Part shown: one piece after another, positions 1-64,000 of the stretch | How the letters are laid out: every line of letters starts with the position of its first letter | How positions within the stretch are numbered: the stretch's first letter is position 1 | IMG/VR virus record: IMGVR_UViG_3300024503_000015 | Coordinates: 1 to 64,000 of that record | DNA from: a virus | Direction: 5' to 3' (one strand) | DNA: 64,000 nucleotides | The notes under the pieces: model-generated | What the model saw: only the letters and a program-made list of their open reading frames with translations | Told to the model about the DNA's origin: nothing | The model's database searches: none | Translations under genes and position numbers: made by a program

Positions 1-22
1 CTTGTCTATACAGGAGCGAACT

Positions 23-154
23 ATGTGGACAGCGAGCGAATATCTACGTCAAACCCCACCAAGACCATTAAAGTACAATGTCTTACAACGTGCCAATTCA
101 TGGCGCTATCATAACATGAAACCCCGCGGACAGATTCTAGATATACTAGCCTAA
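23..154 (+). CDS. Small 43-aa hypothetical protein
   Basis: ATG at 23 follows an AGGAG Shine-Dalgarno (12-16) at good spacing and reads to TAA at 152-154. The product is basic and polar (starts MWTASEYLRQ, ends ILDILA), with no membrane segment or known motif. It sits at the window edge in front of a series of small + strand genes, as is typical of T4-like accessory regions. Function unknown. The gene call rests on the ribosome-binding site and tight packing only. Confidence 0.5.
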   Translation: MWTASEYLRQTPPRPLKYNVLQRANSWRYHNMKPRGQILDILA

Positions 155-163
155 CAGCCCATG

Positions 164-179
164 CTAGTATAATTACTAG
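164..179. promoter_or_regulatory. Inverted repeat CTAGTA-TAAT-TACTAG with embedded TATAAT
   Basis: Perfect 6-bp arms with a 4-bp spacer. The sequence contains TATAAT (168-173) ending 9 nt before the ATG at 183, so it could be a -10 element for the next gene and also an operator or small hairpin. No good -35 is visible. Confidence 0.35.
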
Positions 180-182
180 TAT

Positions 183-413
183 ATGCTACACACTTACCTT
201 CCCCGAGCAATTTCCGCAGTTCTCAGCATAGTGCAAAGCACAGGCCTACGCAACCGTGTCTATGCCATGGAGGATCGTTTGGACATATTAGAAGTAGCCA
301 TAGAAGACATAGCTCGTATCAATGCACACAGTCCTGAGCCAAATCCCTTAATCACCAATATAGTTGCTAACGTACAGCGTCATCACGAATCCATCAGAGA
401 ATATATACCCTAA
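183..413 (+). CDS. Hypothetical 76-aa protein
   Basis: Unrecognised. The central part (about residues 28-62) is acidic and predicted helical (MEDRLDILEVAIEDIARIN), suggesting a short coiled coil. The start is the ATG just after a TATAAT-containing palindrome. There is no Shine-Dalgarno, so the message may be leaderless. It lies among other tiny + strand genes of unknown role, likely early host-interaction functions. Confidence 0.5.
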   Translation: MLHTYLPRAISAVLSIVQSTGLRNRVYAMEDRLDILEVAIEDIARINAHSPEPNPLITNIVANVQRHHESIREYIP

Positions 414-426
414 ACTATATAAGTGT

Positions 427-609
427 ATGGACGATAGAGATATTTTTATACAGACTAAACAGGGCCAGTTCGAATACGATGCAGACTACGACATATATCG
501 TAGACGGCCAGAACCTAGGGATTTGACACACTTTCAGCAGTTTGGTTGGATATATGTCTTAGCCATATTGACTGTGATCGCCTACTATGTTACACTAATT
601 CAAGGATAA
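427..609 (+). CDS. Small membrane protein, 60 aa
   Basis: The start at 427 (MDDRDIFIQTK) is preferred because it avoids overlap with the preceding gene; an in-frame upstream start at 364 would overlap it. An acidic and aromatic N-terminal half is followed by one hydrophobic helix (about residues 39-56, WIYVLAILTVIAYYVTLI), so a single-pass membrane protein with a short tail is expected. Function unknown. Adjacent to another tiny membrane ORF. Confidence 0.5.
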   Translation: MDDRDIFIQTKQGQFEYDADYDIYRRRPEPRDLTHFQQFGWIYVLAILTVIAYYVTLIQG

Positions 610-616
610 GTACAGT

Positions 617-685
617 ATGAAAGCACCTTATGTTATAGTTGTAGCACTATTAGTTCTATATTCTTATATACATTGGCTTTGGTAA
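617..685 (+). CDS. Tiny hydrophobic peptide, 22 aa
   Basis: ATG at 617, eight bases after the preceding stop, reads MKAPYVIVVALLVLYSYIHW and ends in LW before TAA at 683-685. Nearly the whole peptide is one hydrophobic helix behind a single Lys. It could be a real microprotein coupled to the upstream membrane gene, or chance. There is no clear Shine-Dalgarno, so confidence is low. Confidence 0.3.
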   Translation: MKAPYVIVVALLVLYSYIHWLW

Positions 686-739
686 AAACTGCCAGGGCTG
701 ACTGTTAAGTACCCTAGCAAAATTTTTTACGCAGAATTT

Positions 740-755
740 TTTGCATTTCTGCAAA
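740..755 (+). other. Hairpin upstream of the 93-aa gene
   Basis: TTTGCA (740-745), loop TTTC, TGCAAA (750-755) lies 20 nt ahead of the ATG at 775. It ends just before the AAGGAG, so it may protect or modulate the leader. No further evidence. Confidence 0.3.
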
Positions 756-774
756 TACCCATTAAGGAGCGCAA

Positions 775-1056
775 ATGGCCAAGAAGACCAGCAGTAAAAC
801 AGTTAAGCCAGAATCAGTACTGCCCACAGATGACTTTAGTAAATTGTCAGAAGATCAAACAGCAGAGATCCTAGAAGTAACCTTTGAAACTATCTGCAAT
901 CGTTTGGAACAAAGTGGTGTAGATCCTGATTTGATTACTGGCATACTGTTTAATCACTTTACTCAACGCTTGTGCGATGTTAATGATCGTGAACAGTATG
1001 AAATGATCCTAGAGATGGCCTTAGAAACCGCTTGGGACGAACAGACTATACATTGA
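775..1056 (+). CDS. Hypothetical acidic 93-aa protein
   Basis: ATG at 775 follows AAGGAG (764-769). A lysine-rich N-terminus (MAKKTSSKTVKPES) precedes an acidic, helical body (residues 20-93) with no Cys cluster or catalytic motif. A Rho-independent terminator lies 12 nt after the stop, so this gene closes the small + strand unit. Function unknown; the shape suits a small DNA- or protein-binding factor. Confidence 0.6.
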   Translation: MAKKTSSKTVKPESVLPTDDFSKLSEDQTAEILEVTFETICNRLEQSGVDPDLITGILFNHFTQRLCDVNDREQYEMILEMALETAWDEQTIH

Positions 1057-1067
1057 TTCTGTGAATA

Positions 1068-1096
1068 AGGTGCGTATATTATGCACCTATTTTTTT
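1068..1096 (+). terminator. Rho-independent terminator
   Basis: Stem AGGTGC (1068-1073) pairs with GCACCT (1083-1088), followed by a seven-T run (1090-1096). It closes the + strand unit ending at 1056 and isolates it from the next gene, which has its own promoter box at 1141. Confidence 0.7.
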
Positions 1097-1140
1097 GCGC
1101 TGGCGCTTCGCGGCTTCGCCGCTTAGAGACTCTCGCCCTG

Positions 1141-1148
1141 GTTAAATA
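1141..1148 (+). promoter_or_regulatory. Late-type promoter box GTTAAATA
   Basis: The box ends 6 nt before the ATG at 1155. With T4 late geometry the transcript would begin at about 1154, so the mRNA is predicted leaderless; no Shine-Dalgarno is present. Confidence 0.55.
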
Positions 1149-1154
1149 AGTGTA

Positions 1155-1802
1155 ATGAAAACTGCCTGTGTGTTCATTGCTGACCCTTACTGCTCTGTTC
1201 AATGCGCTAATGGACTGCTTGGGGTATTGAGTGAGGATTTTCGCATACGCATATTTGGCGCAAGGCCCTTGGAACAGGGCTTTTTTCATGACTGCGATTT
1301 GCTAGTCATTCCTGGGGGCGAAGGAGACAGTGAAAGTTTCCATAGACTCATGCGTAATCATCGAGAGGCCATAAGGGCTTATGTTCAGCAGGGTGGTGCT
1401 TATCTAGGCGTCTGTATGGGTGCTTACTGGGCGGGCAGTCACTACTTGGATATCTTGGACAATCTGGACACCGTACAGTATATCACACAGCCCGGAGCAG
1501 ATACTCGACGCCCTCATGCCAAAAACATTAGGGTAACTTGGCAGGGTGTGGCAACAACAATGTTCTTCTATGATGGCTGTGCCATAGTGGGCCCGGGAGA
1601 GCGAACTGTCTGGGCTACCTATGCCAACGGAGACGCCATGGCAGTGATACAACGTCGCACGGGCCTAATAGGCTGTCATCCTGAAAGTGAACCGTTTTGG
1701 TATGACTACCCTAGTTGGATGCGGGGACATTTCCACCAGGGCAGGGATTGGCTAAGGCTAAGAGAGTTTGTACAGGCTCTGGTTAAAACGGACTATCAGT
1801 AG
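1155..1802 (+). CDS. Class I glutamine amidotransferase-like protein (BPL_N type)
   Basis: The 215-aa product has a class I GATase-like fold resembling the N-terminal domain of biotin-protein ligase (BPL_N family). Visible are a PGGEGDS turn (53-59), a nucleophile elbow GVCMGAYWAG (85-94, Cys87), and a C-terminal GCHPESE (173-179) that supplies His175 and Glu177. The Cys-His-Glu set looks intact, so an amidohydrolase or related thiol chemistry is possible, but no synthetase partner is adjacent and the substrate is unknown. It sits alone behind a leaderless-type promoter. Its end overlaps the end of the convergent helicase gene by 20 bp. Confidence 0.7.
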   Translation: MKTACVFIADPYCSVQCANGLLGVLSEDFRIRIFGARPLEQGFFHDCDLLVIPGGEGDSESFHRLMRNHREAIRAYVQQGGAYLGVCMGAYWAGSHYLDILDNLDTVQYITQPGADTRRPHAKNIRVTWQGVATTMFFYDGCAIVGPGERTVWATYANGDAMAVIQRRTGLIGCHPESEPFWYDYPSWMRGHFHQGRDWLRLREFVQALVKTDYQ

Positions 1803-3252
1803 GGTCTGAACCACCGCCCATGTTATTCAAAAACTGACGTAGGCGTGTGCTGTCTGTCTGTGCTCGAACCTTGGGTATGGCTATGCCCTGCTGTGGATCT
1901 ATTTCGCCGGTAACTGGGTCTACGGACTGCGGTGCTTCTGCGGTGCTCTTGCGTTTTAAATCATCAATGATACTTGAGCTCTTTGGACGGTATTCACTGT
2001 CGCTCTGTCCTTCCAATCCTGGGTCTGTGATGCGTAGTGTATCAATATCAAAGTCTAGGTCAATCTTCATACCCACGCCGCTACTACTACGAGTTTTCAT
2101 TAACTGTATCTGATACTTGCCACGTTCACGCATAGCACGGCTGGTAAAGATACCAAACACGTTATCCGCTGTTTGAATCTTACTAAGTCCGCCTGAAATG
2201 TGACTGTGATCAAATTCAACTTCTTCCACAGCACCACGGTTCAACTGTGCCGCTGTAACAAACACACATTGTTTTTCCATGGCCAAGTTTCTAAGTTCTT
2301 CTGCCACATACTTGTCCTTGACGAACAGGTTTTCTGCACTAATCTTCTTACTGATTGGCAGTAACAGGTCCATATAGTCTACCAGCAGTACGTCCACCTT
2401 ACGACCCATTTTAATTTCATACTCTTTCAAGTAAGCACGAATGTCGTTAGTTGTTTTACCCGATGGCATATACTTGACTTGGAAAGCACCGGACTTCTTA
2501 CCAATCATCTTGACTTTCATTTCAACATTGTCAAGATCCTTGAAAATCTCCTTGGTACTGATGCCTGTGGTCATTGAATCCACACGCATACTAACCAATG
2601 CTTCACTGAGTTCCAATGTTAGGTATACAACGTTTAAACCTTGTAAGGCCCAGTTTACGCCAAGGTTAGCAAGAAAGAGGGATTTACCAGCACCGCTTCC
2701 ACCGGCAAAAATGTTAAGTTCTCCACGGTTCATGCCTCCAAATAATCTCTTGTCCACTGTGTCCCAGCCAGTCTTGACCTGCCCGTTCTTATCTTTAAGA
2801 CCCAGCAAGCGACCTTTAGGATCACTCCAATAGTCTGTACCCATGTCCTTTTGTAGGCCAATCTGTACAGCCTTTTTGATCAGTTCTTCCACAGGACCAT
2901 AGTCACCCTTTTCCAGCATGTCTGCTGATTCTAGAATAGCTCGCTCAAGGCCTTTGTGTTTGGTAAATGTTTCAAACTCCAACATCAGCCAATCGTAGTG
3001 TTCGTCTTTGAGTACACCTGGATTGTTCAGCTCAGTCTTAGTTGCAGCCTTGACCATTTCAAATGTAGGCAGTGCGTTGTGCTCTGTTACATAGGTGTTC
3101 AAAAACTCTGCACAGTCCTGTAGTTTGCGATCAAATAATGTGGGATCAAAAATGCTTTGACAGCGTACAAATGTACCTGCGTCACTGAGCATCATTTCTA
3201 AATATAGTTTCTGGATATCATATCCATAGTCAGTGTTTTGTCTAGTAGCCAT
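1783..3252 (-). CDS. 41: Replicative DNA helicase, DnaB/gp41 type
   Basis: Replicative 5'-3' helicase that unwinds the fork and works with the primase encoded upstream at 4294-5289. The 489-aa length fits T4 gp41. The C-terminal RecA-like domain has Walker A GGSGAGKS (184-191) and Walker B LLVDYMD (289-295), and the N-terminal half is helical. The acidic, proline-rich C-terminus is probably disordered. It is last in the primase-carbamoyltransferase-helicase order and also has its own TATAAT element at 3260-3265, seven nt before the start codon. Confidence 0.92.
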   Translation of the reverse strand: MATRQNTDYGYDIQKLYLEMMLSDAGTFVRCQSIFDPTLFDRKLQDCAEFLNTYVTEHNALPTFEMVKAATKTELNNPGVLKDEHYDWLMLEFETFTKHKGLERAILESADMLEKGDYGPVEELIKKAVQIGLQKDMGTDYWSDPKGRLLGLKDKNGQVKTGWDTVDKRLFGGMNRGELNIFAGGSGAGKSLFLANLGVNWALQGLNVVYLTLELSEALVSMRVDSMTTGISTKEIFKDLDNVEMKVKMIGKKSGAFQVKYMPSGKTTNDIRAYLKEYEIKMGRKVDVLLVDYMDLLLPISKKISAENLFVKDKYVAEELRNLAMEKQCVFVTAAQLNRGAVEEVEFDHSHISGGLSKIQTADNVFGIFTSRAMRERGKYQIQLMKTRSSSGVGMKIDLDFDIDTLRITDPGLEGQSDSEYRPKSSSIIDDLKRKSTAEAPQSVDPVTGEIDPQQGIAIPKVRAQTDSTRLRQFLNNMGGGSDPTDSPF

Positions 3253-3259
3253 AGTTTTT

Positions 3260-3288
3260 ATTATACTTTAATTTTAATGTGTTTGCAA
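3260..3288 (-). promoter_or_regulatory. Putative sigma70 promoter for the helicase gene
   Basis: Reading the - strand, TTGCAA (3283-3288) is followed after 17 nt by a perfect TATAAT (3265-3260). The -10 lies 7 nt from the ATG at 3252, so the predicted start leaves about one nt of leader. It overlaps the 3' end of the carbamoyltransferase gene. Confidence 0.5.
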
Positions 3289-4208
3289 TCTTGCCATTGC
3301 CAATTCCAAATACGATTTCGTGTATGATAGGCCACTGCTCCTATACTGCTACTAGGATCGCCTGGATTAGGCAAACTCCAGATATAGTCAAACTTTGGTT
3401 CAACTACACTGGCATTGGCCTTACTGTTCATAGCACAGCCGCCCATATAGACTAGACAGTCTGCACCAGTTAGATCTTTGGCTGTACGCATAACCATATC
3501 AACCTGTTCTGTGAACACTTCCTGTACAGCGGCCGCTATGTCACACTGGTCCTGAAGATTTCTAATTTCGTGCGGCCAATCGTTGATGCCTCTGTGCATA
3601 TTTTTATGAGCATACACCAATGTGCCCATGTATTCTTTTACATCAAAATATACACGATCAGGATCACCTTGGTCACTCATCTGTTGTAGTAGATGTTCCT
3701 GTTTAATTGGTTCTAGTCCGCATAACTTTGTAAACGCACTATAGAATAACCCCAAACTGTGGGGATAAGTGCGACTCCAAACCTTCTTAAGTTCTCCGTG
3801 CTTACCTTCCCAGATAGTTGCACATTCAAATTCGCCTATAGCGTCGAGAACTACCACAGCACAGTGATTAAATGGGCTAGTGTAATAGCCTGAGGCGGCA
3901 TGACTGGCATGATGTGGAGTATAGGTCACTGGAGCATAGTGTACTCTTATTTTATTCAAGTAGCGTCCGGGTAGCACCGACATATCCAATGCTGTTTTAT
4001 ATTGTCCAGCGTAGACCTGTCTTGCTTTTTTAACCCAAGGACGTTCGTACCAAAAAATTCTATCAGGTGCACCGTGATGTAGTGCTTCTGTTATAACGGC
4101 TGTGTCAAACTCATCTTCTTTGCAACTAACCCAAGATTGAAGAGCGCCATTTTTAAACACAGCCAGGCTACTGCCGTGATTAAGAGCGTTAATACCCCAG
4201 TGAATCAT
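3261..4208 (-). CDS. Carbamoyltransferase, NodU/TobZ family, catalytic domain only
   Basis: NodU/CmcH/TobZ enzymes transfer a carbamoyl group from carbamoyl phosphate, through carbamoyl-adenylate, to a hydroxyl group. Visible are the HHASHAA metal-binding signature (99-105), VVLDAIGE (119-126), SLGLFYSAFT (151-160), GGCAMNSKAN (256-265) and DPSSSIGA (284-291), all of the Kae1-like domain. At 315 aa it lacks the second domain of the usual 550-600-aa enzymes. It lies between primase and helicase and its ATG overlaps the stop of a 34-aa gene, so it is co-expressed with replication. Modified nucleotides or a glycan are possible substrates (inference). Confidence 0.85.
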   Translation of the reverse strand: MIHWGINALNHGSSLAVFKNGALQSWVSCKEDEFDTAVITEALHHGAPDRIFWYERPWVKKARQVYAGQYKTALDMSVLPGRYLNKIRVHYAPVTYTPHHASHAASGYYTSPFNHCAVVVLDAIGEFECATIWEGKHGELKKVWSRTYPHSLGLFYSAFTKLCGLEPIKQEHLLQQMSDQGDPDRVYFDVKEYMGTLVYAHKNMHRGINDWPHEIRNLQDQCDIAAAVQEVFTEQVDMVMRTAKDLTGADCLVYMGGCAMNSKANASVVEPKFDYIWSLPNPGDPSSSIGAVAYHTRNRIWNWQWQDCKHIKIKV

Positions 4209-4309
4209 TTGTAGATATATGGATCCTTCTTGCGAAGAGCTTCCATCCTTTTCTTGAATTTTCTATCTTCAAAGAACTTTTTAATTCTTGCTATTAATTT
4301 AAGAACCAT
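4205..4309 (-). CDS. Small basic 34-aa protein between primase and carbamoyltransferase
   Basis: ATG at 4309, inside the last codons of the primase gene (16-bp overlap), reads MVLKLIARIKKFFEDRKF and on to PYIYK. Its TGA shares an ATGA with the carbamoyltransferase start. A strongly basic amphipathic helix fills most of it. The double overlap implies translational coupling and argues that it is a real gene. Function unknown. Confidence 0.6.
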   Translation of the reverse strand: MVLKLIARIKKFFEDRKFKKRMEALRKKDPYIYK

Positions 4310-5289
4310 TGTTTTGCCTTTAGTTTAATTTTTAATTCTGTGTCTTCTGTTTCGGACACAATCTTATATAAGGTCTGTAAGCGACCTAATTTTTTAACTG
4401 CATCATTGACGTCTTTAACACCTTCGGGCCAACTGGGCATACTAACGCTGTATCTGTTAGCAATAGCCTGTTCAACTGTGCGCTTTCCATCTGCGTCCCT
4501 GTCTGGAACAACAATAACCTTGCGGCCAAGTCTATTGATTAGCAGAGCCTGTTTATCCATGATTTCTGCGCCAAGGATTGCAACTGCATCTATACTTAGT
4601 GCGTCTACAGGACCTTCGACTACTATCACGAATTCCCTGTCCTGTGTTTGACAGTCCAAATTAAACACATATCCAGGAGTTTGATCCGATATGTATTTGG
4701 GTTTACCTTCTATAACTTTACGAGCAGTATGCCCAACAATACGTCCGTCTAATCTAAATGGTATAATTAATCTATCAGCAAACCCTGCCACAGGACACCA
4801 ATAAAAATCATCCAATGGATTTAAGTTTCTGGACCATACATATTCAACTACTGTGTCAAATTGTGCTCTAAGATCCGCGGGTAATTTTGTTAAATGTTCC
4901 AGCCATTCTTTAATTTGTAGACTGCCTTCGGGCAATGGTTTATCTTCAAACTTAGGAATAGTAACTGCTTCCAATGCCTGTTCATCGGATTGGATCTTTA
5001 GTGCTTCTAAAGTAATTTTATTAATGACATCGTCAGGTGCGCCCATCCAACTTAATAGATTACGCATCTTACGAGTTAAATGTCTGCCTGGTTGATAACT
5101 GGCTTTGTAGCCGCAGTTGAAGCAATGATAACTAATACCATCGCCATTTTGAATCATACCACCACGCTGTCTAGTATCTGCTGTTGTGCCATTATGGTGA
5201 CAGCAGACCGCGTTAAACTTTACCCAACCACTGGGTGTTTGTTTCCGTTTTGCAGGGAGGTACGAATAGATTATCTCACCAATACTCAT
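4294..5289 (-). CDS. 61: DNA primase, gp61/DnaG-like
   Basis: Makes RNA primers for lagging-strand synthesis together with the gp41-type helicase. The N-terminal zinc-binding region has Cys29/Cys30 with His31/His32 and a CFNC knuckle (Cys56, Cys59). The TOPRIM core has VVEGPVDAL (223-231, catalytic Glu) and PDRDADG (262-268), followed by VKDVNDAV (291-298). The 331-aa length fits T4 gp61. A box CTAAAATA (5303-5296) ends 6 nt from the ATG, suggesting a leaderless or very short-leader message. Confidence 0.88.
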   Translation of the reverse strand: MSIGEIIYSYLPAKRKQTPSGWVKFNAVCCHHNGTTADTRQRGGMIQNGDGISYHCFNCGYKASYQPGRHLTRKMRNLLSWMGAPDDVINKITLEALKIQSDEQALEAVTIPKFEDKPLPEGSLQIKEWLEHLTKLPADLRAQFDTVVEYVWSRNLNPLDDFYWCPVAGFADRLIIPFRLDGRIVGHTARKVIEGKPKYISDQTPGYVFNLDCQTQDREFVIVVEGPVDALSIDAVAILGAEIMDKQALLINRLGRKVIVVPDRDADGKRTVEQAIANRYSVSMPSWPEGVKDVNDAVKKLGRLQTLYKIVSETEDTELKIKLKAKQWFLN

Positions 5290-5299
5290 ATAGAGTATT

Positions 5300-6403
5300 T
5301 TAGTTTCTTACTATTACTTTGTCAACTTTTCCGGTAAAACCTGTTCCAGCAACACTGGTATATGTTCTATCCGATGTGGATAAACTTGCTTCACCCAGAA
5401 TAGATGCAGACAGGATACTACGAGTATAACTTGGTAATGAACCGTAAATTGGTCCTTGGATGGCTGTTACTGTTACTATAGCATCATTGGCTGGACTTGT
5501 TCCGCCCAGTGACGTGCCTAATAGTTTAATCTTATCGCCAATATCATATTGTCTGCCACCGTCTGGTATGCCAACAATAGTGTATGTACTACCTAACTTT
5601 TGAATATCAAATGTTGCGGTGCTACTGCTACTAGATTTATTATAACCAAAACGCATAAATCTGTAACCTGTGTTTTCGATAACTTTGGTTACGCTACTTG
5701 CACTGGTAACTTCTACTGTATCAATTAATTTCCAAGTCACGCTAGATGCTGTGCTTTTATCTGAGGTTGCATAAACATTAACAAAACCGTTGAACGGATC
5801 TGTTGTATCTGGTACTACTTCAATTTCTACGCTACCAATTACTGTACTATCTGTGGCGGTACTGTAATCATCATTTAAGTAAGTGCCGAAAGGTACAATT
5901 TCACTTAAGAACTGATTACGGTCAAATTCAAAGTTAAAGACCTTTGCCACATCAATAATGTCACCAAAGCCGAGTTTTTCATTATAACCATCCATTAACT
6001 GTACATTGCCAAATAATTCAAATTGCCCGTCTACATAGATAGGACTGTTAGTTGTACCGTCTGTTAGATAAGCCGCCATGCGTAGCATCTGTGGGTCAAT
6101 GTCTGCTATTGTGCTACTGCTAATAGTCAGCGTCATCTGTCCTAATTGACTAGGAACTGCTATGGCTGTGGCAGTAAACAAGTTCTTCTGATCTGCGTCA
6201 AAGAACTTAACAACTGCGGTTTGACCTACCACTGTCTGCTTGCGTTGCTCTGAATTCCTAACATCTAATTGTATGGTATTATCAATACCTTTATATAATT
6301 TTAATTGGCGTTGGTACACTTGTCTATACTCCGTGTTGAATCCTACTCTATCTGTAGTAACAGTGATTTTATTTGGTACTAAATAAAACTGAATTTTTTG
6401 CAT
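5300..6403 (-). CDS. Probable virion structural protein (fibre or baseplate associated)
   Basis: 367 aa, rich in Ser, Thr, Val and Gly, predicted all-beta, with no catalytic motif. The N-terminal 150 residues look like an immunoglobulin-like virion domain, residues 200-270 resemble a jelly-roll strand pattern, and a linker PDGGRQYDIGDKIKLLG (about 277-293) resembles the short GxxYxxGDxI modules of phage fibres. A box CATAAATA (6444-6437) lies 33 nt upstream. Being late-type, it sits oddly inside the replication block. Exact position in the particle is unknown. Confidence 0.6.
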   Translation of the reverse strand: MQKIQFYLVPNKITVTTDRVGFNTEYRQVYQRQLKLYKGIDNTIQLDVRNSEQRKQTVVGQTAVVKFFDADQKNLFTATAIAVPSQLGQMTLTISSSTIADIDPQMLRMAAYLTDGTTNSPIYVDGQFELFGNVQLMDGYNEKLGFGDIIDVAKVFNFEFDRNQFLSEIVPFGTYLNDDYSTATDSTVIGSVEIEVVPDTTDPFNGFVNVYATSDKSTASSVTWKLIDTVEVTSASSVTKVIENTGYRFMRFGYNKSSSSSTATFDIQKLGSTYTIVGIPDGGRQYDIGDKIKLLGTSLGGTSPANDAIVTVTAIQGPIYGSLPSYTRSILSASILGEASLSTSDRTYTSVAGTGFTGKVDKVIVRN

Positions 6404-6436
6404 TGGCTTAATTTCGCTTATTCAAGGTTATAACAG

Positions 6437-6444
6437 TATTTATG
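6437..6444 (-). promoter_or_regulatory. Late-type box CATAAATA
   Basis: On the - strand this precedes the structural gene starting at 6403, with a predicted leader near 28 nt. It overlaps the ATG (6442-6444) of the divergent + strand gene. Confidence 0.5.
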
Positions 6445-6813
6445 GTAAAATTAACGGAAGACATCAGAGAAAACTTCCCCTTTATTTCAGTAGTTCATTA
6501 TGGCGGGCTAGAATACGTAGGCATCATTATTAATCAAGATCAATACGTTACTAGCCTTTACAATTACGAAGCACTAAAAACAGAAGAAGATCGCAAGAGT
6601 TTCCTGAGTCTGGGCGAAGCATGGTGGTGGGAAAGTAACCGTACAATTCCTATCAATATCTTCTTAAAATTAGAGATGGAGCAGTTCAAATACTCCGTAA
6701 TGACTATGAATACTAAAGATGTATCCGTAGTATTTGGCCCTACTATAAATCTTCACAACATTTCGATTAAGCGTGTAAAGCGTAAGGTAATACAGTTAGT
6801 TAGAAAACGTTAA
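6442..6813 (+). CDS. Conserved-looking hypothetical protein, 123 aa
   Basis: Unrecognised 123-aa protein, a single + strand gene within a - strand block. It is beta-rich with a Trp cluster (WWWES, about residues 62-66) and a very basic tail (KRVKRKVIQLVRKR). That combination suggests a small nucleic-acid- or membrane-binding factor, but no family is assigned. Its stop codon interlocks with that of the convergent gene at 6810 (4-bp overlap). T4-like phages have a translational regulator (RegA, 122 aa) of similar length in the replication region; I could not confirm homology. Confidence 0.6.
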   Translation: MVKLTEDIRENFPFISVVHYGGLEYVGIIINQDQYVTSLYNYEALKTEEDRKSFLSLGEAWWWESNRTIPINIFLKLEMEQFKYSVMTMNTKDVSVVFGPTINLHNISIKRVKRKVIQLVRKR

Positions 6814-7388
6814 CTAAATCCGTAACTGATATTTTCACAGATTAAATTCATTTGCACAACTACTGCCTGAGCGTAAGCAATAGCGTGTGCCTTCTTAAAA
6901 TAGTATTCATCGTTCTCCGGTTTCGTCCATACTTCCTTCATCACCGAAGTCCATTCTTTCCCAATCAGATAACGTTTCGCCGGACGTATCATCGCTAGGA
7001 CTGCACCTAATTGCTCTATGCTCCGTGGTTTCATTTCTCTTAGAATAGAACCATAACCGTTGACGTGAAACAGCAGATTGTTGAAATCGTCTTGCTCCAA
7101 AAGATCCCATAAGGGTTCAGTCTCCATAAGTTGAATGAGATGCTGTTCATCTCGTACACCTTCGTAAATACCAACATTCAAGAAATCTATCTTGAAATAA
7201 CCTCTTGCTTCTGCTTCTTTATAATCTATTGTGCTTAGGCCTGTGGCAGGATTGTAAGGGATAGAAGTACAATATATGCCTGTGTTGTGCTTTTTAAAAC
7301 TACCATTATCTTCTATAGTCGCAACGACATGCTCTAATTTTTCTAGAGCTTTATTTCTGTCTGCAAAGTCTATGTCAATATCTGGCAT
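6810..7388 (-). CDS. Miniature DnaE-like (DNA polymerase III alpha core) protein
   Basis: 192 aa that align by eye, in order, to the catalytic core of bacterial DnaE. MPDIDIDF at the N-terminus matches the palm motif bearing two catalytic Asp (Asp3, Asp5). HNTGIY (34-39) matches HAGGVV. YFKIDFLNVG (64-73) matches KFDFLGLRT with the third Asp (Asp68). LREMKPRSIEQL to MIRP (116-136) matches LKPxxFEDLI...RPGP. YFKKAHAIAYA (163-173) matches FNKSHSAAYA. About 130 residues between the first motifs, all PHP, beta-binding and OB domains, and most of the fingers are missing. Whether it polymerises is doubtful; a scaffold or regulatory role is possible. The start overlaps the zinc-finger gene stop. Confidence 0.7.
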   Translation of the reverse strand: MPDIDIDFADRNKALEKLEHVVATIEDNGSFKKHNTGIYCTSIPYNPATGLSTIDYKEAEARGYFKIDFLNVGIYEGVRDEQHLIQLMETEPLWDLLEQDDFNNLLFHVNGYGSILREMKPRSIEQLGAVLAMIRPAKRYLIGKEWTSVMKEVWTKPENDEYYFKKAHAIAYAQAVVVQMNLICENISYGFS

Positions 7389-8122
7389 TATAAATTACCT
7401 TCTTTAACTACTTCGGCTATTAGTTCTTTGTCTGCGGGATATGTTCTGAATCGTCTTGCCCAATATTCTGGATCTAAAACTTCGAATACAATGTTTAATT
7501 GTTCGTCATTGAATTTGCCTAATAATGCCCTTCCGCTGTCACAGTTCAATACTAACCATGGACTAATCTTTCCGTCCTTGATTGCGTACACAGCTCGATT
7601 AACACTTACATACTTAAAGTAATGATTCCACTGGCTACTATTTTCATTTGCCCAGTCCATCATTGTAGTTATACTACGCTGTAAAGCCACTTCGGCAGGT
7701 TCTTTCTTTATTAAGTCTAGAACATATTTATAGTACAATTCTTCTCTACACCAGTGATCTAGTTTAACTCCACTGGTAACAACAAAGTCAATGTATCTAT
7801 CTGGATACAAGGGATTTACGTTGCTGAGAAAACTGCCAAACTTTACAAAGGCATTGTAGTAAGGACTTTTAGCAAACTCGTCATAAGTTTTAACGTGTTT
7901 GGCTTTCTGTGTCAGTTGAAAGAATCTAACATAGGTTTGATAGCCTAGTACAACGTGTTTTTCGTCTTTGGCCAAGTGTCTACGTTTTTGCTCACACATA
8001 TGGACCGTAAGGGTAGACTCTTTAACATAAGCACTACCGCAGTACTGACAAACGTATGGTTTTTCAACTGTGGACAATTTTATTTTAATTCCTTTGTGTT
8101 TCTCAAAAACATCTAAGTTCAT
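7388..8122 (-). CDS. Zinc-finger hypothetical protein, 244 aa
   Basis: The N-terminus carries a C2H2/C2HC-like finger (Cys25, Cys28, His41, Cys43 or His49, in YVCQYCGSAYVKESTLTVHMC). The rest is helical with many aromatics and no catalytic motif. It is translationally coupled to both neighbours: its ATG overlaps the upstream TGA as ATGA, and its last base overlaps the mini-DnaE start. A nucleic-acid-binding replication accessory is the simplest reading, but no family is recognised. Confidence 0.65.
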   Translation of the reverse strand: MNLDVFEKHKGIKIKLSTVEKPYVCQYCGSAYVKESTLTVHMCEQKRRHLAKDEKHVVLGYQTYVRFFQLTQKAKHVKTYDEFAKSPYYNAFVKFGSFLSNVNPLYPDRYIDFVVTSGVKLDHWCREELYYKYVLDLIKKEPAEVALQRSITTMMDWANENSSQWNHYFKYVSVNRAVYAIKDGKISPWLVLNCDSGRALLGKFNDEQLNIVFEVLDPEYWARRFRTYPADKELIAEVVKEGNL

Positions 8123-8586
8123 AATGCCTTTTTAATATCTTTATCTTCCCAACCAAGATCCTTAAGACGTTGCTTAACTTCTTTTTCTGTAGTCATGCTA
8201 GACATAAGTTCGAGTTCGTCTTCTTTCAAGTGTGGATATAGTGTTTCCAATACTTTGATAACTTTACTGTTACCTTCTTTCTTTTTATATCCAATCCATT
8301 CGTGAAAATGAATTTTCTTTTCTTCATTACCAGTCATACAAACAAGATACCACAGTAACTTAGGATGCTTACTAAGACTAAAGTAATGCTTGTTAAAGTA
8401 CTCGTTAGTTTTGAAGATAGCCAACTCTTGCGTTTCTCTGTCGCTGGTTTTAATAGAGCTGGCATACCTAAGCAATAGATAAAGACTGATTTGCTTTCTC
8501 TGTTCTTCTGTGAAATTATCCCATAGATCTCTGGCGCCCATATCAATGGCCGCTGTTTCATCTTTGATAGTTAGTTTATCACTCAT
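8119..8586 (-). CDS. Hypothetical protein, 155 aa
   Basis: The start MSDKLTIKDE at 8586 is chosen over an in-frame ATG four codons upstream because it overlaps the preceding stop by only 8 nt. Charged and helical, with a Trp/His patch (KIHFHEWIGYKKKEGNSK) and a C-terminal segment (LKDLGWEDKDIKKAL) like a small UBA or helix-hairpin motif. Unrecognised. It lies in the coupled chain oxygenase, this gene, zinc finger, mini-DnaE. Confidence 0.55.
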   Translation of the reverse strand: MSDKLTIKDETAAIDMGARDLWDNFTEEQRKQISLYLLLRYASSIKTSDRETQELAIFKTNEYFNKHYFSLSKHPKLLWYLVCMTGNEEKKIHFHEWIGYKKKEGNSKVIKVLETLYPHLKEDELELMSSMTTEKEVKQRLKDLGWEDKDIKKAL

Positions 8587-9205
8587 CTTTAGGAACAATC
8601 CTTACATCAAATGCCATTACAGTTCTATTACCCTTACCCTTCCAAGGATAAACTGTGTGTGGCAGATGGCTTGGAAATACAATAACAGTACCTGGTGTAG
8701 GTTTATATTTCCAATTATCTGTCATAATAAATTTACCAACATCTCTAGTTTGTGGTAATCTAAATGCTACATTGCCGTCTGTTGGAGACAAATTTTCATC
8801 TAAATCTGGAGCAGTGATATAAATGTTTCCGCTGATATTGCCGCCTGGATGTGTATGTAATTCTTGATAGTCTCCCTGCGTCTGACGAATAGTCCAGATG
8901 CTGGTAACAACAGGCTTACACAGTTTTAAATCTTCAGTTCCGCTTTGTGCTGTAATAATTTCCATGTAGCCAGTACAGATGTTTTCAATCCATTTGACTA
9001 ACCAAGAAACATCAATGTTTAGTTGATTAGGATATACTTGTATCTGCTGTCCTCCGCGAATACTAATAAATGGATTATCTGCATCATTCAATTCGGGGTG
9101 TCCGTGTAACATCTCAGACAGACTAAAAATTTGACTAAACTCAACTGGTGGTACTTGGTCAATAGCCAACACAGTTGGTTGAAAATATGCTACCTTTAAA
9201 CTCAT
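8579..9205 (-). CDS. 2OG-Fe(II) oxygenase-like protein
   Basis: Resembles the 2OG-FeII_Oxy_5 family: an HTHPGG metal motif (His117, His119) followed by SGNIYI, and a distal FPSHLPHTVYPW with His183 and Arg194 for the 2-oxoglutarate carboxylate. A double-stranded beta-helix fold is expected. Substrate unknown. It is separated from the large oxygenase island at 47-63 kb and sits among replication genes, coupled to the genes on both sides. Confidence 0.75.
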   Translation of the reverse strand: MSLKVAYFQPTVLAIDQVPPVEFSQIFSLSEMLHGHPELNDADNPFISIRGGQQIQVYPNQLNIDVSWLVKWIENICTGYMEIITAQSGTEDLKLCKPVVTSIWTIRQTQGDYQELHTHPGGNISGNIYITAPDLDENLSPTDGNVAFRLPQTRDVGKFIMTDNWKYKPTPGTVIVFPSHLPHTVYPWKGKGNRTVMAFDVRIVPKDE

Positions 9206-9477
9206 TGTTGTTTATCCTTGACAATATTATAGATTAGTATAGCACGATCCAGTGATCGTTGTAAAGACGTATTGGTCTTTGCAGTTTCCCGAACATTCTT
9301 CCAAAGTCTTGCTTCTTTAGATGCTAGGAATGTTTCCCTGCCATTACCAGGACGTTTGGGATCGTAATCCCAACCGATGGCTACTCGTGTACTAGGATCT
9401 GCACCTATTTCTCGAGCATAGGTAACTCCGTCTGCTCTTTCATAGATATAAGTTGCACCAGGTTTAAGTTGTCCCAT
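9202..9477 (-). CDS. Hypothetical protein, 91 aa
   Basis: The start MGQLKPGATYIYERAD at 9477 is chosen because the preceding gene ends at 9479; longer in-frame starts overlap it heavily. A compact beta segment (YIYERADGVTYAREIGADP, about residues 10-28) is followed by charged helices. No family recognised. Ends with ATGA overlap into the oxygenase gene. Confidence 0.6.
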   Translation of the reverse strand: MGQLKPGATYIYERADGVTYAREIGADPSTRVAIGWDYDPKRPGNGRETFLASKEARLWKNVRETAKTNTSLQRSLDRAILIYNIVKDKQQ

Positions 9478-9478
9478 A

Positions 9479-9985
9479 TTATAACAATTTGTAGTGGTTA
9501 ATAATTTCGCTTTGACGGCTAATGTCTTTAGTAAAAAATGCACAATGCGGTTTAGTGCCTTCATACAATGGAACTGTCAACAATTGGTTATTTTTCATTT
9601 TAGGAAAAAACCATTTAACATCATTGTAGACATTAACAATTTCAATTTGTGCGTACTCGTGTTTAAATGCACTCAATGGATTAAAAATAAATGCTTCAAA
9701 CCCTCTATCATTAAGACTAGTTAAGGGCAGTACTTCCAATTCATTGCCGCATTCGCTGTCACCTACTGCTATACTCCAGTCAATGGGCATAGTTACTTCA
9801 TGTCCGCCAATGTTAAGGACCATGGCAGGACTGTTAAAACTTTCTAAAAATATCAGTGGTATGAAAAAGAAATCTGGATTGTTAGGATCATTATTGTCTA
9901 ATACACTAAATCTAATATCGTCTTCTAATTCATCTGGCATCTTAGACAAGTCGAAACTTTTGTCATCTAAGGTTAAAATATACAT
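9479..9985 (-). CDS. Hypothetical protein, 168 aa
   Basis: The ATG at 9985 has a GGAG Shine-Dalgarno (ACGGAGAATAA). Beta-rich and acidic, with an FFFIPLIFLE core and no catalytic motif. It is second in the run after uvsW. T4-like marine phages carry similar-sized unknown genes here, but no name can be given. Confidence 0.6.
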   Translation of the reverse strand: MYILTLDDKSFDLSKMPDELEDDIRFSVLDNNDPNNPDFFFIPLIFLESFNSPAMVLNIGGHEVTMPIDWSIAVGDSECGNELEVLPLTSLNDRGFEAFIFNPLSAFKHEYAQIEIVNVYNDVKWFFPKMKNNQLLTVPLYEGTKPHCAFFTKDISRQSEIINHYKLL

Positions 9986-10002
9986 TTATTCTCCGTTTAT
10001 TA

Positions 10003-11463
10003 TTATTCCCAATTTACCTTTTCAATGGTGAAAGGGTATTTGGCTTCTTTGTAGAATTTCTTTCGCTCTGTTAAGTGCCTTTTTGCATATTTGCAAGTAG
10101 ATGTTATGTCCCAGATTTGGACGAAGTCTTTATCCTCTGCCTTTCTAATGCCACGCCCAATGCTTTGTATAACTCGGACAAAGCTCTTTCCGGGCTCCAA
10201 AAGAACCAGATTAAAAATCCTAGGAATATTAAGACCCACAGCGGCCACACCATAAGTCGCCACAATAACCTTGTTATCACTGTCTTTAACTTCATCGTAA
10301 TGTTCCTTTCGCTCCGTGAGCTTGACTTCTCCGCTGATGAACACGGATCCTGGTATTGCATCTACAATCTGTCTACCTGCATCGAGCCTATCTACTAGTA
10401 TTAATGTGTTGCCTGAGTCTTTAATTGAATTGCATAGTTTTGCGATATAACCGACCCTGTCAACGTCTGTGACAAGGTACTTTAATTCTTCTTGGTATGT
10501 TCTAAATTCTTTAACGTCCATTAACTGAACAATGTTAACGTGACACTGACTGAGCACACCTTTTTCCTGTAATGTATGTGCGCTGATACGATTAACCACA
10601 GGACCGAGTGTTGCTAAAATACTGTGGAAGTTAATTTCTTCTTTGGGAACTGTACCAGTTAAGCCCCAACGAATAGGAGCATTAGCCATGTTCTGGCTTA
10701 ACAATTTCTTCAACACTTCCGCCTTGGCCATGTGTACTTCGTCGACAATTACACAGACTACGCCTTCTAAGAATTCTGCTAGACTTAATGTATCACTGTC
10801 GTAACTTTTCTTGTCTAAGATGTTTAGACTTTGCCATGTGCAGATAGTATGTGTGCGACCTAGTTCTTTTCTATCGCCAAAATATACTCCAACATCTAAG
10901 CCAACGTTCTTATAATCTTCTTCGGTTTGTACCACTAGGCCTTTGTTAGGAACAATAACCAATGAACGACCGTAAGGTTCGACAAGTGCGCTTAATGTTG
11001 CTGTGATAATTGTCTTGCCAGCGCCTGTGGCTAGTTCTTGTAAACCCTGTGGATTCTCCATAAATCCATTGATAGCATCTAATTGATAGTCACGCAGTAC
11101 AATAGGCTGTCCGGCTATAGGATGTCCTTTAGGCCATACCTTCCCTTGGTCGGCCCAATACTGATCTGTAATCTTTGCAAATTCAAATTTATGTGGATTG
11201 CGTAGGTCTTCAATCTCTTCGATATCAACTCCGCACTCTTCTAATATGCCTAGGATAACATCGAGATGATTAAGATAACCATTCCCGCCAAGACCAAAAA
11301 ACGTAGTAGTTCCATCCCATCTTCCTAATTTATACTGAGGCATATGGCGAGCATATGGTAATTCAAATTTAAGTGCATTAGAGATCTTCCTGCGAATCTC
11401 TACAGGTAATCCGTCTATCTTAATATTAACTTCGTCTCTGATGACAATTTTACAACTGGACAA
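10003..11463 (-). CDS. uvsW: UvsW-like SF2 DNA/RNA-DNA helicase
   Basis: Superfamily 2 helicase that in T4 unwinds R-loops and D-loops and helps switch from origin- to recombination-dependent replication. The N-terminal substrate-binding part ends in YKLGRWDGTT (44-53). The core has Walker A ATGAGKT (145-151), DEVH (241-244), GLTGT (267-271) and SIGRGIRK in motif VI. Residue numbers assume the TTG codon at 11463, preceded by AAAGGAACA, because the next in-frame ATG would remove the first conserved strands. It overlaps the upstream gene by 14 bp. Length matches the family (about 500 aa). Confidence 0.9.
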   Translation of the reverse strand: MSSCKIVIRDEVNIKIDGLPVEIRRKISNALKFELPYARHMPQYKLGRWDGTTTFFGLGGNGYLNHLDVILGILEECGVDIEEIEDLRNPHKFEFAKITDQYWADQGKVWPKGHPIAGQPIVLRDYQLDAINGFMENPQGLQELATGAGKTIITATLSALVEPYGRSLVIVPNKGLVVQTEEDYKNVGLDVGVYFGDRKELGRTHTICTWQSLNILDKKSYDSDTLSLAEFLEGVVCVIVDEVHMAKAEVLKKLLSQNMANAPIRWGLTGTVPKEEINFHSILATLGPVVNRISAHTLQEKGVLSQCHVNIVQLMDVKEFRTYQEELKYLVTDVDRVGYIAKLCNSIKDSGNTLILVDRLDAGRQIVDAIPGSVFISGEVKLTERKEHYDEVKDSDNKVIVATYGVAAVGLNIPRIFNLVLLEPGKSFVRVIQSIGRGIRKAEDKDFVQIWDITSTCKYAKRHLTERKKFYKEAKYPFTIEKVNWE

Positions 11464-12697
11464 TTTGTCTTGTTCCTTTTATTCTTCCATGTCTTACGGA
11501 CACTGAGTTATTATAATAGTAAACTGTAGAAAAGTCATTCAGGTACGCTGAAGTTTTTCCATGTTCGTATGTTGATGTTACTAGAGCAGTTCTAGGTTTC
11601 CAGTCTGCGTTAAAAAGTGGTTTAGGTATGCGATTTTTAGACACAAATACCACTTTAGTCTTTGAGTCTATATAATTATTTAAGTGGTTATCCCTGACGA
11701 ATTGGTTAAACTCCTCGTGGTCAGGATTACCATTTTCTAATCTAAAGAACACAGTTATTTCTCCGTCGTTGCATCGTTGCATCAAACACTGACACAACCC
11801 TTTGATCTGAGAAATTGCTTCTTTTGTCTCGTCAACTATTACCAAAAGCGGCCATTGCTTTAATGCGTCTAATATATCAAAGAGACTATCCATAGTATGT
11901 TCTTCGGGATTAAGACGAAATCTTGTCTCCGGAGAAACCAGGATAGTTTTAATTAAATTATTAGGGCTGATCTCGGTGATTTTTTCAATAATTTTGCGAT
12001 TTTTATGGTAAATTCCACAATTTTTCACCCTGTCTAAAAAAACAAGAAAATCTGAGTCTTTACGATCAGGCATCTCTTTATCTAAGTATTCTTGACAACG
12101 AAAATTTATATTTTTCAAAACTGGTTCGTTGTCAACAATATCCACGTAAGGTGCAAAATTGTCAGGATTTAGGTAAATTTCTTCGATTTTTTCATATAGT
12201 GCTTCTACGTCTTCAGTAATGATAAATCCCAATGGGCGTAGTGTGTTGACTATAAGGTAAAGGTCTTGTTCGTTGAATGATAACTTCTTTTCACCTTTGG
12301 TCTCTTGACAACTTGCAGTTAGTTGTTCTTGTAAATTTGACCAAATTCCGGCAAATTTCTTAGAAAATACGAATTTTATTAAAACTTTGATTTTGTTGTC
12401 TGAGTCGGTGACCAAGGATATCGTTTGCGTTCTATCAATTTGTCTTATAGGCAAACGTAGTGTCTTAAGTGCCAGCAAACTTTCCACATCTACCGAATTT
12501 TGTTCTAAGCCAAGCCGATATTTTTCAATTTTTTTGATGGCTAAGTCTAATTGCCTGTCGGTCAGCGCAGTACCGCGGTTAACTTGTCGTGCAAGACTTT
12601 TGACTAGATTAACTTCTCCAAAGTCAATACGAATATTCACGGCACGACTAGTTAGTCCTGCTAAAATTTCTAATGCGTCCTCAACGGTATGTGTCAT
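11450..12697 (-). CDS. Unknown 415-aa protein at the head of the uvsW unit
   Basis: Mainly helical and charged in the first 100 residues (TDRQLDLAIKKIEKYRLGLE, about 46-65, looks like a helical recognition unit). The C-terminal half is alpha/beta with LLVIVDETKE and a KTKVVFVSK strand, similar in texture to a helicase second domain but without motifs. It is transcribed first, from a consensus sigma70 promoter, and overlaps uvsW by 14 bp, so an early replication or recombination role is likely. Family not recognised. Confidence 0.65.
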   Translation of the reverse strand: MTHTVEDALEILAGLTSRAVNIRIDFGEVNLVKSLARQVNRGTALTDRQLDLAIKKIEKYRLGLEQNSVDVESLLALKTLRLPIRQIDRTQTISLVTDSDNKIKVLIKFVFSKKFAGIWSNLQEQLTASCQETKGEKKLSFNEQDLYLIVNTLRPLGFIITEDVEALYEKIEEIYLNPDNFAPYVDIVDNEPVLKNINFRCQEYLDKEMPDRKDSDFLVFLDRVKNCGIYHKNRKIIEKITEISPNNLIKTILVSPETRFRLNPEEHTMDSLFDILDALKQWPLLVIVDETKEAISQIKGLCQCLMQRCNDGEITVFFRLENGNPDHEEFNQFVRDNHLNNYIDSKTKVVFVSKNRIPKPLFNADWKPRTALVTSTYEHGKTSAYLNDFSTVYYYNNSVSVRHGRIKGTRQIVQL

Positions 12698-12704
12698 ATT
12701 TTAT

Positions 12705-12732
12705 ATTATAACACATTTTTTGACGTTGTCAA
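12705..12732 (-). promoter_or_regulatory. Consensus sigma70 promoter, leaderless geometry
   Basis: On the - strand, perfect TTGACA (12732-12727), a 16-bp spacer and perfect TATAAT (12710-12705). The -10 ends 7 nt before the ATG at 12697, so initiation would fall on or next to the start codon. It overlaps the stop of the upstream glycosyltransferase-like gene and drives the 415-aa gene and uvsW with host polymerase. Confidence 0.75.
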
Positions 12733-13574
12733 CGATTTAGTACATTTAATATACGTTTTTGTGGAATGCCTTGGCTAATCTCATCAACGGTCCATTCGGT
12801 GTGTAGTATTTGATGAAACCAATTTTGTCTGTCAGGCAAGAAAATTTCATTAATTTTTGAAATACTAGAACTAAGTGGATGTGCCAGACTGGTTTTATCA
12901 CAAATTATAGGTATTCCTGCGATTGCCGCTTGGGTGCCAGGGCCACTGTTGTGACTAATCACACAATGATGGTCAAATGCAATGTCAAATTTGTCATAAG
13001 TGCCTGGAATTTTATTAGGTTGTTCAAAAATTATACCAGGTATAGGTGCAGTACCAATCGGATGACGAGGATGGGGTCGAAAAATTATGGGTCTGTCTGT
13101 ATATTTTTGAATTTCGGCAACTTTTTGAGATAACCAGGTTCTAGTAGTGGGCTGATTTTGCCATTGTAGGCTTCTTTCATGTTGGCCAACAATTAATATA
13201 GAATTTTTTCTCGAAGATTTTACATCCTGAAGACCTATACCTAATTTTCTCGCTCTGTCATAGTCGATATTTTCGGTATTTCCGTAAATTCCTTCATTGC
13301 TGATGTGATTAGCAGAAATTTTCCATGTACGACCTCGATCCAGTGCTCCAACTTCAATGATGAATACTGGTTTATTCATACTGCGGTAGTGCGTATAGAC
13401 ATTTTCGTTCATACGCATACGACCATTCCACAAAACACTCCAAATCACAGCACAATCTGCATCTTTGCTGTTTTCTCTCGGCTCAATACCAATTTGTCTA
13501 CAGCCGTCAAGGAATGATCCCCATATAGGTTCCGATTGTAATGCTGTCTGATTAGGAAAGTAGGCTATCTTCAT
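12729..13574 (-). CDS. GT-B-like glycosyltransferase or capsule-synthesis-type protein (paralogue 1)
   Basis: 281 aa from the ATG at 13574 (MKIAYFPNQTA). Features of a C-terminal GT-B nucleotide-sugar half are RPHPRHP (about 178-184) and SHNSGPGTQAAIAGIPIICD, followed by a Trp-containing tail (REQW/RQNW...W..DEI). The same layout recurs in the genes at 14372 and 15294, so the three are paralogues. The start at 13574 is set by a promoter box 8 nt upstream; an earlier in-frame ATG would lie upstream of that box. Probable role: glycan transfer to host surface or virion, or interference with host polysaccharide. Confidence 0.6.
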   Translation of the reverse strand: MKIAYFPNQTALQSEPIWGSFLDGCRQIGIEPRENSKDADCAVIWSVLWNGRMRMNENVYTHYRSMNKPVFIIEVGALDRGRTWKISANHISNEGIYGNTENIDYDRARKLGIGLQDVKSSRKNSILIVGQHERSLQWQNQPTTRTWLSQKVAEIQKYTDRPIIFRPHPRHPIGTAPIPGIIFEQPNKIPGTYDKFDIAFDHHCVISHNSGPGTQAAIAGIPIICDKTSLAHPLSSSISKINEIFLPDRQNWFHQILHTEWTVDEISQGIPQKRILNVLNR

Positions 13575-13577
13575 AGA

Positions 13578-13589
13578 GTAAATATTTAC
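13578..13589. promoter_or_regulatory. Palindromic bidirectional late-type promoter GTAAATATTTAC
   Basis: A 12-bp perfect palindrome in which each strand reads TAAATA. On + the box ends 5 nt before the ATG at 13590; on - it ends 8 nt before the ATG at 13574. Both divergent genes would be leaderless and compete for one element. Confidence 0.6.
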
Positions 13590-14384
13590 ATGATTATACC
13601 GCCACTGCAAGGAAAATTAAGCCACACCGATTTTTTCATCTATGGAGCCTGTGATGAGAAATATTTTGATGAATTTGGAAAATCTTTAATTAACAGCATT
13701 CAAAAAAATAGTAATAATAATATTCACATTCATTTGTTTAATCCTAGACAAGATCAATTAGATTTTTGTCAAAATAAAAATGTTTCTTACTCGTATGAGT
13801 ATGCTCCTTTAGATTTATTTTTAAATGCCGCAAACAAGTGGTCGCAAAATTTAATTAATCCTGATGATTTAGAGAGAAAACAACGTATTTTAAAATCTAT
13901 GGAAAAAGGCGGCGACAAATCTATTATTGAACGAGTACAAAAAACTTATTTTGCCTGTGCTAGATTTATACGTTTAAAAGAATTAATACAACCAACACAA
14001 CCATTCTTTTCTATAGATGTTGATGCTGTTGTTAGAAAAAATATTGTTTCATTAGCATCTACTAAACATTTTTATATACACCAAGTTCCAGGAAAGAAAT
14101 CTAGATTTTTAGCAGGAGGACTGATGTCTCCAGGAAATGTTGAAACAAGTCAGTTTCTATCAGAATATGCAAATCTTCTTGAAATTAATTTAAAAGGCGA
14201 TTACATTTATTGGGGATTGGACCAAGATGTACTTTTACCACTAGTGCCAAAGTACAATTATGGAAATTTACCCATGTCATACATCGACTGGGAAATGAAT
14301 GCTCACAGTTGCATCTGGACTGCTAAAGGTGTTAGAAAAAGTTTAAAGATTTTTGTAGAAGAACAATCGCGTTATTTGATATAA
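13590..14384 (+). CDS. DXD-motif glycosyltransferase-like protein (GT-A)
   Basis: 264 aa. Early strands FFIYGACDEKYFDEFGKSL and IHIHLFNPR fit the N-terminal half of a GT-A fold, and SIDVDAVVRKN (about 138-148) supplies a DxD metal motif. WGLDQDVLLPL near the C-terminus resembles the donor-side loop of GT8-like enzymes. It is the only + strand gene in the glycan cassette. It is AT-rich and overlaps the convergent gene by 13 bp, consistent with acquisition as a separate unit. Acceptor unknown. Confidence 0.6.
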   Translation: MIIPPLQGKLSHTDFFIYGACDEKYFDEFGKSLINSIQKNSNNNIHIHLFNPRQDQLDFCQNKNVSYSYEYAPLDLFLNAANKWSQNLINPDDLERKQRILKSMEKGGDKSIIERVQKTYFACARFIRLKELIQPTQPFFSIDVDAVVRKNIVSLASTKHFYIHQVPGKKSRFLAGGLMSPGNVETSQFLSEYANLLEINLKGDYIYWGLDQDVLLPLVPKYNYGNLPMSYIDWEMNAHSCIWTAKGVRKSLKIFVEEQSRYLI

Positions 14385-15322
14385 TTTCTCATGTGATTCC
14401 AGCATCTGCCCGATCTGGTATCGTCGAAACTCCAATGACATTGTGCAAGTTTCTTAATCCACTGTTCTCTATCTGCTAGTATAGGATTTTCTAATTTACT
14501 AAAATCTGTATTAGCAACATCGCCTCCTTGACTGTAACTAGGATCGTCTGTAATAAAAGCAGGTATACCTTCTATTGGAGCAACGGCACTAGGCGTACTA
14601 TTATGACAAACTAGTGCCCAACAATTAATTAAATCTTCAGTGATATGTCTTTCTTGAGGACTAATTGTAGCATTATATTTTTTTAATAACGGTGCATAAT
14701 TTGAAAAATTCTTCCAGTCTCCGGGATGCCAACGAATAACAACGGGACGGTCAGAATAAGTTCTTATTTTAGTAAATGTTTCCTCTAACCACTTCATTAG
14801 ATTGTAACCTCGCATACTCCAACCCATGGGGCGTTGTAGTGTAATAAGAATATGATTTCCAGTTGAACGCCACGGTTTTAAATCCATATCATAATCGCGT
14901 TTAATATTGTTCCAGTTTTCTTCTCCAGGATTATCGTTACAATAGATACCTGTTGCCGGAAATACGCCATTGAAACTATATCTTAAATATTTTTTAGGGT
15001 TTTCTTTATTCTTATAGATGAACACGTTACTATCAATACTAAGCCAATATCTTCCATTTTTAATCTGTGTGTCCATTACCATTTTACGAACTTTATAATG
15101 GTCCAACGTAGTTTTACTTGGATTTGCATCGAAGGCATTTCCAATAATTGCACCCACGTCACAAGGTTCATATTGATAAGAAGTTGTAGTAGATGCCAGG
15201 TCTCCACATTTTGCGGCGCCTTCTGCAAAGTATGTTAGTGCATTTACTTTCTCGGTGCCATTGATATGCTTAGGTAGGCTACTAAGATAACTTTTAATAA
15301 TTAATTGTTTCGCGTTGTTCAT
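14372..15322 (-). CDS. GT-B-like protein, paralogue 2
   Basis: 316 aa with the paralogue signature: VVIRWHPGDWKNF (donor-site region), then CHNSTPSAVAPIEGIPAFITD, then a DREQW...HWSFDD tail like the genes at 12729 and 15294. The SxxxAxxxGxP segment resembles the capsule-polysaccharide or Kdo-transferase type of nucleotide-sugar site. The start overlaps the upstream gene by 29 bp. Probably acts on the same glycan as its paralogues. Confidence 0.55.
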   Translation of the reverse strand: MNNAKQLIIKSYLSSLPKHINGTEKVNALTYFAEGAAKCGDLASTTTSYQYEPCDVGAIIGNAFDANPSKTTLDHYKVRKMVMDTQIKNGRYWLSIDSNVFIYKNKENPKKYLRYSFNGVFPATGIYCNDNPGEENWNNIKRDYDMDLKPWRSTGNHILITLQRPMGWSMRGYNLMKWLEETFTKIRTYSDRPVVIRWHPGDWKNFSNYAPLLKKYNATISPQERHITEDLINCWALVCHNSTPSAVAPIEGIPAFITDDPSYSQGGDVANTDFSKLENPILADREQWIKKLAQCHWSFDDTRSGRCWNHMRNYIK

Positions 15323-16274
15323 TTTCTAAAACCATTCTCCAAGCATCGCCTGTTATCATTTCTTCTAGATGAAATTGTCCGTAGGCCAGCGAACTACACC
15401 ACTTATAAACAAAACTCTCGTCAGGGTAAAACGGTGTTTCTATCTTTGACAAATCTTTTAAACACACCGGATCCGCCGCAGTAGGTGCTGTAGTAAATGC
15501 AGGTATTCCATAGGCTACTGCTTCTATGGCCGCAATACTATTAAGTGTGACTACAGCAAAAATATCTTCGTCTAGTGCTTGATATATTGTTTTTTTAAAC
15601 GTTCTATCTGGCCTTGACATTTTTTCTCTAATAACAATTTCTCTATCTGTATATTTTTTTAATGTATCAACAGTAGACGCAATCCAAGAATCTTTTGTAT
15701 AACCGTAGTTCCCTGCAGATTTATCAATTGGTGCTATCAGTAAAATTTTGCTGCCGGATTTTTTCCATCCTTTCCATTTTAAATTTTCATCTATGGCACA
15801 AAGTTGTTCCCATCTGTCACCGGGCACATTTAAAATTTTTTCGTGTTGCATGGAATTTTTTACAATTCTATGCCATAATTTTTTAGCATTTGGATTAACA
15901 GTTGTTCTGTAGTTTCCAAAGTATCCAGTTTCTATAAAATAATAATCTAATCCTTTGTCTTTAACTAAGTTAATATAATCGGTAGATGCAATGCCTCTAA
16001 CTAATATTGGTTTAGTGATATTTTTAACAAATTTAAATTCGTTATACAGTTGTATATCTTTATCAGGAAAACTAATCATAGTTAACGCTGTTAAATCTGT
16101 ATCTGCAATTAATCGAAGAAAAAGATTCTGTTTTTGTTCTAAAATAACGTTATTATTTTTCTTTCTAAGTTCTTGTATTTCGTGATAAATTTTATAAACG
16201 ATTTGTGCTTGATCGATTATTCTATCTATATTCGATGTACTGGTAGACTTAGCCAGTGCCGTCGGAATAATCAT
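15294..16274 (-). CDS. GT-B-like protein, paralogue 3
   Basis: 326 aa. The most diverged of the three: EIVIREKMSRPDRTFK replaces the RPHP site, but VVTLNSIAAIEAVAYGIPAFTT and the terminal CSSLAYGQFHLEEM block keep the pattern. The N-terminal half is Lys- and Asn-rich. It overlaps the GT25 gene by 26 bp. With the usual proline/histidine donor residues missing, activity is less certain than for paralogues 1 and 2. Confidence 0.5.
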   Translation of the reverse strand: MIIPTALAKSTSTSNIDRIIDQAQIVYKIYHEIQELRKKNNNVILEQKQNLFLRLIADTDLTALTMISFPDKDIQLYNEFKFVKNITKPILVRGIASTDYINLVKDKGLDYYFIETGYFGNYRTTVNPNAKKLWHRIVKNSMQHEKILNVPGDRWEQLCAIDENLKWKGWKKSGSKILLIAPIDKSAGNYGYTKDSWIASTVDTLKKYTDREIVIREKMSRPDRTFKKTIYQALDEDIFAVVTLNSIAAIEAVAYGIPAFTTAPTAADPVCLKDLSKIETPFYPDESFVYKWCSSLAYGQFHLEEMITGDAWRMVLENEQRETINY

Positions 16275-17028
16275 TAAAAATTCCCCACATTAAAGTTTTT
16301 GTCAGCGAGTCTTTGCCGTCTACGTCAATTGCCGCACGACCCATTAATTGATTGTGAAATTCTAAATTTACAACGAATTTATTCATAGCAGTATCTGCGG
16401 GTAATACTTCTTCTCTGTAAGCATCTACTAATTTTTTTGCTCCTGCAGGTGTAATTCCGTAACCCACGGCTCCAGGCATCGATGTGTTTGGTAATTTAAG
16501 TGCTTCTGCTTTTTTTGGCGGATTATATAGATATTCAGCATATTTTGGATTTTCGTAAGCACTCTTTCCAGTACATAACATTAATATATCAGTCCATACT
16601 ACTGGAGTATATCCTCTTTCAAATATTACATCATCTTCAAAAATAAAAATAGGCTCGTCTAATTCTATACATAGTTTCCAAAGTCTATAATGGCTGTAAA
16701 AACAACCAATAACTCCTGGTCTTAAAGTTTTTTCCTGTAATTTCGGATCTGTAGATATATCTATTCTTATATTAATACTTCCTACTTCTTCTGGAAATTC
16801 GGAGTCAGGAAATCTAGATTTATATTCATCTATAGAGATAGTTTCAGTTTTTATTCCATATTTGGCAACCCGTCTCTTATCTTGTTTAAAAAGATAAACA
16901 CCTTCGTCTCCATATGTTCCTTCAAATATTTGTGCATCGAACCCGTATTCGATTAATTTTTCTAAAACTTGTGCAGAACTATTTGCTGAACTAGGTATCT
17001 TAGTTAAAGATATAACAAATGCTTTCAT
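16249..17028 (-). CDS. Glycosyltransferase family 25 (LPS-type)
   Basis: 259 aa with the GT25 layout: start MKAFVISL, the RPGVIGCFYSHYRLWK block (GxIGCxxSH) with the acidic IFIFEDDV (DxD-like), and a C-terminal GAVGYGITPAGAKKLV (AYxIxxxGAxKL). GT25 enzymes add galactose or similar sugars to lipooligosaccharide. Here it may remodel host LPS or decorate phage glycans. ATGA overlap with the FkbM gene. Confidence 0.8.
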   Translation of the reverse strand: MKAFVISLTKIPSSANSSAQVLEKLIEYGFDAQIFEGTYGDEGVYLFKQDKRRVAKYGIKTETISIDEYKSRFPDSEFPEEVGSINIRIDISTDPKLQEKTLRPGVIGCFYSHYRLWKLCIELDEPIFIFEDDVIFERGYTPVVWTDILMLCTGKSAYENPKYAEYLYNPPKKAEALKLPNTSMPGAVGYGITPAGAKKLVDAYREEVLPADTAMNKFVVNLEFHNQLMGRAAIDVDGKDSLTKTLMWGIFNDYSDGTG

Positions 17029-17702
17029 ACAGAAAAAACTACCTCATGTCTATAACGATCAACAATTTTATAATTATAAAATTTTAATAAATTTTCAATT
17101 TCTGAAAAAGGTTTATTATATCTGTCGCCGTGGCCAACTTCTTCGACTGCTATCACAGGAAGATATTTTTCAATGGTATTTTTTGCACCATTTAGTGCAT
17201 ACCATTCATATCCTTCAATATCAAGGTGTATAAAAGAACATGCGTCTAAATTTAAATCGTCGATTAATAATGTTGGAATTTTATCAGGCCTGATACCGTT
17301 GCGTTGCATTTTTATTAAATTGGTTTTTATATCTATATGGTTTTTACCTCTGTCGTGATCTCTATATGTAACATTAACTAAATTTCTAGAATCGCCGAGA
17401 CATGCCTGATATTTCATAATGTGTCTCTCAGGATTGTTTAACGTAAGACACAGAAAATTAATATTATCAGGCTCGAATACGTAAACCCTTTCAAAACATT
17501 TTGCATACAGTTGTGTAAACCATCCCATATTGCCACCGGCCTGTACTATAACTTCTTTATTTGAAACAAACGACATTAAATGTTCAGGGAGATCAATTTC
17601 TTTTTTAGTAAAATTATAACAGGCAGTTTCATTTTTTGCCCACCAGAGCCCGTCACGATTTTCTAAATATTCATTAATCATTTGATATCTCTTTGTTGAC
17701 AA
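17025..17702 (-). CDS. FkbM family methyltransferase
   Basis: 225 aa. The SAM-binding Rossmann core is visible as VIVQAGGNMGWFTQLYAK (about 51-68), VYVFEPDN (about 73-80), and the FkbM hallmark FIHLDIEGYEWYALNGA (about 157-173). FkbM enzymes O-methylate sugars or polyketides, fitting the neighbouring glycosyltransferases. It overlaps the GT8-like gene by 25 bp and the GT25 gene by 4 bp. Confidence 0.82.
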   Translation of the reverse strand: MSTKRYQMINEYLENRDGLWWAKNETACYNFTKKEIDLPEHLMSFVSNKEVIVQAGGNMGWFTQLYAKCFERVYVFEPDNINFLCLTLNNPERHIMKYQACLGDSRNLVNVTYRDHDRGKNHIDIKTNLIKMQRNGIRPDKIPTLLIDDLNLDACSFIHLDIEGYEWYALNGAKNTIEKYLPVIAVEEVGHGDRYNKPFSEIENLLKFYNYKIVDRYRHEVVFSV

Positions 17703-18364
17703 TACTCGGTTAGTATGCGTTCACGATGCCATTCGTTGCCCTGTGGCGTATCGGCAAACTCGTGAAAGCAAGGTGCTCCTAGAGTATAATGTAATAATTT
17801 AGCATCCGGATTAGCACCGTACTCGTCAGGAAGCCAATTCCATTCCTTAGGTAATTCTCCAACGCGACTGTCATCGGTCCATTCAAATCTATGTAAATGT
17901 GCGCCTGTAGATTTTTGAATATATTCTGGTGTTAGTTTTTTAGTTGGGAAATTACTACAATTGAATAACATTACACTACTCCAGTTTTTACGTGGATAGT
18001 CTTCATTCTTTGAACCAAGATACTTAACAGGCATCTTTGTCTTGTAATCGTGTTTTACAACCTGCACATCTTTACTAGTTTCTTTAAGTTCCCACAACTC
18101 TGCAATATCTCCTCGAACAATCATATCGCCGTCCATAAAGATAGCATGACCAGAAAAGCCAGTTAAGTAAGGCACAAGGAATCTACTATAGATGAATTGA
18201 TTACTACCGTCTGTGTGCGTTTCGGTATAATCTTTAAAATTGTTTAATGCTAAAGGTGTGATACTAACAGGTACACTAGAGTTTCTAATGATACTGTTAG
18301 CGCATACATGGTATGCTATTGCTTCTCTGGGATCATACCCAATAAAAATAGGAATAGGTCGCAT
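17678..18364 (-). CDS. Glycosyltransferase family 8-like
   Basis: 228 aa. IPIFIGYDPREAIAYHV (4-20) matches the nucleotide-binding N-terminus of GT8-like enzymes, IFMDGDMIVRGDI (about 74-86) is the DxD metal site, and KLLHYTLGAPCF is the C-terminal HxxG-type donor loop. First gene of the glycan operon on the - strand, with a promoter box 8 nt before its ATG. Acceptor unknown. Confidence 0.78.
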   Translation of the reverse strand: MRPIPIFIGYDPREAIAYHVCANSIIRNSSVPVSITPLALNNFKDYTETHTDGSNQFIYSRFLVPYLTGFSGHAIFMDGDMIVRGDIAELWELKETSKDVQVVKHDYKTKMPVKYLGSKNEDYPRKNWSSVMLFNCSNFPTKKLTPEYIQKSTGAHLHRFEWTDDSRVGELPKEWNWLPDEYGANPDAKLLHYTLGAPCFHEFADTPQGNEWHRERILTEYCQQRDIK

Positions 18365-18372
18365 AATAGTAG

Positions 18373-18380
18373 TATTTAAC
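18373..18380 (-). promoter_or_regulatory. Late-type box GTTAAATA
   Basis: Ends 8 nt before the ATG at 18364; predicted leader about 3 nt. The downstream bases (TAAATACTACTAT) are identical to those at the 24115 gene, suggesting an extended shared element. Confidence 0.55.
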
Positions 18381-18399
18381 CATTATGCAACCTGGGAGT

Positions 18400-18855
18400 T
18401 TATAGCGTGGCGTCTTCCATACCAGCAACACGTAATTTAACAATGTTAGTAATCTGCCATTGTTTTTGATCCAGTGCTTTGGTAATGCCTAGCCATTTGT
18501 TTCTTAGCAGAGCAAATTCGTTGATAATCTTTTCCATATCAACAACATCTGCTTCGCCTTCAACATATTTTTCTACATCTCTACTGCTTAATGCACGAGC
18601 ATAATTTTCTAAATATTTTCGGAAATGACTGCTCTTAAGTCTTCGTAATTCAATATTCAAATACTCGAGAACAGCCTCTATTTCCTGTAGTTGGCTAAAA
18701 CGTTGTTCCACAATGCCTGGCATACTGGCCGCTGCCTTTTCTAAATTACCCGTTATACGGCATTCATTCCTTGCGGCCAATAATTCGGCTTCAAAGTATG
18801 TTACAGCATCTGGAATATTACTGATATCATCAGCAATTTTGTTATACCAACCCAT
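18400..18855 (-). CDS. uvsY: UvsY-like recombination mediator
   Basis: 151 aa, almost wholly helical. Located directly behind uvsX and one small gene, the usual uvsY site in T4-like phages; length compares with 137 aa in T4. UvsY helps load UvsX recombinase on gp32-coated single strands. Residues 70-120 (RRLKSSHFRKYL...VEKYV) are basic and fit ssDNA binding. The assignment rests on context, size and helical character; identity to T4 UvsY is not obvious by eye. GAGGAC Shine-Dalgarno. Confidence 0.7.
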   Translation of the reverse strand: MGWYNKIADDISNIPDAVTYFEAELLAARNECRITGNLEKAAASMPGIVEQRFSQLQEIEAVLEYLNIELRRLKSSHFRKYLENYARALSSRDVEKYVEGEADVVDMEKIINEFALLRNKWLGITKALDQKQWQITNIVKLRVAGMEDATL

Positions 18856-19106
18856 TAGTCCTCGTCATAGTCGTGTGAATCATAATCAATCTCGTCCTCA
18901 GTTTCGCCATCCCAGTCATCGAGATAGTATTCGATAGCGGCATCAAGATCTTCGTCTCCGCCTATTGCGGCTTTGAAAACATGATCCTGAACACCGTTAT
19001 CGGCGAGGATATCAACGTACTTACTTGCGACAGTTTCAATTTGCTTTTTATCAAAAAACTCTTTTAGTCCTGTCCATATATCAATGATATGATCTTCATT
19101 CAACAT
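18855..19106 (-). CDS. Acidic hypothetical protein between uvsX and uvsY
   Basis: 83 aa with a strongly acidic tail (DDWDGETEDEIDYDSHDYDED, only partly quoted as key residues D/E/Y). Overlaps the uvsX end by 11 bp and touches the uvsY start. Acidic tails of this kind mimic DNA and suggest interaction with UvsX or gp32; this is inference. Not a named family. Confidence 0.6.
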   Translation of the reverse strand: MLNEDHIIDIWTGLKEFFDKKQIETVASKYVDILADNGVQDHVFKAAIGGDEDLDAAIEYYLDDWDGETEDEIDYDSHDYDED

Positions 19107-20163
19107 TTTCTAAAATCTCTCCAGTTTCAAGGTCGATGTTAGATTGTACAATAGGATTCTTAGCAAAGTCAACCATGACTTTATCCAGGCATCCGTCTTC
19201 ATTGCGTTCCCACTCTTTACGATAGAACTTCAATTCTTCCGACCCTGCGTATTTAAGTCGATTGCCATCTTTTTGCAAGAAACCCTTGGCTTCAAACAAG
19301 TCTACCAATCCACTGTAGGGATTCATACCTGTCTCGTAAGGGATTTTAACTTGAACACTTTCAAAAGGTTTAGCATAGCGTGTCTTCATAATCTTACAAG
19401 CCGCACGAATACCTTTAACTTCTGAAATTTTGTTGCCGTCTTCGTCTTCTTTAAGTTTGAGCTTTTTCATAGCAACAACAATACTTGATGCGTAGATAAA
19501 GCCCTGTCCACCTGAAATTTTATCATCGGGATCAAACATATCTTGACTAGCGTATGTATGGTTAGTTGCTACCAAACCAACGTTGTTGCTACCAAACATG
19601 TTTACACAGTTACGAACAAGTGCTGTAAGTGCTTTAGGCTTACGGCCCATATCACCTTTCAAATCGCCTGCTTCAAACTGATTAACGTCTGTAGGTGTTA
19701 ACAACATACCCAACGAGTCAATAACAAACAAGACCTTTGGACGGTCTTCCATTACCTTGTACTCTTTCATAAACTCATTGATAGTTTTAGCAACGTCATC
19801 AATCATAGCCATGTTAAGTTTTAGTAATTTGTCTTCGCTGGTGTCTACGCCAAGTGCGTGTAACCATTTCTCGTCCAAGGCGTTTTCGCTGTCAATTAAG
19901 ACAACATAGATACCTTGTTCCTGTGCGTGACGTACAATATTGCCAGAACAAATATATGATTTGCCTGCACCAGATTCGCCAGCGAATACAGTAACCTTGC
20001 CCAAAGGAATACCTCTATGGAAGTCACTGCTAATCAAATAGTTTAGCGCATAGTTACCAGTGCTAACCCAGTCAGTTGGGTCTTGGAAACCTACACTAAG
20101 TCCGTCGATGCTCTTAGTTAGAGTTTTACGGAATTTAGATAAATCAAATGCTTTAGTTGCCAT
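19096..20163 (-). CDS. uvsX: UvsX RecA-like recombinase
   Basis: 355 aa strand-exchange ATPase for recombination-dependent replication and repair. Walker A GESGAGKS (62-69), the VVLIDSENALDEKW block (87-100), and Walker B VLFVIDSLG (144-152) are clear, followed by a KxSGGQGFIYASS loop (about 210) in the DNA-binding loop region. Length is close to T4 UvsX (391) and RecA. It is in an operon with gene 32 upstream and uvsY downstream. Confidence 0.93.
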   Translation of the reverse strand: MATKAFDLSKFRKTLTKSIDGLSVGFQDPTDWVSTGNYALNYLISSDFHRGIPLGKVTVFAGESGAGKSYICSGNIVRHAQEQGIYVVLIDSENALDEKWLHALGVDTSEDKLLKLNMAMIDDVAKTINEFMKEYKVMEDRPKVLFVIDSLGMLLTPTDVNQFEAGDLKGDMGRKPKALTALVRNCVNMFGSNNVGLVATNHTYASQDMFDPDDKISGGQGFIYASSIVVAMKKLKLKEDEDGNKISEVKGIRAACKIMKTRYAKPFESVQVKIPYETGMNPYSGLVDLFEAKGFLQKDGNRLKYAGSEELKFYRKEWERNEDGCLDKVMVDFAKNPIVQSNIDLETGEILENVE

Positions 20164-20164
20164 G

Positions 20165-20356
20165 TTATTGATCCAATTCCATTGAATTTGCTTCTTTGAT
20201 GACAGCGATTAGTTCTTCTTCAGTAGTACACATAATCTTGGCTGTCTTCCAATCTTCTTTTTTATCACGACCGCTGACTTCGATCATGAATCCATTGTCA
20301 TAACGATTTACAGTAAATGACTCAGATACTTTCGCTAATTTAGATAATTTTGCCAT
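20165..20356 (-). CDS. Small hypothetical protein, 63 aa
   Basis: ATG with AAGGAGA Shine-Dalgarno. Beta-alpha make-up (FMIEVSGRDKKEDWKTAKIMC then a Glu-rich helix) and no known motif. Sits between gene 32 and uvsX with one nt to the latter; likely co-translated. Function unknown. Confidence 0.6.
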   Translation of the reverse strand: MAKLSKLAKVSESFTVNRYDNGFMIEVSGRDKKEDWKTAKIMCTTEEELIAVIKEANSMELDQ

Positions 20357-20379
20357 TTTATTCTCCTTATAGTGGCGAG

Positions 20380-20406
20380 AAGTATAGAGGCGGAACCTCT
20401 ATACTT
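20380..20406. other. Strong 11-bp hairpin between gene 32 and the 63-aa gene
   Basis: AAGTATAGAGG (20380-20390) pairs perfectly with CCTCTATACTT (20396-20406), 5-nt loop. There is no U-run on the - strand, so it is more likely an RNA-processing or 3'-stabilising structure that sets gene 32 message levels than a full terminator. Confidence 0.6.
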
Positions 20407-20417
20407 TCTCTAATTGC

Positions 20418-21395
20418 TTATTGCTTTTGACGATTGCGAATCATCGCAAGAATGTCTTCTGCACGACCGCTACCACTTGCTGGAGCAGAGGCTGTTTCAG
20501 CCTTTGGTGCAGGAGCACTTACTTTAGGAGCAGGTGCTTCGTCTGGATCAATGTTATGGTCTGCCGCTGGAGCAGATGTACCTGCTGTTGGGTCGCCTGT
20601 TACAGAACCCATACCTGCTGGACGGAAGTATTGTCCCCATGCTTCTTTGTCAAACGGTTCACCGTCAACTGATGCTTGGAACATTTCTTTGATAACTTTG
20701 AGCTCAACATCACCTGGCTTCTTAGGCAAGAAGTCATTTAAGTTGAATAAACCGTGTGCCTTGACTGCGTCAAGTTCTGCATCGGTTAATGGGCGTTCAC
20801 GACGGCTCCACTTTGATGTAGAATAATCAGCATAGCCACCTTTGCTGGTCTTGACCAATTTAAAGTCAACGCCACGTGCGAAGTCTGTTGGCAATTCTTC
20901 CAACTCTGGGTCAACTAATGCTGACTTGATTAATTGGAAAATTTGTGGACCGATAATGAATCGGCGAATTGGATTTTCTGGATGTGAATCTTCTTTCAAT
21001 CCGTCTTCTACTACAAAGCCTTGGAAAATGTATGAACGCTTTTTCCAGTACTTACGACCCAAGTCTTCAAGACTCTTATCCTTAAACCAACCACGCACCT
21101 CACTAAGGATTGGGCAAGTTTCACCATACATTTCCATACATGGTACTTGAACTTGTACTGGTTTAGAATCTGTTTCGCCTTTAATACCAGCGAAAGGTAA
21201 CTTGATCATTAGGCGTTCTGCCCAAAAGAAAGTATTGTCTCCATTACCATCTGGTAGGAAACGTACTGTGGATTCTTTGTTTTGATCTAAGTTCCAGAAC
21301 GGATAGATTGCGTTGTCACCAACGGGGCGGTCACCGCCGCTTGATCTTGTTTCTTGTGCCTGTAGTTTTGCACGAATTTCTGCTAATGTGGCCAT
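20418..21395 (-). CDS. 32: Single-stranded DNA-binding protein gp32
   Basis: 325 aa. Coats ssDNA and organises replication and recombination proteins. The N-terminal basic segment (MATLAEIRAKLQAQ), OB-fold core with FWNL, VRFLPDG and WAERLMIKLPF, a candidate zinc ligand pair (Cys86, Cys94) and the aromatic-rich YWKKRSYIFQGFVV follow the gp32 order. The acidic/Ala-Pro tail ends in AEDILAMIRNRQKQ. Length near T4 gp32 (301). The leader has AAGGAGAA and is preceded by an inverted repeat and a terminator, so it is an independently controlled unit. Confidence 0.9.
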   Translation of the reverse strand: MATLAEIRAKLQAQETRSSGGDRPVGDNAIYPFWNLDQNKESTVRFLPDGNGDNTFFWAERLMIKLPFAGIKGETDSKPVQVQVPCMEMYGETCPILSEVRGWFKDKSLEDLGRKYWKKRSYIFQGFVVEDGLKEDSHPENPIRRFIIGPQIFQLIKSALVDPELEELPTDFARGVDFKLVKTSKGGYADYSTSKWSRRERPLTDAELDAVKAHGLFNLNDFLPKKPGDVELKVIKEMFQASVDGEPFDKEAWGQYFRPAGMGSVTGDPTAGTSAPAADHNIDPDEAPAPKVSAPAPKAETASAPASGSGRAEDILAMIRNRQKQ

Positions 21396-21434
21396 AATGT
21401 TCTCCTTTTAATATGCCTGTTTTGCCTTATATTT

Positions 21435-21455
21435 GTTTTACACCAACTGTAAAAC
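21435..21455 (-). promoter_or_regulatory. Inverted repeat in the gene 32 upstream region
   Basis: GTTTTACA (21435-21442) and TGTAAAAC (21448-21455) flank 5 nt. On the - strand TTTACA within it stands 16 nt from TATAAG, a possible sigma70-like promoter for gene 32. It could alternatively be an operator or RNA hairpin. Confidence 0.4.
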
Positions 21456-21456
21456 A

Positions 21457-21488
21457 AAAAGTGCATACATTGTATTGTACGCACTTTT
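21457..21488 (-). terminator. Bidirectional terminator before gene 32
   Basis: Arms 21457-21469 and 21476-21488 form a 13-bp stem with one mismatch; on the - strand a TTTTTGTTTT tract follows. It ends the unit finishing at 21527 and isolates gene 32. The opposite strand also has a T-rich flank. Confidence 0.65.
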
Positions 21489-21526
21489 ATTTATTATCGC
21501 AAGAGAAATCCTGCGCTAAATGTGAT

Positions 21527-22126
21527 TTATTTTGCCAATCCTGCTAGACGTAAGATATCTTCTTTCTTAAACGGTCTATCAATTAAATTAGGATTCTTTG
21601 GTGCTGTTTTTTGTGATGCAGGTGTGGCAGTTGTTGGGCCGGTTGGTGTTGCAGGTTCTGCCGATTTAGTACTTGGAACACTATCAACGCGATTTCTGCG
21701 AGGTTGAGGTTTGTAAATGTCATCAGCCGCATCAGCCGCTTTGTCAGCAGTTTTGGCTCCAGACTTTTCTACTTCCTTTAAGACCTTTTCTTTAACTGCC
21801 TTGCCCATTGCTTCCTTAACAGGTTGAGGAATCGCTTCGATAATTTTTTCTCTTGCCGCTTTGGAAAGACTTTTTAGAGGACCTTTCATTGCGGCAATTT
21901 CAAAAACTAATATTGCCCAGTCTGTTATATCCATTGAGTTGGGATCTTTATAAATTTTTACAGCGTAATCGTATATGTCCCAAACTGTCCATACAGTAAA
22001 AACAGCACCTATAAGTGCGGCGATAGTCATGCCTCCCAGTCCAGGAATTACCGTAGCACCAATGGCTCCGATAATTGGAAGGAATTCATTTAACTGTCTG
22101 TTTTCTGTTATTTCTCTTAAACGCAT
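21527..22126 (-). CDS. Membrane or head-associated protein with N-terminal capsid-targeting-like peptide
   Basis: 199 aa. It begins MRLREITENRQL, matching the short basic-aromatic N-terminal peptides ending in (I/L)xE that T4 internal head proteins use and that gp21 protease cuts. Two hydrophobic helices follow (about 18-50), then a basic helix, a Pro/Thr-rich stretch and an FKKEDILRLAGLAK end. It may be packaged in the head or inserted in a membrane. Stop four nt from the preceding gene; no separate promoter. Function not assigned. Confidence 0.5.
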   Translation of the reverse strand: MRLREITENRQLNEFLPIIGAIGATVIPGLGGMTIAALIGAVFTVWTVWDIYDYAVKIYKDPNSMDITDWAILVFEIAAMKGPLKSLSKAAREKIIEAIPQPVKEAMGKAVKEKVLKEVEKSGAKTADKAADAADDIYKPQPRRNRVDSVPSTKSAEPATPTGPTTATPASQKTAPKNPNLIDRPFKKEDILRLAGLAK

Positions 22127-22129
22127 ATA

Positions 22130-24115
22130 TTAGAAATCGTTGCCAGCCATACCTTGGCTTACTGGTGCTGGAGGAGTTTTACCTGGATTTTGTTTTTTCC
22201 ATTGTGCTAAATTCTGTGCCTTCCAGTTTGATAGACTCTGCTGTTTAGCGGCATCAATTTGTTGTTGTGGAGTCTGTGCTTGTGCAGGAGCAGGTTGTCC
22301 ACCTTGTGCTGGCGCAAATCCTGCGGCACTTCCTTGAGCGGAAGGTTGTGCAGGTGCTTGTGCAGGAGCAGGTTGAGCCGCTGGTGCAGGTGCTTGTGCA
22401 GGTGCCGCTGGTTGACTATATTGTTGTTGTGCGGCTGCAAACGCTCCTGATTTCTTTGGAGCATATTCATCTGCTGGAGCCGCGGCTGGTGCTTGAGCTG
22501 GAGCAGGTGTTGCTGGTTTTGTTTGTCCTTGTGCAGGAGCCGCGGCTGGTGCCGCTCCGCCTGCTGGTGCTCCGCCTGCTGGTGCTGCCGCACCTTGTGC
22601 TGGTTGTTGTGACTTGGCCGCTTGCATAGCCTTTTGTGTGGCTGGACCCATCTTACCATCAACCGCTATACCAGCCGCTTGTTGAAACTTTTTAATTGCA
22701 GCCTCCAACTCCCCAACTGATGTAGCATCGGCGGCTTCTTGAATAGCGCCTTGCATACTTTCAAAGTCAGGTCCTTCTTGTGCGGGCATCATTTGTTCTT
22801 TAGAGCTTAGTCTTTCAACTACTTGACTAGCAAATTGTCCAGCGTGTTCGCCAAAACGTTTTTCAACAGCAATCTTTACACCCTCTTCGCCTTTAGGAAA
22901 AGTTCCTTGCTCTTGATCGTACATACTCATAATAAATTCTACAACTTCGCGAGCATTTGGTGCTTGTGTAGGAGCAGGCTGTGCCATAGGCGGCTCTTGA
23001 ACATCATATTCGAATGTTGTAATGTCATCTAAATGCTGTTCGTAATCTGCCAAATGATTATGTTCTTCTAAATCGTCATCGTCACATACGCATGGATTCT
23101 TCTCGCAAACATCGCAAACTTTGCCTTTGCCTTCACCAACTAAATCTTCATATCCTAATGCTTTTGGTTGATCTACTAGTCTGTAGATAAATGGGAATAC
23201 AGATTTAAGTTCTTCGTTGAATGTACGGATTGTCAGTGCATCTACCCAACTATTAACTGTTTCTTCTGGGATAGGTAATTCTCTTGCAGGCGCAAAACTT
23301 TCTGCAAACTCTGCATAATAACTTTGACGCTGTAGTTTTGAAATCTGTTCTTTAATATCGGAAATACGTGATAGTACTAATTCGGATACATCGCTTAGTG
23401 CTTCTTGTAAGCCGTTACGCTGAGTGTAATTTTTAAATTGACGTAATTTGCTTAGTTCTTCGCTTAATCCAGATATGTGTGTGCCAATTGCATCATATAC
23501 AGTACCGCCGTTGGCTACGTGAGTGGCCATTGCACGAGCACCATTTAAGTGGCGGTGTGGATAACGGAATCTTTCTCCAGCGGCGTTTTCGATGTAAATG
23601 CTATCAATGTGCATTGTACGTCCTGCTGGAATATTGTAATTAACTGGTTGACTGTGCTTGACGATAATCTTCGCTTCACCCATGTCTTGGAAACTAGTCT
23701 TGCTAGTACCCCATAGTTTTGATTCACTCATTTTTGTATCTCCGTTTTCCTGTGCCAGATATTCATAATCTCTTTTGTCTAGATTTGTTTTTGTAATATC
23801 TCTAGTATCAAAGTTCAGCATGTTCGACTTGGCAAACATACGCAATTCTTTCAAAAAATCGTACCAATGTTTTTTAGCATCTGTGTGCTCGCCTTCCACC
23901 ATGGATTCATTGTAAATCACAGTTAAACTATCGTCGTCTAACTTGATATTAACGTGCCCTAAACTAGCACCCTCGTGAGTAAAATCCAAGTCAAAAAAGC
24001 GAGCAGTTGCTGGGTCTGTAATAACAACACCTGCTTGATCCCCTAGTTTTACATTGGAGAATCTGCTACGAACTTTGTTGAAAAGGTCAGTGGAAATTGT
24101 GGTCAAATCTTTCAT
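22130..24115 (-). CDS. Large virion protein with peptidoglycan-binding-like module
   Basis: 661 aa. The N-terminal half (1-330) is alpha/beta with unknown fold. CDVCEKNPCVC (334-344) is a compact Cys cluster. Residues 468-500 (AIKKFQQAAGIAVDGKMGPATQKAMQ) match a PG_binding_1 half-repeat. Residues about 503-640 are Pro/Ala/Gln low complexity, coded by repetitive codons, ending in QNLAQWKKQNPG. This suggests a virion or lysis-associated factor that touches cell wall. Promoter AATAAATA lies 5 nt before the ATG, leaving no Shine-Dalgarno. Confidence 0.6.
   Translation of the reverse strand: MKDLTTISTDLFNKVRSRFSNVKLGDQAGVVITDPATARFFDLDFTHEGASLGHVNIKLDDDSLTVIYNESMVEGEHTDAKKHWYDFLKELRMFAKSNMLNFDTRDITKTNLDKRDYEYLAQENGDTKMSESKLWGTSKTSFQDMGEAKIIVKHSQPVNYNIPAGRTMHIDSIYIENAAGERFRYPHRHLNGARAMATHVANGGTVYDAIGTHISGLSEELSKLRQFKNYTQRNGLQEALSDVSELVLSRISDIKEQISKLQRQSYYAEFAESFAPARELPIPEETVNSWVDALTIRTFNEELKSVFPFIYRLVDQPKALGYEDLVGEGKGKVCDVCEKNPCVCDDDDLEEHNHLADYEQHLDDITTFEYDVQEPPMAQPAPTQAPNAREVVEFIMSMYDQEQGTFPKGEEGVKIAVEKRFGEHAGQFASQVVERLSSKEQMMPAQEGPDFESMQGAIQEAADATSVGELEAAIKKFQQAAGIAVDGKMGPATQKAMQAAKSQQPAQGAAAPAGGAPAGGAAPAAAPAQGQTKPATPAPAQAPAAAPADEYAPKKSGAFAAAQQQYSQPAAPAQAPAPAAQPAPAQAPAQPSAQGSAAGFAPAQGGQPAPAQAQTPQQQIDAAKQQSLSNWKAQNLAQWKKQNPGKTPPAPVSQGMAGNDF
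22265..22610. repeat. Low-complexity Ala/Pro/Gln-coding repeat tract
   Basis: Imperfect reiteration of codons for AP, AQ and APAQ units (repeated GGTGCTTGTGCAGGAGC-like stretches on the + strand) within the 661-aa gene. It is likely to vary in length between relatives by slippage. Confidence 0.7.
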
Positions 24116-24120
24116 AGTAG

Positions 24121-24128
24121 TATTTATT
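24121..24128 (-). promoter_or_regulatory. Late-type box AATAAATA overlapping the gp17 stop
   Basis: Ends 5 nt before the ATG at 24115, so the predicted start is that A. The TAA stop of the terminase gene (24129-24127) lies partly within the box. Confidence 0.6.
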
Positions 24129-25722
24129 AGAATCCTGTTGAAACAAATATAGGCATTGGTGGCTCGTAATCGTTCTCGTCATCCTCAAATCTGCCCGTCA
24201 TAACTTCAAATACACGCTGATCCCAGTCTGCCATTACAGAACTCATACGTACTGCTAGAAGCATTGCCGATACTAAATCGTCAGTTTCGCCCGATTTTGC
24301 TTTAAAACTGATACCTGAAGCAATAAAAGCCTTTAGTTCTGATATCAGTGCTTTACTGTTTACTTTTAACTTGTTAGACTCGATTAAGTGTTTTAGTCTG
24401 CTACAAGCCGATATTTTACTGCGATGTGTAGTATTAAATCCCTTGCGGAACTTGCGAACATGCCCTTTGCGTATTGGTTCTGCTATAAACATTCCGGGTA
24501 TGTTTTCTTCGCCCACGTTCTTAACTACAATTAGTGCCGCCTCGCCTACTGTGTTATTTTCAATACTCCAGTAGATGTTACTGCCCTGTGTTTTTGGACA
24601 GCAGTCTGCAATATACTTGTTGATATCTTTAAGTATTTTTATCTGTCCTTCGATGGCAGTAGTATTGTGTTGCCACTCTGCTACCTGTATCATTGTGGGC
24701 AATTCTAAAACTTGTATGGCCGCATAGTTGCCTCCAGTGCCCAGTGCCGGATCTAAAGCAACGGCATATATCATATCGTCGGTGGGCTGTTTGTACCAAC
24801 GACATTGTCCCATTTTAAGGATTGGTTCTTTGCCTTCCATGCCAGCAAGACAGATACTGTTAATCAGTGTTTCGTCATAGACTAAGAATTCGCAACCGTA
24901 TTCTCGACGGAATCGTTCTTCACCGATGCGTCCTAGTTCTACAGTTTTCCAGGCTTCATCTCTATCTGGATGTTCCCACCATTCGCTTCTAAAACTGTGG
25001 AATCCATTAACACCTACATCAGTGCTGTTGCCGTGCTCGTCAAATTTCTTTTCTGCTTCTTTCCAAATAGTAGCAAATGTGTCTTCGTCACTGTTAGGTG
25101 TGCTAGTAATAATAGCACGACCACCAGTTGCTAGTGTTGGCGAAATAGATGTCCAAAACTCGTCTGCAATGTTTGGTTGTACAAATGCAAACTCATCACA
25201 GTATAGTAAGGATATTGACATACCGCGACCAGTGTTGCCAGTAGTAGTTGCTGATACAATACGTGATCCATTATCAAATTCTATACTCCCTTTGTTATAG
25301 TTTGTTACACCACAGCGTATGTGGTCTGGACAGTCTTCATAGGCATAGCGTATGCGTTGCATAATTTCCTGACTGCCTGTATATTTGTGTGCGGCAACAA
25401 GAATAGTCTGGTCTGGATGGAACATAGCATACCACAACAAATAGCCAGCCGCACAGGTAGTCTTACCACTTTGACGTGGTAACATATTGATATTAAATCT
25501 GTGGTTGTGATAACTATCTAGTAAGTTTACCTGATACTCATATGGTTCAAATAATAACTTACCTTTAACTGGGTGCTGTATGTAAAAGAAATTCTTAGCA
25601 AAGTATAGATAACCAGTTGATGGGTCAGCACACTGGGCTAAGTCGGCAATCTGTTGTTCCGTGAAACGTTCTTGCCTGTGGGCTTTCTTAATTAATACGC
25701 CGTCTAATGTTTTTCCTGCCAT
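24127..25722 (-). CDS. 17: Terminase large subunit gp17
   Basis: 531 aa packaging motor. ATPase domain: Walker A PRQSGKTT (82-89), the strand VSATTTGNTGRGMS, Walker B LLYCDEFAF (172-180), and TSTPN coupling motif. The nuclease domain starts near AVALDPALGTGGNYAA (first catalytic Asp) and ends with DDLVSAMLLA. It pumps DNA into the prohead and cuts headfuls, working with gp16 (27129). It sits alone between a terminator and a leaderless-type box. Confidence 0.95.
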   Translation of the reverse strand: MAGKTLDGVLIKKAHRQERFTEQQIADLAQCADPSTGYLYFAKNFFYIQHPVKGKLLFEPYEYQVNLLDSYHNHRFNINMLPRQSGKTTCAAGYLLWYAMFHPDQTILVAAHKYTGSQEIMQRIRYAYEDCPDHIRCGVTNYNKGSIEFDNGSRIVSATTTGNTGRGMSISLLYCDEFAFVQPNIADEFWTSISPTLATGGRAIITSTPNSDEDTFATIWKEAEKKFDEHGNSTDVGVNGFHSFRSEWWEHPDRDEAWKTVELGRIGEERFRREYGCEFLVYDETLINSICLAGMEGKEPILKMGQCRWYKQPTDDMIYAVALDPALGTGGNYAAIQVLELPTMIQVAEWQHNTTAIEGQIKILKDINKYIADCCPKTQGSNIYWSIENNTVGEAALIVVKNVGEENIPGMFIAEPIRKGHVRKFRKGFNTTHRSKISACSRLKHLIESNKLKVNSKALISELKAFIASGISFKAKSGETDDLVSAMLLAVRMSSVMADWDQRVFEVMTGRFEDDENDYEPPMPIFVSTGF

Positions 25723-25726
25723 ACTT

Positions 25727-25734
25727 TATTTAAC
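25727..25734 (-). promoter_or_regulatory. Late-type box GTTAAATA for gp17
   Basis: Ends 4 nt before the ATG at 25722 and begins one base after the T-run of the upstream terminator. The mRNA is predicted leaderless, and gp17 is isolated from the upstream unit. Confidence 0.55.
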
Positions 25735-25735
25735 G

Positions 25736-25762
25736 AAAAAAATGGGCTCCGAAGAGCCCATT
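25736..25762 (-). terminator. Strong intrinsic terminator with UUCG loop
   Basis: On the - strand AATGGGCTC-TTCG-GAGCCCATT followed by seven T (25742-25736). It ends the unit 26539-25799 immediately before the gp17 promoter. A second weaker hairpin (25765-25770 with 25780-25785) precedes it. Confidence 0.85.
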
Positions 25763-25798
25763 TGGCATTGTCTTAATCACAATGCAACCGCCGACGAA

Positions 25799-26539
25799 TT
25801 ACTTGCCTTCTTTGATTTCTCTGTAGCGTTGATCCAATGCTTGACGAATGCTTTCTGCTCTTACGGCCATTGCATTGTCGCCATCTTGCGCTTTAGCATA
25901 CTGTTGTTTTTCTTTATTTAAACCACCTGACAAATCTTTAATCAATGTATTGTGGTCACTGTATTGTTCGTCTGGTTCGTTAGCATAGGCTTCCTCTGCA
26001 TTTTCGTAACCGCTAGGATCTTTAACACGTAGGTCTGCTGGGTCTTTTGGTTCGTTCATGCCGCCGCCGGCGTCTGTAGTTACGCTGTCTACACCTGCGT
26101 ATGCTTCTTCAGGACTGTTAGAATATTCTTTTTCAATACCTGCCTTGCGAACTAAATCTTTAATTTGATCCATGCCACGGTCGCCATCTGCACCTGCTGG
26201 TTTCATTTCAGGCTCATCGCCCATTTCATCACCAGGTTCTTCCCCGCCAATTTTTGTAACTTTAATTGGCATATCTAAGCCTACTGCTGGCATTGGCATG
26301 CCCATTGGTGCTGGCATGTGATCGTGTCCTAGACCAGACTCTGCTGAGCGCATTAAATTTAACAATTCTTTAATATTGTCTACACCTTGTGCGTTTAAAT
26401 TTACACTCATTGTTACTGGAGGTGTGCTTGGAGAACCCATTGGGCCTGGCATGCCACACTCTTCGATATTCTCGTTTAACTGAGTTGTTGTTTCTGCTTT
26501 AGCACCAGTAACGATGCCTAATAATTTTTTCATGTCCAT
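25799..26539 (-). CDS. Acidic Gly/Pro/Met-rich protein, probable head or core component
   Basis: 246 aa. An N-terminal MDMKKLLGIVTGAK peptide is followed by a Pro/Met/Gly-rich stretch (75-115), then an acidic, repetitive region with EEAYA (twice), and a basic helical C-terminus (RQALDQRYREIKEGK). The composition fits a disordered scaffold or internal head protein. It lies between gp16-side genes and gp17. The AAAGGA Shine-Dalgarno supports 26539; an in-frame start lies two codons later. Family not recognised. Confidence 0.55.
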   Translation of the reverse strand: MDMKKLLGIVTGAKAETTTQLNENIEECGMPGPMGSPSTPPVTMSVNLNAQGVDNIKELLNLMRSAESGLGHDHMPAPMGMPMPAVGLDMPIKVTKIGGEEPGDEMGDEPEMKPAGADGDRGMDQIKDLVRKAGIEKEYSNSPEEAYAGVDSVTTDAGGGMNEPKDPADLRVKDPSGYENAEEAYANEPDEQYSDHNTLIKDLSGGLNKEKQQYAKAQDGDNAMAVRAESIRQALDQRYREIKEGK

Positions 26540-26541
26540 GA

Positions 26542-27108
26542 TTATTTTCCTTTTAGAGTTTTGGAGCCAATTGGACTTATACTAGCCCCAGACTCTGGCA
26601 TTTCAGATGCTTTTTCTTTATGTACTTGTGAATCCTGACGAGACTTTGCATCTGCAACTAAGCCTTTTAAGAAACTTGATACGTGCTTGTCACCAACTTT
26701 GTCCTGAGCACTTTCGCCACCAAGATCTTCTTTGGCGAGAAGTGCTTCGCCTTGTTCTTTATTAAAATTTACTTCTACTTGTTCTGCTTCTTGATTAGCA
26801 GTACGAACTCTTACACGGTTCTTTTCACAACCACATACTTGACAGATATAGTTTTCTAAAACCTGTGTAGTAGTAGGGTAGTTAACTTCAACACTGAATA
26901 CTGTAACATTTGTGTTTTCTAATTCTGGGAAATCTAAATGGCGCTCTGCAATAGGTAAGCGTTTGCCGTTATCCATTTTTACAATGGAAAAACGTTCCAT
27001 AGCACCTTTAAGTTTAGTCTTAGTTTCTTCGTCTAAATCGCCGGCGATTTTAATCTTAAACTCGTATGTTTTTTTGCTTTCTGTTAAGTATTCGTTAAAT
27101 GATTTCAT
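26542..27108 (-). CDS. Conserved-type late protein with capsid-targeting-like N-terminus
   Basis: 188 aa from ATG 27108 (MKSFNEYLTESKK). The opening resembles the T4 internal-protein targeting peptide, with LTE matching the gp21 protease site. Next come a beta/alpha domain with DFPELENTNVTVF, then YICQVCGCEKNRV (Cys cluster) and an acidic/Gln-rich C-terminus. An in-frame GTG at 27120 coincides with the predicted transcript start. The ATG is preferred because GGGG precedes it and it gives the signal peptide at the terminus. Confidence 0.55.
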   Translation of the reverse strand: MKSFNEYLTESKKTYEFKIKIAGDLDEETKTKLKGAMERFSIVKMDNGKRLPIAERHLDFPELENTNVTVFSVEVNYPTTTQVLENYICQVCGCEKNRVRVRTANQEAEQVEVNFNKEQGEALLAKEDLGGESAQDKVGDKHVSSFLKGLVADAKSRQDSQVHKEKASEMPESGASISPIGSKTLKGK

Positions 27109-27125
27109 AGTTTTCCCCACTACTG

Positions 27126-27133
27126 TATTTATT
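27126..27133 (-). promoter_or_regulatory. Late-type box AATAAATA overlapping the gp16 stop
   Basis: Predicted start at 27120, giving a 12-nt leader with GGGG before the ATG at 27108. The TAA stop of the preceding gene lies in the box. Confidence 0.55.
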
Positions 27134-27635
27134 TCATATTCTTTAATTTTTCCAGCAGACTATTGCGGTCTGTAATCAAGTAGCCTTCGCCTTGAATGTC
27201 GTCCTCGTCTCCTGCTGGTTTAGCCTCTTGATCTAACTTCTGCTTTTTGAGCTGTAGTTCAATCATCTTGAGCTTTTTGTCTATCTTTGCTGATTTAGCA
27301 TCTATAGCATTTTTAAGTGCGGTCTGTGCTACTTCAAAAATTCTGGCACTATAGCGTGGTTCAACGTTCATGCCCAGGTCAACTAAATCGTCATAGGCAT
27401 CTGTGGCCTTTTGTGCTAGTGCATCTAATTCGCTGTCTGCAATATCGCCTAGTCCTTTAACCTGAGGTAATGCGGCAGCAATCTTGTCAATTTCTCCAAT
27501 ATCGCGGAATAGGTTTTCCGCTGGGGCATTATCACGAGCTAGTTGCTTTTCTGCTTTCCTGTGATTCTTTTCTTCGTTTTTAACGATTTCTTGATTTTCA
27601 GGTAAATTGAGTAATTCTTCAAGTTTTTTAGTCAT
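27129..27635 (-). CDS. 16: Terminase small subunit gp16-like
   Basis: 168 aa from MTKKLEELL at 27635; an upstream in-frame start would lie inside gp4. The central helical hairpin and PRYSARIFEVAQTALKNAID (about residues 92-112) match the characteristic gp16 core, followed by a long charged coiled coil (DKKLKMIELQLKKQKLD). gp16 recognises concatemer DNA and regulates gp17. The location a few genes before gp17 supports it. Confidence 0.72.
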   Translation of the reverse strand: MTKKLEELLNLPENQEIVKNEEKNHRKAEKQLARDNAPAENLFRDIGEIDKIAAALPQVKGLGDIADSELDALAQKATDAYDDLVDLGMNVEPRYSARIFEVAQTALKNAIDAKSAKIDKKLKMIELQLKKQKLDQEAKPAGDEDDIQGEGYLITDRNSLLEKLKNMK

Positions 27636-27642
27636 ACAATAC

Positions 27643-28080
27643 TTATCGCTTACCGTTATGGAAAATATCATTTTCCGATACAACTCTGAACATTATACCC
27701 TGCTGTTTACACCAAGCACGACAAGCCGCCCACTTGGCTTGATTTTTAATATATGCGGCCTGGTTAGTTTTACTACGTCCTACTTTTTCTAATACTGCTT
27801 GACTAGCAGGTTTAACTTCCCAGACTTCTGCGTGTTTACGTCCGTTTTTATCATTATAGACTACAAAAAAATCTGGTACATAGATAGTATGCTTGCCAGT
27901 TAAAGGATCTCTATAAGGAACTTTAACTACTTCACTGCCCCACTTTTCGATGGCTTGATTATTATCGAACATCTGCATTACTGCCCATTCCCAACTACTT
28001 CTGTAGGTAGGAGTTCTATTACCCATATACTTTTCTGGATTTTTTAAAGCGAACTTACCTTGTGCAAACTTGCTGGCCAT
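27643..28080 (-). CDS. 4: Head completion protein gp4, nuclease-like fold
   Basis: 145 aa. FALKNPEKYMGNRTPTYRSSWEW, PYRDPLTGKHTIYVPDFFV and AEVWEVKPASQ form the gp4 pattern with a PD-(D/E)XK-like core: Asp in YVPDF, Glu-x-Lys in WEVKP. In T4, gp4 (50/65 region) is needed to finish filled heads. Coupled to the upstream 127-aa gene by 1-nt spacing. Confidence 0.85.
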   Translation of the reverse strand: MASKFAQGKFALKNPEKYMGNRTPTYRSSWEWAVMQMFDNNQAIEKWGSEVVKVPYRDPLTGKHTIYVPDFFVVYNDKNGRKHAEVWEVKPASQAVLEKVGRSKTNQAAYIKNQAKWAACRAWCKQQGIMFRVVSENDIFHNGKR

Positions 28081-28081
28081 A

Positions 28082-28465
28082 TTATACTACTATGTTTCTG
28101 CTTTCCAGTAAGTCGCCTTGACCTTGTTGACGATATCCTAGGGTAGATATCTTTTGTCTGTTATAGTTAAGGACTTCTGCAACTACGGCACTAAGTTTAA
28201 TATCTTCCAGACCTTTTAGTGTGTCTAACAATGTAAACACATTTACGCCGTCTATTTTAGCCTGTTGTAATAATACAATAGCAGTGGCTTGGCTGGCCAG
28301 ATCGTCAAAGCCTCTTTTTTGAAAGAAGCCAACTGTGGCATCGATTTGATCTGCTGGAAAACTAATAGGCTCAATGAAATAAGCATCAAAAAATGATTTT
28401 ACTTTTTCACCGGAATCTGTTTGCTCTGTTTGCGGTAAGTTACTGCTCTGTGATATGTTTGACAT
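28082..28465 (-). CDS. Hypothetical structural-context protein, 127 aa
   Basis: Helical, no motif. N-terminal Gln/Ser-rich 20 residues, then FFDAYFIEPISFPADQIDATVG and a long amphipathic stretch ending in YNRQKISTLGYR. The AGGATAATC leader has a Shine-Dalgarno. It sits between the tube-like gene and gp4, so a head-tail joining or baseplate role is likely, but unnamed. Confidence 0.6.
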   Translation of the reverse strand: MSNISQSSNLPQTEQTDSGEKVKSFFDAYFIEPISFPADQIDATVGFFQKRGFDDLASQATAIVLLQQAKIDGVNVFTLLDTLKGLEDIKLSAVVAEVLNYNRQKISTLGYRQQGQGDLLESRNIVV

Positions 28466-28467
28466 GA

Positions 28468-29967
28468 TTATCCTAAAAATCCTGGTAGTTTTGCTATAGC
28501 AGCCGACGCAATATTTGATACAGTTGGATCATTATTTTCTAATGCCTTTATTACGGCTGCTTCGGCTTGTGCTTTTGTTGCCGCTGGCAACGAGTCGTAT
28601 GCTTGCGCGGCCTGCTGAGGAGTAATTGCGATTCCGGCAGTTGCTCCGGCTGTGACTGCAACACCTGTAGCGAATCCTGCAACAAACCCATTGGCAAAGG
28701 CTTGTCGTGCTACTGCTGCCTTTGCCGCTGGATTGTTATTTAAAGTTTTGATCATTTGATCATTTGTCTTTCCAGAACTAGCAGCCACCGGTGCAAGTGC
28801 TTTAGTTGGTGCATTAGCCGCACTACTTGCCTTTTTAGGGAACAATACATTAGCCACACCGCTAACGTCAATTCCTGTGCTGGCACCAAGTGCAGATTTA
28901 AAAATACTAAATCCTTCTTCGCGTAGTCCTTCTTTAGTTAGTTTCTTAGCATTGTTATAAACGTTAATGCCTTTAATTAGTGTACCTAGTGTGAATCCAT
29001 TGCCGCCTGGTCCGAGATCACTAAGGATATCACCGATGCCACCAAGTACGCCGCCTTGACCAAACAAACTAGTTACACCGCCGCCTAATAATCCTAATGG
29101 GCTAGGCTGATTATCATAAAACTCTGTAGCAAATCCTTTTGGATTGCCACGACTAACTGCGCCGGCACCATATATAACTGCTTCATAGGCAACCTGCATG
29201 GTGTTACCAGATGCTTCTGTACTGCTGGTAGCAAGACTGTCATGACTCCAACTTGTAATTACTGGATTAATTAATGTATAACTCTGATACTGATGTCTTG
29301 CTAATTGGAATATTTGAATGCTACTAAAGAAAGGAGCACCGCTACCATTATCTAGGCCATAACGATATGTGTTTAGTGCGGAGCCTTTGTAACTATTACG
29401 CTGATAAGCGGCAGGCACACCTGCATCTGAGCTACCTAGGAATCCTTTAACTGCGCCTAGTAGTCCATTGCTTCCAGGTATAAAGCCTGCTATTAAATTT
29501 CCTACACCAGACAATAATGATCCTGCGGCAGATGATCCTGCACTACCGCCATGTTTACTGTCTGCAAAATAATAACCATAATACATAGCCCATAGGTTTG
29601 TTGTTAGGCCAAAGTTGTCATCATGAAATCCAACGCTAATTGGATCATATTCTAACTTAGTATGGATTTGTCTTTTTCTGTTATATTGTATTGGCTTTTC
29701 AACCTGAGCTCTAAACTTAGGAAGATCAATAGACTTAACCAACATATTGATAGCAGTACCGTGTTTCTGAATATCAAATTTTGCTGATCCTAAAGCACGT
29801 GGATTAATGTTGAATACCACGTGATACATCCACTTGCCTTTGGGAGCAAGTCGCATAGCCTGACTATTATAAAGTCTTGCCGCGTGTTGGAAATCGCCTA
29901 GCGTACCTTTAGGGTTACCTAGTCCTTGTCCTACGTTGTTTAAAAATCCGTTGAGTATGTTTGCCAT
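28468..29967 (-). CDS. Virion protein, probable tail-tube-superfamily (gp19/gp54-like) protein
   Basis: 499 aa. WMYHVVFNINPRAL and INMLVKSIDLPKF...EKPIQYNRKRQIHTKLEYDPISVGF (quoted in parts) follow the strand order of the tube-protein fold, and ITSWSHDSLA and MQVAYEAVIYG the second sheet. Long Gly/Ala low-complexity linkers (about 145-165, 290-330, 400-470) suggest flexible parts. It is next to gp19. T4 gp54 (tube initiator, 320 aa) is the nearest analogue; assignment tentative. Leaderless-type promoter 5 nt before the ATG. Confidence 0.6.
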   Translation of the reverse strand: MANILNGFLNNVGQGLGNPKGTLGDFQHAARLYNSQAMRLAPKGKWMYHVVFNINPRALGSAKFDIQKHGTAINMLVKSIDLPKFRAQVEKPIQYNRKRQIHTKLEYDPISVGFHDDNFGLTTNLWAMYYGYYFADSKHGGSAGSSAAGSLLSGVGNLIAGFIPGSNGLLGAVKGFLGSSDAGVPAAYQRNSYKGSALNTYRYGLDNGSGAPFFSSIQIFQLARHQYQSYTLINPVITSWSHDSLATSSTEASGNTMQVAYEAVIYGAGAVSRGNPKGFATEFYDNQPSPLGLLGGGVTSLFGQGGVLGGIGDILSDLGPGGNGFTLGTLIKGINVYNNAKKLTKEGLREEGFSIFKSALGASTGIDVSGVANVLFPKKASSAANAPTKALAPVAASSGKTNDQMIKTLNNNPAAKAAVARQAFANGFVAGFATGVAVTAGATAGIAITPQQAAQAYDSLPAATKAQAEAAVIKALENNDPTVSNIASAAIAKLPGFLG

Positions 29968-29972
29968 ATAAT

Positions 29973-29980
29973 TATTTATC
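29973..29980 (-). promoter_or_regulatory. Late-type box GATAAATA
   Basis: Ends 5 nt before the ATG at 29967; predicted start is that A. It follows a terminator at 30007-30031. Confidence 0.6.
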
Positions 29981-30006
29981 GGCTAAGAAAAAGTGTGCAG
30001 ATAAAG

Positions 30007-30031
30007 AAAAAGGACACCGAAGTGTCCTTTT
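30007..30031 (-). terminator. Intrinsic terminator after gp19
   Basis: On the - strand AAAAGGACAC-TTCG-GTGTCCTTTT with five T (30011-30007). It ends the gp19 message and leaves the next gene to its own promoter. Confidence 0.85.
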
Positions 30032-30050
30032 ATATTGCTCCCGGAACTAA

Positions 30051-30671
30051 TTATCCACCTGTAGCGAGAGTTCCTAGAGCTCTTCCTACTGCTGTACCAA
30101 CGCCAGTGCCTTGTGGGCTCTGGATTGCGTTATCGTACTGAATAGTTAAATCAATAGTTACTGCGTCGTTACTACCGTAGTTTACAGTACCATAAGATGC
30201 TGTTGTTAAGAAGCATCCATAAATTTCCCAAGTTTCTAAAACTGTAGGAACGTTAGCACCGTTACCACCGTCCAACATTTCTAATCTAGTAGTAAACTTA
30301 TAGTCAATACCAGATGCTGCCGAACTTTGTTCAAAAAAGTCAAATTGTTTCTGTAGTTGCTCACCGACTAACTTTTGCACTTCACCTGTGGCATCGTCAC
30401 GCAATTTGCATGTGATTGGGTTCCACTTGTGTTTACCAGCCATGTAAACACGGCTGTTGTACACTGGTAATTCTACAGAATCAAATGTTACTTCTGGACG
30501 TTTTGCTTCAACAACTTGCTTGGTTAAGTTTGTTGTTGGTGTTGATACCCCAAAATTCTCAAATGAAATTCTGAATCTGTAAGACAGTTTAGGCATCAAC
30601 AAGCCTTGAGAGCTTGCTGACTGGTCACTGGCTAAGGGCACCGATAATCTGCTTAGTGTTGAAATAGACAT
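30051..30671 (-). CDS. 19: Tail tube protein gp19
   Basis: 206 aa, forms the inner tube. KLSYRFRISFENFG (about 28-41), the strand VTFDSVELPVYNSRVYMAGKHKWNPITCK (residues about 75-103, in parts), and ETWEIYGCFLTTASYGTVNYG are characteristic gp19. The late box is at 30692-30699 and the leader has AGGAG. Directly follows gp18. Confidence 0.9.
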   Translation of the reverse strand: MSISTLSRLSVPLASDQSASSQGLLMPKLSYRFRISFENFGVSTPTTNLTKQVVEAKRPEVTFDSVELPVYNSRVYMAGKHKWNPITCKLRDDATGEVQKLVGEQLQKQFDFFEQSSAASGIDYKFTTRLEMLDGGNGANVPTVLETWEIYGCFLTTASYGTVNYGSNDAVTIDLTIQYDNAIQSPQGTGVGTAVGRALGTLATGG

Positions 30672-30691
30672 TCTCTATAATCTCCTGTAAT

Positions 30692-30699
30692 TATTTATC
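30692..30699 (-). promoter_or_regulatory. Late-type box GATAAATA for gp19
   Basis: Lies 20 nt before the ATG and gives about a 15-nt leader containing AGGAG, so this unit has an ordinary ribosome-binding site. Confidence 0.65.
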
Positions 30700-30705
30700 T
30701 TAGCC

Positions 30706-33700
30706 TTATAGCCCTGCAATCTCGCCAGTATTCTTCAAGCGTACTGGAATGTAAATGAATTCCACAGCCTTAACTGGTTCAATAGCAATGTCTACATACA
30801 ATTCGTTTCTATCGATTCTGTTAGGTGTATTGTTACTTTCGTCACAAACAACTAAGAAGTCGTATAGAGCACGTTGTCCGACTAACTCTAACAACAGACT
30901 TTCAACCTGTTGCTTGATTTCGTCCCTAGTGATCTTGTCATTAGGTTCGAAGATGTATGGTTTAGCAAGTTTGTTCAACTGGCTACGTAGGTAAATTACC
31001 AAACGTGCTACGTTGATTCTATCTAGGGCAGAAGCGTTTCTTGCACGAGTCTTCTGTCCAAAGTTTACTAAACCTGCTCCAGTGAAGAATGTGATTGGGT
31101 TAACTTTTACGTTATACAATGTATCACGTTGTCCTTCATTTAGAGCAACTGATTGGAACTCGCCTTCTGCTGTTACATAACCAACTGCTGTTGCGTTAGT
31201 AATGCCGCCACGACGTGTTCCTGCTGGTGCAAACCATGGATAACTTACTTGGTCACTTAGTGCAATCATACGGCAAATCATGTGACTTGGAGGAACAGCA
31301 ATATCGCGTCCTGCATTGTCACTTGTAAAGCCCCATGGATAGAACACACCTAAGTATTCATCGTAACTTACAAGTCCGTTATCATCGTCTTGTAGACTTA
31401 GAGCAACGTTGTTACCCCAGTCGTTAATTGTTGTAGCATCTGGAGTTAAGCGTGGAGGAGTATCGCCTACAACAAAAGTTGTTAAACCTCTGTCATAGTT
31501 CAATGAAACCATTTCGCCAATTAGCTCTGGATATCCTGGGCAAGCCATTAAGTTGAATGAACGAACTTCTGTATCGCGGATATCTTCGTTGCTGTTTACC
31601 AATGCTTGTAATGCTTGGATAATAACCTTACGCTGTGCATGACGTCCAAATGAACCGCTACCATCTGCTTGGTTACCAGATTCAGTAACCCAACGATGTG
31701 GATAGTAGGCTTCCATTGATACATCGCCCATACGTCCGTTGTCTGCTTGTAGGTCAACATAATTGCGCTTGAAACGCTTAACGTTGAAGCCACTGCGACG
31801 TAGGTTGAATAGAATCATACCACGTGGATATAGTGCAGGATCTGGAGCATCGAAGTCTAGGAAATCGCTATTCCATAAGTCTGCGATTGTGCTAGGGTTC
31901 ATTTCGCCACCGCTAGTTGCCCAACGTGCATCGGCAAATAATACGCCGTTTTCTGTTGTTTGATCTGATGTGTCTAATGTTACCCACTTCAATGTATCAC
32001 CGTTCCAACGTTTGATTACTGGATAGTTTTCAATGTCGCTGGTGTCGATCCAAAGTTGTCCATCTGCTTCTGCATTGATTTCTGTAGTGCCATCTGCGAA
32101 CATTGTTGGTTCAGAAGCACTTACAATAGGACCTGCTGGGTCTGTGTTTGGATAACCGCCAACGGCCTTTCCATAACCTACCCAAGTACTACCATCGTGT
32201 ACCATAATATCCACTTCATCAACAACTGAACTATACCATAGTTCGCCGTCTGCAACTAGTGTAGTTGGAGCGGCTGTGTCAATGAAATAACTTTGTGTTG
32301 TGCCAGCAAATGTACGTGGAATCCAGTTAGAAGCAACATACTCGTATGTTGCATCAGATTCGCCTAGAATATAAACGTTAGTGTTCTCGCTGATAAATCC
32401 TAGTCTACCAACTGCTGAAGCACCTGTTGCGCTGTCGCCAACGTCAGCAAAACGAATATCGCCACCAACTGTGTTTTCAATCTTAACACGGTTGTCTGAG
32501 GTTACGCTGGCTTCAATAGCACCAATGTTAGCACTATTAATTGCGGCTGCGATGTTTGCGGCTGTTGTTGCGGCCACACCTGATGCAGTAAATGTTACAA
32601 CACCTTGCGCTAGTGTAGCACTACCTGCTTGTCCAGCACCAAGGCTAATAGCATAATCTTGTCCAGAAGTTAATGTTGTTAAACCAATTTGAACTGTATT
32701 AACTACTGTTGAACCGCTACGTGCTCTACGCATTACACGGAATTCTGCTAAAGGCTGTGCAAATTCATCGTAATTGTATTGTACATACACAGAATTAACA
32801 GGAATACCAATACCGCCCTTAGTTGGGTCAATACCGTAGTTTGCCGCTTGGTTAGTAGCATACAACGGAGCACTGGCTTCGTCCCATAACTGTGTAGTAC
32901 CGTTGTAAATCTTAACTCTCCAACGAGCACCTAAGTTAGGTTCAGTTGTCTTCATCCATACAGAACCTGTAGGACGAGCAATGTTTCCGCTCTTATTACG
33001 CTTCCATAATGGAACGTCTGTATGCGGACTAATCTTGAAATCTGGAGCATAATATGTTCCAGCAACAATACCTAGTTGAGAAATGTTTGTACTTGCGCTG
33101 GTAACTTCGATACTGTTAACATCGTTTGTAGTTGCAAATAAATGCACTTGACCATTCACAACACGAGCACCTACTCCTGGAACTTGTCCATCTAATGCTG
33201 TTGCTACTTCTGTGGCTGTTCCGCCCGAGAATGGCACAGATGATCCAGGTGTTACGCCGTTTACTACAATAGTCATAGCGCCTGAAGTATATGGTGCGGC
33301 ACTAACAGTAGCAGTTGGAGTTACCACAGGATGAGCTGTTGCCCATGCGCTAGAACCAATCTGTACCCATGTTGCTGTACCAACTGAACCATCATCTTCA
33401 AATTGGCTCTTGTAATAAACTTTTACCAAGTGGCCAGTTGATGTGTTGTCAGCATTGTATGAAATTGCGTATGTACCAACTGCACCAACGCTGTTTGCTG
33501 GAGTACCAGTTGTAACGATTGTTGGAACTTTGTTAGTAAAACTCTGTCCGCCTGTTGAAGTAGCGGCAGCACCGTTCCATTCAAAAATACCATATGTAGT
33601 TGCATCGCTGTCTAACCAGAATGTACCATCTGCTGGTGCACCGCCTGGAGCGTCTGCGCTTGCCACTAGTTTTTCCAAGTCTAAGTCAGCGCGAACAACG

Positions 33701-34023
33701 AATGCACTATTACTTACACCTAAATAACTGTAAGCGGCTTGTAGGCCGTATTCGTTCAACTCACCCGCATGTATTGGATTGTTGTTAGCGTCAACACGGA
33801 ATGTTGGGTCGCCAAATGTGTCAACTAAATCACGTTGACTTGTAATTAAATAAACCTTGCCGGCGTTAGCGGCTAGTGTACCTGATGCTGTACCTGTACC
33901 AGCACCGTTAGTTTTGTCCTGTGCCGAAGCAACAATAAACAGTGGGCGTGTACCGGGTTCAGCAGGTGTGTAAAAACTTTCGTCAATTACGGAAACCTGT
34001 ACGCCTGGGGAAGTTAAAGCCAT
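30706..34023 (-). CDS. 18: Contractile tail sheath protein gp18 with large insertion
   Basis: 1105 aa, against 659 in T4. The N-terminus MALTSPGVQVSVIDESFYTP and the C-terminal 400 residues (RGMILFNLRRSGFNVKRF to PVKAVEFIYIPVRL) are conserved sheath. About residues 125-705 form an insert. It contains four similar short beta units (DGTFWLD near 132, GSVWMKT near 352, DGELWYS near 592, DGQLWID near 654), each followed about 20 residues later by a DG/NG...W turn, plus two beta modules (about 240-325 and 445-550). The insert is probably displayed outside the sheath. Ordinary leader with TTAGGAG. Confidence 0.92.
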   Translation of the reverse strand: MALTSPGVQVSVIDESFYTPAEPGTRPLFIVASAQDKTNGAGTGTASGTLAANAGKVYLITSQRDLVDTFGDPTFRVDANNNPIHAGELNEYGLQAAYSYLGVSNSAFVVRADLDLEKLVASADAPGGAPADGTFWLDSDATTYGIFEWNGAAATSTGGQSFTNKVPTIVTTGTPANSVGAVGTYAISYNADNTSTGHLVKVYYKSQFEDDGSVGTATWVQIGSSAWATAHPVVTPTATVSAAPYTSGAMTIVVNGVTPGSSVPFSGGTATEVATALDGQVPGVGARVVNGQVHLFATTNDVNSIEVTSASTNISQLGIVAGTYYAPDFKISPHTDVPLWKRNKSGNIARPTGSVWMKTTEPNLGARWRVKIYNGTTQLWDEASAPLYATNQAANYGIDPTKGGIGIPVNSVYVQYNYDEFAQPLAEFRVMRRARSGSTVVNTVQIGLTTLTSGQDYAISLGAGQAGSATLAQGVVTFTASGVAATTAANIAAAINSANIGAIEASVTSDNRVKIENTVGGDIRFADVGDSATGASAVGRLGFISENTNVYILGESDATYEYVASNWIPRTFAGTTQSYFIDTAAPTTLVADGELWYSSVVDEVDIMVHDGSTWVGYGKAVGGYPNTDPAGPIVSASEPTMFADGTTEINAEADGQLWIDTSDIENYPVIKRWNGDTLKWVTLDTSDQTTENGVLFADARWATSGGEMNPSTIADLWNSDFLDFDAPDPALYPRGMILFNLRRSGFNVKRFKRNYVDLQADNGRMGDVSMEAYYPHRWVTESGNQADGSGSFGRHAQRKVIIQALQALVNSNEDIRDTEVRSFNLMACPGYPELIGEMVSLNYDRGLTTFVVGDTPPRLTPDATTINDWGNNVALSLQDDDNGLVSYDEYLGVFYPWGFTSDNAGRDIAVPPSHMICRMIALSDQVSYPWFAPAGTRRGGITNATAVGYVTAEGEFQSVALNEGQRDTLYNVKVNPITFFTGAGLVNFGQKTRARNASALDRINVARLVIYLRSQLNKLAKPYIFEPNDKITRDEIKQQVESLLLELVGQRALYDFLVVCDESNNTPNRIDRNELYVDIAIEPVKAVEFIYIPVRLKNTGEIAGL

Positions 34024-34064
34024 ATCCTTATCTCCTAATTAGCTCTTCTTTTAAGCTCTAACAA

Positions 34065-34072
34065 TATTTAGC
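34065..34072 (-). promoter_or_regulatory. Late-type box GCTAAATA for gp18
   Basis: 41 nt before the ATG. The sequence GCTAAATATTG...AGAGC nearly repeats the gp13 box region (GCTAAATATTAGAGC), so these two virion units share an extended motif. Confidence 0.6.
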
Positions 34073-34129
34073 GGAGATTCGGTAAAATGCTCTGTTATAC
34101 AACCATGAAAAGGGTCCGAAAAGGGGTGG

Positions 34130-34137
34130 TATAAATA
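34130..34137 (+). promoter_or_regulatory. Exact T4 late promoter TATAAATA
   Basis: Perfect T4 consensus, only 4 nt before the ATG at 34142. Initiation would fall within one base of the ATG; no Shine-Dalgarno. Confidence 0.65.
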
Positions 34138-34141
34138 GTTT

Positions 34142-34477
34142 ATGCGACCTTTATGCAAGATCTGTCAAAAGAAACCCTGTGCTATAAACTATTACAAGGG
34201 TAAACGTGCTTATTATAGAACTAAGTGCGATGGTTGTGCCAGCGGCACTAGTCAAGGTATGCCTGTGTGGTACAGACTAGGTTATAGACAAAAAGATTAT
34301 TGCGAAAAATGCGGGTACAAAAGTAAGTTTAAAGAAGTGTTTAATGTCTTCCACGTAGACGGAGATTTAACTAACTGTAGACCCGCTAACCTTAAAACTG
34401 TGTGTGCAAATTGTCAACGGTCTTTACACCGCGAGGGAGTGAAGTGGCGGCAAGGAGATCTAACACCAGACTTCTAA
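34142..34477 (+). CDS. HNH-like zinc-binding protein
   Basis: 111 aa. Four CxxC-type pairs are visible: CKIC (5-8), CDGC (29-32), CEKC (55-58) and CANC (87-90). HVDGDLTNCRPANLKTVC is the HNH-like core (His, then NCRPxNL as in HNH family HxDGxxxNNxxxNL). It is likely a DNA-binding endonuclease, either homing-type or packaging-related, though key residues deviate. It overlaps the convergent kinase gene by 86 bp. Confidence 0.65.
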   Translation: MRPLCKICQKKPCAINYYKGKRAYYRTKCDGCASGTSQGMPVWYRLGYRQKDYCEKCGYKSKFKEVFNVFHVDGDLTNCRPANLKTVCANCQRSLHREGVKWRQGDLTPDF

Positions 34478-35072
34478 CTTCAGCGTATAAGTCGTCTATA
34501 CTGCCGTTATTATCCAATACTACATCAAAGTCTGTACCTACCCAACTAGTTTCACTAGCATGGATTTTCTTCATTTTTAACTCGTTGATTGCCACATTAT
34601 TACCCTGATTTGCCTGCACAGCAGTATCATACCATTCAGGTAATTCGCCACGTTTTACCCATACAATAATGCCGCCAGCATCGCGAATTGATTTAATTTC
34701 GTTAGGAAATCTACAGTCCGAAATTACCACATCGTCTGGACTATTGCGTAGTTTGTTTTCTAAACTGGCGATCCAAATATCGTCGTGAAACCCTTTGCGA
34801 CATACTTCTGTACCCCAATATTGCAATATGTATCTTGGAGTAAGATTAGGCATATCTAAGCGTTCTGCCCACCAAGGATCTACCTGCTCACGCCATTCAC
34901 GGGCCGCTTTGGTGCGCCCTTCCAGCATGGTTCTGTCCCAACCAAATACTGCTGACACAGCATCTTTCAGCGTGTTAGCAAAACTTTCTCTTCTAAATTC
35001 GTGGAAATTAACCAGATAATCGGCAATAGTATCTTTGCCCGAACCAATAAACCCGCACACACCTATAATCAT
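34392..35072 (-). CDS. 1: Deoxynucleoside monophosphate kinase (T4 gene 1 type)
   Basis: 226 aa. P-loop GFIGSGKD (7-14), FANTLKDAVSAVFGW, the lid/NMP segment REWREQVDPWWAE, and VISDCRFPNE follow the gp1 pattern. It phosphorylates dNMPs to dNDPs, in T4 including modified dNMPs. The C-terminal 28 residues fall in the overlap with the + strand gene and may be variable. Clear sigma70-type promoter plus GGAGGT Shine-Dalgarno, so early expression. Confidence 0.88.
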   Translation of the reverse strand: MIIGVCGFIGSGKDTIADYLVNFHEFRRESFANTLKDAVSAVFGWDRTMLEGRTKAAREWREQVDPWWAERLDMPNLTPRYILQYWGTEVCRKGFHDDIWIASLENKLRNSPDDVVISDCRFPNEIKSIRDAGGIIVWVKRGELPEWYDTAVQANQGNNVAINELKMKKIHASETSWVGTDFDVVLDNNGSIDDLYAEVRSLVLDLLAATSLPRGVKTVDNLHTQF

Positions 35073-35092
35073 ATGACCTCCGTTTATAGCCT

Positions 35093-35121
35093 ATAATACA
35101 CTGGGCTAAACTAGTTGTCAA
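35093..35121 (-). promoter_or_regulatory. Sigma70 promoter of gene 1
   Basis: On the - strand TTGACA (35121-35116), 17-bp spacer, TATTAT (35098-35093). The start near 35086 leaves a 14-nt leader holding GGAGGT. Unlike the leaderless units, this is a canonical early promoter. Confidence 0.75.
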
Positions 35122-35125
35122 GTTT

Positions 35126-35482
35126 TTATACGCCGTATTTGTTCTTTTTTGGCTTTGCTACTGGACTAGTAGTATTGATAGTTTTGATTTCTGAACTATC
35201 GTTGGATGAGACTGCATTGGATTTGACACCCATAATCTTGTCTGCTTTTTTGATAATCTCACGGTCGGCTTCGGTATAACCCACAGTCAGCAACTTAGAT
35301 CCGTAAGGACCGTCTGTGTACATATCATCTTCCGGAGATGTAGCCAATGCTATACCATACCTGTAAGAATGATAAGGACTGCTGTTATCTAATGTTGGGT
35401 GTATTCTGCCGCCTGGCAAAGACGATTTAACACTTTTACGCAAAGGTTTTGTCGATTCATCTATAAATTCTTTAGCTCGCAT
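35126..35482 (-). CDS. Small protein with capsid-targeting-like N-terminus
   Basis: 118 aa. It begins MRAKEFIDESTK, with IDE matching the T4 gp21 protease consensus (I/L)xE, so it may be packaged in the head and processed. The remainder is Ser/Lys-rich with a YHSYRYGIALA strand and a disordered, basic end. It touches gp13 (2-nt spacing). Unnamed family. Confidence 0.55.
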   Translation of the reverse strand: MRAKEFIDESTKPLRKSVKSSLPGGRIHPTLDNSSPYHSYRYGIALATSPEDDMYTDGPYGSKLLTVGYTEADREIIKKADKIMGVKSNAVSSNDSSEIKTINTTSPVAKPKKNKYGV

Positions 35483-35484
35483 AA

Positions 35485-36261
35485 TTAACCTATGATAAAA
35501 GTATAACCTCTGCCGCCAGCAACCTGTGTGGCTAAATCTTTTTCAAGATTTTCAATTTCAGTTGTGGCTTCTGTTTTTAATGTAGCACCGTTTAGGCTAG
35601 TTCCGCCTTGTGGACCAGCAATCTGTGCGAACTTTTCACGTGCTTGTCCTAGCATTAGTTTACAGTTTGCCAAGGTGTAGTCCTTGACCCATTGTTGTGC
35701 ATAGACATCATTTAAGATACCAATGTCAGGGCGGTAATTATAGCAGTAGAGCAATAGCTCTTCATCCGAGTTTCGTGGACGCTGTAATAGTGTAAGTTTG
35801 TGTGATTGACTATGCCATTTAAATTCAATAAAACTACCAAACATACGACCGATCATTTCCTGGTACTGAGCAAATAGTTCGTAGGTTAATATACCGCCCA
35901 TATTGGAGCTCGAAAGCAGATATGTGTTTGTGTAGGCTAGGTTAAATGGTTCAAATATTGTACCACCCGATCCGCTACCGGTTCGTGAACCAATGCTTCT
36001 GCGGAATATTTGACGTACTTCTATAACCTCTTTAGGCAGAGTGTATGTGTTTTGATCTTGTACAGTAGTTAAGAACATATAACTTTCTTCTACTGAACTA
36101 TCGCCTCTCTGTCTGTATTTTCCTAGAGCACGTTCCAATGCTGTTTCGTAATGCTTAGGATCTAATTCCACATCAACCATGCCGTCGCCCAGCATGTTTT
36201 TGCAGTAGTCATAGACTGCTGTTTTTGCTTGTTGTAGTTCGTTGATTTCTGTAGTTGGCAT
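35485..36261 (-). CDS. 13: Neck protein gp13
   Basis: 258 aa. DVELDPKHYETALERALGKYRQR (about 31-53, in parts) and the C-terminal WVKDYTLANCKLMLGQAREK with a long helix and GYTFIIG tail match the T4 gp13 pattern ([20 protein letters not shown] and WVKRYATALAKELNGQ). gp13 with gp14 closes the head for tail joining. Late box 25 nt upstream. Confidence 0.85.
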   Translation of the reverse strand: MPTTEINELQQAKTAVYDYCKNMLGDGMVDVELDPKHYETALERALGKYRQRGDSSVEESYMFLTTVQDQNTYTLPKEVIEVRQIFRRSIGSRTGSGSGGTIFEPFNLAYTNTYLLSSSNMGGILTYELFAQYQEMIGRMFGSFIEFKWHSQSHKLTLLQRPRNSDEELLLYCYNYRPDIGILNDVYAQQWVKDYTLANCKLMLGQAREKFAQIAGPQGGTSLNGATLKTEATTEIENLEKDLATQVAGGRGYTFIIG

Positions 36262-36286
36262 GAGTCGGTTTCCGTGAATGCTCTAA

Positions 36287-36302
36287 TATTTAGCGTTAAA
36301 TA
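36287..36302. promoter_or_regulatory. Back-to-back late-type boxes TATTTA-GCGT-TAAATA
   Basis: On - GCTAAATA (36294-36287) serves gp13; on + GTTAAATA (36295-36302) ends 7 nt before the ATG at 36310. The 6-bp arms are inverted with a 4-bp centre. The - unit has a leader; the + unit is nearly leaderless. Confidence 0.6.
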
Positions 36303-36309
36303 CCCTGTG

Positions 36310-36771
36310 ATGCTAGACAATGAAACACACAAAGATTTAGACTTTTGGACTAATTTAAAGTGGCCGGCGGCTCCTAACGAGGACGATTATTGTGTCTTTG
36401 AACAATATTGCACGGGCAAAGTTTTACTGCTAGGAAGCACTAAAATGCTATTGCCTTTGTGTACAGAAGCATGGGATTTAGAACCTAAGTATGCGGATCC
36501 TAAGATTAAGAATCGAGACTGGTTTACACTAAACGAACATTGGGACACAATCATAGTAGACGGCGCATTAGCATTTGGTCAAGATTACTGCGAGAAACTA
36601 TTAAAAGTTGTGTTGCCTAATTGTAACAGATTCATAGCTCGTGCGTTCTTAAATCCCAACTGGCCTACCAAATATGCTGTGTACTTTCCTAGGGCAAACG
36701 AGCTAACTCCACAACCTAAAGAACATCCTATTAACGAAGTTTATACATTTTACATATGGAACAACAAATAA
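36310..36771 (+). CDS. Degenerate SAM-methyltransferase-like protein
   Basis: 154 aa from MLDNETHKD. Rossmann-like alternation: VLLLGSTKMLLPLC (motif I region, lacking the usual GxGxG), WDLEPKY, DTIIVDGALAF, VVLPNCNRFIARAF (motif VI-like). This suggests a class I methyltransferase fold with an altered SAM loop. It overlaps the QueC-like gene by 16 bp, so the two probably cooperate. Confidence 0.5.
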   Translation: MLDNETHKDLDFWTNLKWPAAPNEDDYCVFEQYCTGKVLLLGSTKMLLPLCTEAWDLEPKYADPKIKNRDWFTLNEHWDTIIVDGALAFGQDYCEKLLKVVLPNCNRFIARAFLNPNWPTKYAVYFPRANELTPQPKEHPINEVYTFYIWNNK

Positions 36772-37355
36772 AACCTACTATCCTTGCCATGTACTCGGGC
36801 GGCTTAGACAGTCTAGGCATGGTTTACAAACTGCTAACAGAAGATGCGTATAAGGATTATGACATTCATATACATCATGTACACAACAAGAATGTAGAAC
36901 AGCGTTGGCGGGCTGAACAGATTGCTGTAGATCTAGCCACTAAAGAATTAAAACGATTAGGCTTTGAATTTGCCTACAGTGAAAGTGAAATAGGCACACA
37001 ACCGTTTGGTATGAACTTTTTATTTGACACAGATACTATGAATTTCTTTGCTGGCTATGTCTGTAGCGTTAATCCTGACATTAAAAAAGTTGCCATGGGT
37101 ATGCAGGCTAATGATCATAATCAACGCTTAGAGGATCGTCGTATTCGTGCTAACAAAATACTTGAAGCATTTACACCTGCTGAAAAGATATTTCCTGTAA
37201 TGAATATGACCAAGCGTGAGATCTATGACATGCTACCAGAAAGCCTGCGTAACATGTTTTGGAGTTGTCGTGTGCCTGTATACAGTGAAAAAAATATCAC
37301 ACCCTGTGGACGGTGTGATACTTGTCGTAAACTCAAAGAGCAAGGTATTCGTTAG
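36756..37355 (+). CDS. QueC-like 7-cyano-7-deazaguanine synthase family protein
   Basis: 199 aa. PP-loop MYSGGLDSLG (12-21) binds ATP. A C-terminal Zn cluster has Cys in WSCRVP and CGRCDTC, as in QueC. QueC makes preQ0, used for tRNA queuosine and, in several phages, for 7-deazaguanine DNA bases. No queD, queE, folE or dpdA-like genes are seen here, so substrate conversion would rely on the host or on genes outside. Its stop interlocks with the convergent fibre gene. Confidence 0.75.
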   Translation: MEQQIKPTILAMYSGGLDSLGMVYKLLTEDAYKDYDIHIHHVHNKNVEQRWRAEQIAVDLATKELKRLGFEFAYSESEIGTQPFGMNFLFDTDTMNFFAGYVCSVNPDIKKVAMGMQANDHNQRLEDRRIRANKILEAFTPAEKIFPVMNMTKREIYDMLPESLRNMFWSCRVPVYSEKNITPCGRCDTCRKLKEQGIR

Positions 37356-38044
37356 AATCCATACTTGGCTTTAGTGGCTGTGTATGTTGAACTAGTAATA
37401 CTAGTATCGATTGATAAATCGTTAAATTTTCCTTGATATCTTGCAGAAGTTACCATATATGTAGTATCAACTACACCAATACCAAAATATGTAAAGCCTG
37501 TATCGCTAACGTGTCTAACGCCACTACCGATATTCTGTGTCACTGCTGTTTCATTATTTAGGCTCATACCAATAGTTGTAGTTGAGTTGTCAAAATACAG
37601 GTAGACGTGATTCCAAGCATTTAGGTTTACGCTGCCGGTAGATGTAATTGCCTGCAATGCCGACATACCCCAAAATCTTCCCTTTAACTTGTTAGAACTA
37701 TCAATCTCTAACATAGAATAGTGCCAATTGGTATTTTCCGCTGCCTGTCCTACCTCGTCTAGTACAATTACATTATTAAGAGCAGGATAGAACCACAGAT
37801 TAATGTTAAGTGTTGCGGAATTACCAAATGCGTTAGATATCAAATACTCTGTTCCAGTTAGAGTATGTACCGACCCAGTGGTAGTATCTGGGAAGGTATA
37901 TGCTCCGTAGGTAGTTGTAACAGCATTGGTTGAACCCCAATTCTGTGAAGCACTATTATATAAAAACGAACCTTGAGGTGTTATTGGCCCTGGAGGAGCA
38001 ATAACACCACGCCCTACCACTGACATTATTTGTGTTACTGGCAT
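37352..38044 (-). CDS. LamG/concanavalin-like tail-fibre protein
   Basis: 230 aa. A 60-residue Thr/Ser-rich N-terminus precedes a lectin-like beta sandwich: NINLWFYPALNNVIVLDE, LNAWNHVYLYFDNSTTT (typical LamG signature) and FNDLSIDTSI. It probably binds surface sugar as part of the fibre. Translationally coupled behind the 1901-aa fibre gene. Confidence 0.7.
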   Translation of the reverse strand: MPVTQIMSVVGRGVIAPPGPITPQGSFLYNSASQNWGSTNAVTTTYGAYTFPDTTTGSVHTLTGTEYLISNAFGNSATLNINLWFYPALNNVIVLDEVGQAAENTNWHYSMLEIDSSNKLKGRFWGMSALQAITSTGSVNLNAWNHVYLYFDNSTTTIGMSLNNETAVTQNIGSGVRHVSDTGFTYFGIGVVDTTYMVTSARYQGKFNDLSIDTSITSSTYTATKAKYGF

Positions 38045-38045
38045 C

Positions 38046-41000
38046 TTAGTCCTCGTTTGTGATGTCGTTGCCAGTTAGCAACCAACCGTTACTGCTAATC
38101 TTCATCAGTGTAGCAGTCTGTATGCCTTGGAAACTCCAAGTGCTTGGGTTTTGATTTCCATTAGTACTCCAAATCTGAGGAGCATTAGGATCCCCATAAC
38201 TCTCTGGTTGTACATAAATTTTATATGCGTTTCCTGTGATACTGTTTGTGTTGATCAGTGTAATCACTGTGCCTACTGGGAATGGAACATTGTCATTGCG
38301 AGGGACTGTGATGTACAAGGTTTGAACATAAGTGACATTAGGTATAGTTTGATTAATAATAAATCTACCGCGGTCACTTAACTGTAATGTATAATTCCAA
38401 CTGCTGTTTGGATTAAATCCTGTACTTGGAGGAATGTCGCTAGGGTTATGATCCAGCACATTACCATCAGCAAAGGTAATAGATTCTACACCAACTATAC
38501 CATTTGGTATTTCGTTTAAGTTAACAACTCGTTCTTGGAATCTCCATTGTGATAGTGCGAGTCCAGTAACCTCAATATCTGTTGATGCTGAACTGGTTTT
38601 TGCTTCGATGCCAAGAGCTAATAGGTCATTTGTAGCCCAGTCAGTTTCTGCGTTCCATACCTGATCAGCGTGTGTCTTGATTTCCCAAACATTGTTAACA
38701 GGTGTAAATTCATCTGTGGTATCCATGGTGAACATCACAGCGTTGGTATAGTTGGTGCTAAACAAGTTAGAATAACCAACTAGAGTTGCCTGCCCTTTAC
38801 CTAGTATAAAGTTATCATAAGGTTCACCATTGTATTCAAGGTTTATGCTTTCACCACCGGTGTAGTGCATACTTCTGCCCCAAACTGGCTGTAGGCTTGA
38901 AGTAAACTTGTTTAACATAAAAACACCGTACGGACCAATCCAAATAGCACCGCCTGATCCGCCAACATAGACCTGCTCATTACCGTCAAGGTCTATTTCT
39001 AGTTTTACCTTAGGAGCCAAGCCCCACAAGCCTGTTGCCCCTATACGACTCTGTAGTGCGCCAGTATAATCTAGTTTGGTCAGTGTGCCTTGATTGTAGT
39101 TGGTTGTAACATATATACTGCCGTCTACTGAGCTGACTGCTAGACTGCGAACTCCGTTTCCGTCTGCTAGAATTCCTTTGAGCCAACCAGTTGAACCGTT
39201 GGTGTTTAACTTCCAAATAAAACTATGGTTGGTAGGTGTACCATCTATGTAGCCGCCAACCAATACACCACTAGCAGGAACTTCTGCTACAGTATAGGCT
39301 GTACCGCTTCCATAGTTAATTGCTGGATCTAAGTAGCGTGTCCATCCGCTGGTCCATACCCAAGGGCGAGTAGCCAAGTGTCTTGAAATAGTAAATGTGC
39401 CGCCAGTAAAGTCAACACTACCGTAACCCATAGCAAATCCCATATCAATGCGTATGGTTTTTCTAGAAGCAACTCCAGCCGGCGAACTACCAGGGCCAAC
39501 TAGAGCATCTCCTGACACTTGAGCAAGGAATGTTAAATCATTACCATTGGCAGTATAGAAAGTGGCCACGCTTAGATTAATGTCTGAACTGTCAATGGTA
39601 ACAGCCCAGTTATCACCACTGCTGACAATGCTTATAACGTCGTGTGTGCCTGCGTTGTAGGACACAGTATATGATGCCCAGTTTAGTTGATCGTACAGAT
39701 CAGGATATGTTGCCTTGTCGAAGTATGCTGTAATGTCGGCGCCCGGTGAAACTGAGTTTGGTGTTGCAGTCACAGTTGACATAGCATCAACACCGCCTAG
39801 TAGACTACCTGGTATCTTAAGTTCATCGTTGATAGCGTATCCACTACCTTGAGTAGTAACAGTGAGATCGTATGTTCCACCACCGTTATAACCTACAGTT
39901 ACTCTAGCAACTGCTCCAGCACCGCTACCTGTAACAGTGGTTATAGGTACGTCACGATACATGCCTACTCCAGTGGTTAGGAATTGATCACCAGTAATAC
40001 TAGTACCTGTCATGTACCAGTCACCGTTGGTTTCTGGGTAAATATTCTCTAACTTTGTCTGTGCTGATGGTAATTCAATAATGCCTACACCAGTGTTGCC
40101 TGTGGCTGTAATAGCACTGGAGACCAATGTTTCGCCCCAGGTTTTACCAACTACGACCCAACCAAGTGTTGAGTGGTATATCATGCTATTAGCACGAATA
40201 GTATTGTCTGGATCGTAGATGTCTGTGGTAGATTTAACTTCGCCAGTGGTGCTGTCTTGAACCACTAGTTTAAGATATAGAGTTGTTCTACCATTGTTGG
40301 TTTTTACTACCGAGGCCACTTCACCGTCGTGGTAAGCAATGGCCTGTGGTTCAAACCCTGTTATAACTGAGCCTTCGCTGTAGTTGCTCCAGATTAGATT
40401 GCCATCACGGCCATACTTGCTGATGATAGCATCAGCTCTCCAGCAATGTTCACCACCTACATAGTAGTCACCGTGTTCGTCAACAGCAATACAATCAAAT
40501 GTTAGGTCGCTGGTATTGCCGTCTGAAGTGACGTTGTTTCCATCACCGTAGACTGCGGCCCAGGTACTGCCCTTGCGATTGATGCGTAGGTTACTGCTTT
40601 CAACTGCGACATCGTTTTCACTGTGTAGGCGTACACCTGCTGGTGCTGTGCCTGCTTCTTTAGCAGAAACATAGTTGCTGTCAGTGCCTAAGAACAGTTC
40701 TATTTCACCGGTATGTCCTGACATGTGGATGTGTTTGCTGTCTATTACAGGACTGCCGCCACCGGCATAGATGTCCATATAATGACCCCAATCATTTGCG
40801 GCTGTAAGATCAGGTTTGATTCTTGCTTTCTTCTTCTCAGGTGCTGAATAATCGCTAGATGTTATTGTTACAGGATAACGAGGTAGTGTGTCGCTGCCAG
40901 TTACAGCATCACCGGACCAATCTATAGCGGTGTATAAGCCGTTGACTGTGACATTACTGATAGTTCTTACTTCACCTTGACGGAAAGTAATCGTGTCGCC

Positions 41001-43751
41001 CACTTCTACTCCAGTAACATCAGTGGTATAGAACCAATCTTGATTTCCGTTACCATCTGCTTCACCGCCTTGTCCGTTAAAGTAATCAGTGTAGACTGTG
41101 CGTTTAAAACCAGTGCCTGCACTACTGCCGTCACCTATTAGTTCAGCACCATTAATAAATCCACCGTTAGGTAATTGTAGGGAACCGTCATTCTTAAACA
41201 CCCACTCGTTGTTGTAGTTGCTACCATTACTGCTGGTATAAATGTGTACTTCGCCGTTGTTAACAGAACCTTGACCAGCACGAATGTTTACATCACCACC
41301 ATCCCCTGTTCCGCCGCTACCTTGGTTAGTACTACCTGCGTTAATATCAACAAATCCGCCTGCGCCATACCCCCACTGGACATCACCGCCTTCAATCTTT
41401 ACATATCCGCCTTCGGTGTGGGCGCCGCCTTCTGTACCTGCTTGTCCAACACCGCCACGGATTTTAATGTCACCGCCTGAGCCAACGTTGCCACTGGAGT
41501 TTTCACCGCCAGTACCGGCCCATAGATAAATGTCACCACCTTCACCGACAGCAGAATCTCCCCAACCGCCATAACCACGCTGACCTTGGATAATTAATCG
41601 TCTAGCACTTGGATTGTTACTATTAGGTGCCGGACCTGTAATAATAGTTTCACCTACTGTCGGGTCATTACCCATTTGTAGTGTTGGTCCATCTATAGTA
41701 TAACCTGGCTCGTAAGCAGTCATCTCTATAGCAGGTAATGCAATAGTACCATCGCTGTTTAGAGTGAACGAGTAAGAGCCATTAGTAAGACTACTACCAC
41801 TAGTTGTTGTCACGTATGAATCAATGTCGTTCATATACTCTGGTTCGCCTGGGCTACCAGTAAATGTATCTGTTAATGTCCAAGTGGCACCACCGTCGGT
41901 AGATACAAACATTTCTTCATCGTCGTTGCCAGCATAAAATTTACCGTTCGAATAGTGTAATGCGTCAATGTATTGTCCGTGACTAAATGTTAGTGTACCT
42001 GATACAAATGAGCCAAGCCCAGAAGAATCAAACGCTGTACCCATATTAGCATTCGTATATAAAAAATTGTTATTGTCAACATAGTATGTTCCGTTGTAGT
42101 CCGATGGAGTACAATTAGACAACACAATCTTTTCATTGGTTAAGGCAGTTTTAGTACCAAATGTAATAGTTGCCGTACTTGACTGGGTAATATCAAAATC
42201 TGTTGCTGTATATGGCTTAGGAATGCTTACAAACGGACCGTTTGGAATAGCAGGCCAGTATAGTATCTGACCGTCATTAGTAGACATCATAATTGTTGTG
42301 ATACCGTTGTAATCACCAAACACAACTTCTGATACATCCGGTTCGTAGTTTATTGTACTGACAAACATACTGCCTGTATCTGCAAGCGTAAATTCACTGA
42401 ATACCCCAGATGTTGGGTTTGCGTTGGAATTTTGATACCAAGCGTCTTGAGAACTACTATTAGTCTGCATTATATGCCAGCCAGTAAAGAATCCAGCGGC
42501 AGCATACGCTATTTTTGTAAACGATTGGTCTAATCCAAATCCACTGAAATCAATCCAGTTAGTCTGCCCCATTGATGTTGTAATATCTGTAGTGTAGAAC
42601 GCACCTAGGTTGTTATCGCTGGTAATTAGAAGGAATCCAGTGCCGTTGGTTTCAATGTCATAGAATGCCGCATTGGCTGTATATCCACTGCCACTATTAA
42701 ATGCGGCAAGGAAACCACTATCAAGAGACACAGGTGTCCAACTTGTTCCGTTAGAACTATATAGTATAACTGGTAGGTTATCAGTGTTGCTACCTACTGC
42801 TACAAATTTTTCAATGCTGGCAAAATATTTTACTTGATTAAAACTAAAACTGTCAAAACCAGTAACTTCAGTCACCGTTCCCGGAGTAGATGTTGATGCG
42901 TACCATAATGCTCCATTATTACCATTACTTACATCAACAGCGTTAGCAGTATATACAATCATATCAGGGCCAACAGCAACTCTGCCTACTCCAAGCATAT
43001 TAGTTGTATATTCTGTCCACGATAAGCCGTCGGAGGAAGTAAATGATCTGCCATCAGAGTTAACAGCAACATATAATGTTGAAGTACTACCACCACCACT
43101 TTGTCCAGTGTAGGCTGTTGTTTGTATTGTACCGTCTGGGAATGTTAGGCTACCGTCGTTGTTAAAACGCCAAGTTGAAGTATCTTCACCTGCTTTAATA
43201 GTTACACCATTGCCGCCGCTGACACGTAGAGCGTTACTATCCTCGCCCTCGTCTTGATCAATGTAACCATAACTGAACCAAATTTGGCCGCCGTCTGGCA
43301 TATCTATATTAGGTCCATTTAGTACAAACTCATTATCACCGCTGGTTAATCTGTCTCCGCTTCCACTACCGCCGCCAATTTCACTAGTGGCATCTGAATC
43401 TTCCGGATCTTCTGCTTCGTTTTCTTCTCCTGGATTAATAACTTTTGTGGCGACAAACTTCCCGCCGACGTTAGTAAGTTTAATATTATCAAGATAGATA
43501 CTGCCGCCTGCGGTATAAACGTGACGCCATTGTTTTGTTGGACTACCTAGGTCGTAGGTGTTATCTGCGCTAGGAATAATGTTAGTGGATGGATCATAAA
43601 TGCTTGGTAACAATGACCATATAGTTGAACCATCACCAATTTTTAAAATATTGTTAGTGGTGTCATATCCCGGTTCACCTTGCGCCAGTACTGGATCTTC
43701 TAATGCCCAGTTAGCCGCTGTGTCTCTTCTTAATTTAATCTGCGTTGCCAT
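38046..43751 (-). CDS. Long tail fibre, Mtd_N-like N-terminus and Asp-box repeats
   Basis: 1901 aa. Residues 1-50 (IKLRRDTAANW, LAQGEPGYDTTNN, KIGDGSTIW) match the major-tropism-determinant N-terminal domain that anchors fibres. Asp-box-like SxDGxxW motifs occur at 239-245, 332-338 and 617-624, pointing to a beta-propeller. Several WRFNNDGSLTFPDG-like units (near 195 and later copies WVFKNDGSLQLPNG) connect modules. Gly-rich collagen-like repeats lie near 700-830. The C-terminal domain resembles fibre tips. GAGGAT Shine-Dalgarno. Confidence 0.82.
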   Translation of the reverse strand: MATQIKLRRDTAANWALEDPVLAQGEPGYDTTNNILKIGDGSTIWSLLPSIYDPSTNIIPSADNTYDLGSPTKQWRHVYTAGGSIYLDNIKLTNVGGKFVATKVINPGEENEAEDPEDSDATSEIGGGSGSGDRLTSGDNEFVLNGPNIDMPDGGQIWFSYGYIDQDEGEDSNALRVSGGNGVTIKAGEDTSTWRFNNDGSLTFPDGTIQTTAYTGQSGGGSTSTLYVAVNSDGRSFTSSDGLSWTEYTTNMLGVGRVAVGPDMIVYTANAVDVSNGNNGALWYASTSTPGTVTEVTGFDSFSFNQVKYFASIEKFVAVGSNTDNLPVILYSSNGTSWTPVSLDSGFLAAFNSGSGYTANAAFYDIETNGTGFLLITSDNNLGAFYTTDITTSMGQTNWIDFSGFGLDQSFTKIAYAAAGFFTGWHIMQTNSSSQDAWYQNSNANPTSGVFSEFTLADTGSMFVSTINYEPDVSEVVFGDYNGITTIMMSTNDGQILYWPAIPNGPFVSIPKPYTATDFDITQSSTATITFGTKTALTNEKIVLSNCTPSDYNGTYYVDNNNFLYTNANMGTAFDSSGLGSFVSGTLTFSHGQYIDALHYSNGKFYAGNDDEEMFVSTDGGATWTLTDTFTGSPGEPEYMNDIDSYVTTTSGSSLTNGSYSFTLNSDGTIALPAIEMTAYEPGYTIDGPTLQMGNDPTVGETIITGPAPNSNNPSARRLIIQGQRGYGGWGDSAVGEGGDIYLWAGTGGENSSGNVGSGGDIKIRGGVGQAGTEGGAHTEGGYVKIEGGDVQWGYGAGGFVDINAGSTNQGSGGTGDGGDVNIRAGQGSVNNGEVHIYTSSNGSNYNNEWVFKNDGSLQLPNGGFINGAELIGDGSSAGTGFKRTVYTDYFNGQGGEADGNGNQDWFYTTDVTGVEVGDTITFRQGEVRTISNVTVNGLYTAIDWSGDAVTGSDTLPRYPVTITSSDYSAPEKKKARIKPDLTAANDWGHYMDIYAGGGSPVIDSKHIHMSGHTGEIELFLGTDSNYVSAKEAGTAPAGVRLHSENDVAVESSNLRINRKGSTWAAVYGDGNNVTSDGNTSDLTFDCIAVDEHGDYYVGGEHCWRADAIISKYGRDGNLIWSNYSEGSVITGFEPQAIAYHDGEVASVVKTNNGRTTLYLKLVVQDSTTGEVKSTTDIYDPDNTIRANSMIYHSTLGWVVVGKTWGETLVSSAITATGNTGVGIIELPSAQTKLENIYPETNGDWYMTGTSITGDQFLTTGVGMYRDVPITTVTGSGAGAVARVTVGYNGGGTYDLTVTTQGSGYAINDELKIPGSLLGGVDAMSTVTATPNSVSPGADITAYFDKATYPDLYDQLNWASYTVSYNAGTHDVISIVSSGDNWAVTIDSSDINLSVATFYTANGNDLTFLAQVSGDALVGPGSSPAGVASRKTIRIDMGFAMGYGSVDFTGGTFTISRHLATRPWVWTSGWTRYLDPAINYGSGTAYTVAEVPASGVLVGGYIDGTPTNHSFIWKLNTNGSTGWLKGILADGNGVRSLAVSSVDGSIYVTTNYNQGTLTKLDYTGALQSRIGATGLWGLAPKVKLEIDLDGNEQVYVGGSGGAIWIGPYGVFMLNKFTSSLQPVWGRSMHYTGGESINLEYNGEPYDNFILGKGQATLVGYSNLFSTNYTNAVMFTMDTTDEFTPVNNVWEIKTHADQVWNAETDWATNDLLALGIEAKTSSASTDIEVTGLALSQWRFQERVVNLNEIPNGIVGVESITFADGNVLDHNPSDIPPSTGFNPNSSWNYTLQLSDRGRFIINQTIPNVTYVQTLYITVPRNDNVPFPVGTVITLINTNSITGNAYKIYVQPESYGDPNAPQIWSTNGNQNPSTWSFQGIQTATLMKISSNGWLLTGNDITNED

Positions 43752-43763
43752 TGTTAATCCTCA

Positions 43764-44042
43764 TTAATATGTTGTTGCGGCATTTCCGCCATCAATCAAA
43801 ACTGTCAAATTTAACTTATTGTCTTCGTCTACGTATGTGGCTGTTATACCGTTGTGTGTACCATTAGTAAACATTGCTGCCGCATAATCTTGGGCTAATT
43901 CTTGTAATTCAGCCGCAGAACCTTGCCCTGCTAGAACATATAATTCTTCAAAATTTTGATTGGTTTTGTTAAAGGCATCGCGTAAAGTATCGCCGTCTTT
44001 GGCGTTTAACGCTGTTCCGATGTTAATTGTTTGTATGGCCAT
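43764..44042 (-). CDS. Small fibre-associated protein
   Basis: 92 aa. INIGTALNAKDGDTLRDAFNKTNQNFEELY (in parts) matches the N-terminal anchoring motif (xIGxxxNDGxGDxLRxAFxKxNxNFxELY) found on phage fibres and baseplate proteins. Coupled upstream of the 1901-aa fibre (12-nt gap), so probably an adaptor or collar for it. Confidence 0.7.
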   Translation of the reverse strand: MAIQTINIGTALNAKDGDTLRDAFNKTNQNFEELYVLAGQGSAAELQELAQDYAAAMFTNGTHNGITATYVDEDNKLNLTVLIDGGNAATTY

Positions 44043-44070
44043 AATTTCGTCCCAATAAGCTCGCTTCCAG

Positions 44071-44091
44071 TATTTATCGCTACGATAAATA
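44071..44091. promoter_or_regulatory. Palindromic divergent late promoters TATTTATCG / CGATAAATA
   Basis: Nine-base inverted arms (44071-44079 and 44083-44091) around CTA. On - GATAAATA serves the fibre unit with a 28-nt gap to the ATG; on + GATAAATA ends 7 nt before the ATG at 44099. Confidence 0.65.
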
Positions 44092-44098
44092 TATTACT

Positions 44099-45706
44099 AT
44101 GCCAAGATTAAGCCTTTACAAACCCGAAAAATCGCAGGATTACAAGTTTTTTGACCGCACAGTCTACGAGATGTTTCAAGTAGGCGGTGTAGACGTCTAC
44201 GTACACAAATACATAGGCACAGACGACGGTTCTGTGGTCAAAGATCATACACAAATTCAGGATCTACTGTTCCTAGAAAACAGAGATAGAAAATACAGCG
44301 ACGATATCTACACACTTCGCGGGCACTATCAGGTACAGGACATTGATTTTAACCTCAGTCAATTTGGGCTTTTCTTAAGCAACGATACAATTTTTATGAC
44401 TGTTCACATCAATAATAGTGTGGACTTACTAGGTCGTAAAATCATGGCGGGAGATGTTATAGAACTACCCAACTTAAAAGACGAGCATGCCATGAACGAC
44501 TATGCCACTGCTTTGAAACGCTTTTATGTAGTAGAAGAAGTTAATCGTGCCGCAGAAGGTTTTTCAGCCACTTGGTATCCGCACTTGTATCGTGTAAAAT
44601 TAAAGAGCATAGTAGACAGTCAAGAATACAAAGATCTGCTGGATCGTCCAACAGAGTCTGACAATTATGCTGGGGAGTGGAGCCCTAATATGAACTACTA
44701 TCCTGGGCAGGTGGTAAAATACAAAGGCACGCTCTACGAAGTAACGCAGGAAGTTGTGGGCAATATTCCTGGATTAACTGAAACTACGATCGAACCCACA
44801 GTTACAGATGCCTGGGCAGACTATTATACAGTCAGCACCACCGATACTCTTAGAGATCTAATGAGTACCTATGAAAAAGAAAAGGCAATTAATGATGCAG
44901 TTGTAGCAGAAGCAGAAGCAGATGCTAAGAAAAGTGGCTACGAAACTAGTCATTTTTATACAGTTAAAGTTGATCAAAGTACTGGCACAGTTGATTTAAC
45001 GTTGGTAACATCTGATACTGATATTTCCGTAGATACAAATGTAAGTTCTAGTCCTTTACCTTTAAAAGATGGTTACACTGGATACCTATTAGGCGACGGT
45101 ATTGCTCCTAACGGTCCAATAGTCGACACTACTGATATCACTATTCCAGAAGGACAGGTAGATGCACAGTTTGGATTTGGTATACAGTTCCCGAGTACTG
45201 CCAGCACTGGCGATGTATTTTTAAGAACAGACTTTTTACCTAATCGCATGTTTAGATACGATGGTCGAAGATGGGTCAAACAAGAAGATAATGTACGTAT
45301 GACTATGAGCAACAGTGACGATACACGTCAGACACAGCGTACTGGATTTGTTAATAATACTCAGAAGTCAGGAATTAATCAATTGGCCACCGATGTTGTT
45401 TATATCGACTTGCTTGGAGATCCAATTTGGGAAAGCGGCAGTATCACACAAGATTTACAAATTACAACAACGTCTGTGTTTATTCAGACCAACGTTGCAT
45501 ACAATAAAAACTATCTAGTCGAAGTATGGTTAGATGAACAGAGTAAAGCAACAAAGATTACTACATCCGAAGTCAGCGGTGCATTAGCATTCACTATCGG
45601 ACACCCTGTACAGGATAATTCTGTAATTAGATATACAATCTATGACAAGGTAGTAACACAAAGACAGAGCCTTAGTAAGGCTCTTAGACCACAGGCGGAC
45701 AACTAA
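44099..45706 (+). CDS. Large virion structural protein, probable baseplate or neck component
   Basis: 535 aa. It starts MPRLSLYKPEKSQDYKFFDR with a domain to about residue 180, then a linker GEWSPNMNYYPGQVVKYKGTLYEVTQ (in parts) resembling a carbohydrate-binding-type WxxxxxYxxGdxVxyxgxxYxa module. A charged coiled coil spans 250-280, and a beta C-terminal region includes GDVFLRTDFLPNRMFRYDG. It overlaps gp15 by 1 bp. Similar proteins stand next to gp15 in T4-like marine phages; function not established. Confidence 0.6.
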   Translation: MPRLSLYKPEKSQDYKFFDRTVYEMFQVGGVDVYVHKYIGTDDGSVVKDHTQIQDLLFLENRDRKYSDDIYTLRGHYQVQDIDFNLSQFGLFLSNDTIFMTVHINNSVDLLGRKIMAGDVIELPNLKDEHAMNDYATALKRFYVVEEVNRAAEGFSATWYPHLYRVKLKSIVDSQEYKDLLDRPTESDNYAGEWSPNMNYYPGQVVKYKGTLYEVTQEVVGNIPGLTETTIEPTVTDAWADYYTVSTTDTLRDLMSTYEKEKAINDAVVAEAEADAKKSGYETSHFYTVKVDQSTGTVDLTLVTSDTDISVDTNVSSSPLPLKDGYTGYLLGDGIAPNGPIVDTTDITIPEGQVDAQFGFGIQFPSTASTGDVFLRTDFLPNRMFRYDGRRWVKQEDNVRMTMSNSDDTRQTQRTGFVNNTQKSGINQLATDVVYIDLLGDPIWESGSITQDLQITTTSVFIQTNVAYNKNYLVEVWLDEQSKATKITTSEVSGALAFTIGHPVQDNSVIRYTIYDKVVTQRQSLSKALRPQADN

Positions 45707-47136
45707 TGCAATGGTTTTATGACGGCCAAATAAGGCGATATATTGGACAGGTAATCCGTATGTTAAGCGGATTTAAGTATCAAACAGGTGACGGAAAACA
45801 AATTACCGTGCCTGTAATCTACGGCGATATGACTCGTCAAGTAGGTCAAGTAATCAAAGACAATTCAGAAAATAAACTGCCCAGCGCACCTCGTATAGCA
45901 GTCTACATTACTGGCTTGGCTATGGATAAAACTCGCTTAGGTGATAGTACTTTTGTTAGCAAAGTGCATATTCGTGAACGAGAATATGACGATGTCACGG
46001 GCGAATATACTGCTAAACAAGGTAATAATTTTACTGTTGAGCGACTAATGCCAACACCATATAAGCTCACTCTTAAAGCAGATATATGGACTACAAACAC
46101 AGATATGAAACTGCAAATTATGGAGCAGATTCTAATGTTGTTTAATCCAAGTTTAGAAATACAAACAACAGATAACTTCCTAGACTGGACTAGTTTAAGT
46201 GTTGTAGAACTAACAGATATCACCTTTAGTTCTAGAAGTATTCCTGTAGGTGCTGAAACAGAAATTGATGTAGGCAGTTTAACGTTTGAAACTCCTATAT
46301 GGATCAGTGCTCCTACTAAAGTTAAGAAATTAGGTGTAGTAACAGATGTATTAATGAATATCTTTGATGCTACAGGTAATTTAACACCAGATTTTGTCAG
46401 CGGCAAGCCAGCGGCAGTAGAATTTAATAACGTTGCGGGCTACGGTATATTAGTTTATAACAATAAATTAAGTTTATTAAAGGGCAGAGAACCTTTATTA
46501 ATCGACGATGCTGCCGATTCGGTGTTTACTAAAATAGGTGCAGATATAAGTTGGAATTTTATATTTGAACAGTACCCTGGTAAATTTAGAACAGGTGTTA
46601 GTCAAGTGTTTTTAATTCAAGACGACGGTAATCAGATAGTGGGCACTCTCAGCGAAGACGCAGACGATAGTACAATATTACACGTTAATTGGGACCAAGA
46701 TACATTCCCAACTAACACACTGATAGCCAATGCTAATAATTCTGTTCTTAGAGGATCTGTAGATGCTATTGTTGACCCAACAAGATTCAATCCACGTCCA
46801 AGATTACCAGGTGGCGCATTAGATTGGCCCGACATGACCAATGGTCCTATTAGATACATTATTTTAGAAAGCATAGGCGACACTATTAATGATGATGGAC
46901 CAGACGGGTGGAAAAATCAAGACGGCACAGACTTCTATGCCGAAGCAAACAGTATTATAGAATGGGCAGGTACACACTGGGAAGTAGTATTAGACCCTGC
47001 GGATCCTGACCTAGTAGGCACACCTGTATATATTACCAATCTTAGAACCGGTATACAATACAAATTCTTAGACGGAGAATGGACAAAATCATTCGAAGGC
47101 GAATATCGAAAAGGGCACTGGCGTTTGATATTCTAA
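45706..47136 (+). CDS. 15: Tail completion / sheath stabiliser gp15-like
   Basis: 476 aa, longer than T4 gp15 (272). The first 190 residues match the gp15 pattern: WFYDGQIRRYIGQ (T4 YFYNSSFRRYATL), VPVIYGD, MPTPYKLTLKADIWTT and MEQILMLFNPSLEI. The T4-length part caps the tail and stabilises the sheath. The C-terminal 280 residues (a beta-rich extension with PGGALDWPDMTNGP) are extra and possibly form a collar. Overlaps the upstream gene by 1 bp. Confidence 0.8.
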   Translation: MQWFYDGQIRRYIGQVIRMLSGFKYQTGDGKQITVPVIYGDMTRQVGQVIKDNSENKLPSAPRIAVYITGLAMDKTRLGDSTFVSKVHIREREYDDVTGEYTAKQGNNFTVERLMPTPYKLTLKADIWTTNTDMKLQIMEQILMLFNPSLEIQTTDNFLDWTSLSVVELTDITFSSRSIPVGAETEIDVGSLTFETPIWISAPTKVKKLGVVTDVLMNIFDATGNLTPDFVSGKPAAVEFNNVAGYGILVYNNKLSLLKGREPLLIDDAADSVFTKIGADISWNFIFEQYPGKFRTGVSQVFLIQDDGNQIVGTLSEDADDSTILHVNWDQDTFPTNTLIANANNSVLRGSVDAIVDPTRFNPRPRLPGGALDWPDMTNGPIRYIILESIGDTINDDGPDGWKNQDGTDFYAEANSIIEWAGTHWEVVLDPADPDLVGTPVYITNLRTGIQYKFLDGEWTKSFEGEYRKGHWRLIF

Positions 47137-47144
47137 ACTAAGTA
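47137..47144 (+). promoter_or_regulatory. Variant late-type box ACTAAGTA at the head of the oxygenase/halogenase island
   Basis: Ends 5 nt before the ATG at 47150, the same geometry as the leaderless units. One mismatch (G for A) from CTAAATA. It is the only promoter-like element seen before the second box at 51826. Confidence 0.45.
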
Positions 47145-47149
47145 AGTGC

Positions 47150-47584
47150 ATGAAAGAACAGATAGTCTGCTCTGGCGCACTTTTCTATGCCAAAAACACT
47201 AAACGATTCCTACTGCTACAAAAAGCAGAAGGCAAACACGCGGGCACATGGGGGTTAGTTGGCGGCACTAACGTCGAAGGCGAAACTGCATGGCAAGGGC
47301 TTCAACGAGAAATCGAAGAAGAAATTGGTTCTGTTCCAAAAATAATCAAAACAATTCCTATAGAAACGTTTGTTAGTAATGACAGCGTTTTTAATTTCCA
47401 CACCTACCTTTGTGTTATAGAACAAGAATTTATTCCTGTACTAAGCAAAGAGCACAATGGATGGGCATGGTCAACTGTAGATAGTTCTCCTAAACCTTTA
47501 CATCAAGGTTTGCGTAGCAGTTTTAGCAACAAAACTATCAGAACAAAATTACAAACTATTTTTGATATTGTAGAGTTAATTTAA
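47150..47584 (+). CDS. Nudix hydrolase
   Basis: 144 aa. Nudix box GGTNVEGETAWQGLQREIEEE (G-x5-E-x7-REUxEExG) is complete, preceded by GTWGLVGG. It hydrolyses nucleoside diphosphate derivatives. T4 has NudE in a different context. It is first in the island and overlaps the next gene by 1 bp, so it may clear a by-product or make a substrate, but is probably an independent moron. Confidence 0.85.
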   Translation: MKEQIVCSGALFYAKNTKRFLLLQKAEGKHAGTWGLVGGTNVEGETAWQGLQREIEEEIGSVPKIIKTIPIETFVSNDSVFNFHTYLCVIEQEFIPVLSKEHNGWAWSTVDSSPKPLHQGLRSSFSNKTIRTKLQTIFDIVELI

Positions 47585-48168
47585 TGTGGCCCATCCATCA
47601 CCAAAAACCACCAAACGAACCTTATATTTGGATTAAGAACGTTTTTACTGACGAAGAAATTGCACGTATTATTGCTATTGGTAAATCTAAGCCGTCTGTA
47701 GACGGTGGTGTCGAAAATAAAGATCAAGATGCACAATGGGCAAGACGTAGTAAAATCTCGTGGATAGGACCAGATGCTTCCACTGTTTTTATTTTTGAAC
47801 GCTTAACAGATGCTATTACAAAAGTAAACAAGGCATTTTACGACTACGAATTAACCCAGATAGAAGATTTACAATTTTCCGAATACGACGAGTCTTATCA
47901 GGGTATGTATAGAAATCACACAGACGACGGATATGATTCAAATCATTATAGAAAATTAAGTTTTACTCTACAATTATCAGACCCGAGCGATTATGAGGGC
48001 GGTGATTTAAATATCTATCGCTTTAAATTAGACGAACCAATGACAGTGAAAAAAGAAAAGGGTATGTTGGCAGCATTTCCTAGTTGGTCTATTCACGAAG
48101 TAACGCCGGTTACCAAAGGAACACGTTATACACTAGTAGGATGGGTACATGGGCCAAAGTTTCGTTAA
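47584..48168 (+). CDS. 2OG-Fe(II) oxygenase, prolyl-hydroxylase-like
   Basis: 194 aa. YRNHTDDG supplies His112-x-Asp114, SIHEVTPV gives the distal His171, and Arg181 (TRYTLVGW) binds 2-oxoglutarate. YEGGDLNIY and FPSWSIHE are typical PKHD/P4H strands. A complete HxD...H set suggests activity. Acceptor unknown: prolyl or asparaginyl residues in a protein are typical for the family. Confidence 0.85.
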   Translation: MWPIHHQKPPNEPYIWIKNVFTDEEIARIIAIGKSKPSVDGGVENKDQDAQWARRSKISWIGPDASTVFIFERLTDAITKVNKAFYDYELTQIEDLQFSEYDESYQGMYRNHTDDGYDSNHYRKLSFTLQLSDPSDYEGGDLNIYRFKLDEPMTVKKEKGMLAAFPSWSIHEVTPVTKGTRYTLVGWVHGPKFR

Positions 48169-48721
48169 CATTAAACCGGTGAATTTATGGCCTACCACTG
48201 TGTATGTTTCTGAAATACGCATTTTAGATATGCCTAGTATGATTTCTGAAATTTATAGACTACAATCCACGGAGTCTGCTGTTAAAAAATCAAACTATGG
48301 TGGCTGGCAAAGCGAAGTAAATTTATTTGACAATCCTGCGTTTGCTCAATTAACTGATGAAATAGCCAGTACTGTGTTTTGGTTGTTTAATAAAAATATC
48401 TCTATCAAACAAATGTGGGCCTGTGTTAACAAGCACAAAGATTTTAATGTAATTCACGCACATGGTAATGAATATCACCTAAGCGGCGTATTTTATTTGA
48501 AAGTTCCCGTTGACTCGGGTAATATATGCTTCAGAGATCCGAGGCCAGCGGCTATTAATTCCACTACAAATAGAATTTTTAATCAGGGTGATAGCGAAAA
48601 TTTTATTCCCTATGAAACGGAATTAATATTGTTTCCGTCATTTTTAGAACATTTTGTCATGCCCAACGAGTCACAAGAAGATCGCATTTCCGTAAGTTTT
48701 GATCTAGTCTTTGGAGAATAA
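48149..48721 (+). CDS. 2OG-Fe(II) oxygenase-like (2OG-FeII_Oxy_5 type)
   Basis: 190 aa. HAHGNEYHLSGVFYL carries His103 and His105. FPSFLEHFVMPNES provides His168 and Arg179 follows (DRISVSFD). The HxH form replaces the usual HxD, which is the standard arrangement of this family. It overlaps the preceding gene by 20 bp, implying co-translation. Confidence 0.78.
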   Translation: MGQSFVNIKPVNLWPTTVYVSEIRILDMPSMISEIYRLQSTESAVKKSNYGGWQSEVNLFDNPAFAQLTDEIASTVFWLFNKNISIKQMWACVNKHKDFNVIHAHGNEYHLSGVFYLKVPVDSGNICFRDPRPAAINSTTNRIFNQGDSENFIPYETELILFPSFLEHFVMPNESQEDRISVSFDLVFGE

Positions 48722-48723
48722 TC

Positions 48724-49377
48724 ATGTGGATGAATGACAAAATATTAATTATAGATAATTTTTACAAAGATCCTGACAAAATACGAAAGTTTGCTCTTAA
48801 TCAAGAATTTAAAAATTGTAAAGAAGCCAATGCAGGAGGCAACTGGCCTGGGCGAAGAACAAGTTTCTTACACAATCTTAATCAAGAATTGTCCGACGAA
48901 TTTCATAATGCGTTTCTTGGAAATTTATTAGAAAATAATCCTATAAAATACGGCGGATATATTGAAACAAATTTTCAACTGTGCTACGAATCCGATGGAG
49001 ATTCTTGGGTACACTACGACACGCCCACGTGGCATTGTACTCATGTTGGTGTTGTGTATTTGCATCCAAATCCTCCTGATAATTCAGGAACTTTGTTTTA
49101 CAAATTTAACGAAGAACACAGACAAGAGTTTGAAGAATATGCCGCACGTAATAATCATTTGTGGTTTAAATTAAATCGAGATCAGGACAGCAAAGAATTT
49201 CATAAATTTTTTAAACAGACAATGTCTATACCTAACGTATATAATCGTGCTATAATTTATGGACCAAATGCTTGGCACAAATCGGATAGGTATTTTGGTT
49301 CAACGCCTGAGACGGGTAGACTATTTCAACCATTTTTCTGTAACCTTAATTTTATATATGATGAACAAGAAACCTAA
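48724..49377 (+). CDS. DUF6445-like protein (oxygenase-fold relative)
   Basis: 217 aa from MWMNDKILII, with a GGAG Shine-Dalgarno. WVHYDTPTWHCTHVGVVYLHP, SGTLFYKF and RAIIYGPNAWHKSDRYFGS (in parts) match the DUF6445 layout, which as I recall often neighbours tryptophan halogenases in bacteria. A His-x-Asp (HYD) is present near residue 97. It supports functional linkage with the halogenases downstream. Confidence 0.65.
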   Translation: MWMNDKILIIDNFYKDPDKIRKFALNQEFKNCKEANAGGNWPGRRTSFLHNLNQELSDEFHNAFLGNLLENNPIKYGGYIETNFQLCYESDGDSWVHYDTPTWHCTHVGVVYLHPNPPDNSGTLFYKFNEEHRQEFEEYAARNNHLWFKLNRDQDSKEFHKFFKQTMSIPNVYNRAIIYGPNAWHKSDRYFGSTPETGRLFQPFFCNLNFIYDEQET

Positions 49378-50008
49378 ATTAGCCATATACGGGGATAGTT
49401 TTTCAGATCCGTCGTGGGTACAAAACGACTATTTGTCGTGGCCTGAGATGTTAGAACAGAAATACACTGTCAAAAATTATTCTCTTACAGGTTCTAGCAT
49501 GTGGTGGAGTTATGATAAATTTTTAGAAACTCACGCCAGTTACGATTTGGCAATATTTGTGGTAACAGTTCCGGGCAGAATTCATGTAGAATATAACAAT
49601 AAGCATTTGAATTTAAATCCTAGTACATGGCCAGTATGGGATGGCATTAACATTGGAGAAATGTATTTTAGGTACTTTTATTCCAGCAAACGAGAAACTG
49701 CGTTTCATAATTTTATGGTTAATGACATATTACAGTATCAGGATGTGTTAGTTGTCCCTGCATTTTTAGAAAGTTTGCCTAATTTAAATTCTTGGTCATT
49801 GTGCCACTATGCTGATTTAGAATTACAATTCTATGGTCTAGATCATCCAGGTAACAATGAAAACAGAAAATGTCATTTAACCAAAGAAAATAATCTTATG
49901 GTATACAACAAAATTATCAATGCTATTGATAATAAGGATCAAATTTTAAAATTAAATCCTGAAGATTTTGTGCAACCTGCGGATCCTATGGAATGTTATT
50001 GGAAATAA
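49361..50008 (+). CDS. SGNH/GDSL-like hydrolase
   Basis: 215 aa from MNKKPKLAIYGDSFSD; a longer frame begins inside the previous gene and is not used. GDSF block I (nucleophile Ser13), a block with Gly in LTGSSMWW, VVTVPGR in place of the Asn block, and a C-terminal His (KCHLTKENN) give a Ser-His pair. The reaction is probably esterase or acyl transfer on a glycan or modified residue. Substrate unknown. Confidence 0.6.
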   Translation: MNKKPKLAIYGDSFSDPSWVQNDYLSWPEMLEQKYTVKNYSLTGSSMWWSYDKFLETHASYDLAIFVVTVPGRIHVEYNNKHLNLNPSTWPVWDGINIGEMYFRYFYSSKRETAFHNFMVNDILQYQDVLVVPAFLESLPNLNSWSLCHYADLELQFYGLDHPGNNENRKCHLTKENNLMVYNKIINAIDNKDQILKLNPEDFVQPADPMECYWK

Positions 50009-50009
50009 T

Positions 50010-50591
50010 ATGAAGGAAGATTACAAAGTTATCAAAGGATTTGCAGATGCAGATACTTGCAATCGTATGGTTGAAAAATTAGACGACTTTTATAAAAAAG
50101 GTTATAACTTGCCGCCGGATAATCAGTGTCCGTCTAGTCCTACTTTTTATGGAATTTTTAATGACGAATCAAAATTGTGGTTACCTAAAATAGAAGAACT
50201 AGTGGAAAAGAAGTTATTTCCAACATACACTTACTCAAGGATTTATACAAAAAATGAAGCGTTAAATCCACATATCGATAGGTTTGAGTGCGAATATAGT
50301 TTTACACTTACTTTAAAATACGATAAAAATATATGGCCCATTTATGTTCAGTCTGGCAATAGAGGGCATGAAATTTTATTAGACGTTGGAGATATCTTAA
50401 TTTATAAAGGTGTTAAAAATCTACACTGGCGGCATGCGTTAGAAAATGATTTTCACTATCAGGGGTTTTTCCATTATGTAGATAAGCAGGGTCCTTATTC
50501 TGATAGAAGATTTGACGGACGACATAGTTTTGCGTCCACACAAGAAGTAATAGACGAAGTAATTAGGAGAAGAAATGTATTACAACAGTGA
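50010..50591 (+). CDS. 2OG-Fe(II) oxygenase-like protein
   Basis: 193 aa from MKEDYKVIKG at 50010, one nt after the previous stop (50006-50008). PHIDRFECEYS gives His88-x-Asp90 and KNLHWRHALE gives His139 with Arg141. DVGDILIYKG is the typical strand before the distal His. Substrate unknown. Confidence 0.75.
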   Translation: MKEDYKVIKGFADADTCNRMVEKLDDFYKKGYNLPPDNQCPSSPTFYGIFNDESKLWLPKIEELVEKKLFPTYTYSRIYTKNEALNPHIDRFECEYSFTLTLKYDKNIWPIYVQSGNRGHEILLDVGDILIYKGVKNLHWRHALENDFHYQGFFHYVDKQGPYSDRRFDGRHSFASTQEVIDEVIRRRNVLQQ

Positions 50592-51174
50592 ATATCAATA
50601 CATGACATTTGATGTTCCGCATGTTGTTGAAAATATTGCAGACATTCAACGCATGACAGACATAGGTATTGATAAATTTAAAAGAAAATTTAATGCACGT
50701 AATTATGCTGTTGGCACAGACAACATTACCTGGCAGTTTGCTAACTATAATGTGTTTGGTCTTTGTTCTTGTAATCAATGGTTCTATGATATCTATACAA
50801 GTTTAATCGACGGAATTAGACAATATCACGAACTAGCGGGTATCGAAAAGCCAAAACAACTATGGTTGCAGGCTTGGATTAACAGTCATAAAAATGGACA
50901 GGTTCTTAAAACACATAATCATGATTGGCCTTTACACGGATTTATGGCTATAGATCCTAAGAAAAGTCATACTGTGTTTACAGATAAGCCTAACGGCAAA
51001 GAGTTGTACAGAGTTGAAAACAAAGTAGGACAGTTTTACATAGGCCCTGGTAGTAGATTTCATCATGTAGAAATTTTAGAACCGTACGAGGGTGAACGAA
51101 TTACATTTGGATTTGACTTAGAGCATCGAGATAGAATTTTTGATAACATGGGATTTATTCCAATTATTATATGA
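50575..51174 (+). CDS. 2OG-oxygenase/cupin-like protein
   Basis: 199 aa. WLQAWINSHKNGQVLKTHNHDWP has His114 and His116. FYIGPGSRFHHVEIL gives His163/His164, and ERITFGFD has Arg175. The fold is that of a double-stranded beta-helix, though the strand before the distal His is unusual. It overlaps the previous gene by 17 bp and shares ATGA with the next. Confidence 0.68.
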   Translation: MYYNSEYQYMTFDVPHVVENIADIQRMTDIGIDKFKRKFNARNYAVGTDNITWQFANYNVFGLCSCNQWFYDIYTSLIDGIRQYHELAGIEKPKQLWLQAWINSHKNGQVLKTHNHDWPLHGFMAIDPKKSHTVFTDKPNGKELYRVENKVGQFYIGPGSRFHHVEILEPYEGERITFGFDLEHRDRIFDNMGFIPIII

Positions 51175-51809
51175 GTTATTATCAAACATTTAATTCGTTT
51201 GGCTATATTATTGAAGACGTTCCTAAAGAAATTATGGACACTTTGTGGAAGGAAGTTAAAGAAATACAAAAAGACTTTGACCATGCTTCTGCTACTAACC
51301 ACACGTTGGCTGGTAATATTCAGAGAGAATATTCATTAAAAGACTCCATTTCGGTAGTAGAGCCATTTGCATTTAATGTAGCCGAAACTTATAACGAGCT
51401 GTTCAAATATAATTCTAATATCAGCGTGTTTAAACCAGGGCGATTAGATTTCGCTGTAGACACACTATGGGTTAATTTTCAGAAAAAATATGAATTCAAT
51501 CCAGCGCATACACATCTAGGTCTATATAGTTTTGTAATATACTTACAAATTCCATATGACCTCAATGAAGAGTTGGCTGCAAGTCCTGGGGTAAACTCTA
51601 ATAAAAATCTAGCATCAGCATTTGAATTTTTCTATGTAAATTCGTTTGGTAAAATAACTAAAAATCCTATATTCATGGATAAGACATGGGAAGGGAAAAT
51701 GTTGTTGTTTCCAGCAGAATGTATGCACGAAGTACACCCATTTTATACGTCCGACGATTACAGGATTTCCGTAGCAGGTAATATTGCTATCCAAGCCGGA
51801 TCTAAGTAA
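51171..51809 (+). CDS. 2OG-Fe(II) oxygenase-like protein
   Basis: 212 aa. AHTHLGLYSFVIYL gives His113-x-His115. GKMLLFPAECMHEVHPF gives His186 (His189 close), and DYRISVAGNI has Arg198. Internal strand WVNFQKKYEFNP. An HxH member; substrate unknown. The next gene has a separate leader and its own late box. Confidence 0.72.
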   Translation: MSYYQTFNSFGYIIEDVPKEIMDTLWKEVKEIQKDFDHASATNHTLAGNIQREYSLKDSISVVEPFAFNVAETYNELFKYNSNISVFKPGRLDFAVDTLWVNFQKKYEFNPAHTHLGLYSFVIYLQIPYDLNEELAASPGVNSNKNLASAFEFFYVNSFGKITKNPIFMDKTWEGKMLLFPAECMHEVHPFYTSDDYRISVAGNIAIQAGSK

Positions 51810-51825
51810 ATCACAAAAATACCCC

Positions 51826-51833
51826 ACTAAATA
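51826..51833 (+). promoter_or_regulatory. Late-type box ACTAAATA inside the island
   Basis: The leader of about 21 nt carries AAGGAG before the ATG at 51860. It restarts transcription for the second half, including all four halogenases. Confidence 0.6.
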
Positions 51834-51859
51834 TTGTCGAATTAAGGAGAATTACATAT

Positions 51860-52471
51860 ATGTCTAACAAATTACCAGAAATTTTTTATCTCGAAAACGT
51901 TGCAAAGCAAGATGTTTTTGCTAACATTATTGCAGATTTAAACGACGGAGTTTGGAAATACGGTGTTATAAAAATTAATGCCGCTGGCTTTGATATCGAA
52001 GATAACGCAAACTTTTGGTCTGTAGATATGGTTAAAAATCGTTGGACAGAAGTATTATTTCAGGATATTATTGACAAACTCGAAGCACTAGATCCTAGAG
52101 TCAAAGGTTATAACTTTAAAAGTCTTGACGTTGTTGCCGGCGGCAAAACATTTGGCCTAGACGGAAATATACACGTTGACAGAGAGTTTGAATTTAATTC
52201 AAACGGCGACGGTTATATGACAATGTGTTATTTTCCTAATAAAGAATGGAGCCCGGAATGGGGCGGTGAACTGCAATTTTTTGACAATCAAGGAAATATT
52301 ATAGCCAGTTATTATCCAATGCCTAATACTTGTATTGTATTTGACAGTAACATTCCTCACAGAGGCCTTGCTCCTAACAGAAATTGTACAGAATTAAGAA
52401 AATATATTTCTTTTAAGACGTTTGTTAATAAGTTTGATTTTAGTGGCGATATTGAAGCCGAAGTTAAATGA
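51860..52471 (+). CDS. 2OG-Fe(II) oxygenase, HxD type
   Basis: 203 aa with an AAGGAG leader. GNIHVDREFEF holds His105-x-Asp107, SNIPHRGLAP holds His167, and LRKYISFK Arg180. MCYFPNKEWSPEWGGELQFFD (in parts) is the P4H-type core strand. A complete HxD...H set. Shares ATGA with the next gene. Confidence 0.82.
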   Translation: MSNKLPEIFYLENVAKQDVFANIIADLNDGVWKYGVIKINAAGFDIEDNANFWSVDMVKNRWTEVLFQDIIDKLEALDPRVKGYNFKSLDVVAGGKTFGLDGNIHVDREFEFNSNGDGYMTMCYFPNKEWSPEWGGELQFFDNQGNIIASYYPMPNTCIVFDSNIPHRGLAPNRNCTELRKYISFKTFVNKFDFSGDIEAEVK

Positions 52472-53241
52472 TTCAAAATTTATTTGCGTTACCTATCTAC
52501 AAAACTAATATTTTTGACTCTGATATAGACTTTGGAGTCATAAGGTCTACGCTTGAACAACAATACAAGGAAATAAAATTTCATGTTGGGTTGGAAAAAA
52601 ATGGCGGTATAAGTACCTACGGCACTAATAGAAATTTGCATGAAGTACCAGAATTTAAAGCATTGTGCGATTTAATTTTGTATCATGCAAATTTATATTG
52701 GAAAGTCCTGGATATCAACGACGGTCTGCGCCCTGCAATAGACGAGTGCTGGTCTAATAAACACGTTAACGGTAGTTTTACTGACTGGCATTCTCATAGT
52801 ATGCACCCTATTGTTGTAAGTTTTTATCTAAGTGCTCCTGAACGTAGTGGAGGAATAGTGTTTACTAATCCTATGGAATACAGTATTACACACATTCCTT
52901 ACAATCGTCCTGTAGAAGAAAAAATTAATACCACAATTCATATTAAATCAGGCGATGTGTTAATGTTTCCTGGATGGTTGAGACATAAAACTGAAGTAAG
53001 TCACACTGATGATGAACGTATAGTAATCACATTTAATTTAAGATACAGCGGAGTATACTTAGATTCTCAACAACCATATCCGGTCGTTAAAGAAACTACA
53101 ATGCCTGATAATTTTTCAACTCCCGTAATAGTGGAATCGAATAACAGTACCATGGATTATTTGTTTAATAAGTTACATACTCAGGAAATTATTATAAATC
53201 AATTAAAAGCAATGCTCACTGGAGGCGCTGATGGAAGATAA
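52468..53241 (+). CDS. 2OG-Fe(II) oxygenase-like with C-terminal tail
   Basis: 257 aa. DWHSHSMHPIVVSFYL has His108 and His110. VLMFPGWLRHKTEV has His173 and ERIVITFN Arg184. About 45 extra C-terminal residues end in a helix (YLFNKLHTQEIIINQLK). The 2OG-FeII_Oxy_5 pattern is clear (SGGIVFTNP). Overlaps the next gene by 11 bp. Confidence 0.78.
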   Translation: MIQNLFALPIYKTNIFDSDIDFGVIRSTLEQQYKEIKFHVGLEKNGGISTYGTNRNLHEVPEFKALCDLILYHANLYWKVLDINDGLRPAIDECWSNKHVNGSFTDWHSHSMHPIVVSFYLSAPERSGGIVFTNPMEYSITHIPYNRPVEEKINTTIHIKSGDVLMFPGWLRHKTEVSHTDDERIVITFNLRYSGVYLDSQQPYPVVKETTMPDNFSTPVIVESNNSTMDYLFNKLHTQEIIINQLKAMLTGGADGR

Positions 53242-53497
53242 AAAAGTACCTCGTGTTATAAGAAACCTTGATACATCGCAACGTAGAGTTCACTTCAACG
53301 AAAAAATTTTACTAGTCCCAAGAGAAGTAGAACAAAAACGTTTAGAAATATGCAATAACTGTAAGTCGTATGAAAATTACGGCTGTACTATTACTGGATA
53401 TTTTATGCCCAAGACCGTAAGAAATAAATCACAAAGTTGTCCTTATGGTAAATGGACTAGTTGGTATAGTTTTAATGATAATTTTAAGGACGAATAA
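53231..53497 (+). CDS. Small Cys-cluster protein
   Basis: 88 aa. Four Cys (Cys41, 44, 52, 70) in ICNNCKSYENYGCTITGYF...KSQSCPYGKW, a compact zinc or Fe-S site seen in many phage proteins of unknown role. Sits between an oxygenase and the first DUF6065-like gene, overlapping both. Confidence 0.6.
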   Translation: MEDKKVPRVIRNLDTSQRRVHFNEKILLVPREVEQKRLEICNNCKSYENYGCTITGYFMPKTVRNKSQSCPYGKWTSWYSFNDNFKDE

Positions 53498-54258
53498 TGT
53501 CAGTTGTAAAAGTAGGATATACTCCATGGTTTGAAAAATCTCCAAATACTAGCGGACTGGGTCCGCTAAATTATTACGGCTGGAACGAAATTATTCATTT
53601 TGATTTAGAAAAGTTAGACACATGGAAAGATTCAAAAGTAGGATTTATGAAATGCCCTGCATTTGTAAAGTATAACGAACAAACATGGGTAATACGTTCT
53701 TTAATTGATGTAGAATTGCACTGGGACAAATATAATAAAGTTTTAAGCAGTAATCTTCCAAGTCTTGCACACGATGCTATGGTCAAAGTTCACTGGGGAG
53801 ATTTTAATCCTGAAGTTGATAAACCTATAGTTGCATTAAACAGCGCCATGCTGTTCTATGCAGACGAAGAAGTATGGGTAGACTTTTTACCTCCTTATAA
53901 TCATATCGATTTAAGATGGAGATTGATGCCTGGCAGTTTTAATATTTGTAATTGGCAACGTCCGCTGGTTCCTACTTTTGAAATGCTCAATGACAGAATT
54001 GAATTTAAGAGAGGACAGCCGTTAGCCTATGTAAGATTTAGAGCAAGAGACCCACAGGCAATGTTTCAATTAAACAAACAACCAAGAACAGAAGAACTCG
54101 ATCATATTGTAAATTCTTCTGTGTCTCTTAAATCATATCAAAACAATTTAAGTTGGAAAATTGTGTCGGGGGTCATTCCAAATAGATTACGTCCAAAGAA
54201 ATTAGTAAAATCAGAACCTTGGATTTGTAGATTCTTTAGAAGGATCTTAAAAAAATGA
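53497..54258 (+). CDS. DUF6065-like protein A
   Basis: 253 aa. FMKCPAFVKYNEQTWVIRSLIDVEL (in parts), DLRWRLMPGSFNICNW and FKRGQPLAYVRFRA match the order found again in the gene at 60260: CPAxxxY...VI...DxE near residue 45, then GxPL about 60% along. A beta-rich, non-catalytic looking fold. The two copies bracket the four halogenases, so a partner role (substrate carrier or adaptor) is inferred. Confidence 0.6.
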   Translation: MSVVKVGYTPWFEKSPNTSGLGPLNYYGWNEIIHFDLEKLDTWKDSKVGFMKCPAFVKYNEQTWVIRSLIDVELHWDKYNKVLSSNLPSLAHDAMVKVHWGDFNPEVDKPIVALNSAMLFYADEEVWVDFLPPYNHIDLRWRLMPGSFNICNWQRPLVPTFEMLNDRIEFKRGQPLAYVRFRARDPQAMFQLNKQPRTEELDHIVNSSVSLKSYQNNLSWKIVSGVIPNRLRPKKLVKSEPWICRFFRRILKK

Positions 54259-55715
54259 TCAAGTCCGTTTGCATATTAGGTGGAGGTACTAGCGGACTAA
54301 TAACGGCACTAGTACTCAATAAGTGGTATCCTACCATGGATATTAAAATTATCGAGTCTCCCACTATAGGTATTGTCGGCGTCGGAGAAGGTAGTACAGA
54401 ACATTGGAAACAGTTTATTAATACTGTAGGGATTACTCTACAAGAATTAATGTTAGAAACTGGTGCTACTTTCAAAGCAGGTATTAGATTTGAAAATTGG
54501 AATGGTGACGGCACATTTTATATGCACGCTCTACATGCCGATTATACGCAACTAATGGGTAACGGGTTGCCAGGAGTAATGGTCAAATTAATTTCTGAAG
54601 ATCAGCCGCACTTATATCCAGATAATGTCATTAATTCCATACATTACTTTCCTATCGATGCCAGTGTAAATCAATATCATTTTGATACGTTTAAACTTAA
54701 TAAATTTTTACACAAGAAATGTATCGAACGCGGAGTAGTTGTTGTTGAAGATGATATAGACGACGTTGAAATTGACAGTCAAGGATACATTAGTTCTTTA
54801 ATTAACAAAGACGGTGTCAAATATACAGCAGATTTCTTTGTAGATTCTTCTGGGTTCAGAAGAGTCATTAGTTCTAAACTTGGCGCAAAGTGGAATGATT
54901 GTAAAGAATATTTACCCATGGACAGAGCGTTTGCTTTTCCTACACCCAGTGACGACGAGTTTCCAAGTTGGACCCTGAGTCGTGCATTATCCAGCGGATG
55001 GTCATGGAGAATACCAACGCAAGAACGCTATGGCAACGGTTACGTTTATTCCAGTGAATTTTTATCCGACGATCAAGCATTGTCTGAAATGCAACAGTAC
55101 TATAAAGATCCTATACAAGTAGGTAAAAGTTTTAAGTTTAGTGCAGGTTATGTTGATAAATTCTGGATTAAAAATTGTGTTGCAGTAGGTCTTGCTGGAA
55201 GTTTTGTTGAACCTCTCGAGGCTACTAGCATAGGAACTAGTATTCAACAGGCGTTTGCACTAGGATCAGCACTGGCATCTTGGACTAAAGGCAACGAAAA
55301 AATAGCGGACAAATATAATCAACAATTTGAAGCAGTTGCTAAAAACATTATTGACTTTGTACAGTTACATTACATCACTCAACGTAACGATACACCATTC
55401 TGGCGTAGTTGCAAAGATTTAAAGTTGACCGAGTTTAATAAAGATACACTGGAACACTTTAAAACAGTTGTGCCAAGTAGAGCATATTTTCCCAGTCACT
55501 GGGTGTTATTTACAGAACAGAACTGGTTACAAGTATTACACGGTTTAAAATTATTTGATATAGAAAAAATAAAACAAATATGGATGTCTCAGGATCCCTC
55601 TGTTATTACTGAAACAGATAAAATATACGACAATATATTATTATACCAACGCGATGCTCTTAAATTTAATCACAGAGGCGCAATTGAATTCTTAGCAAAA
55701 GAAGTGAAACGATGA
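54255..55715 (+). CDS. Flavin-dependent tryptophan-halogenase homologue 1
   Basis: 486 aa. FADH2-dependent halogenases of the PrnA/RebH type oxidise chloride or bromide and halogenate indole rings. GGGTSG (9-14) binds FAD. The catalytic-Lys position K74 (ATFKAGIRFENW), the WxWxIP hallmark WSWRIP (249-254) and VEPLE with Glu322 are all present, so it looks active. A separate flavin reductase is needed; none is seen, so the host must supply it. Shares ATGA with both neighbours. Confidence 0.9.
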   Translation: MIKSVCILGGGTSGLITALVLNKWYPTMDIKIIESPTIGIVGVGEGSTEHWKQFINTVGITLQELMLETGATFKAGIRFENWNGDGTFYMHALHADYTQLMGNGLPGVMVKLISEDQPHLYPDNVINSIHYFPIDASVNQYHFDTFKLNKFLHKKCIERGVVVVEDDIDDVEIDSQGYISSLINKDGVKYTADFFVDSSGFRRVISSKLGAKWNDCKEYLPMDRAFAFPTPSDDEFPSWTLSRALSSGWSWRIPTQERYGNGYVYSSEFLSDDQALSEMQQYYKDPIQVGKSFKFSAGYVDKFWIKNCVAVGLAGSFVEPLEATSIGTSIQQAFALGSALASWTKGNEKIADKYNQQFEAVAKNIIDFVQLHYITQRNDTPFWRSCKDLKLTEFNKDTLEHFKTVVPSRAYFPSHWVLFTEQNWLQVLHGLKLFDIEKIKQIWMSQDPSVITETDKIYDNILLYQRDALKFNHRGAIEFLAKEVKR

Positions 55716-57211
55716 AAACCATCGCAATATTAGGCGGAGGAAGTGCTGGCTGGTTAACTGCTTTGTTTGTTAAACAAGTGTGGCCTGCCTGCGATGTGAC
55801 AGTAATAGAAGACCCTAATACTCCACCTATTATTGCTGGAGAAAGTGGTTCCGCATCCCTTAATAAACTATTCAACTTTTTAGAAATTCCGTTTGATGAC
55901 TGGATAGTGTCTGTAAATGCCATGCCTAAACTCGGCGGCAAATTTGTAAATTGGAACGGAATAGGAACAGAGTTTGTTCATGGGCTTATACCAGACTGGT
56001 ATAGATTAGACTTTAATGCTAAGTTTCCAGAGTTTGGATTGGGTAATGATTTTTTAGCCTGTTCATTGGCGGAAGGCATACCTACTGAAAAAATATTCTA
56101 CAACGGATCGTTACAGCGTGTGAATAAATTGCCTATCAGTCCTAGTAGTGTAGGTAAATTTAATGTTATTACACTACCTATGTGGCACTTCGACAGCCGC
56201 GCCAATGCCGACTATATGAAACGTCGCGGCATAAGCAAGGGGATTAAACTAATCGAAGGCAAGTATATTAAATCTAATAAAGCACTCAACGGTGACATTG
56301 ATTCTATTACATTAGATACTAGGGATCAAATAAATGCAGATTGGTTTTTTGATTGCTCCGGATTCGCCAGACTACTTCTACAAAAAGAATTAAATGAACC
56401 TTTTAAGGATTTAAGCGAATATTTTCCTGCTAGGGCAGTTGTAGCATGGTGGAACGAGCCTGTACTTAAAAATTATACCGAAATGACAGCATTGAAAAAT
56501 GGATGGTCTTGGAATATTAATTTAAAACATAGGGCAGGTAATGGATACATTTACGACCCCGACAGAATTACTGCGGATCAGGCAATAGACGAAGCAGAAA
56601 AATATTTTAATATAAAGATAGATCCGGTGGCTAATTTAAAATTTACACCTGGGTTGTTTTTAAATTCTTGGAAAAATAATGTAATTGCCGTTGGAATTAG
56701 TTCGGGATTTTTAGAGCCGTTGGAGTCGAACGGACTAGCATCTGTTGCTGAACAATTAAAAATATTGTCAGAATTTTGGTCTCCCGACAGTAATACCGTG
56801 TATGAACAAAAATCATTTAATGACAAATATCAAAAAATAATGTTTGATATCAGCGATTTCCTTTCACTACATTATCGAGGACACAGAAATGATTCCGATT
56901 TTTGGCAGGATCATAACTCTAATCCACAGCGTATATCGGCGTCATTACAGCATAAATTAGATCTATGGAAATCTGGATCATTAGGTATCGACAATACAGA
57001 AGTATATGCTTTAGAAAATTATGCAGTTGTTATCCAAGGACTGGATTTAATCAATAAAGACAAACTTAGACAACGTCTATTATCCAAACGGTCAACTATA
57101 TTTGAAGACTTTCACCAATCATACCAAAAATTATCTAACGATGTTGACAACATAACATCAATCTGCTATACTTTAGAAGAATGGGTAAAATTGGTTTATG
57201 AAAACAATTAA
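55712..57211 (+). CDS. Flavin-dependent tryptophan-halogenase homologue 2
   Basis: 499 aa. FAD motif GGGSAG (8-13), Lys73 (AMPKLGGKFVNW), Glu338 (LEPLES) retained. The hallmark WSWNIN (265-270) has Asn for the Pro. This region normally blocks the monooxygenase side reaction, so specificity could be altered. The substrate loop differs from homologue 1. ATGA overlap with 54255, 14-bp overlap with the next. Confidence 0.88.
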   Translation: MKTIAILGGGSAGWLTALFVKQVWPACDVTVIEDPNTPPIIAGESGSASLNKLFNFLEIPFDDWIVSVNAMPKLGGKFVNWNGIGTEFVHGLIPDWYRLDFNAKFPEFGLGNDFLACSLAEGIPTEKIFYNGSLQRVNKLPISPSSVGKFNVITLPMWHFDSRANADYMKRRGISKGIKLIEGKYIKSNKALNGDIDSITLDTRDQINADWFFDCSGFARLLLQKELNEPFKDLSEYFPARAVVAWWNEPVLKNYTEMTALKNGWSWNINLKHRAGNGYIYDPDRITADQAIDEAEKYFNIKIDPVANLKFTPGLFLNSWKNNVIAVGISSGFLEPLESNGLASVAEQLKILSEFWSPDSNTVYEQKSFNDKYQKIMFDISDFLSLHYRGHRNDSDFWQDHNSNPQRISASLQHKLDLWKSGSLGIDNTEVYALENYAVVIQGLDLINKDKLRQRLLSKRSTIFEDFHQSYQKLSNDVDNITSICYTLEEWVKLVYENN

Positions 57212-58694
57212 AAGTATAATAGTATTAGGTGGCGGCACCAGCGGATTAATTACTGCCTTGATGTTAAAAAGGCAACATGAACATTTAGATATTAAAGTTA
57301 TCGAAAGTTCTTCCGTTGGAGTTATAGGTGTAGGGGAAGGCGCTACAGAACATTGGAGATACTTCTGCGAAACTATAGGTGTTAGGTTAGAAGATACGCT
57401 GGTTGCCTGCGATGCTACTCTTAAAACAGGAATAAAATTTAGTAATTGGGGTGTGCCTGATTACTGGCATGCTACCTGTGAACCTTATGCAAGACCCGCT
57501 GGAGATTATCTAGCAGTTTACGCTAAATTAATTGCAGAAGGTGCTGGTCCTTTAGACATTATTCAAAAACGTACAATCGATAGCACAGTACCCGAAGATT
57601 GGGTAAATCTTAATGTTCCTTGCCCTGTTAATCAATTTCATTTCAATACATTTTCCACCAACGACTACTTACATAAGTTGTGTAAAGAAAGAAACATTCC
57701 TACAATAGATGATAAAATTGTAGATGTAATCTTAGACGACAACGGATATGTTAAAGAACTAATTGGAGAAAATGCCGTACACTCGGCAGATTTCTTTGTT
57801 GACTGTTCTGGTTTTGCCAAAGTGATAATGAAAAAACTTGGAGCAAAGTGGGAAAGTTATAAAGATAATCTTTGGGTTAATAGTGCTATTGCATTTCCTA
57901 CAGAAGATACAGACGAATATCCAATTTACACCAGCGCAACCGGTATGGATTATGGTTGGATGTGGAATACTCCCGTACATGGTCGATGGGGCAACGGCTA
58001 TGTGTTCAGTGACAAGTACATAGATTTCGACCAGGCGCAGGCAGAAGTCGAAGCAAAGTTAGGTAGAAAAATAAACATAGCAAAGAAAATCAAGTTTGAT
58101 GCAGGTAAACTTGACCGCACTTGGATTAAAAACTGCGCTAGTATCGGCTTATGTTCTAGTTTTGTAGAGCCACTAGAAAGTAGTGCCATTAGTCAAACTA
58201 TTTTGCAGACTTTTTTAATTATGAATTTATTGCCTAGTTGGACCAACAGTCCAGACGAAGTGGCCGGAATATACAATAAACGAGTAGACGACATCTGCGA
58301 AAATATTTTAGATTTTATTGCAGTACATTACTACGTACCCAGAGAAGATACAGCATTCTGGAAGGATCTTAAAAATAACAGAGACACCTGGGTACCTAAA
58401 AGATTAAAAGATAATTTAGAAAAGTGGAGCAAACGACTGCCATTGGTATTAGAATTTGATCAAAAGTATGTACTGTTTACTGCTGATAATTGGATAGTTA
58501 CATTACACGGATTAAATCTCTTAAATCCAGAACGTGTCAAACATGAATATATGATGCTGACTCCGGAAATTAGACAGCATTGTGATAGGATTGTCGACGA
58601 ACAAAAACATTTAGAAAATACATTACCTCATATTCCACATAAAGTAGGTCTTGAAAAATTTATAGGTAATTATAATAAAGCCTTAGGAAAATAA
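57198..58694 (+). CDS. Flavin-dependent tryptophan-halogenase homologue 3
   Basis: 498 aa. FAD motif GGGTSG (11-16), Lys76 (ATLKTGIKFSNW), Glu327 (VEPLESS). WMWNTP (254-259) has Thr for Ile in the hallmark. Closest by eye to homologue 1 (shared IGVGEGxTEHW, FVEPLE). Functional but diverged; possibly a different ring position or substrate. No flavin reductase nearby. Confidence 0.88.
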   Translation: MKTIKSIIVLGGGTSGLITALMLKRQHEHLDIKVIESSSVGVIGVGEGATEHWRYFCETIGVRLEDTLVACDATLKTGIKFSNWGVPDYWHATCEPYARPAGDYLAVYAKLIAEGAGPLDIIQKRTIDSTVPEDWVNLNVPCPVNQFHFNTFSTNDYLHKLCKERNIPTIDDKIVDVILDDNGYVKELIGENAVHSADFFVDCSGFAKVIMKKLGAKWESYKDNLWVNSAIAFPTEDTDEYPIYTSATGMDYGWMWNTPVHGRWGNGYVFSDKYIDFDQAQAEVEAKLGRKINIAKKIKFDAGKLDRTWIKNCASIGLCSSFVEPLESSAISQTILQTFLIMNLLPSWTNSPDEVAGIYNKRVDDICENILDFIAVHYYVPREDTAFWKDLKNNRDTWVPKRLKDNLEKWSKRLPLVLEFDQKYVLFTADNWIVTLHGLNLLNPERVKHEYMMLTPEIRQHCDRIVDEQKHLENTLPHIPHKVGLEKFIGNYNKALGK

Positions 58695-58695
58695 A

Positions 58696-60267
58696 ATGTC
58701 AAAAATCAATAGCATAGTTGTAGTCGGAGGTGGTAGCGCCGGTTGGATGACTGCCGCAACTCTTATAAAATTCTTTCCAGAAAAAACTATCTCTTTAATT
58801 GAAAGTGCAGATGTTCCTACTGTAGGGGTGGGCGAAAGCACATTAGGTCAAATTAATGAATGGCTACACATACTTGATATTAAAGAAGACGATTTTATGA
58901 AATACACAGATGCTGGTCTTAAGATGAGCATCAAATTCACAGACTGGGCAGGCAAAGGATCTGGTGGATTTCATTATCCTTTCGGAGACTCCTGGAATGT
59001 GGGAACAGTATTCGGTGTAAACGACTGGTTTATTAAAAAGGCCAAGTATCCTGGAACTCCAAATACAGATTTTGCAGAGTGTTTCTTTCCCGCTATGCAG
59101 TTAGTTAATCAAAATAAAATTATTAAAAATGAAAATGATGAGCTACCTGGTTGGCGCTACGACAGCGATGTGGCTTATCACTTTGATGCTACTAAGTTTG
59201 GTATGTGGCTACGTGAAGAATATTGTAAGCCCCGAGGAGTTCAGCATATTGTAGGCACTATCAAAGAAGATATCGAAACTGATAGCGCAGGTGTTAAGTG
59301 TGTTGAGCTAACTACAGGTGAAAAAATCACAGCAGATTTATACATCGACTGCACAGGTTGGAAAAGTCTACTACTAGGAAAAGCACTAGGTGTGCCATTC
59401 GAGAGTTATTCAGACATACTACCCAATAACAGCGCATGGGCAACTAGAATGCCTTATACAGACAAAGAAAGTCAGTTGGAACCTTACACTAACTGTACTG
59501 CTATTGAACACGGCTGGGTGTGGAATATTCCCTTATGGTCTAGAATTGGTACTGGTTATGTATTCAGTGATGCTTATGTATCCAACGAAGATGCGTTAGA
59601 AGAATTTAAACGTTACTTGAAGGAAAATAATCCTGCAGATTTAATCGACACATTAGAATTTAAATTAATTAAAATGCGTGTAGGTATTCACGAAGAACTC
59701 TTCCATAAAAATGTTTGTGCTATTGGACTAAGTGCAGGATTCATAGAACCATTAGAGTCTAATGGCTTGTTCACCGTACACGAATTTTTGCATAGATTAG
59801 TTAAAACTTTATCTCGCGATGATATAAGTTTAATTGATAAAGTTGGATTTAACGAAGCAAATCGAGGAGACTTCAGAGCGTTTGCAGAGTTTGTAAGTAT
59901 GCACTACTTATTAAGCCAACGCAGTGACACTCAATATTGGAGAGATGCTAGAGAGCGTAAATTTAATAATGGAAAAAGAATTCCAGGTGACTTTTTAGGG
60001 TATGGATTTGATAATGCCATCTTTAAAAGAGATGTTCAATCAATGTACGACTCAAGTACAGGTGGCGCACTTTTCATTGCCGCTGGATTAAATTATTTCC
60101 CTATTACAGAATCAGTTATCAAACGATCAGAATTTAAATTTAATAGACGGTTAGATTATGTTAATGATTCATTTGATATTTGGGAGTCAAATAAAACTTA
60201 TTGGAAAAAGATTGCAGATGCCGCTCCTACTTTATATCAGTTCTTAAAAGACAAGTATAATGTTTAA
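58696..60267 (+). CDS. Flavin-dependent tryptophan-halogenase homologue 4
   Basis: 523 aa, the longest. FAD motif GGGSAG (11-16), GVGESTLG, Lys76 (AGLKMSIKFTDW), complete WVWNIP (274-279) and Glu354 (IEPLESN). All key residues intact. It has an extra 60-80 residues in the substrate lid (PFGDSWNVGTVFGVNDW). It is closest to PrnA-like enzymes by eye. One nt between it and homologue 3. Confidence 0.92.
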   Translation: MSKINSIVVVGGGSAGWMTAATLIKFFPEKTISLIESADVPTVGVGESTLGQINEWLHILDIKEDDFMKYTDAGLKMSIKFTDWAGKGSGGFHYPFGDSWNVGTVFGVNDWFIKKAKYPGTPNTDFAECFFPAMQLVNQNKIIKNENDELPGWRYDSDVAYHFDATKFGMWLREEYCKPRGVQHIVGTIKEDIETDSAGVKCVELTTGEKITADLYIDCTGWKSLLLGKALGVPFESYSDILPNNSAWATRMPYTDKESQLEPYTNCTAIEHGWVWNIPLWSRIGTGYVFSDAYVSNEDALEEFKRYLKENNPADLIDTLEFKLIKMRVGIHEELFHKNVCAIGLSAGFIEPLESNGLFTVHEFLHRLVKTLSRDDISLIDKVGFNEANRGDFRAFAEFVSMHYLLSQRSDTQYWRDARERKFNNGKRIPGDFLGYGFDNAIFKRDVQSMYDSSTGGALFIAAGLNYFPITESVIKRSEFKFNRRLDYVNDSFDIWESNKTYWKKIADAAPTLYQFLKDKYNV

Positions 60268-60994
60268 AAAGAAACAAGAACCGATTATTACATTTACTTG
60301 TAGAGAGTGGGCTATAAGGACTCACGCTCCTGTGTTGCCTGCTGGAAACTTTTTGCCTAAAGAATATGAAGAATTGCATCCTGGAAACATTTGTCCGTTT
60401 GATCATTTTAATTCTGCATCGTTGTTAAGTGTAAGATTATGTCCTGCGGTAAACAATTATTTGCAGGCAGGGTATGTTATTCCGGCATGGTGCGATATTG
60501 AAATAAAATTTCAAAACGACCAATATCATGTAAACTACAGTAATTTAAACTATCAACATAGAACACATCCTGAAGAACAGTTTGGTGAGATGTTTAATAG
60601 ATTTAAATTTAGAACAGATATTAAAATTGACAATCCGTGGAGTATCTATACAGCACCTGGGTATAGTTTAATGTGGATGCCTATGTGGTTTCATAATGCA
60701 AATTATCAAGCAGTACCTGCTATTGTAGATTCTGACAGAGTGCCAAATCATAATCCAATTAATATCATGTTGTTCGAACCCAAGGACACATTAATTAAAA
60801 TGGGCGATCCGTTAGTTCAAGTTATTCCATTTAAGAAGGAAACTATTACCGCCGTTAGCAGAGAATATAACGAATCTGATGCTAAAAGAAAAGACTCCTT
60901 GTTGGGACTAGGACAGTTAAGCAGATATGGCTGGAGACAATTTATAAAAAATAAAGTTAATTATCTATTAGATAGGAAAGATTTAGACTTATGA
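60260..60994 (+). CDS. DUF6065-like protein B
   Basis: 244 aa. RLCPAVNNYLQAGYVIPAWCDIEI (in parts) aligns with protein A at 53497, and LIKMGDPLVQVIPF with its second half. Trp-rich centre (SLMWMPMWFHNANYQ). Function unknown; shares the operon and the halogenase-flanking position with A. ATGA overlap with the next gene. Confidence 0.6.
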   Translation: MFKKKQEPIITFTCREWAIRTHAPVLPAGNFLPKEYEELHPGNICPFDHFNSASLLSVRLCPAVNNYLQAGYVIPAWCDIEIKFQNDQYHVNYSNLNYQHRTHPEEQFGEMFNRFKFRTDIKIDNPWSIYTAPGYSLMWMPMWFHNANYQAVPAIVDSDRVPNHNPINIMLFEPKDTLIKMGDPLVQVIPFKKETITAVSREYNESDAKRKDSLLGLGQLSRYGWRQFIKNKVNYLLDRKDLDL

Positions 60995-61629
60995 TTGGTA
61001 GTGCTAAGTCCAAAGAATTTTTTAAATTTCAAGATTCTTTAAAACCTCAGATATCATTCGATGATATTATAGTTATTGACGACGTGATTAATCACATGTA
61101 TCAAGATGATCTTGAAAAAACACTATTAAGCGAAATGAGTATTCCTTGGTTTTTATTGGACGACATTACATACTCTAATACTAGAAAAGTTAAAAAACAA
61201 AATCTTGGACTAGTGCATCCTATAGTGCCAACATTTAATGGCATGAGTCCTGTGTATAATTTATTATTACCGCTGTTATATGAAGCATTGACAAAAATTG
61301 ATTTTAAATTGTCGAATATAATTCAAGCCAGATCTTTTTTACAATTTCCCACAGAACAAACCAGCATTAATAATCCGCACGTTGATGACAACATACCGCA
61401 CATAGTTTGTCTTTATTATGTCAATGACAGCGATGGCGATACAATAATATATGATCAAACCACAGATATTGTGCCCAATGTTCCTGGCATTAATGAAGAA
61501 GTGTTTACTATCAAACAACGAGTAACTCCCAAAAAAGGACGAGTAGTATTGTTTAACGGAAAACATTATCATAGCAGTAGTACTCCTACACAAGGAAGAC
61601 GTTGTATTATAAATTTTGATGTGGAATAA
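60991..61629 (+). CDS. 2OG-Fe(II) oxygenase-like, paralogue pair member 1
   Basis: 212 aa. NPHVDDNIPH supplies His130-x-Asp132, GKHYHSSSTP His194, and Arg203/204. KQRVTPKKGRVVLFNG (about 174-190) recurs almost unchanged in the next gene (KRVTPKKGRVAIFNG), showing recent duplication. HxD set complete. Confidence 0.82.
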   Translation: MIGSAKSKEFFKFQDSLKPQISFDDIIVIDDVINHMYQDDLEKTLLSEMSIPWFLLDDITYSNTRKVKKQNLGLVHPIVPTFNGMSPVYNLLLPLLYEALTKIDFKLSNIIQARSFLQFPTEQTSINNPHVDDNIPHIVCLYYVNDSDGDTIIYDQTTDIVPNVPGINEEVFTIKQRVTPKKGRVVLFNGKHYHSSSTPTQGRRCIINFDVE

Positions 61630-61630
61630 A

Positions 61631-62305
61631 ATGATAGATATAAATGAAATTTTAGTATTAGATGATGTTATCTGTCCGCAGTATCAGGATATGATAGAAA
61701 ATTGGTTATTATCTCCGTCTAGTACTTGGCAGTTTTCTCGAGATGTTGCATTAGCAGACAACGTGATTGACAAACTAGATTTAAAAACTAAACCTGGTTT
61801 TGCAAAATCGTTTTATAGTGTAAGAACTGGATCTACTAGTGATTTGTATCCTATGATTTTACCTATGGTGTTTGAATCTTTTCATAAGGCAAATCTGCCA
61901 TTTGATAATGTATTGTTTTCAAGAAGTTTTTTAACATTTCCTGTGCCTGGATGCGGTCCTAACGACTTTGATCATATTCATGTAGACACTCCTGAAGATC
62001 ATATGGTGTGTTTATATTATGCCAGCGACAGCGATGGCGGCGATACTGTATTTTTTGATAAAACAGTAAAGGATATTTTAGAAACGCAGGAAATAAAGGC
62101 CCAATTAGAGGGCAAAGATCTAACATTTTATGATCAAACTATTCTGGAATTGATCGATAGTCAAGTTGATAAGACTAATTTTAGTGTTATTAAAAGAGTA
62201 ACTCCAAAAAAGGGAAGGGTAGCAATATTCAACGGTGCAAGGTATCATAGTGCGGCTAGATGCAATAGCGGTCACCGTTTAGTTGTTAATACGTGTGTAA
62301 GATGA
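61631..62305 (+). CDS. 2OG-Fe(II) oxygenase-like, paralogue pair member 2
   Basis: 224 aa from MIDINEILVLDD at 61631; upstream in-frame starts lie inside the previous gene. FDHIHVDTPEDH gives His117-x-Asp119, RYHSAARCNS His206, HRLVVNT Arg216. A 25-residue insert (EIKAQLEGKDLTFYDQT) relative to its paralogue. ATGA overlap with the next gene. Confidence 0.82.
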   Translation: MIDINEILVLDDVICPQYQDMIENWLLSPSSTWQFSRDVALADNVIDKLDLKTKPGFAKSFYSVRTGSTSDLYPMILPMVFESFHKANLPFDNVLFSRSFLTFPVPGCGPNDFDHIHVDTPEDHMVCLYYASDSDGGDTVFFDKTVKDILETQEIKAQLEGKDLTFYDQTILELIDSQVDKTNFSVIKRVTPKKGRVAIFNGARYHSAARCNSGHRLVVNTCVR

Positions 62306-62877
62306 TAATATCAGTTGGTGCTATTCCTGTAGGAATATTTGAATGGAAAGAATTTACCGATCACAAAGATGCGATTGTTGATCTATGCCTTAGAGAAGAA
62401 AAACCTAATGTCATAGAATCTAATATTGCACCTAAGGTTAAAACAAACTTATGGGAATCTAATTTTAGTTTCTTACAGCAACATTCAGAGTTAAAAGCTC
62501 TTGATACTTGGTTAAACAGTACTACTAGAGACTTTGTTAATGCTGTAAACAAATCGGATTATCATATAGCAATTACAGAAAGTTGGGCACACGTTACTCG
62601 TCCATTGGGTCAGCATGAACCACATAGACACCCAGACTCTACCTGGAGTGGTATATTTTATATAGATGCCGATGAGCCGCAGAGCGGAAATAATATATGG
62701 TTTAATATGTTTAAGTTGCCCGAACGTCCCGGGCTAGAATTTTTTGATGAAAATTTCTCTGCAGAATTTATTCCTGGACGCTTAATAATATTCCCAAGTA
62801 TAATGTTGCATTATGCAAAACCATACTTGGGAAAAGATAGAAGAATATTAATTGCGTTTAATAGTGTCTGTGTTTAA
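62302..62877 (+). CDS. 2OG-Fe(II) oxygenase-like (2OG-FeII_Oxy_5 type)
   Basis: 191 aa from MIISVGAIPVGIFE. EPHRHPDSTWSGIFYI has His108 and His110, PSIMLHYAKPY His170, and DRRILIAFN Arg180/181. Clear family pattern. Last gene of the + strand island; its stop interlocks with the convergent fibre gene. Confidence 0.8.
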   Translation: MIISVGAIPVGIFEWKEFTDHKDAIVDLCLREEKPNVIESNIAPKVKTNLWESNFSFLQQHSELKALDTWLNSTTRDFVNAVNKSDYHIAITESWAHVTRPLGQHEPHRHPDSTWSGIFYIDADEPQSGNNIWFNMFKLPERPGLEFFDENFSAEFIPGRLIIFPSIMLHYAKPYLGKDRRILIAFNSVCV

Positions 62878-63515
62878 TTCACAGATACTGTAACAATGCT
62901 ACCTGTATTATCTACTTCAGATACTGTAACAGCACAATTATAATCATTACCTGACAATGTAATTACATCGTTGGCTTTGTATCCTGTGCCGCCAGTTGTA
63001 GCAATAACCTGATACACATCGCCTGCTTTTCTTACTTTAAACTTAGCACCAGATCCTTTGCCACCTGTTCCGCTAACTTCTGAAAATAACTGAACAAACT
63101 GTCCATCAGATGTATACCATTGTGTAGTTGTAGAAGCAATAGGGTTTGCTGGATCGTAGGCTACAGGCTTAGGAATTGATTCTTTTACGGCTAGTATAGA
63201 TTGGAACCAAGCACCGTCTGCTGAAATACCACCAGTATCTCTAATTTCTTTCCATAACATATCCATTTGATCGCCTGCTGGAGGGTATGCACGTTGACGT
63301 TGCATAGTAAATGGCTCTACAGGATTTCCAAATTCGTCTTTAGATGCCGCATGTGGGTCTTCAAATGTTAACTCTTCTGGATCATACAGGTAGTATGTGT
63401 CAGCATCATCGGGACAATCTACCCAATACAATGCTGAGTGTACTTCAAATTCTTCTCCGATGTTAACAATCTGAATTACTCTAGAGTTGTTGCTATCAAT
63501 TAGTGCTCGTTTCAT
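62874..63515 (-). CDS. Tail-fibre associated protein
   Basis: 213 aa. The N-terminus MKRALIDSNNSRVIQIVNIGEEFEVH and AYPPAGDQMDMLWKEIRDTGGI (in parts) are typical of phage tail-fibre or fibre-assembly companions (YPxxGDQLDxLWK). The C-terminal beta strands with GTGGKGSGAKFKVRKAG fit a fibre tip. AGGAT Shine-Dalgarno, coupled to the upstream Gly-rich gene. Confidence 0.65.
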   Translation of the reverse strand: MKRALIDSNNSRVIQIVNIGEEFEVHSALYWVDCPDDADTYYLYDPEELTFEDPHAASKDEFGNPVEPFTMQRQRAYPPAGDQMDMLWKEIRDTGGISADGAWFQSILAVKESIPKPVAYDPANPIASTTTQWYTSDGQFVQLFSEVSGTGGKGSGAKFKVRKAGDVYQVIATTGGTGYKANDVITLSGNDYNCAVTVSEVDNTGSIVTVSVN

Positions 63516-63523
63516 AATAATCC

Positions 63524-64000
63524 TTATCTATATTCATAAACTATACAAATTCCAGACTGGCCGCTTCTGCCACCTTGTCCGTTATGGTTCGGTGCAATGG
63601 CTACTCCGCCTGTACCTGGTGCTGCCGTACTACTTGAAGTACTCCAGTCAGGTCTATCGCCTTGCAAACAACCACCAAAATATGTTCCGCCACCAATTCC
63701 GCCCGAAGCGTTTGATGTGGAATATTGGTCCATATTATTATGACTGCCTCCCATACCTCCATAGGTATTTATACTACCGCCATAACCTATTCCACCATGT
63801 CCACCGCTGTGCTGTGTATTTCTATTTGCGCCGTAACCGCCGCCTGCTGATAGATAAGCACCAAAACTAGTTGTACCACCATCAGGACTAAATCCAAAAT
63901 ATGCTCCGCCGGACCCGCCACCGCCGATAGTAACTGTTACTGTTGTTATACTCGTAGCGGTAATAATACCTTCGCTAAAGCCACCTCCACCTCCACACTC
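63524..64000 (-). CDS. Glycine-rich tail-fibre tip (partial)
   Basis: The reading frame continues through the window edge; only the C-terminal 158 residues are inside. It consists of Gly-rich runs (GGGGGFSEG, GGGGSGG, SAGGGYGA, GGHGGIGYGG, GGIGGGTYFGG) and ends SGQSGICIVYEYR. This matches the receptor-binding tips of T4-like adhesins, with polyglycine-helix sandwiches. The tip determines host range. Confidence 0.7.
   Translation of the reverse strand, partial: ECGGGGGFSEGIITATSITTVTVTIGGGGSGGAYFGFSPDGGTTSFGAYLSAGGGYGANRNTQHSGGHGGIGYGGSINTYGGMGGSHNNMDQYSTSNASGGIGGGTYFGGCLQGDRPDWSTSSSTAAPGTGGVAIAPNHNGQGGRSGQSGICIVYEYR

Follow-up and report, generated by a model that had tools for sequence, protein, structure and literature searches.

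Why should a virus that encodes a T4-like DNA polymerase of the B family also encode a very short protein resembling the alpha subunit of bacterial DNA polymerase III (Pol III)? This question is raised by an ORF at positions 6810–7388 (minus strand) of the window, the 64,000-nucleotide stretch of DNA analysed here, which comes from the record of an uncultured 270-kb virus (IMG/VR IMGVR_UViG_3300024503_000015; genome label G000). The ORF starts with ATG and encodes 192 residues, comprising the catalytic palm strands and truncated fingers of Pol III alpha (DnaE). An earlier note had described the product as a miniature DnaE with its motifs in order, and both the ORF and the named motifs were confirmed. 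The note had also placed the gene in a replication block of a virus with a T4-like B-family polymerase, which is indeed the case: the genome encodes such an enzyme of 889 residues (DNA_pol_B, 6.5e-37, plus an exonuclease domain) with the motifs DINSLYPS, KINLNSLYG, and YGDTDS. The analyses below led us to regard the 192-residue protein as the C-terminal half (C-half) of a split minimal Pol III alpha, the N-terminal half (N-half) of which is encoded at a distant locus.

Resemblance of the C-half to Pol III alpha

The C-half possesses, in the same order as DnaE, the motifs PDIDIDF, KHNTG, YFKIDFL, MKPRS...IRPAK, and YFKKAHAIAYA. A library search assigned it to PHROG 11778, annotated as "DNA polymerase" (5.9e-67), and NCBIfam DnaE models matched it weakly (9e-4). 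The Pfam fingers domain scored under the cut-off (0.052) with the C-half alone, so that a single-sequence Pfam search by itself would miss the likeness to DnaE. A C-half profile built from 48 relatives reached the sequences of solved Pol III alpha at 3.7e-4. Alignment of the profile with the single E. coli DnaE sequence using hhalign gave a weak probability of 25.7% (E = 7.4e-4), and we therefore relied on the family, profile, and fold searches. In the last of these, a Foldseek search of the PDB with the AF2 model of the C-half (mean pLDDT 88, pTM 0.74), ranks 1–15 were taken up entirely by Pol III alpha chains and entries titled "DNA polymerase", with Pol III alpha first (E = 6.8e-4, probability 1.00); the entries at ranks 14 and 15, both from 2025, bear that title alone. 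The resemblance found by the three kinds of search exceeds chance, in agreement with the homology originally proposed.

The motifs also allow the residues to be numbered according to E. coli DnaE (MPDFDVDF at 399–406, KFDFLG at 553, RPGPL at 639, and NKSHSAAY at 757). D3, D5, and D7 of the C-half correspond to D401, D403, and D405, K66 and D68 to K553 and D555, R135 to R639, K166 to K758, and H168 to H760. The codons of D3, D5, and D7, forming the metal-binding motif DIDID, lie at 7368–7382, and those of K66, I67, and D68 (K553, F554, and D555 in E. coli), which include the third catalytic aspartate, at 7185–7193 (both minus strand). The assignment of D3, D5, and D68 as catalytic thus holds, and the three metal-binding palm aspartates of C-family polymerases are all present in the C-half. 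In the AF2 model, D5 and D7 are located on strand 4–7 and D68 on strand 66–70, with D3 just ahead of the first strand. Among 42 non-redundant relatives (mutual identity below 80%), the invariant positions are D3, D5, D7, H34, G37, K66, D68, L70, R135, P136, K138, H168, and Y172, the three catalytic aspartates among them. Comparison with the closest relatives gave dN of 0.10–0.13 and dS of 1.4–1.7, the latter near saturation, with dN/dS of about 0.07–0.09; the dN/dS value for L008 was disregarded because the ungapped comparison spanned an indel. The C-half is under strong purifying selection.

The C-half chain lacks the GS nucleotide-binding motif of DnaE, which sits in the partner gene described below. 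Also missing is the fingers stretch around MLRRAMGKK (residues 707–715 in E. coli). This region of the DnaE fingers helps bind the triphosphate, so that activity could be weak or altered.

The N-half and its pairing with the C-half

A search of the viral genome with PF07733 (DNA_pol3_alpha) found one place above the cut-off (G000:191421-191669, minus strand, 8.2e-13). It falls within a gene for a 168-residue protein, the N-half (G000:191418-191924, minus strand), about 184 kb from the C-half gene. The protein belongs to PHROG 11127 "DNA polymerase" (9.4e-43) and contains the NTP-binding motif lacking in the C-half, as GVGRGSS (GxGRGS). Residues G134, G136, R137, G138, and S139 of this motif (G-x-G-R-G-S) are 100% conserved in 44 non-redundant relatives, and dN/dS of the N-half gene in comparison with its closest relatives is about 0.08–0.13. 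The C-terminal part of the N-half aligns with residues 346–393 of E. coli DnaE and stops there, and the C-half begins at 399. The split point therefore lies in the palm, with about five residues (394–398) unaccounted for between the halves. The earlier estimate that about 80% of the protein is gone is correct for the ORF in the window (192 of 1160 residues) but overlooked the further 168 residues encoded elsewhere.

Taken together, the two halves correspond to the palm of DnaE plus a portion of its fingers. Their 192 and 168 residues leave no room for the thumb, PHP, beta-binding, OB, and C-terminal domains, and the gap at the thumb is visible in the alignment of the C-half with DnaE. In the Foldseek search with the AF2 model of the N-half (mean pLDDT 90, pTM 0.67), Pol III alpha again came first and ranks 1–11 consisted exclusively of entries for Pol III alpha or a DNA polymerase, with a best E-value of 0.014 and probabilities up to 0.99. 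Beyond rank 15 for the C-half and rank 11 for the N-half, almost all matches were at chance level. For both models the best E-values are modest. TM-scores over the whole model are low, at most about 0.45, which indicates that only portions of a large enzyme are matched.

On the basis of these observations, we consider it probable that the C-half and N-half together constitute an active two-part minimal polymerase of the C family (Pol III alpha). The halves would assemble into a single palm of the Polbeta fold without covalent joining, the C-half contributing the metal-binding aspartates and the N-half the GxGRGS motif, and the assembled palm would be catalytically active. Joining by a split intein was considered and rejected: no intein sequence was found at either split end, where the N-half ends in EFLR and the C-half starts with MPD. 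The suggestion that the ORF in the window is a minimal enzyme is likely to be right as regards minimality, whereas the protein itself appears to be only half of a polymerase encoded by two genes, of a kind described in 2021. That the C-half alone is a complete minimal enzyme, as the presence of all three metal-binding aspartates might imply, seems highly improbable, given that the N-half, present in every examined genome long enough to judge, supplies the GS motif and a portion of the palm. We also find it decidedly improbable that the protein is a catalytically dead, DnaE-derived decoy or scaffold, acting, e.g., by displacing host Pol III or binding the clamp or primase. Its small size and the fact that replication is already covered by the B-family polymerase would suit such a role, which the earlier note had raised as a regulatory decoy; however, the three catalytic aspartates, K66, and the GxGRGS motif of the partner are strictly invariant and dN/dS is very low, and a decoy would have no need to keep these residues. 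The evidence accordingly speaks against that suggestion.

The distribution of the two genes bears on the pairing. Homologs of the C-half with a query coverage of 80% or more were found in 90 phage records, including RaK2, 121Q, GAP32, CBB, PA5oct/Paride, Atu_ph07, XacN1, SCTP-2, and Phosso, with identities of 37–52% for most of the matches listed and 32% for the most distant among them. At least 555 stretches of viral contigs encode a relative of the C-half. Exactly one C-half and one N-half were present in each of 16 phage or virus genomes picked across the range of the family, at distances from 11 kb, in an Alishewanella phage whose genome measures 141 kb, up to well above 150 kb; both halves also occur in four others (G001, G012, G014, and G015) and in the genome of the window. 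In all of these 21 genomes, each half is present in a single copy and the two are never adjacent. Shorter contigs often contain a single half, as expected of fragments, and a 212-kb genome classed as linear (G011) that has only the N-half is probably a fragment as well. The co-occurrence may partly reflect vertical inheritance within one phage clade. The B-family polymerase was found in all 16 genomes searched besides that of the window. Alishewanella phage vB_AspM_Slicko01 (L244; 141,431 bp) encodes both halves and a B-family polymerase, and since its genome is well under the jumbo limit, the split enzyme occurs in smaller genomes too. Both halves are also carried by Pseudomonas phage Paride (OR805295.1), for which replication in dormant P. 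aeruginosa has been reported (PMC10761892).

The earlier note had called the C-half a relic. Decay of a host-derived DnaE would account for the truncation relative to DnaE, but is scarcely credible in view of the many relatives in viral contigs, with intact frames and conserved length, the purifying selection, the fixed gene order described below, and the 1:1 pairing with an N-half that carries the NTP-binding motif. The conservation, including the invariant catalytic positions, and the low dN/dS refute this reading. A cellular origin of the minimal form was likewise not borne out. Outside viruses, a scan of genome_contigs for the C-half gave nine strong matches (47–63% identity), all in MAG contigs of unrelated phyla that resemble phage, and two further weak matches in Clostridia (22%). 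The nine contigs (L283–L291) are filed under Neomarinimicrobiota, Elusimicrobia, Pacearchaeota, and other bacterial and archaeal phyla, and are probably phage contigs binned with cells.

Genes surrounding the two halves

The C-half gene lies in a conserved block with the order UvsW helicase, 159-residue protein, 244-residue protein, C-half, convergent 123-residue protein, 367-residue protein, primase, and DnaB-like helicase. The frequencies given here refer to 154 C-half loci, many of which are on short contigs and some of which come from records counted more than once. The 244-residue protein (7388–8122, minus strand; PHROG 11058), with a weak C2H2-like zinc finger, is encoded immediately upstream of the C-half and is found in 141 loci; its stop codon overlaps the C-half start codon by 1 nt, and the two genes may be translationally coupled. 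Further upstream is the gene of the 159-residue protein (8119–8598, minus strand; PHROG 11758), present in 137 loci. This protein shows a weak match to RecX_HTH1 (0.0019), and our impression is that it might be a small clamp-loader subunit (gp62-like). On the other side, the 3' end of the gene for the 123-residue protein (6442–6813, plus strand), a member of the unannotated family PHROG 11637, overlaps the end of the C-half gene; it is found in 142 loci as the lone opposite-strand gene facing the C-half, its orientation being kept. The outer members of the block, all on the minus strand, are the UvsW-like helicase (10003–11463, 486 residues; PHROG 16, 1.4e-76, and Pfam ResIII), a Toprim-domain primase-like protein (4294–5289, 331 residues; Pfam Toprim_2, 3.7e-7), and the DnaB-like replicative helicase (1783–3252, 489 residues; Pfam DnaB_C, 6.4e-18). 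An annotated primase occupies the corresponding place in RaK2, GAP32, and PA5oct. As for the N-half gene, the clamp loader is encoded no more than about 2 kb from it in the genome of the window, GAP32, and Atu_ph07.

Some other genes in the region deserve mention. Between the primase and DnaB-like helicase genes, positions 3261–4208 (minus strand) encode a protein with a carbamoyltransferase N-terminal domain (Carbam_trans_N, 9.8e-28), which, as a guess, might serve DNA base modification. A BPL_N / class-I glutamine amidotransferase-like protein (3e-13) is encoded at 1155–1802 on the plus strand, opposite to the replication genes. Three ORFs of similar size (293, 316, and 326 residues) at 12729–16274 have such common motifs as RPHP/RWHP and HNS..A...GIP/AF, and look like paralogues, perhaps glycan-related transferases.

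The gene block is also relevant to the nature of the catalyzed reaction. The Polbeta fold includes many non-polymerase members, the fingers of the pair are heavily reduced, and the thumb is missing; the pair might thus be an active nucleotidyltransferase that is not template-directed and, e.g., extends the end of a DNA or RNA molecule with nucleotides or has a protein as the target of modification. We regard this as unlikely, as the invariant residues beyond the metal site are those of the DnaE finger motifs (RP-K and FKKxHAxAY) and the C-half gene is in the replication block at nearly every locus.

Relation to known polymerases and possible role

A split minimal Pol III alpha was described in 2021 in group 2.2 jumbo phages (Viruses 2021, 13:63, PMC7824862). 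It consists of an N-terminal NTP-binding half and a C-terminal Mg/template half, encoded by distant genes beside a family B polymerase, with the other Pol III domains absent; that the halves form a catalytic enzyme was a prediction of the authors, who argued for the split enzyme as a model of the bacterial replicative polymerase in its ancestral state. A separate Mg/template C-half, a distant NTP-binding N-half, and a family B polymerase are all found here, and in these features nothing essential differs, the present example coming from the record of an uncultured virus. We conclude that the pair is a new, apparently intact member of this split Pol III alpha. Its homologs in PHROG 11778 (C-half) and PHROG 11127 (N-half), such as FDI40_gp074/gp316 of Atu_ph07, GAP32_282/323, and CBB_328, are mostly annotated as "hypothetical protein" or "DNA polymerase". 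A truncated alpha subunit was noted in CBB in 2017 (CBB_328, 172 residues; PMC5259590) and an alpha subunit in Atu_ph07 in 2018 (PMC6102473). A search of the literature library found no biochemical study of the split enzyme.

The phage pair has the catalytic motifs and palm fold in common with bacterial DnaE, which in contrast is a single chain of about 1160 residues with PHP, thumb, full fingers, beta-binding, OB, and C-terminal domains. Cyanobacterial DnaE is also encoded by two genes, but there the fingers are the site of the split and a split intein ligates the two parts, whereas the phage split is in the palm and involves no intein sequence. An obligate partner of the DnaQ/epsilon type was examined and rejected: an epsilon-like exonuclease (PF00929) was found in just 10 of 17 genomes, and the PF00929 search of the genome of the window found none. 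Proofreading by such a partner is therefore not general.

As to function, the loss of the thumb and the MLRRAMGKK stretch suggests low processivity and hence an accessory role. The two-part polymerase may make short stretches only, as an accessory to the B-family replicase, although this is less certain than the activity itself. Its likeliest tasks would be to lengthen primers made by the primase ahead of hand-over, or else to fill gaps and serve in repair. The position of the C-half beside the primase and helicase genes and of the N-half beside the clamp loader points to primer extension, a role that, taken by itself, we propose tentatively. It is conceivable, but rather doubtful, that nature has no smaller C-family polymerase than this pair, and that it is an obligate enzyme of two unligated subunits, working next to a family B replicase and dedicated to extending primers or filling gaps. 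If so, these phages would have their own counterpart to the way in which initiating and main replicative polymerases divide the work elsewhere.

The present analysis adds to the 2021 description the strict co-occurrence of the halves, the invariant catalytic residues in both, the conserved gene block, and a 141-kb phage. The range is apparently widened to the Alishewanella phage and Stenotrophomonas phage RAS14. If active, the pair would show how little of Pol III alpha suffices for synthesis, and would make a C-family polymerase in two parts available for purification and assay; biochemical tests of it would have a bearing on the ancestral-state argument (PMC7824862). It would also help explain the presence of a second, bacterial-type polymerase beside the B-family enzyme in T4-like giant phages.

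Follow-up and report, generated by a model that had tools for sequence, protein, structure and literature searches.

The window analyzed here is a stretch of 64,000 nucleotides (positions 1 to 64,000 of IMG/VR record IMGVR_UViG_3300024503_000015) from a large marine phage of the PA5oct-like jumbo type. It carries a plus-strand operon of 19 overlapping genes (47584 to 62877), with a Nudix hydrolase gene in front, whose products include four flavin-dependent halogenases, all intact, and eleven proteins of the 2OG-Fe(II) oxygenase type. A sequence-only reading had placed an island of 22 co-directional, mostly overlapping genes at 47150 to 62877. The operon is real and its genes do overlap or nearly touch (gaps of −29 to +2, apart from 50 bp in front of OG5 and 13 bp in front of the Nudix gene), but we counted 20 genes, Nudix included, and place the start of the island proper at 47584, since Nudix is an old neighbor of gp3 that also occurs in halogenase-free PA5oct-like phages. 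Its ortholog (38%) adjoins gp3 in Paride, a phage without the island, and the Nudix hydrolase, an ancestral gp3 neighbor, probably lies outside the module. PA5oct and Paride, the nearest cultured jumbo phages, have no island at the same site. No T4-type late promoter (TATAAATA) was found upstream of the island. The features are as follows.

44099 to 45706, +, virion structural protein, flank (phrog_11591, E 1e-81)
45706 to 47136, +, tail sheath stabilizer, T4 gp3-like, left flank (phrog_11196/phrog_227; 34% to PA5oct-like phages)
47150 to 47584, +, Nudix hydrolase (PF00293, E 5e-15)
47584 to 48168, +, OG1, 2OG-Fe(II) oxygenase, P4H-like (PF13640, E 7e-17, above cutoff; HTD...H...R)
48149 to 48721, +, OG2, 2OG-Fe(II) oxygenase (PF13759, E 2e-19)
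48724 to 49377, +, DUF6445 protein, probable 2OG-Fe(II) oxygenase (PF20043, E 3e-14)
49358 to 50008, +, SGNH-like hydrolase, weak (PF16822, E 0.028 only; GDS motif)
50010 to 50591, +, FCh, P4H-fold 2OG-Fe(II) oxygenase by AF2 fold ("ferrochelatase" in PHROGs, phrog_2954)
50575 to 51174, +, OG3, probable 2OG-Fe(II) oxygenase (PF13759, E 0.0015, subthreshold; phrog_2696, 1e-45; phrog_81, 4e-7)
51171 to 51809, +, OG4, 2OG-Fe(II) oxygenase (PF13759, E 9e-11)
51860 to 52471, +, OG5, 2OG-Fe(II) oxygenase (PF13640, E 9e-9)
52468 to 53241, +, OG6, 2OG-Fe(II) oxygenase (PF13759, E 1e-14)
53231 to 53497, +, 88-aa Cys-containing protein, DUF6171-like (E 8e-5, subthreshold), kept in the lineage
53497 to 54258, +, U253, unknown protein, distant U244 paralog (phrog_17480, 7e-18; phrog_7084, 9e-4)
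54255 to 55715, +, Hal1, flavin-dependent halogenase (PF04820, E 2e-104; tree)
55712 to 57211, +, Hal2, flavin-dependent halogenase (PF04820, E 2e-87; tree)
57198 to 58694, +, Hal3, flavin-dependent halogenase (PF04820, E 1e-90)
58696 to 60267, +, Hal4, VirX1-clade halogenase (PF04820, E 4e-105; PDB match VirX1, 6qgm)
60260 to 60994, +, U244 (phrog_7084), dUTPase-like beta-clip fold, recurrent halogenase neighbor
60991 to 61629, +, OG7, 2OG-Fe(II) oxygenase ("DNA endonuclease V," phrog_274; PF13640, 3e-5; phrog_61, 8e-12)
61616 to 62305, +, OG8, 2OG-Fe(II) oxygenase, OG7 paralog (33%; blastp 1e-32; PF13640, 4e-5)
62293 to 62877, +, OG9, 2OG-Fe(II) oxygenase (PF13759, E 2e-15)
62874 to 63515, −, phrog_1787 protein, probable tail-fiber chaperone, right flank
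63524 to 64000, continuing to 66911 of the record, −, first of three Gly-rich gp38-type tail-fiber adhesins

Beyond the adhesins, past 66911 of the record, lies a gene for a 3835-aa fiber.

Halogenases, oxygenases, and accessory proteins

The four consecutive halogenases described in the sequence-only reading are four PF04820 genes in a row (E 2e-87 to 4e-105; 294 to 353 bits against a cutoff of 21, with most of the profile length covered). As that reading had also stated, all four keep the GxGxxG FAD motif, the catalytic Lys, and the Glu of the EPLE motif (EPLEA in Hal1); the Lys is kept in 99 of 99 phage homologs. The WxWxIP motif is present in Hal1 and Hal4 and reads WSWNIN in Hal2 and WMWNTP in Hal3. 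Strong purifying selection acts on all four genes (dN 0.22 to 0.32; dN/dS ~0.1 or less, with dS saturated). The four proteins do not look like the inactive flavoproteins that would have undone the earlier proposal. Hal1 to Hal4 are, by sequence, flavin-dependent halogenases with predicted activity, VirX1 of cyanophage Syn10 being their one characterized homolog.

Phylogenetic analysis placed Hal4 in the clade of VirX1, an iodinase (22 rows, SH-aLRT 99), together with Syn9 gp42, which corresponds to VirX1 in Syn10. VirX1 was also the best PDB chain for Hal4 (6qgm, E 9e-104), aligning end to end (residues 1 to 520). Hal2 fell in a clade of eight rows (support 100) drawn only from multi-halogenase islands, while Hal1 and Hal3 were each placed in their own P-SSM2-type clade. 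Pairwise identities of 25 to 41% and separate clades common across phages rule out recent tandem duplication. The tryptophan halogenases PrnA and RebH share the PF04820 fold, FAD motif, Lys, and Glu with Hal1 to Hal4 but are distant in sequence, and no antibiotic pathway surrounds the window genes. A search of the whole record with PF01613 recovered no flavin reductase. In vitro, VirX1 is active as a halogenase that prefers iodide, and its large, accessible active site takes many bulky substrates (PMC8407142).

Ten 2OG-fold proteins plus a DUF6445-like protein had been claimed, and this count of eleven stands; the HxD/HxH...H...R/K set is present in 11 of 11. Six (OG1, OG2, OG4, OG5, OG6, and OG9) pass 2OG Pfam cutoffs, and OG3, OG7, and OG8 fall under them yet match 2OG PHROGs, so that membership in the superfamily is given by Pfam or PHROGs for nine, by fold for FCh, and by motif only for the DUF6445 protein. 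The latter passes the PF20043 cutoff and has invariant residues H97, D99, H185, and R199; hhalign against OG1 gave no significant match, and its motif makes it a probable 2OG-Fe(II) oxygenase. FCh, which has no Pfam match and no clear hhalign match to OG1, was folded with AF2. The model (pLDDT 88) had prolyl hydroxylases as its best PDB matches (Foldseek E 4e-9, probability 1.0), including Pseudomonas putida P4H with EF-Tu and PHD2, a structural likeness to prolyl hydroxylases that act on proteins. Judged from this model, the PHROGs name "ferrochelatase" is wrong, and FCh is really a prolyl-4-hydroxylase-type 2OG enzyme; the names "DNA endonuclease V" and "minor coat protein" on nearby genes look wrong too.

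U244 has a beta-clip (dUTPase) fold (Foldseek probability 1.0, E 6e-5; model pLDDT 74), but the dUTPase catalytic motifs were not found in it, the motif-3 region of the window protein reading PAIVDSDRVPNH. A Pfam search returned no family at E 0.1 or better, and no relatives were confirmed in bacterial genomes. U244 occurs without a halogenase in haloviruses and in S-RIM4. The SGNH-like hydrolase of the earlier reading has its GDS motif, but its profile match is subthreshold. A RiPP-type halogenase cluster was considered and rejected: the genes overlap with no small open reading frame between them, no short precursor peptide is present, and the smallest island gene is that of the 88-aa protein.

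A recurring module beside Gly-rich adhesins

Hal1 was found at 100% identity in eight contigs. Independent assemblies show the same gene order across the island, and relatives at 46 to 75% identity show a similar one; the island is thus more than a chance arrangement. In the window lineage (contigs L114 to L117 and L157), the order is gp3, (Nudix), island, the phrog_1787 chaperone-like gene, three Gly-rich adhesins, and fiber. These neighbors are gp38-type adhesins (phrog_863 tail fiber assembly, E 7e-45 to 6e-35) with an overall Gly content of 20 to 23%; a PDB sequence search with an adhesin and with the chaperone-like protein gave no useful match. Adhesins of this type bind host receptors (PMC12892980, PMC9608196). 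Like T2, S16, PP01, and Pam3 (gp24 with chaperone gp25), the window phage pairs Gly-rich tips with a small chaperone-like gene, but it has three adhesin copies and an enzyme island besides.

The sequence-only reading took only single prnA-like phage genes to be known, which was mistaken: the cultured phages Syn9, Syn10, S-RIM44, and P-TIM40 carry tandem pairs with 2OG genes behind them. The gene run is therefore in part already represented in cultured phages, as smaller versions (Syn9/Syn10, S-RIM44, P-TIM40, S-CREM1, and Sf-FR1), whereas sets of four halogenases were found here only in uncultured contigs. In Syn9, Syn10, S-RIM44, Sf-FR1, and S-CREM1, the order is adhesins, chaperone homolog, halogenase(s), U244, and 2OG genes; P-TIM40 follows the Syn9/S-RIM44 order with extra genes. 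Homologs of phrog_1787 lie between adhesins and halogenases in Syn9, S-RIM44, and contig L035, and a distinct group (L033 to L038) has adhesins, chaperone, and four halogenases. In single-halogenase contigs (L062 to L101), the operon follows collagen-like fibers, with as many as 106 GXY triplets, and proteins rich in Gly and His. One specific set of halogenase, U244, PF13759/PF13640 2OG enzymes, FCh, and DUF6445 protein recurs beside one adhesin class in unrelated phages and in both orientations.

Among the closest known systems are the cyanophages Syn9 and Syn10, where 2OG, DUF6445, and FCh genes likewise come after tandem halogenases, next to fiber genes; Hal4 lies directly upstream of U244, as VirX1 does in Syn10. 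They have two halogenases, both of the Hal4/VirX1 clade, compared to four from several clades in the window phage. S-CREM1 (where U244 is annotated "triphosphate nucleotidohydrolase") and S-RIM44 have adhesin, chaperone-like homolog, one or two halogenases, U244, and many 2OG genes in one run, published as separate prnA and 2OG auxiliary genes only, not as a module.

A Gly-rich neighbor was present within 8 kb at 34 of 45 nonredundant halogenase loci, compared to 2 of the 28 loci anchored on terminase (Fisher P = 6e-9). Because loci are related to one another, such P values overstate independence; the terminase control is one viral clade. At other anchors in the window phage genome, the frequency was 10/47. 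No fiber neighbor was seen in 11 of the 45 halogenase contigs, nor for S-B64 and the third S-RIM44 copy. Two S-RIM44 isolates have flanks ~96% identical and differ in the block between them: one has three Gly-rich adhesins, the chaperone-like gene, two halogenases, U244, and several 2OG genes, whereas in the other these are replaced by a tip protein that is not Gly-rich, a small gene of a different kind, and a single 2OG gene. Gain or loss of the adhesins, halogenases, U244, and most 2OG enzymes was joint. Among GenBank records, those with this subfamily of adhesins also matched a VirX1-type search in 8 of 8, whereas 0 of 40 listed records of a related single-copy adhesin were among 60 listed halogenase records.

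The composition of the adhesins did not bear out the idea of an aromatic-rich target. H/Y/W content of the Gly domains did not separate halogenase-associated from halogenase-less adhesins (10.9 versus 12.0%), and Trp was lower in the former (0.6 versus 1.6%). The earlier suggestion of capsid Trp as a target finds no support in these Trp-poor domains; since Trp is rare, Tyr, His, Asn, or Pro would be likelier sites. Some alignment columns (Tyr 21/21, His 21/21) are invariant in the halogenase-associated set only, a pattern that ancestry could explain.

Proposed function and alternatives

On the best reading, the island is an enlarged version of a module that recurs in phages and acts on receptor-binding proteins, modifying them during or after their synthesis. 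Related phages swap enzyme sets along with fiber tips, which suggests chemical modification of their own host-recognition proteins. We propose, with moderate confidence, that the island halogenates and hydroxylates the phage's own fiber tips, a target that, like the modified residues and the benefit, we infer. The coupled tailoring system of the sequence-only reading is supported by the compactness of the operon, the conservation of the module, the intact catalytic residues, and the biochemically active homolog VirX1. Its capsid Trp target is not supported, and the phage's own fiber, one of the targets it named, gains support from synteny and co-swapping. The phage would make its Gly-rich tip adhesins; the halogenases, with reduced flavin from the host, would halogenate aromatic residues (Tyr, His, or Trp), and the P4H-like and PF13759-like enzymes would add hydroxyl groups to residues such as Pro, Asn, or His. 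If each enzyme had its own site, this would explain why divergent paralogs persist next to one another. A possible role for U244 is that of an accessory or docking factor, and the likely benefit would be receptor-contacting loops that are chemically varied or hardened.

The main rival is small-molecule or surface-glycan tailoring, in which a halogenated, hydroxylated metabolite is made, or a host or phage-encoded polysaccharide decorated, during infection. Iyer et al. (2021) made such a proposal for jumbo cyanophage S-SSM6a, which has a 10-gene cluster containing a halogenase, 2OG enzymes, and carbamoyltransferases (PMC7824862), and a separate glycosyltransferase/FkbM methyltransferase cluster does lie elsewhere in the window. 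However, the island holds tailoring enzymes only, with no recognized synthase, carbamoyltransferase, glycosyltransferase, or transporter, and the adhesin link and joint S-RIM44 swap would go unexplained, so we regard this role as somewhat unlikely. Hitch-hiking is less likely again. Fiber regions are hypervariable and general hot spots of gene turnover, so linkage alone could reflect exchange of accessory cassettes whose targets are unrelated to fibers; the Nudix gene, whose position is inherited without a link to the module, and halogenases located elsewhere (as in S-B64) fit that view. Against it, a specific set recurs beside one adhesin class with no random genes mixed in.

It is improbable that the PF04820 proteins are flavin-dependent residue oxygenases like LodB or QhpG, which modify Trp residues within proteins. 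Weak NCBIfam matches to both (best E ~3e-9) are far below cutoff, the catalytic Lys and EPLE Glu are retained, and VirX1, of Hal4's clade, halogenates in vitro (PMC8407142). Chlorination of free tryptophan as a step to a pyrrolnitrin-like antibiotic shielding the infected host, proposed by analogy with PrnA (PMC2984593, PMC9964418), seems very improbable, considering that no other prn-type gene was recognized in the island, that four divergent halogenases and eleven 2OG enzymes would be superfluous, and that VirX1 prefers iodide and accepts many bulky substrates (PMC8407142).

Halogenases and 2OG genes in phages were already known; prnA and 2OG genes of phages have been listed among auxiliary metabolic genes, and the guesses at their role have been DNA repair or antibiotic protection (PMC2984593 and PMC9964418, among others). 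The adhesin neighborhood of the halogenase module is the new result, and it offers one testable answer for phage prnA, for the 2OG genes, and for the VirX1 substrate. Among database names, "ferrochelatase" should be corrected to a 2OG enzyme. More tentatively, phages may use enzymes, including as many as four site-specific halogenases in one virus, to add halogen and hydroxyl groups to their own receptor-binding adhesins or to their collagen-like fibers, which would diversify or stabilize host recognition by chemical means, and may inherit the enzyme set with the adhesin as a cassette. If true, this would be a source of protein-acting halogenases, and halogenation of the receptor-binding proteins of viruses would add a new class of posttranslational modification in phages.

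Source phage and enzymes of the gene run

The full IMG/VR virus record comprises 270,181 bp, with the window as its first 64 kb, and belongs to a T4-like jumbo phage carrying gp3, sheath, terminase, UvsX, and gp32-like genes. Its nearest terminase (55%) is from the Pseudomonas PA5oct/Paride group, a family distinct from the Kyanoviridae cyanophages. A total of 20 plus-strand genes lie between gp3 and a minus-strand fiber region.

45706-47136, gp3
47150-47584, plus strand, Nudix gene
47584-62877, plus strand, remaining genes of the run
50010-50591, plus strand, FCh, named "ferrochelatase" in PHROGs
54255-60267, plus strand, four consecutive halogenases, Hal1 to Hal4
60260-60994, plus strand, U244, a phrog_7084 protein

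Pfam searches identified four PF04820 halogenases (E values of 2e-87 to 4e-105) together with multiple 2OG-Fe(II) oxygenases; no further PF04820 match was found in the entire record. The FAD motif, catalytic Lys, and EPLE Glu are intact in all four halogenases, and the catalytic Lys is present in 99/99 phage homologues. Hal2 and Hal3 have a changed Trp motif, and in Hal1 the catalytic Glu is followed by Ala. Comparison of the window with its nearest relatives showed saturated synonymous sites but a dN of 0.22 to 0.32, so selection maintains all four genes. In a phylogeny of 99 phage halogenases, Hal4 grouped with VirX1 of cyanophage Syn10, Hal2 fell in a clade restricted to multihalogenase islands, and Hal1 and Hal3 belonged to the P-SSM2-type clade, each in a different part of it. 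PDB chain 6qgm, from VirX1, matches the second of two tandem Syn10 halogenases, with no mismatch past the first residue; the gene for this halogenase lies directly upstream of U244, as does Hal4 in the window.

The metal triad pattern of 2OG enzymes was found in eleven island proteins, including FCh, whose predicted structure (pLDDT 88) had prolyl hydroxylases as its top PDB matches, among them PHD2 and a Pseudomonas enzyme whose structure was determined with EF-Tu. Here, 2OG-like proteins also bear two other PHROG names, "DNA endonuclease V" (phrog_274) and "minor coat protein" (phrog_1644); these names and "ferrochelatase" (phrog_2954) have spread on such proteins into RefSeq annotation. Outside the island, another PF13759 2OG-Fe(II) oxygenase (E = 3e-19) is encoded at 8579-9205 (minus strand). 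Elsewhere in the record, a PF13640 2OG protein (L160:2013-2696, minus strand; about 151.5-152.2 kb) lies beside a gene that by eye is QueE-like (7-carboxy-7-deazaguanine synthase), hinting at deazaguanine metabolism, and a weak PF13759 protein (L161:1813-2996, minus strand; about 218-219.5 kb) adjoins a ClpP-like protease gene, also by eye.

The U244 model (pLDDT 74) matched dUTPases (probability 1.0, E = 6e-5), and its S-CREM1 homologue (profile E = 5e-37) is annotated as a triphosphate nucleotidohydrolase; the dUTPase active-site pattern is not retained in the window protein. U244 also occurs without halogenases. Homologues in the haloarchaeal tailed viruses HSTV-2 and HF1 (L106:8845-9714 and L107:7917-8801; E = 1e-34) are close to baseplate genes, with no halogenases.

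Distribution among phages

Hal1 was recovered at 100% identity in eight IMG/VR contigs, with identical gene order as far as each reaches. Relatives at 46 to 75% identity (L114-L117, L119, L130/L156, and L157) share this order apart from minor gains and losses, and each contains three or four halogenases; the L033, L035-L038 group has up to four with 2OG genes in between. Smaller versions occur in cultured phages: compared with four halogenases in the window, there are two in Syn9/Syn10, two in P-TIM40, two plus one elsewhere in S-RIM44, and one each in S-CREM1 and Sf-FR1. The corresponding locus of Pseudomonas phage Paride reads gp3, Nudix, one unrelated gene, and a minus-strand fiber-like gene. 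Because gp3 and Nudix are adjacent there without the island, the Nudix gene is ancestral and the other 19 genes are lineage specific.

Association with adhesins

The island is followed on its right by a phrog_1787 gene, three Gly-rich adhesins (phrog_863), and a 3,835-aa fiber. In Syn9, S-RIM44, Sf-FR1, S-CREM1, and the L033-L038 group, the halogenases come after members of the same adhesin family and the same chaperone-like gene. Comparable Gly-rich host-binding tips are PP01 gp38, which binds OmpC (PMC12892980), and Pam3 gp24, which is folded by the chaperone gp25 (PMC9608196). From its position and size, we infer that the phrog_1787 gene encodes a gp25-like tail-fiber chaperone; a PDB search did not confirm this identity. 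The second Syn9 adhesin, gp39 (L102:5675-6944), is apparently frameshifted, its Gly domain running on in another frame.

On other contigs, the operon is preceded by collagen-like fibers (as many as 106 GXY triplets) and by highly unusual Gly/His/Asn/Pro-rich proteins. The latter, directly upstream of the operon at L093:6316-7956, L086:5625-7502, and L082:6508-8124, have repeats such as NPHPAGHNPHVAG and stretches very rich in His, Trp, and Tyr; almost nothing in databases matched them. A 264-aa Cys/Trp/Gly-rich protein (phrog_4205; L143:2376-3167) lies upstream of a tandem halogenase pair.

Of 45 nonredundant halogenase loci flanked by 8 kb or more of sequence, 34 had a Gly-rich neighbor (≥22% Gly over a 120-residue window, within 8 kb), versus 2/28 terminase-anchored loci and 10/47 anchors elsewhere in this genome; given that the loci share ancestry and that a single clade supplied the terminase control, the effect size weighs more than the P value. 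Some phage halogenases are located away from fibers. Gly domains of halogenase-associated adhesins were not enriched in His, Tyr, or Trp over those of adhesins without halogenases, and Trp was lower.

Adhesins and enzymes travel jointly in S-RIM44. Isolates Np_42_0711 and Sn_08_0709 have flanks 95.8% and 96.6% identical. Between them, Np_42_0711 carries three Gly-rich adhesins, a chaperone-like gene, two halogenases, U244, and several 2OG genes, and Sn_08_0709 a 12%-Gly tip protein, a different small gene with a chaperone-type motif, and one 2OG protein. Across S-RIM44 records, U244 and the adhesin occur in exactly the five with three halogenase places and in none of the four with one.

Proposed function

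Previous papers handled prnA and 2OG genes separately, with roles in DNA repair, nitrogen signaling, antibiotic protection, and secondary metabolism (PMC3037559, PMC2984593, PMC9964418, PMC9146016, PMC7824862, PMC10452541). No paper in the searchable literature, which mostly excludes subscription papers and so may miss an earlier mention, ties these genes to fibers. The component parts are not new, and cultured phages already carry partial operons; that literature appears to contain no report of the adhesin-linked module, its coswapping, or the four-halogenase form. A low-GC cluster at 14372-18364 (minus strand), with Glyco_transf_25, FkbM methyltransferase, and Glyco_transf_8 genes, possibly serves glycosylation of a fiber or surface glycan. 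The proposed function of the island, tailoring of the phage's own fiber-tip adhesins, is plausible and open to direct testing on cultured phages.
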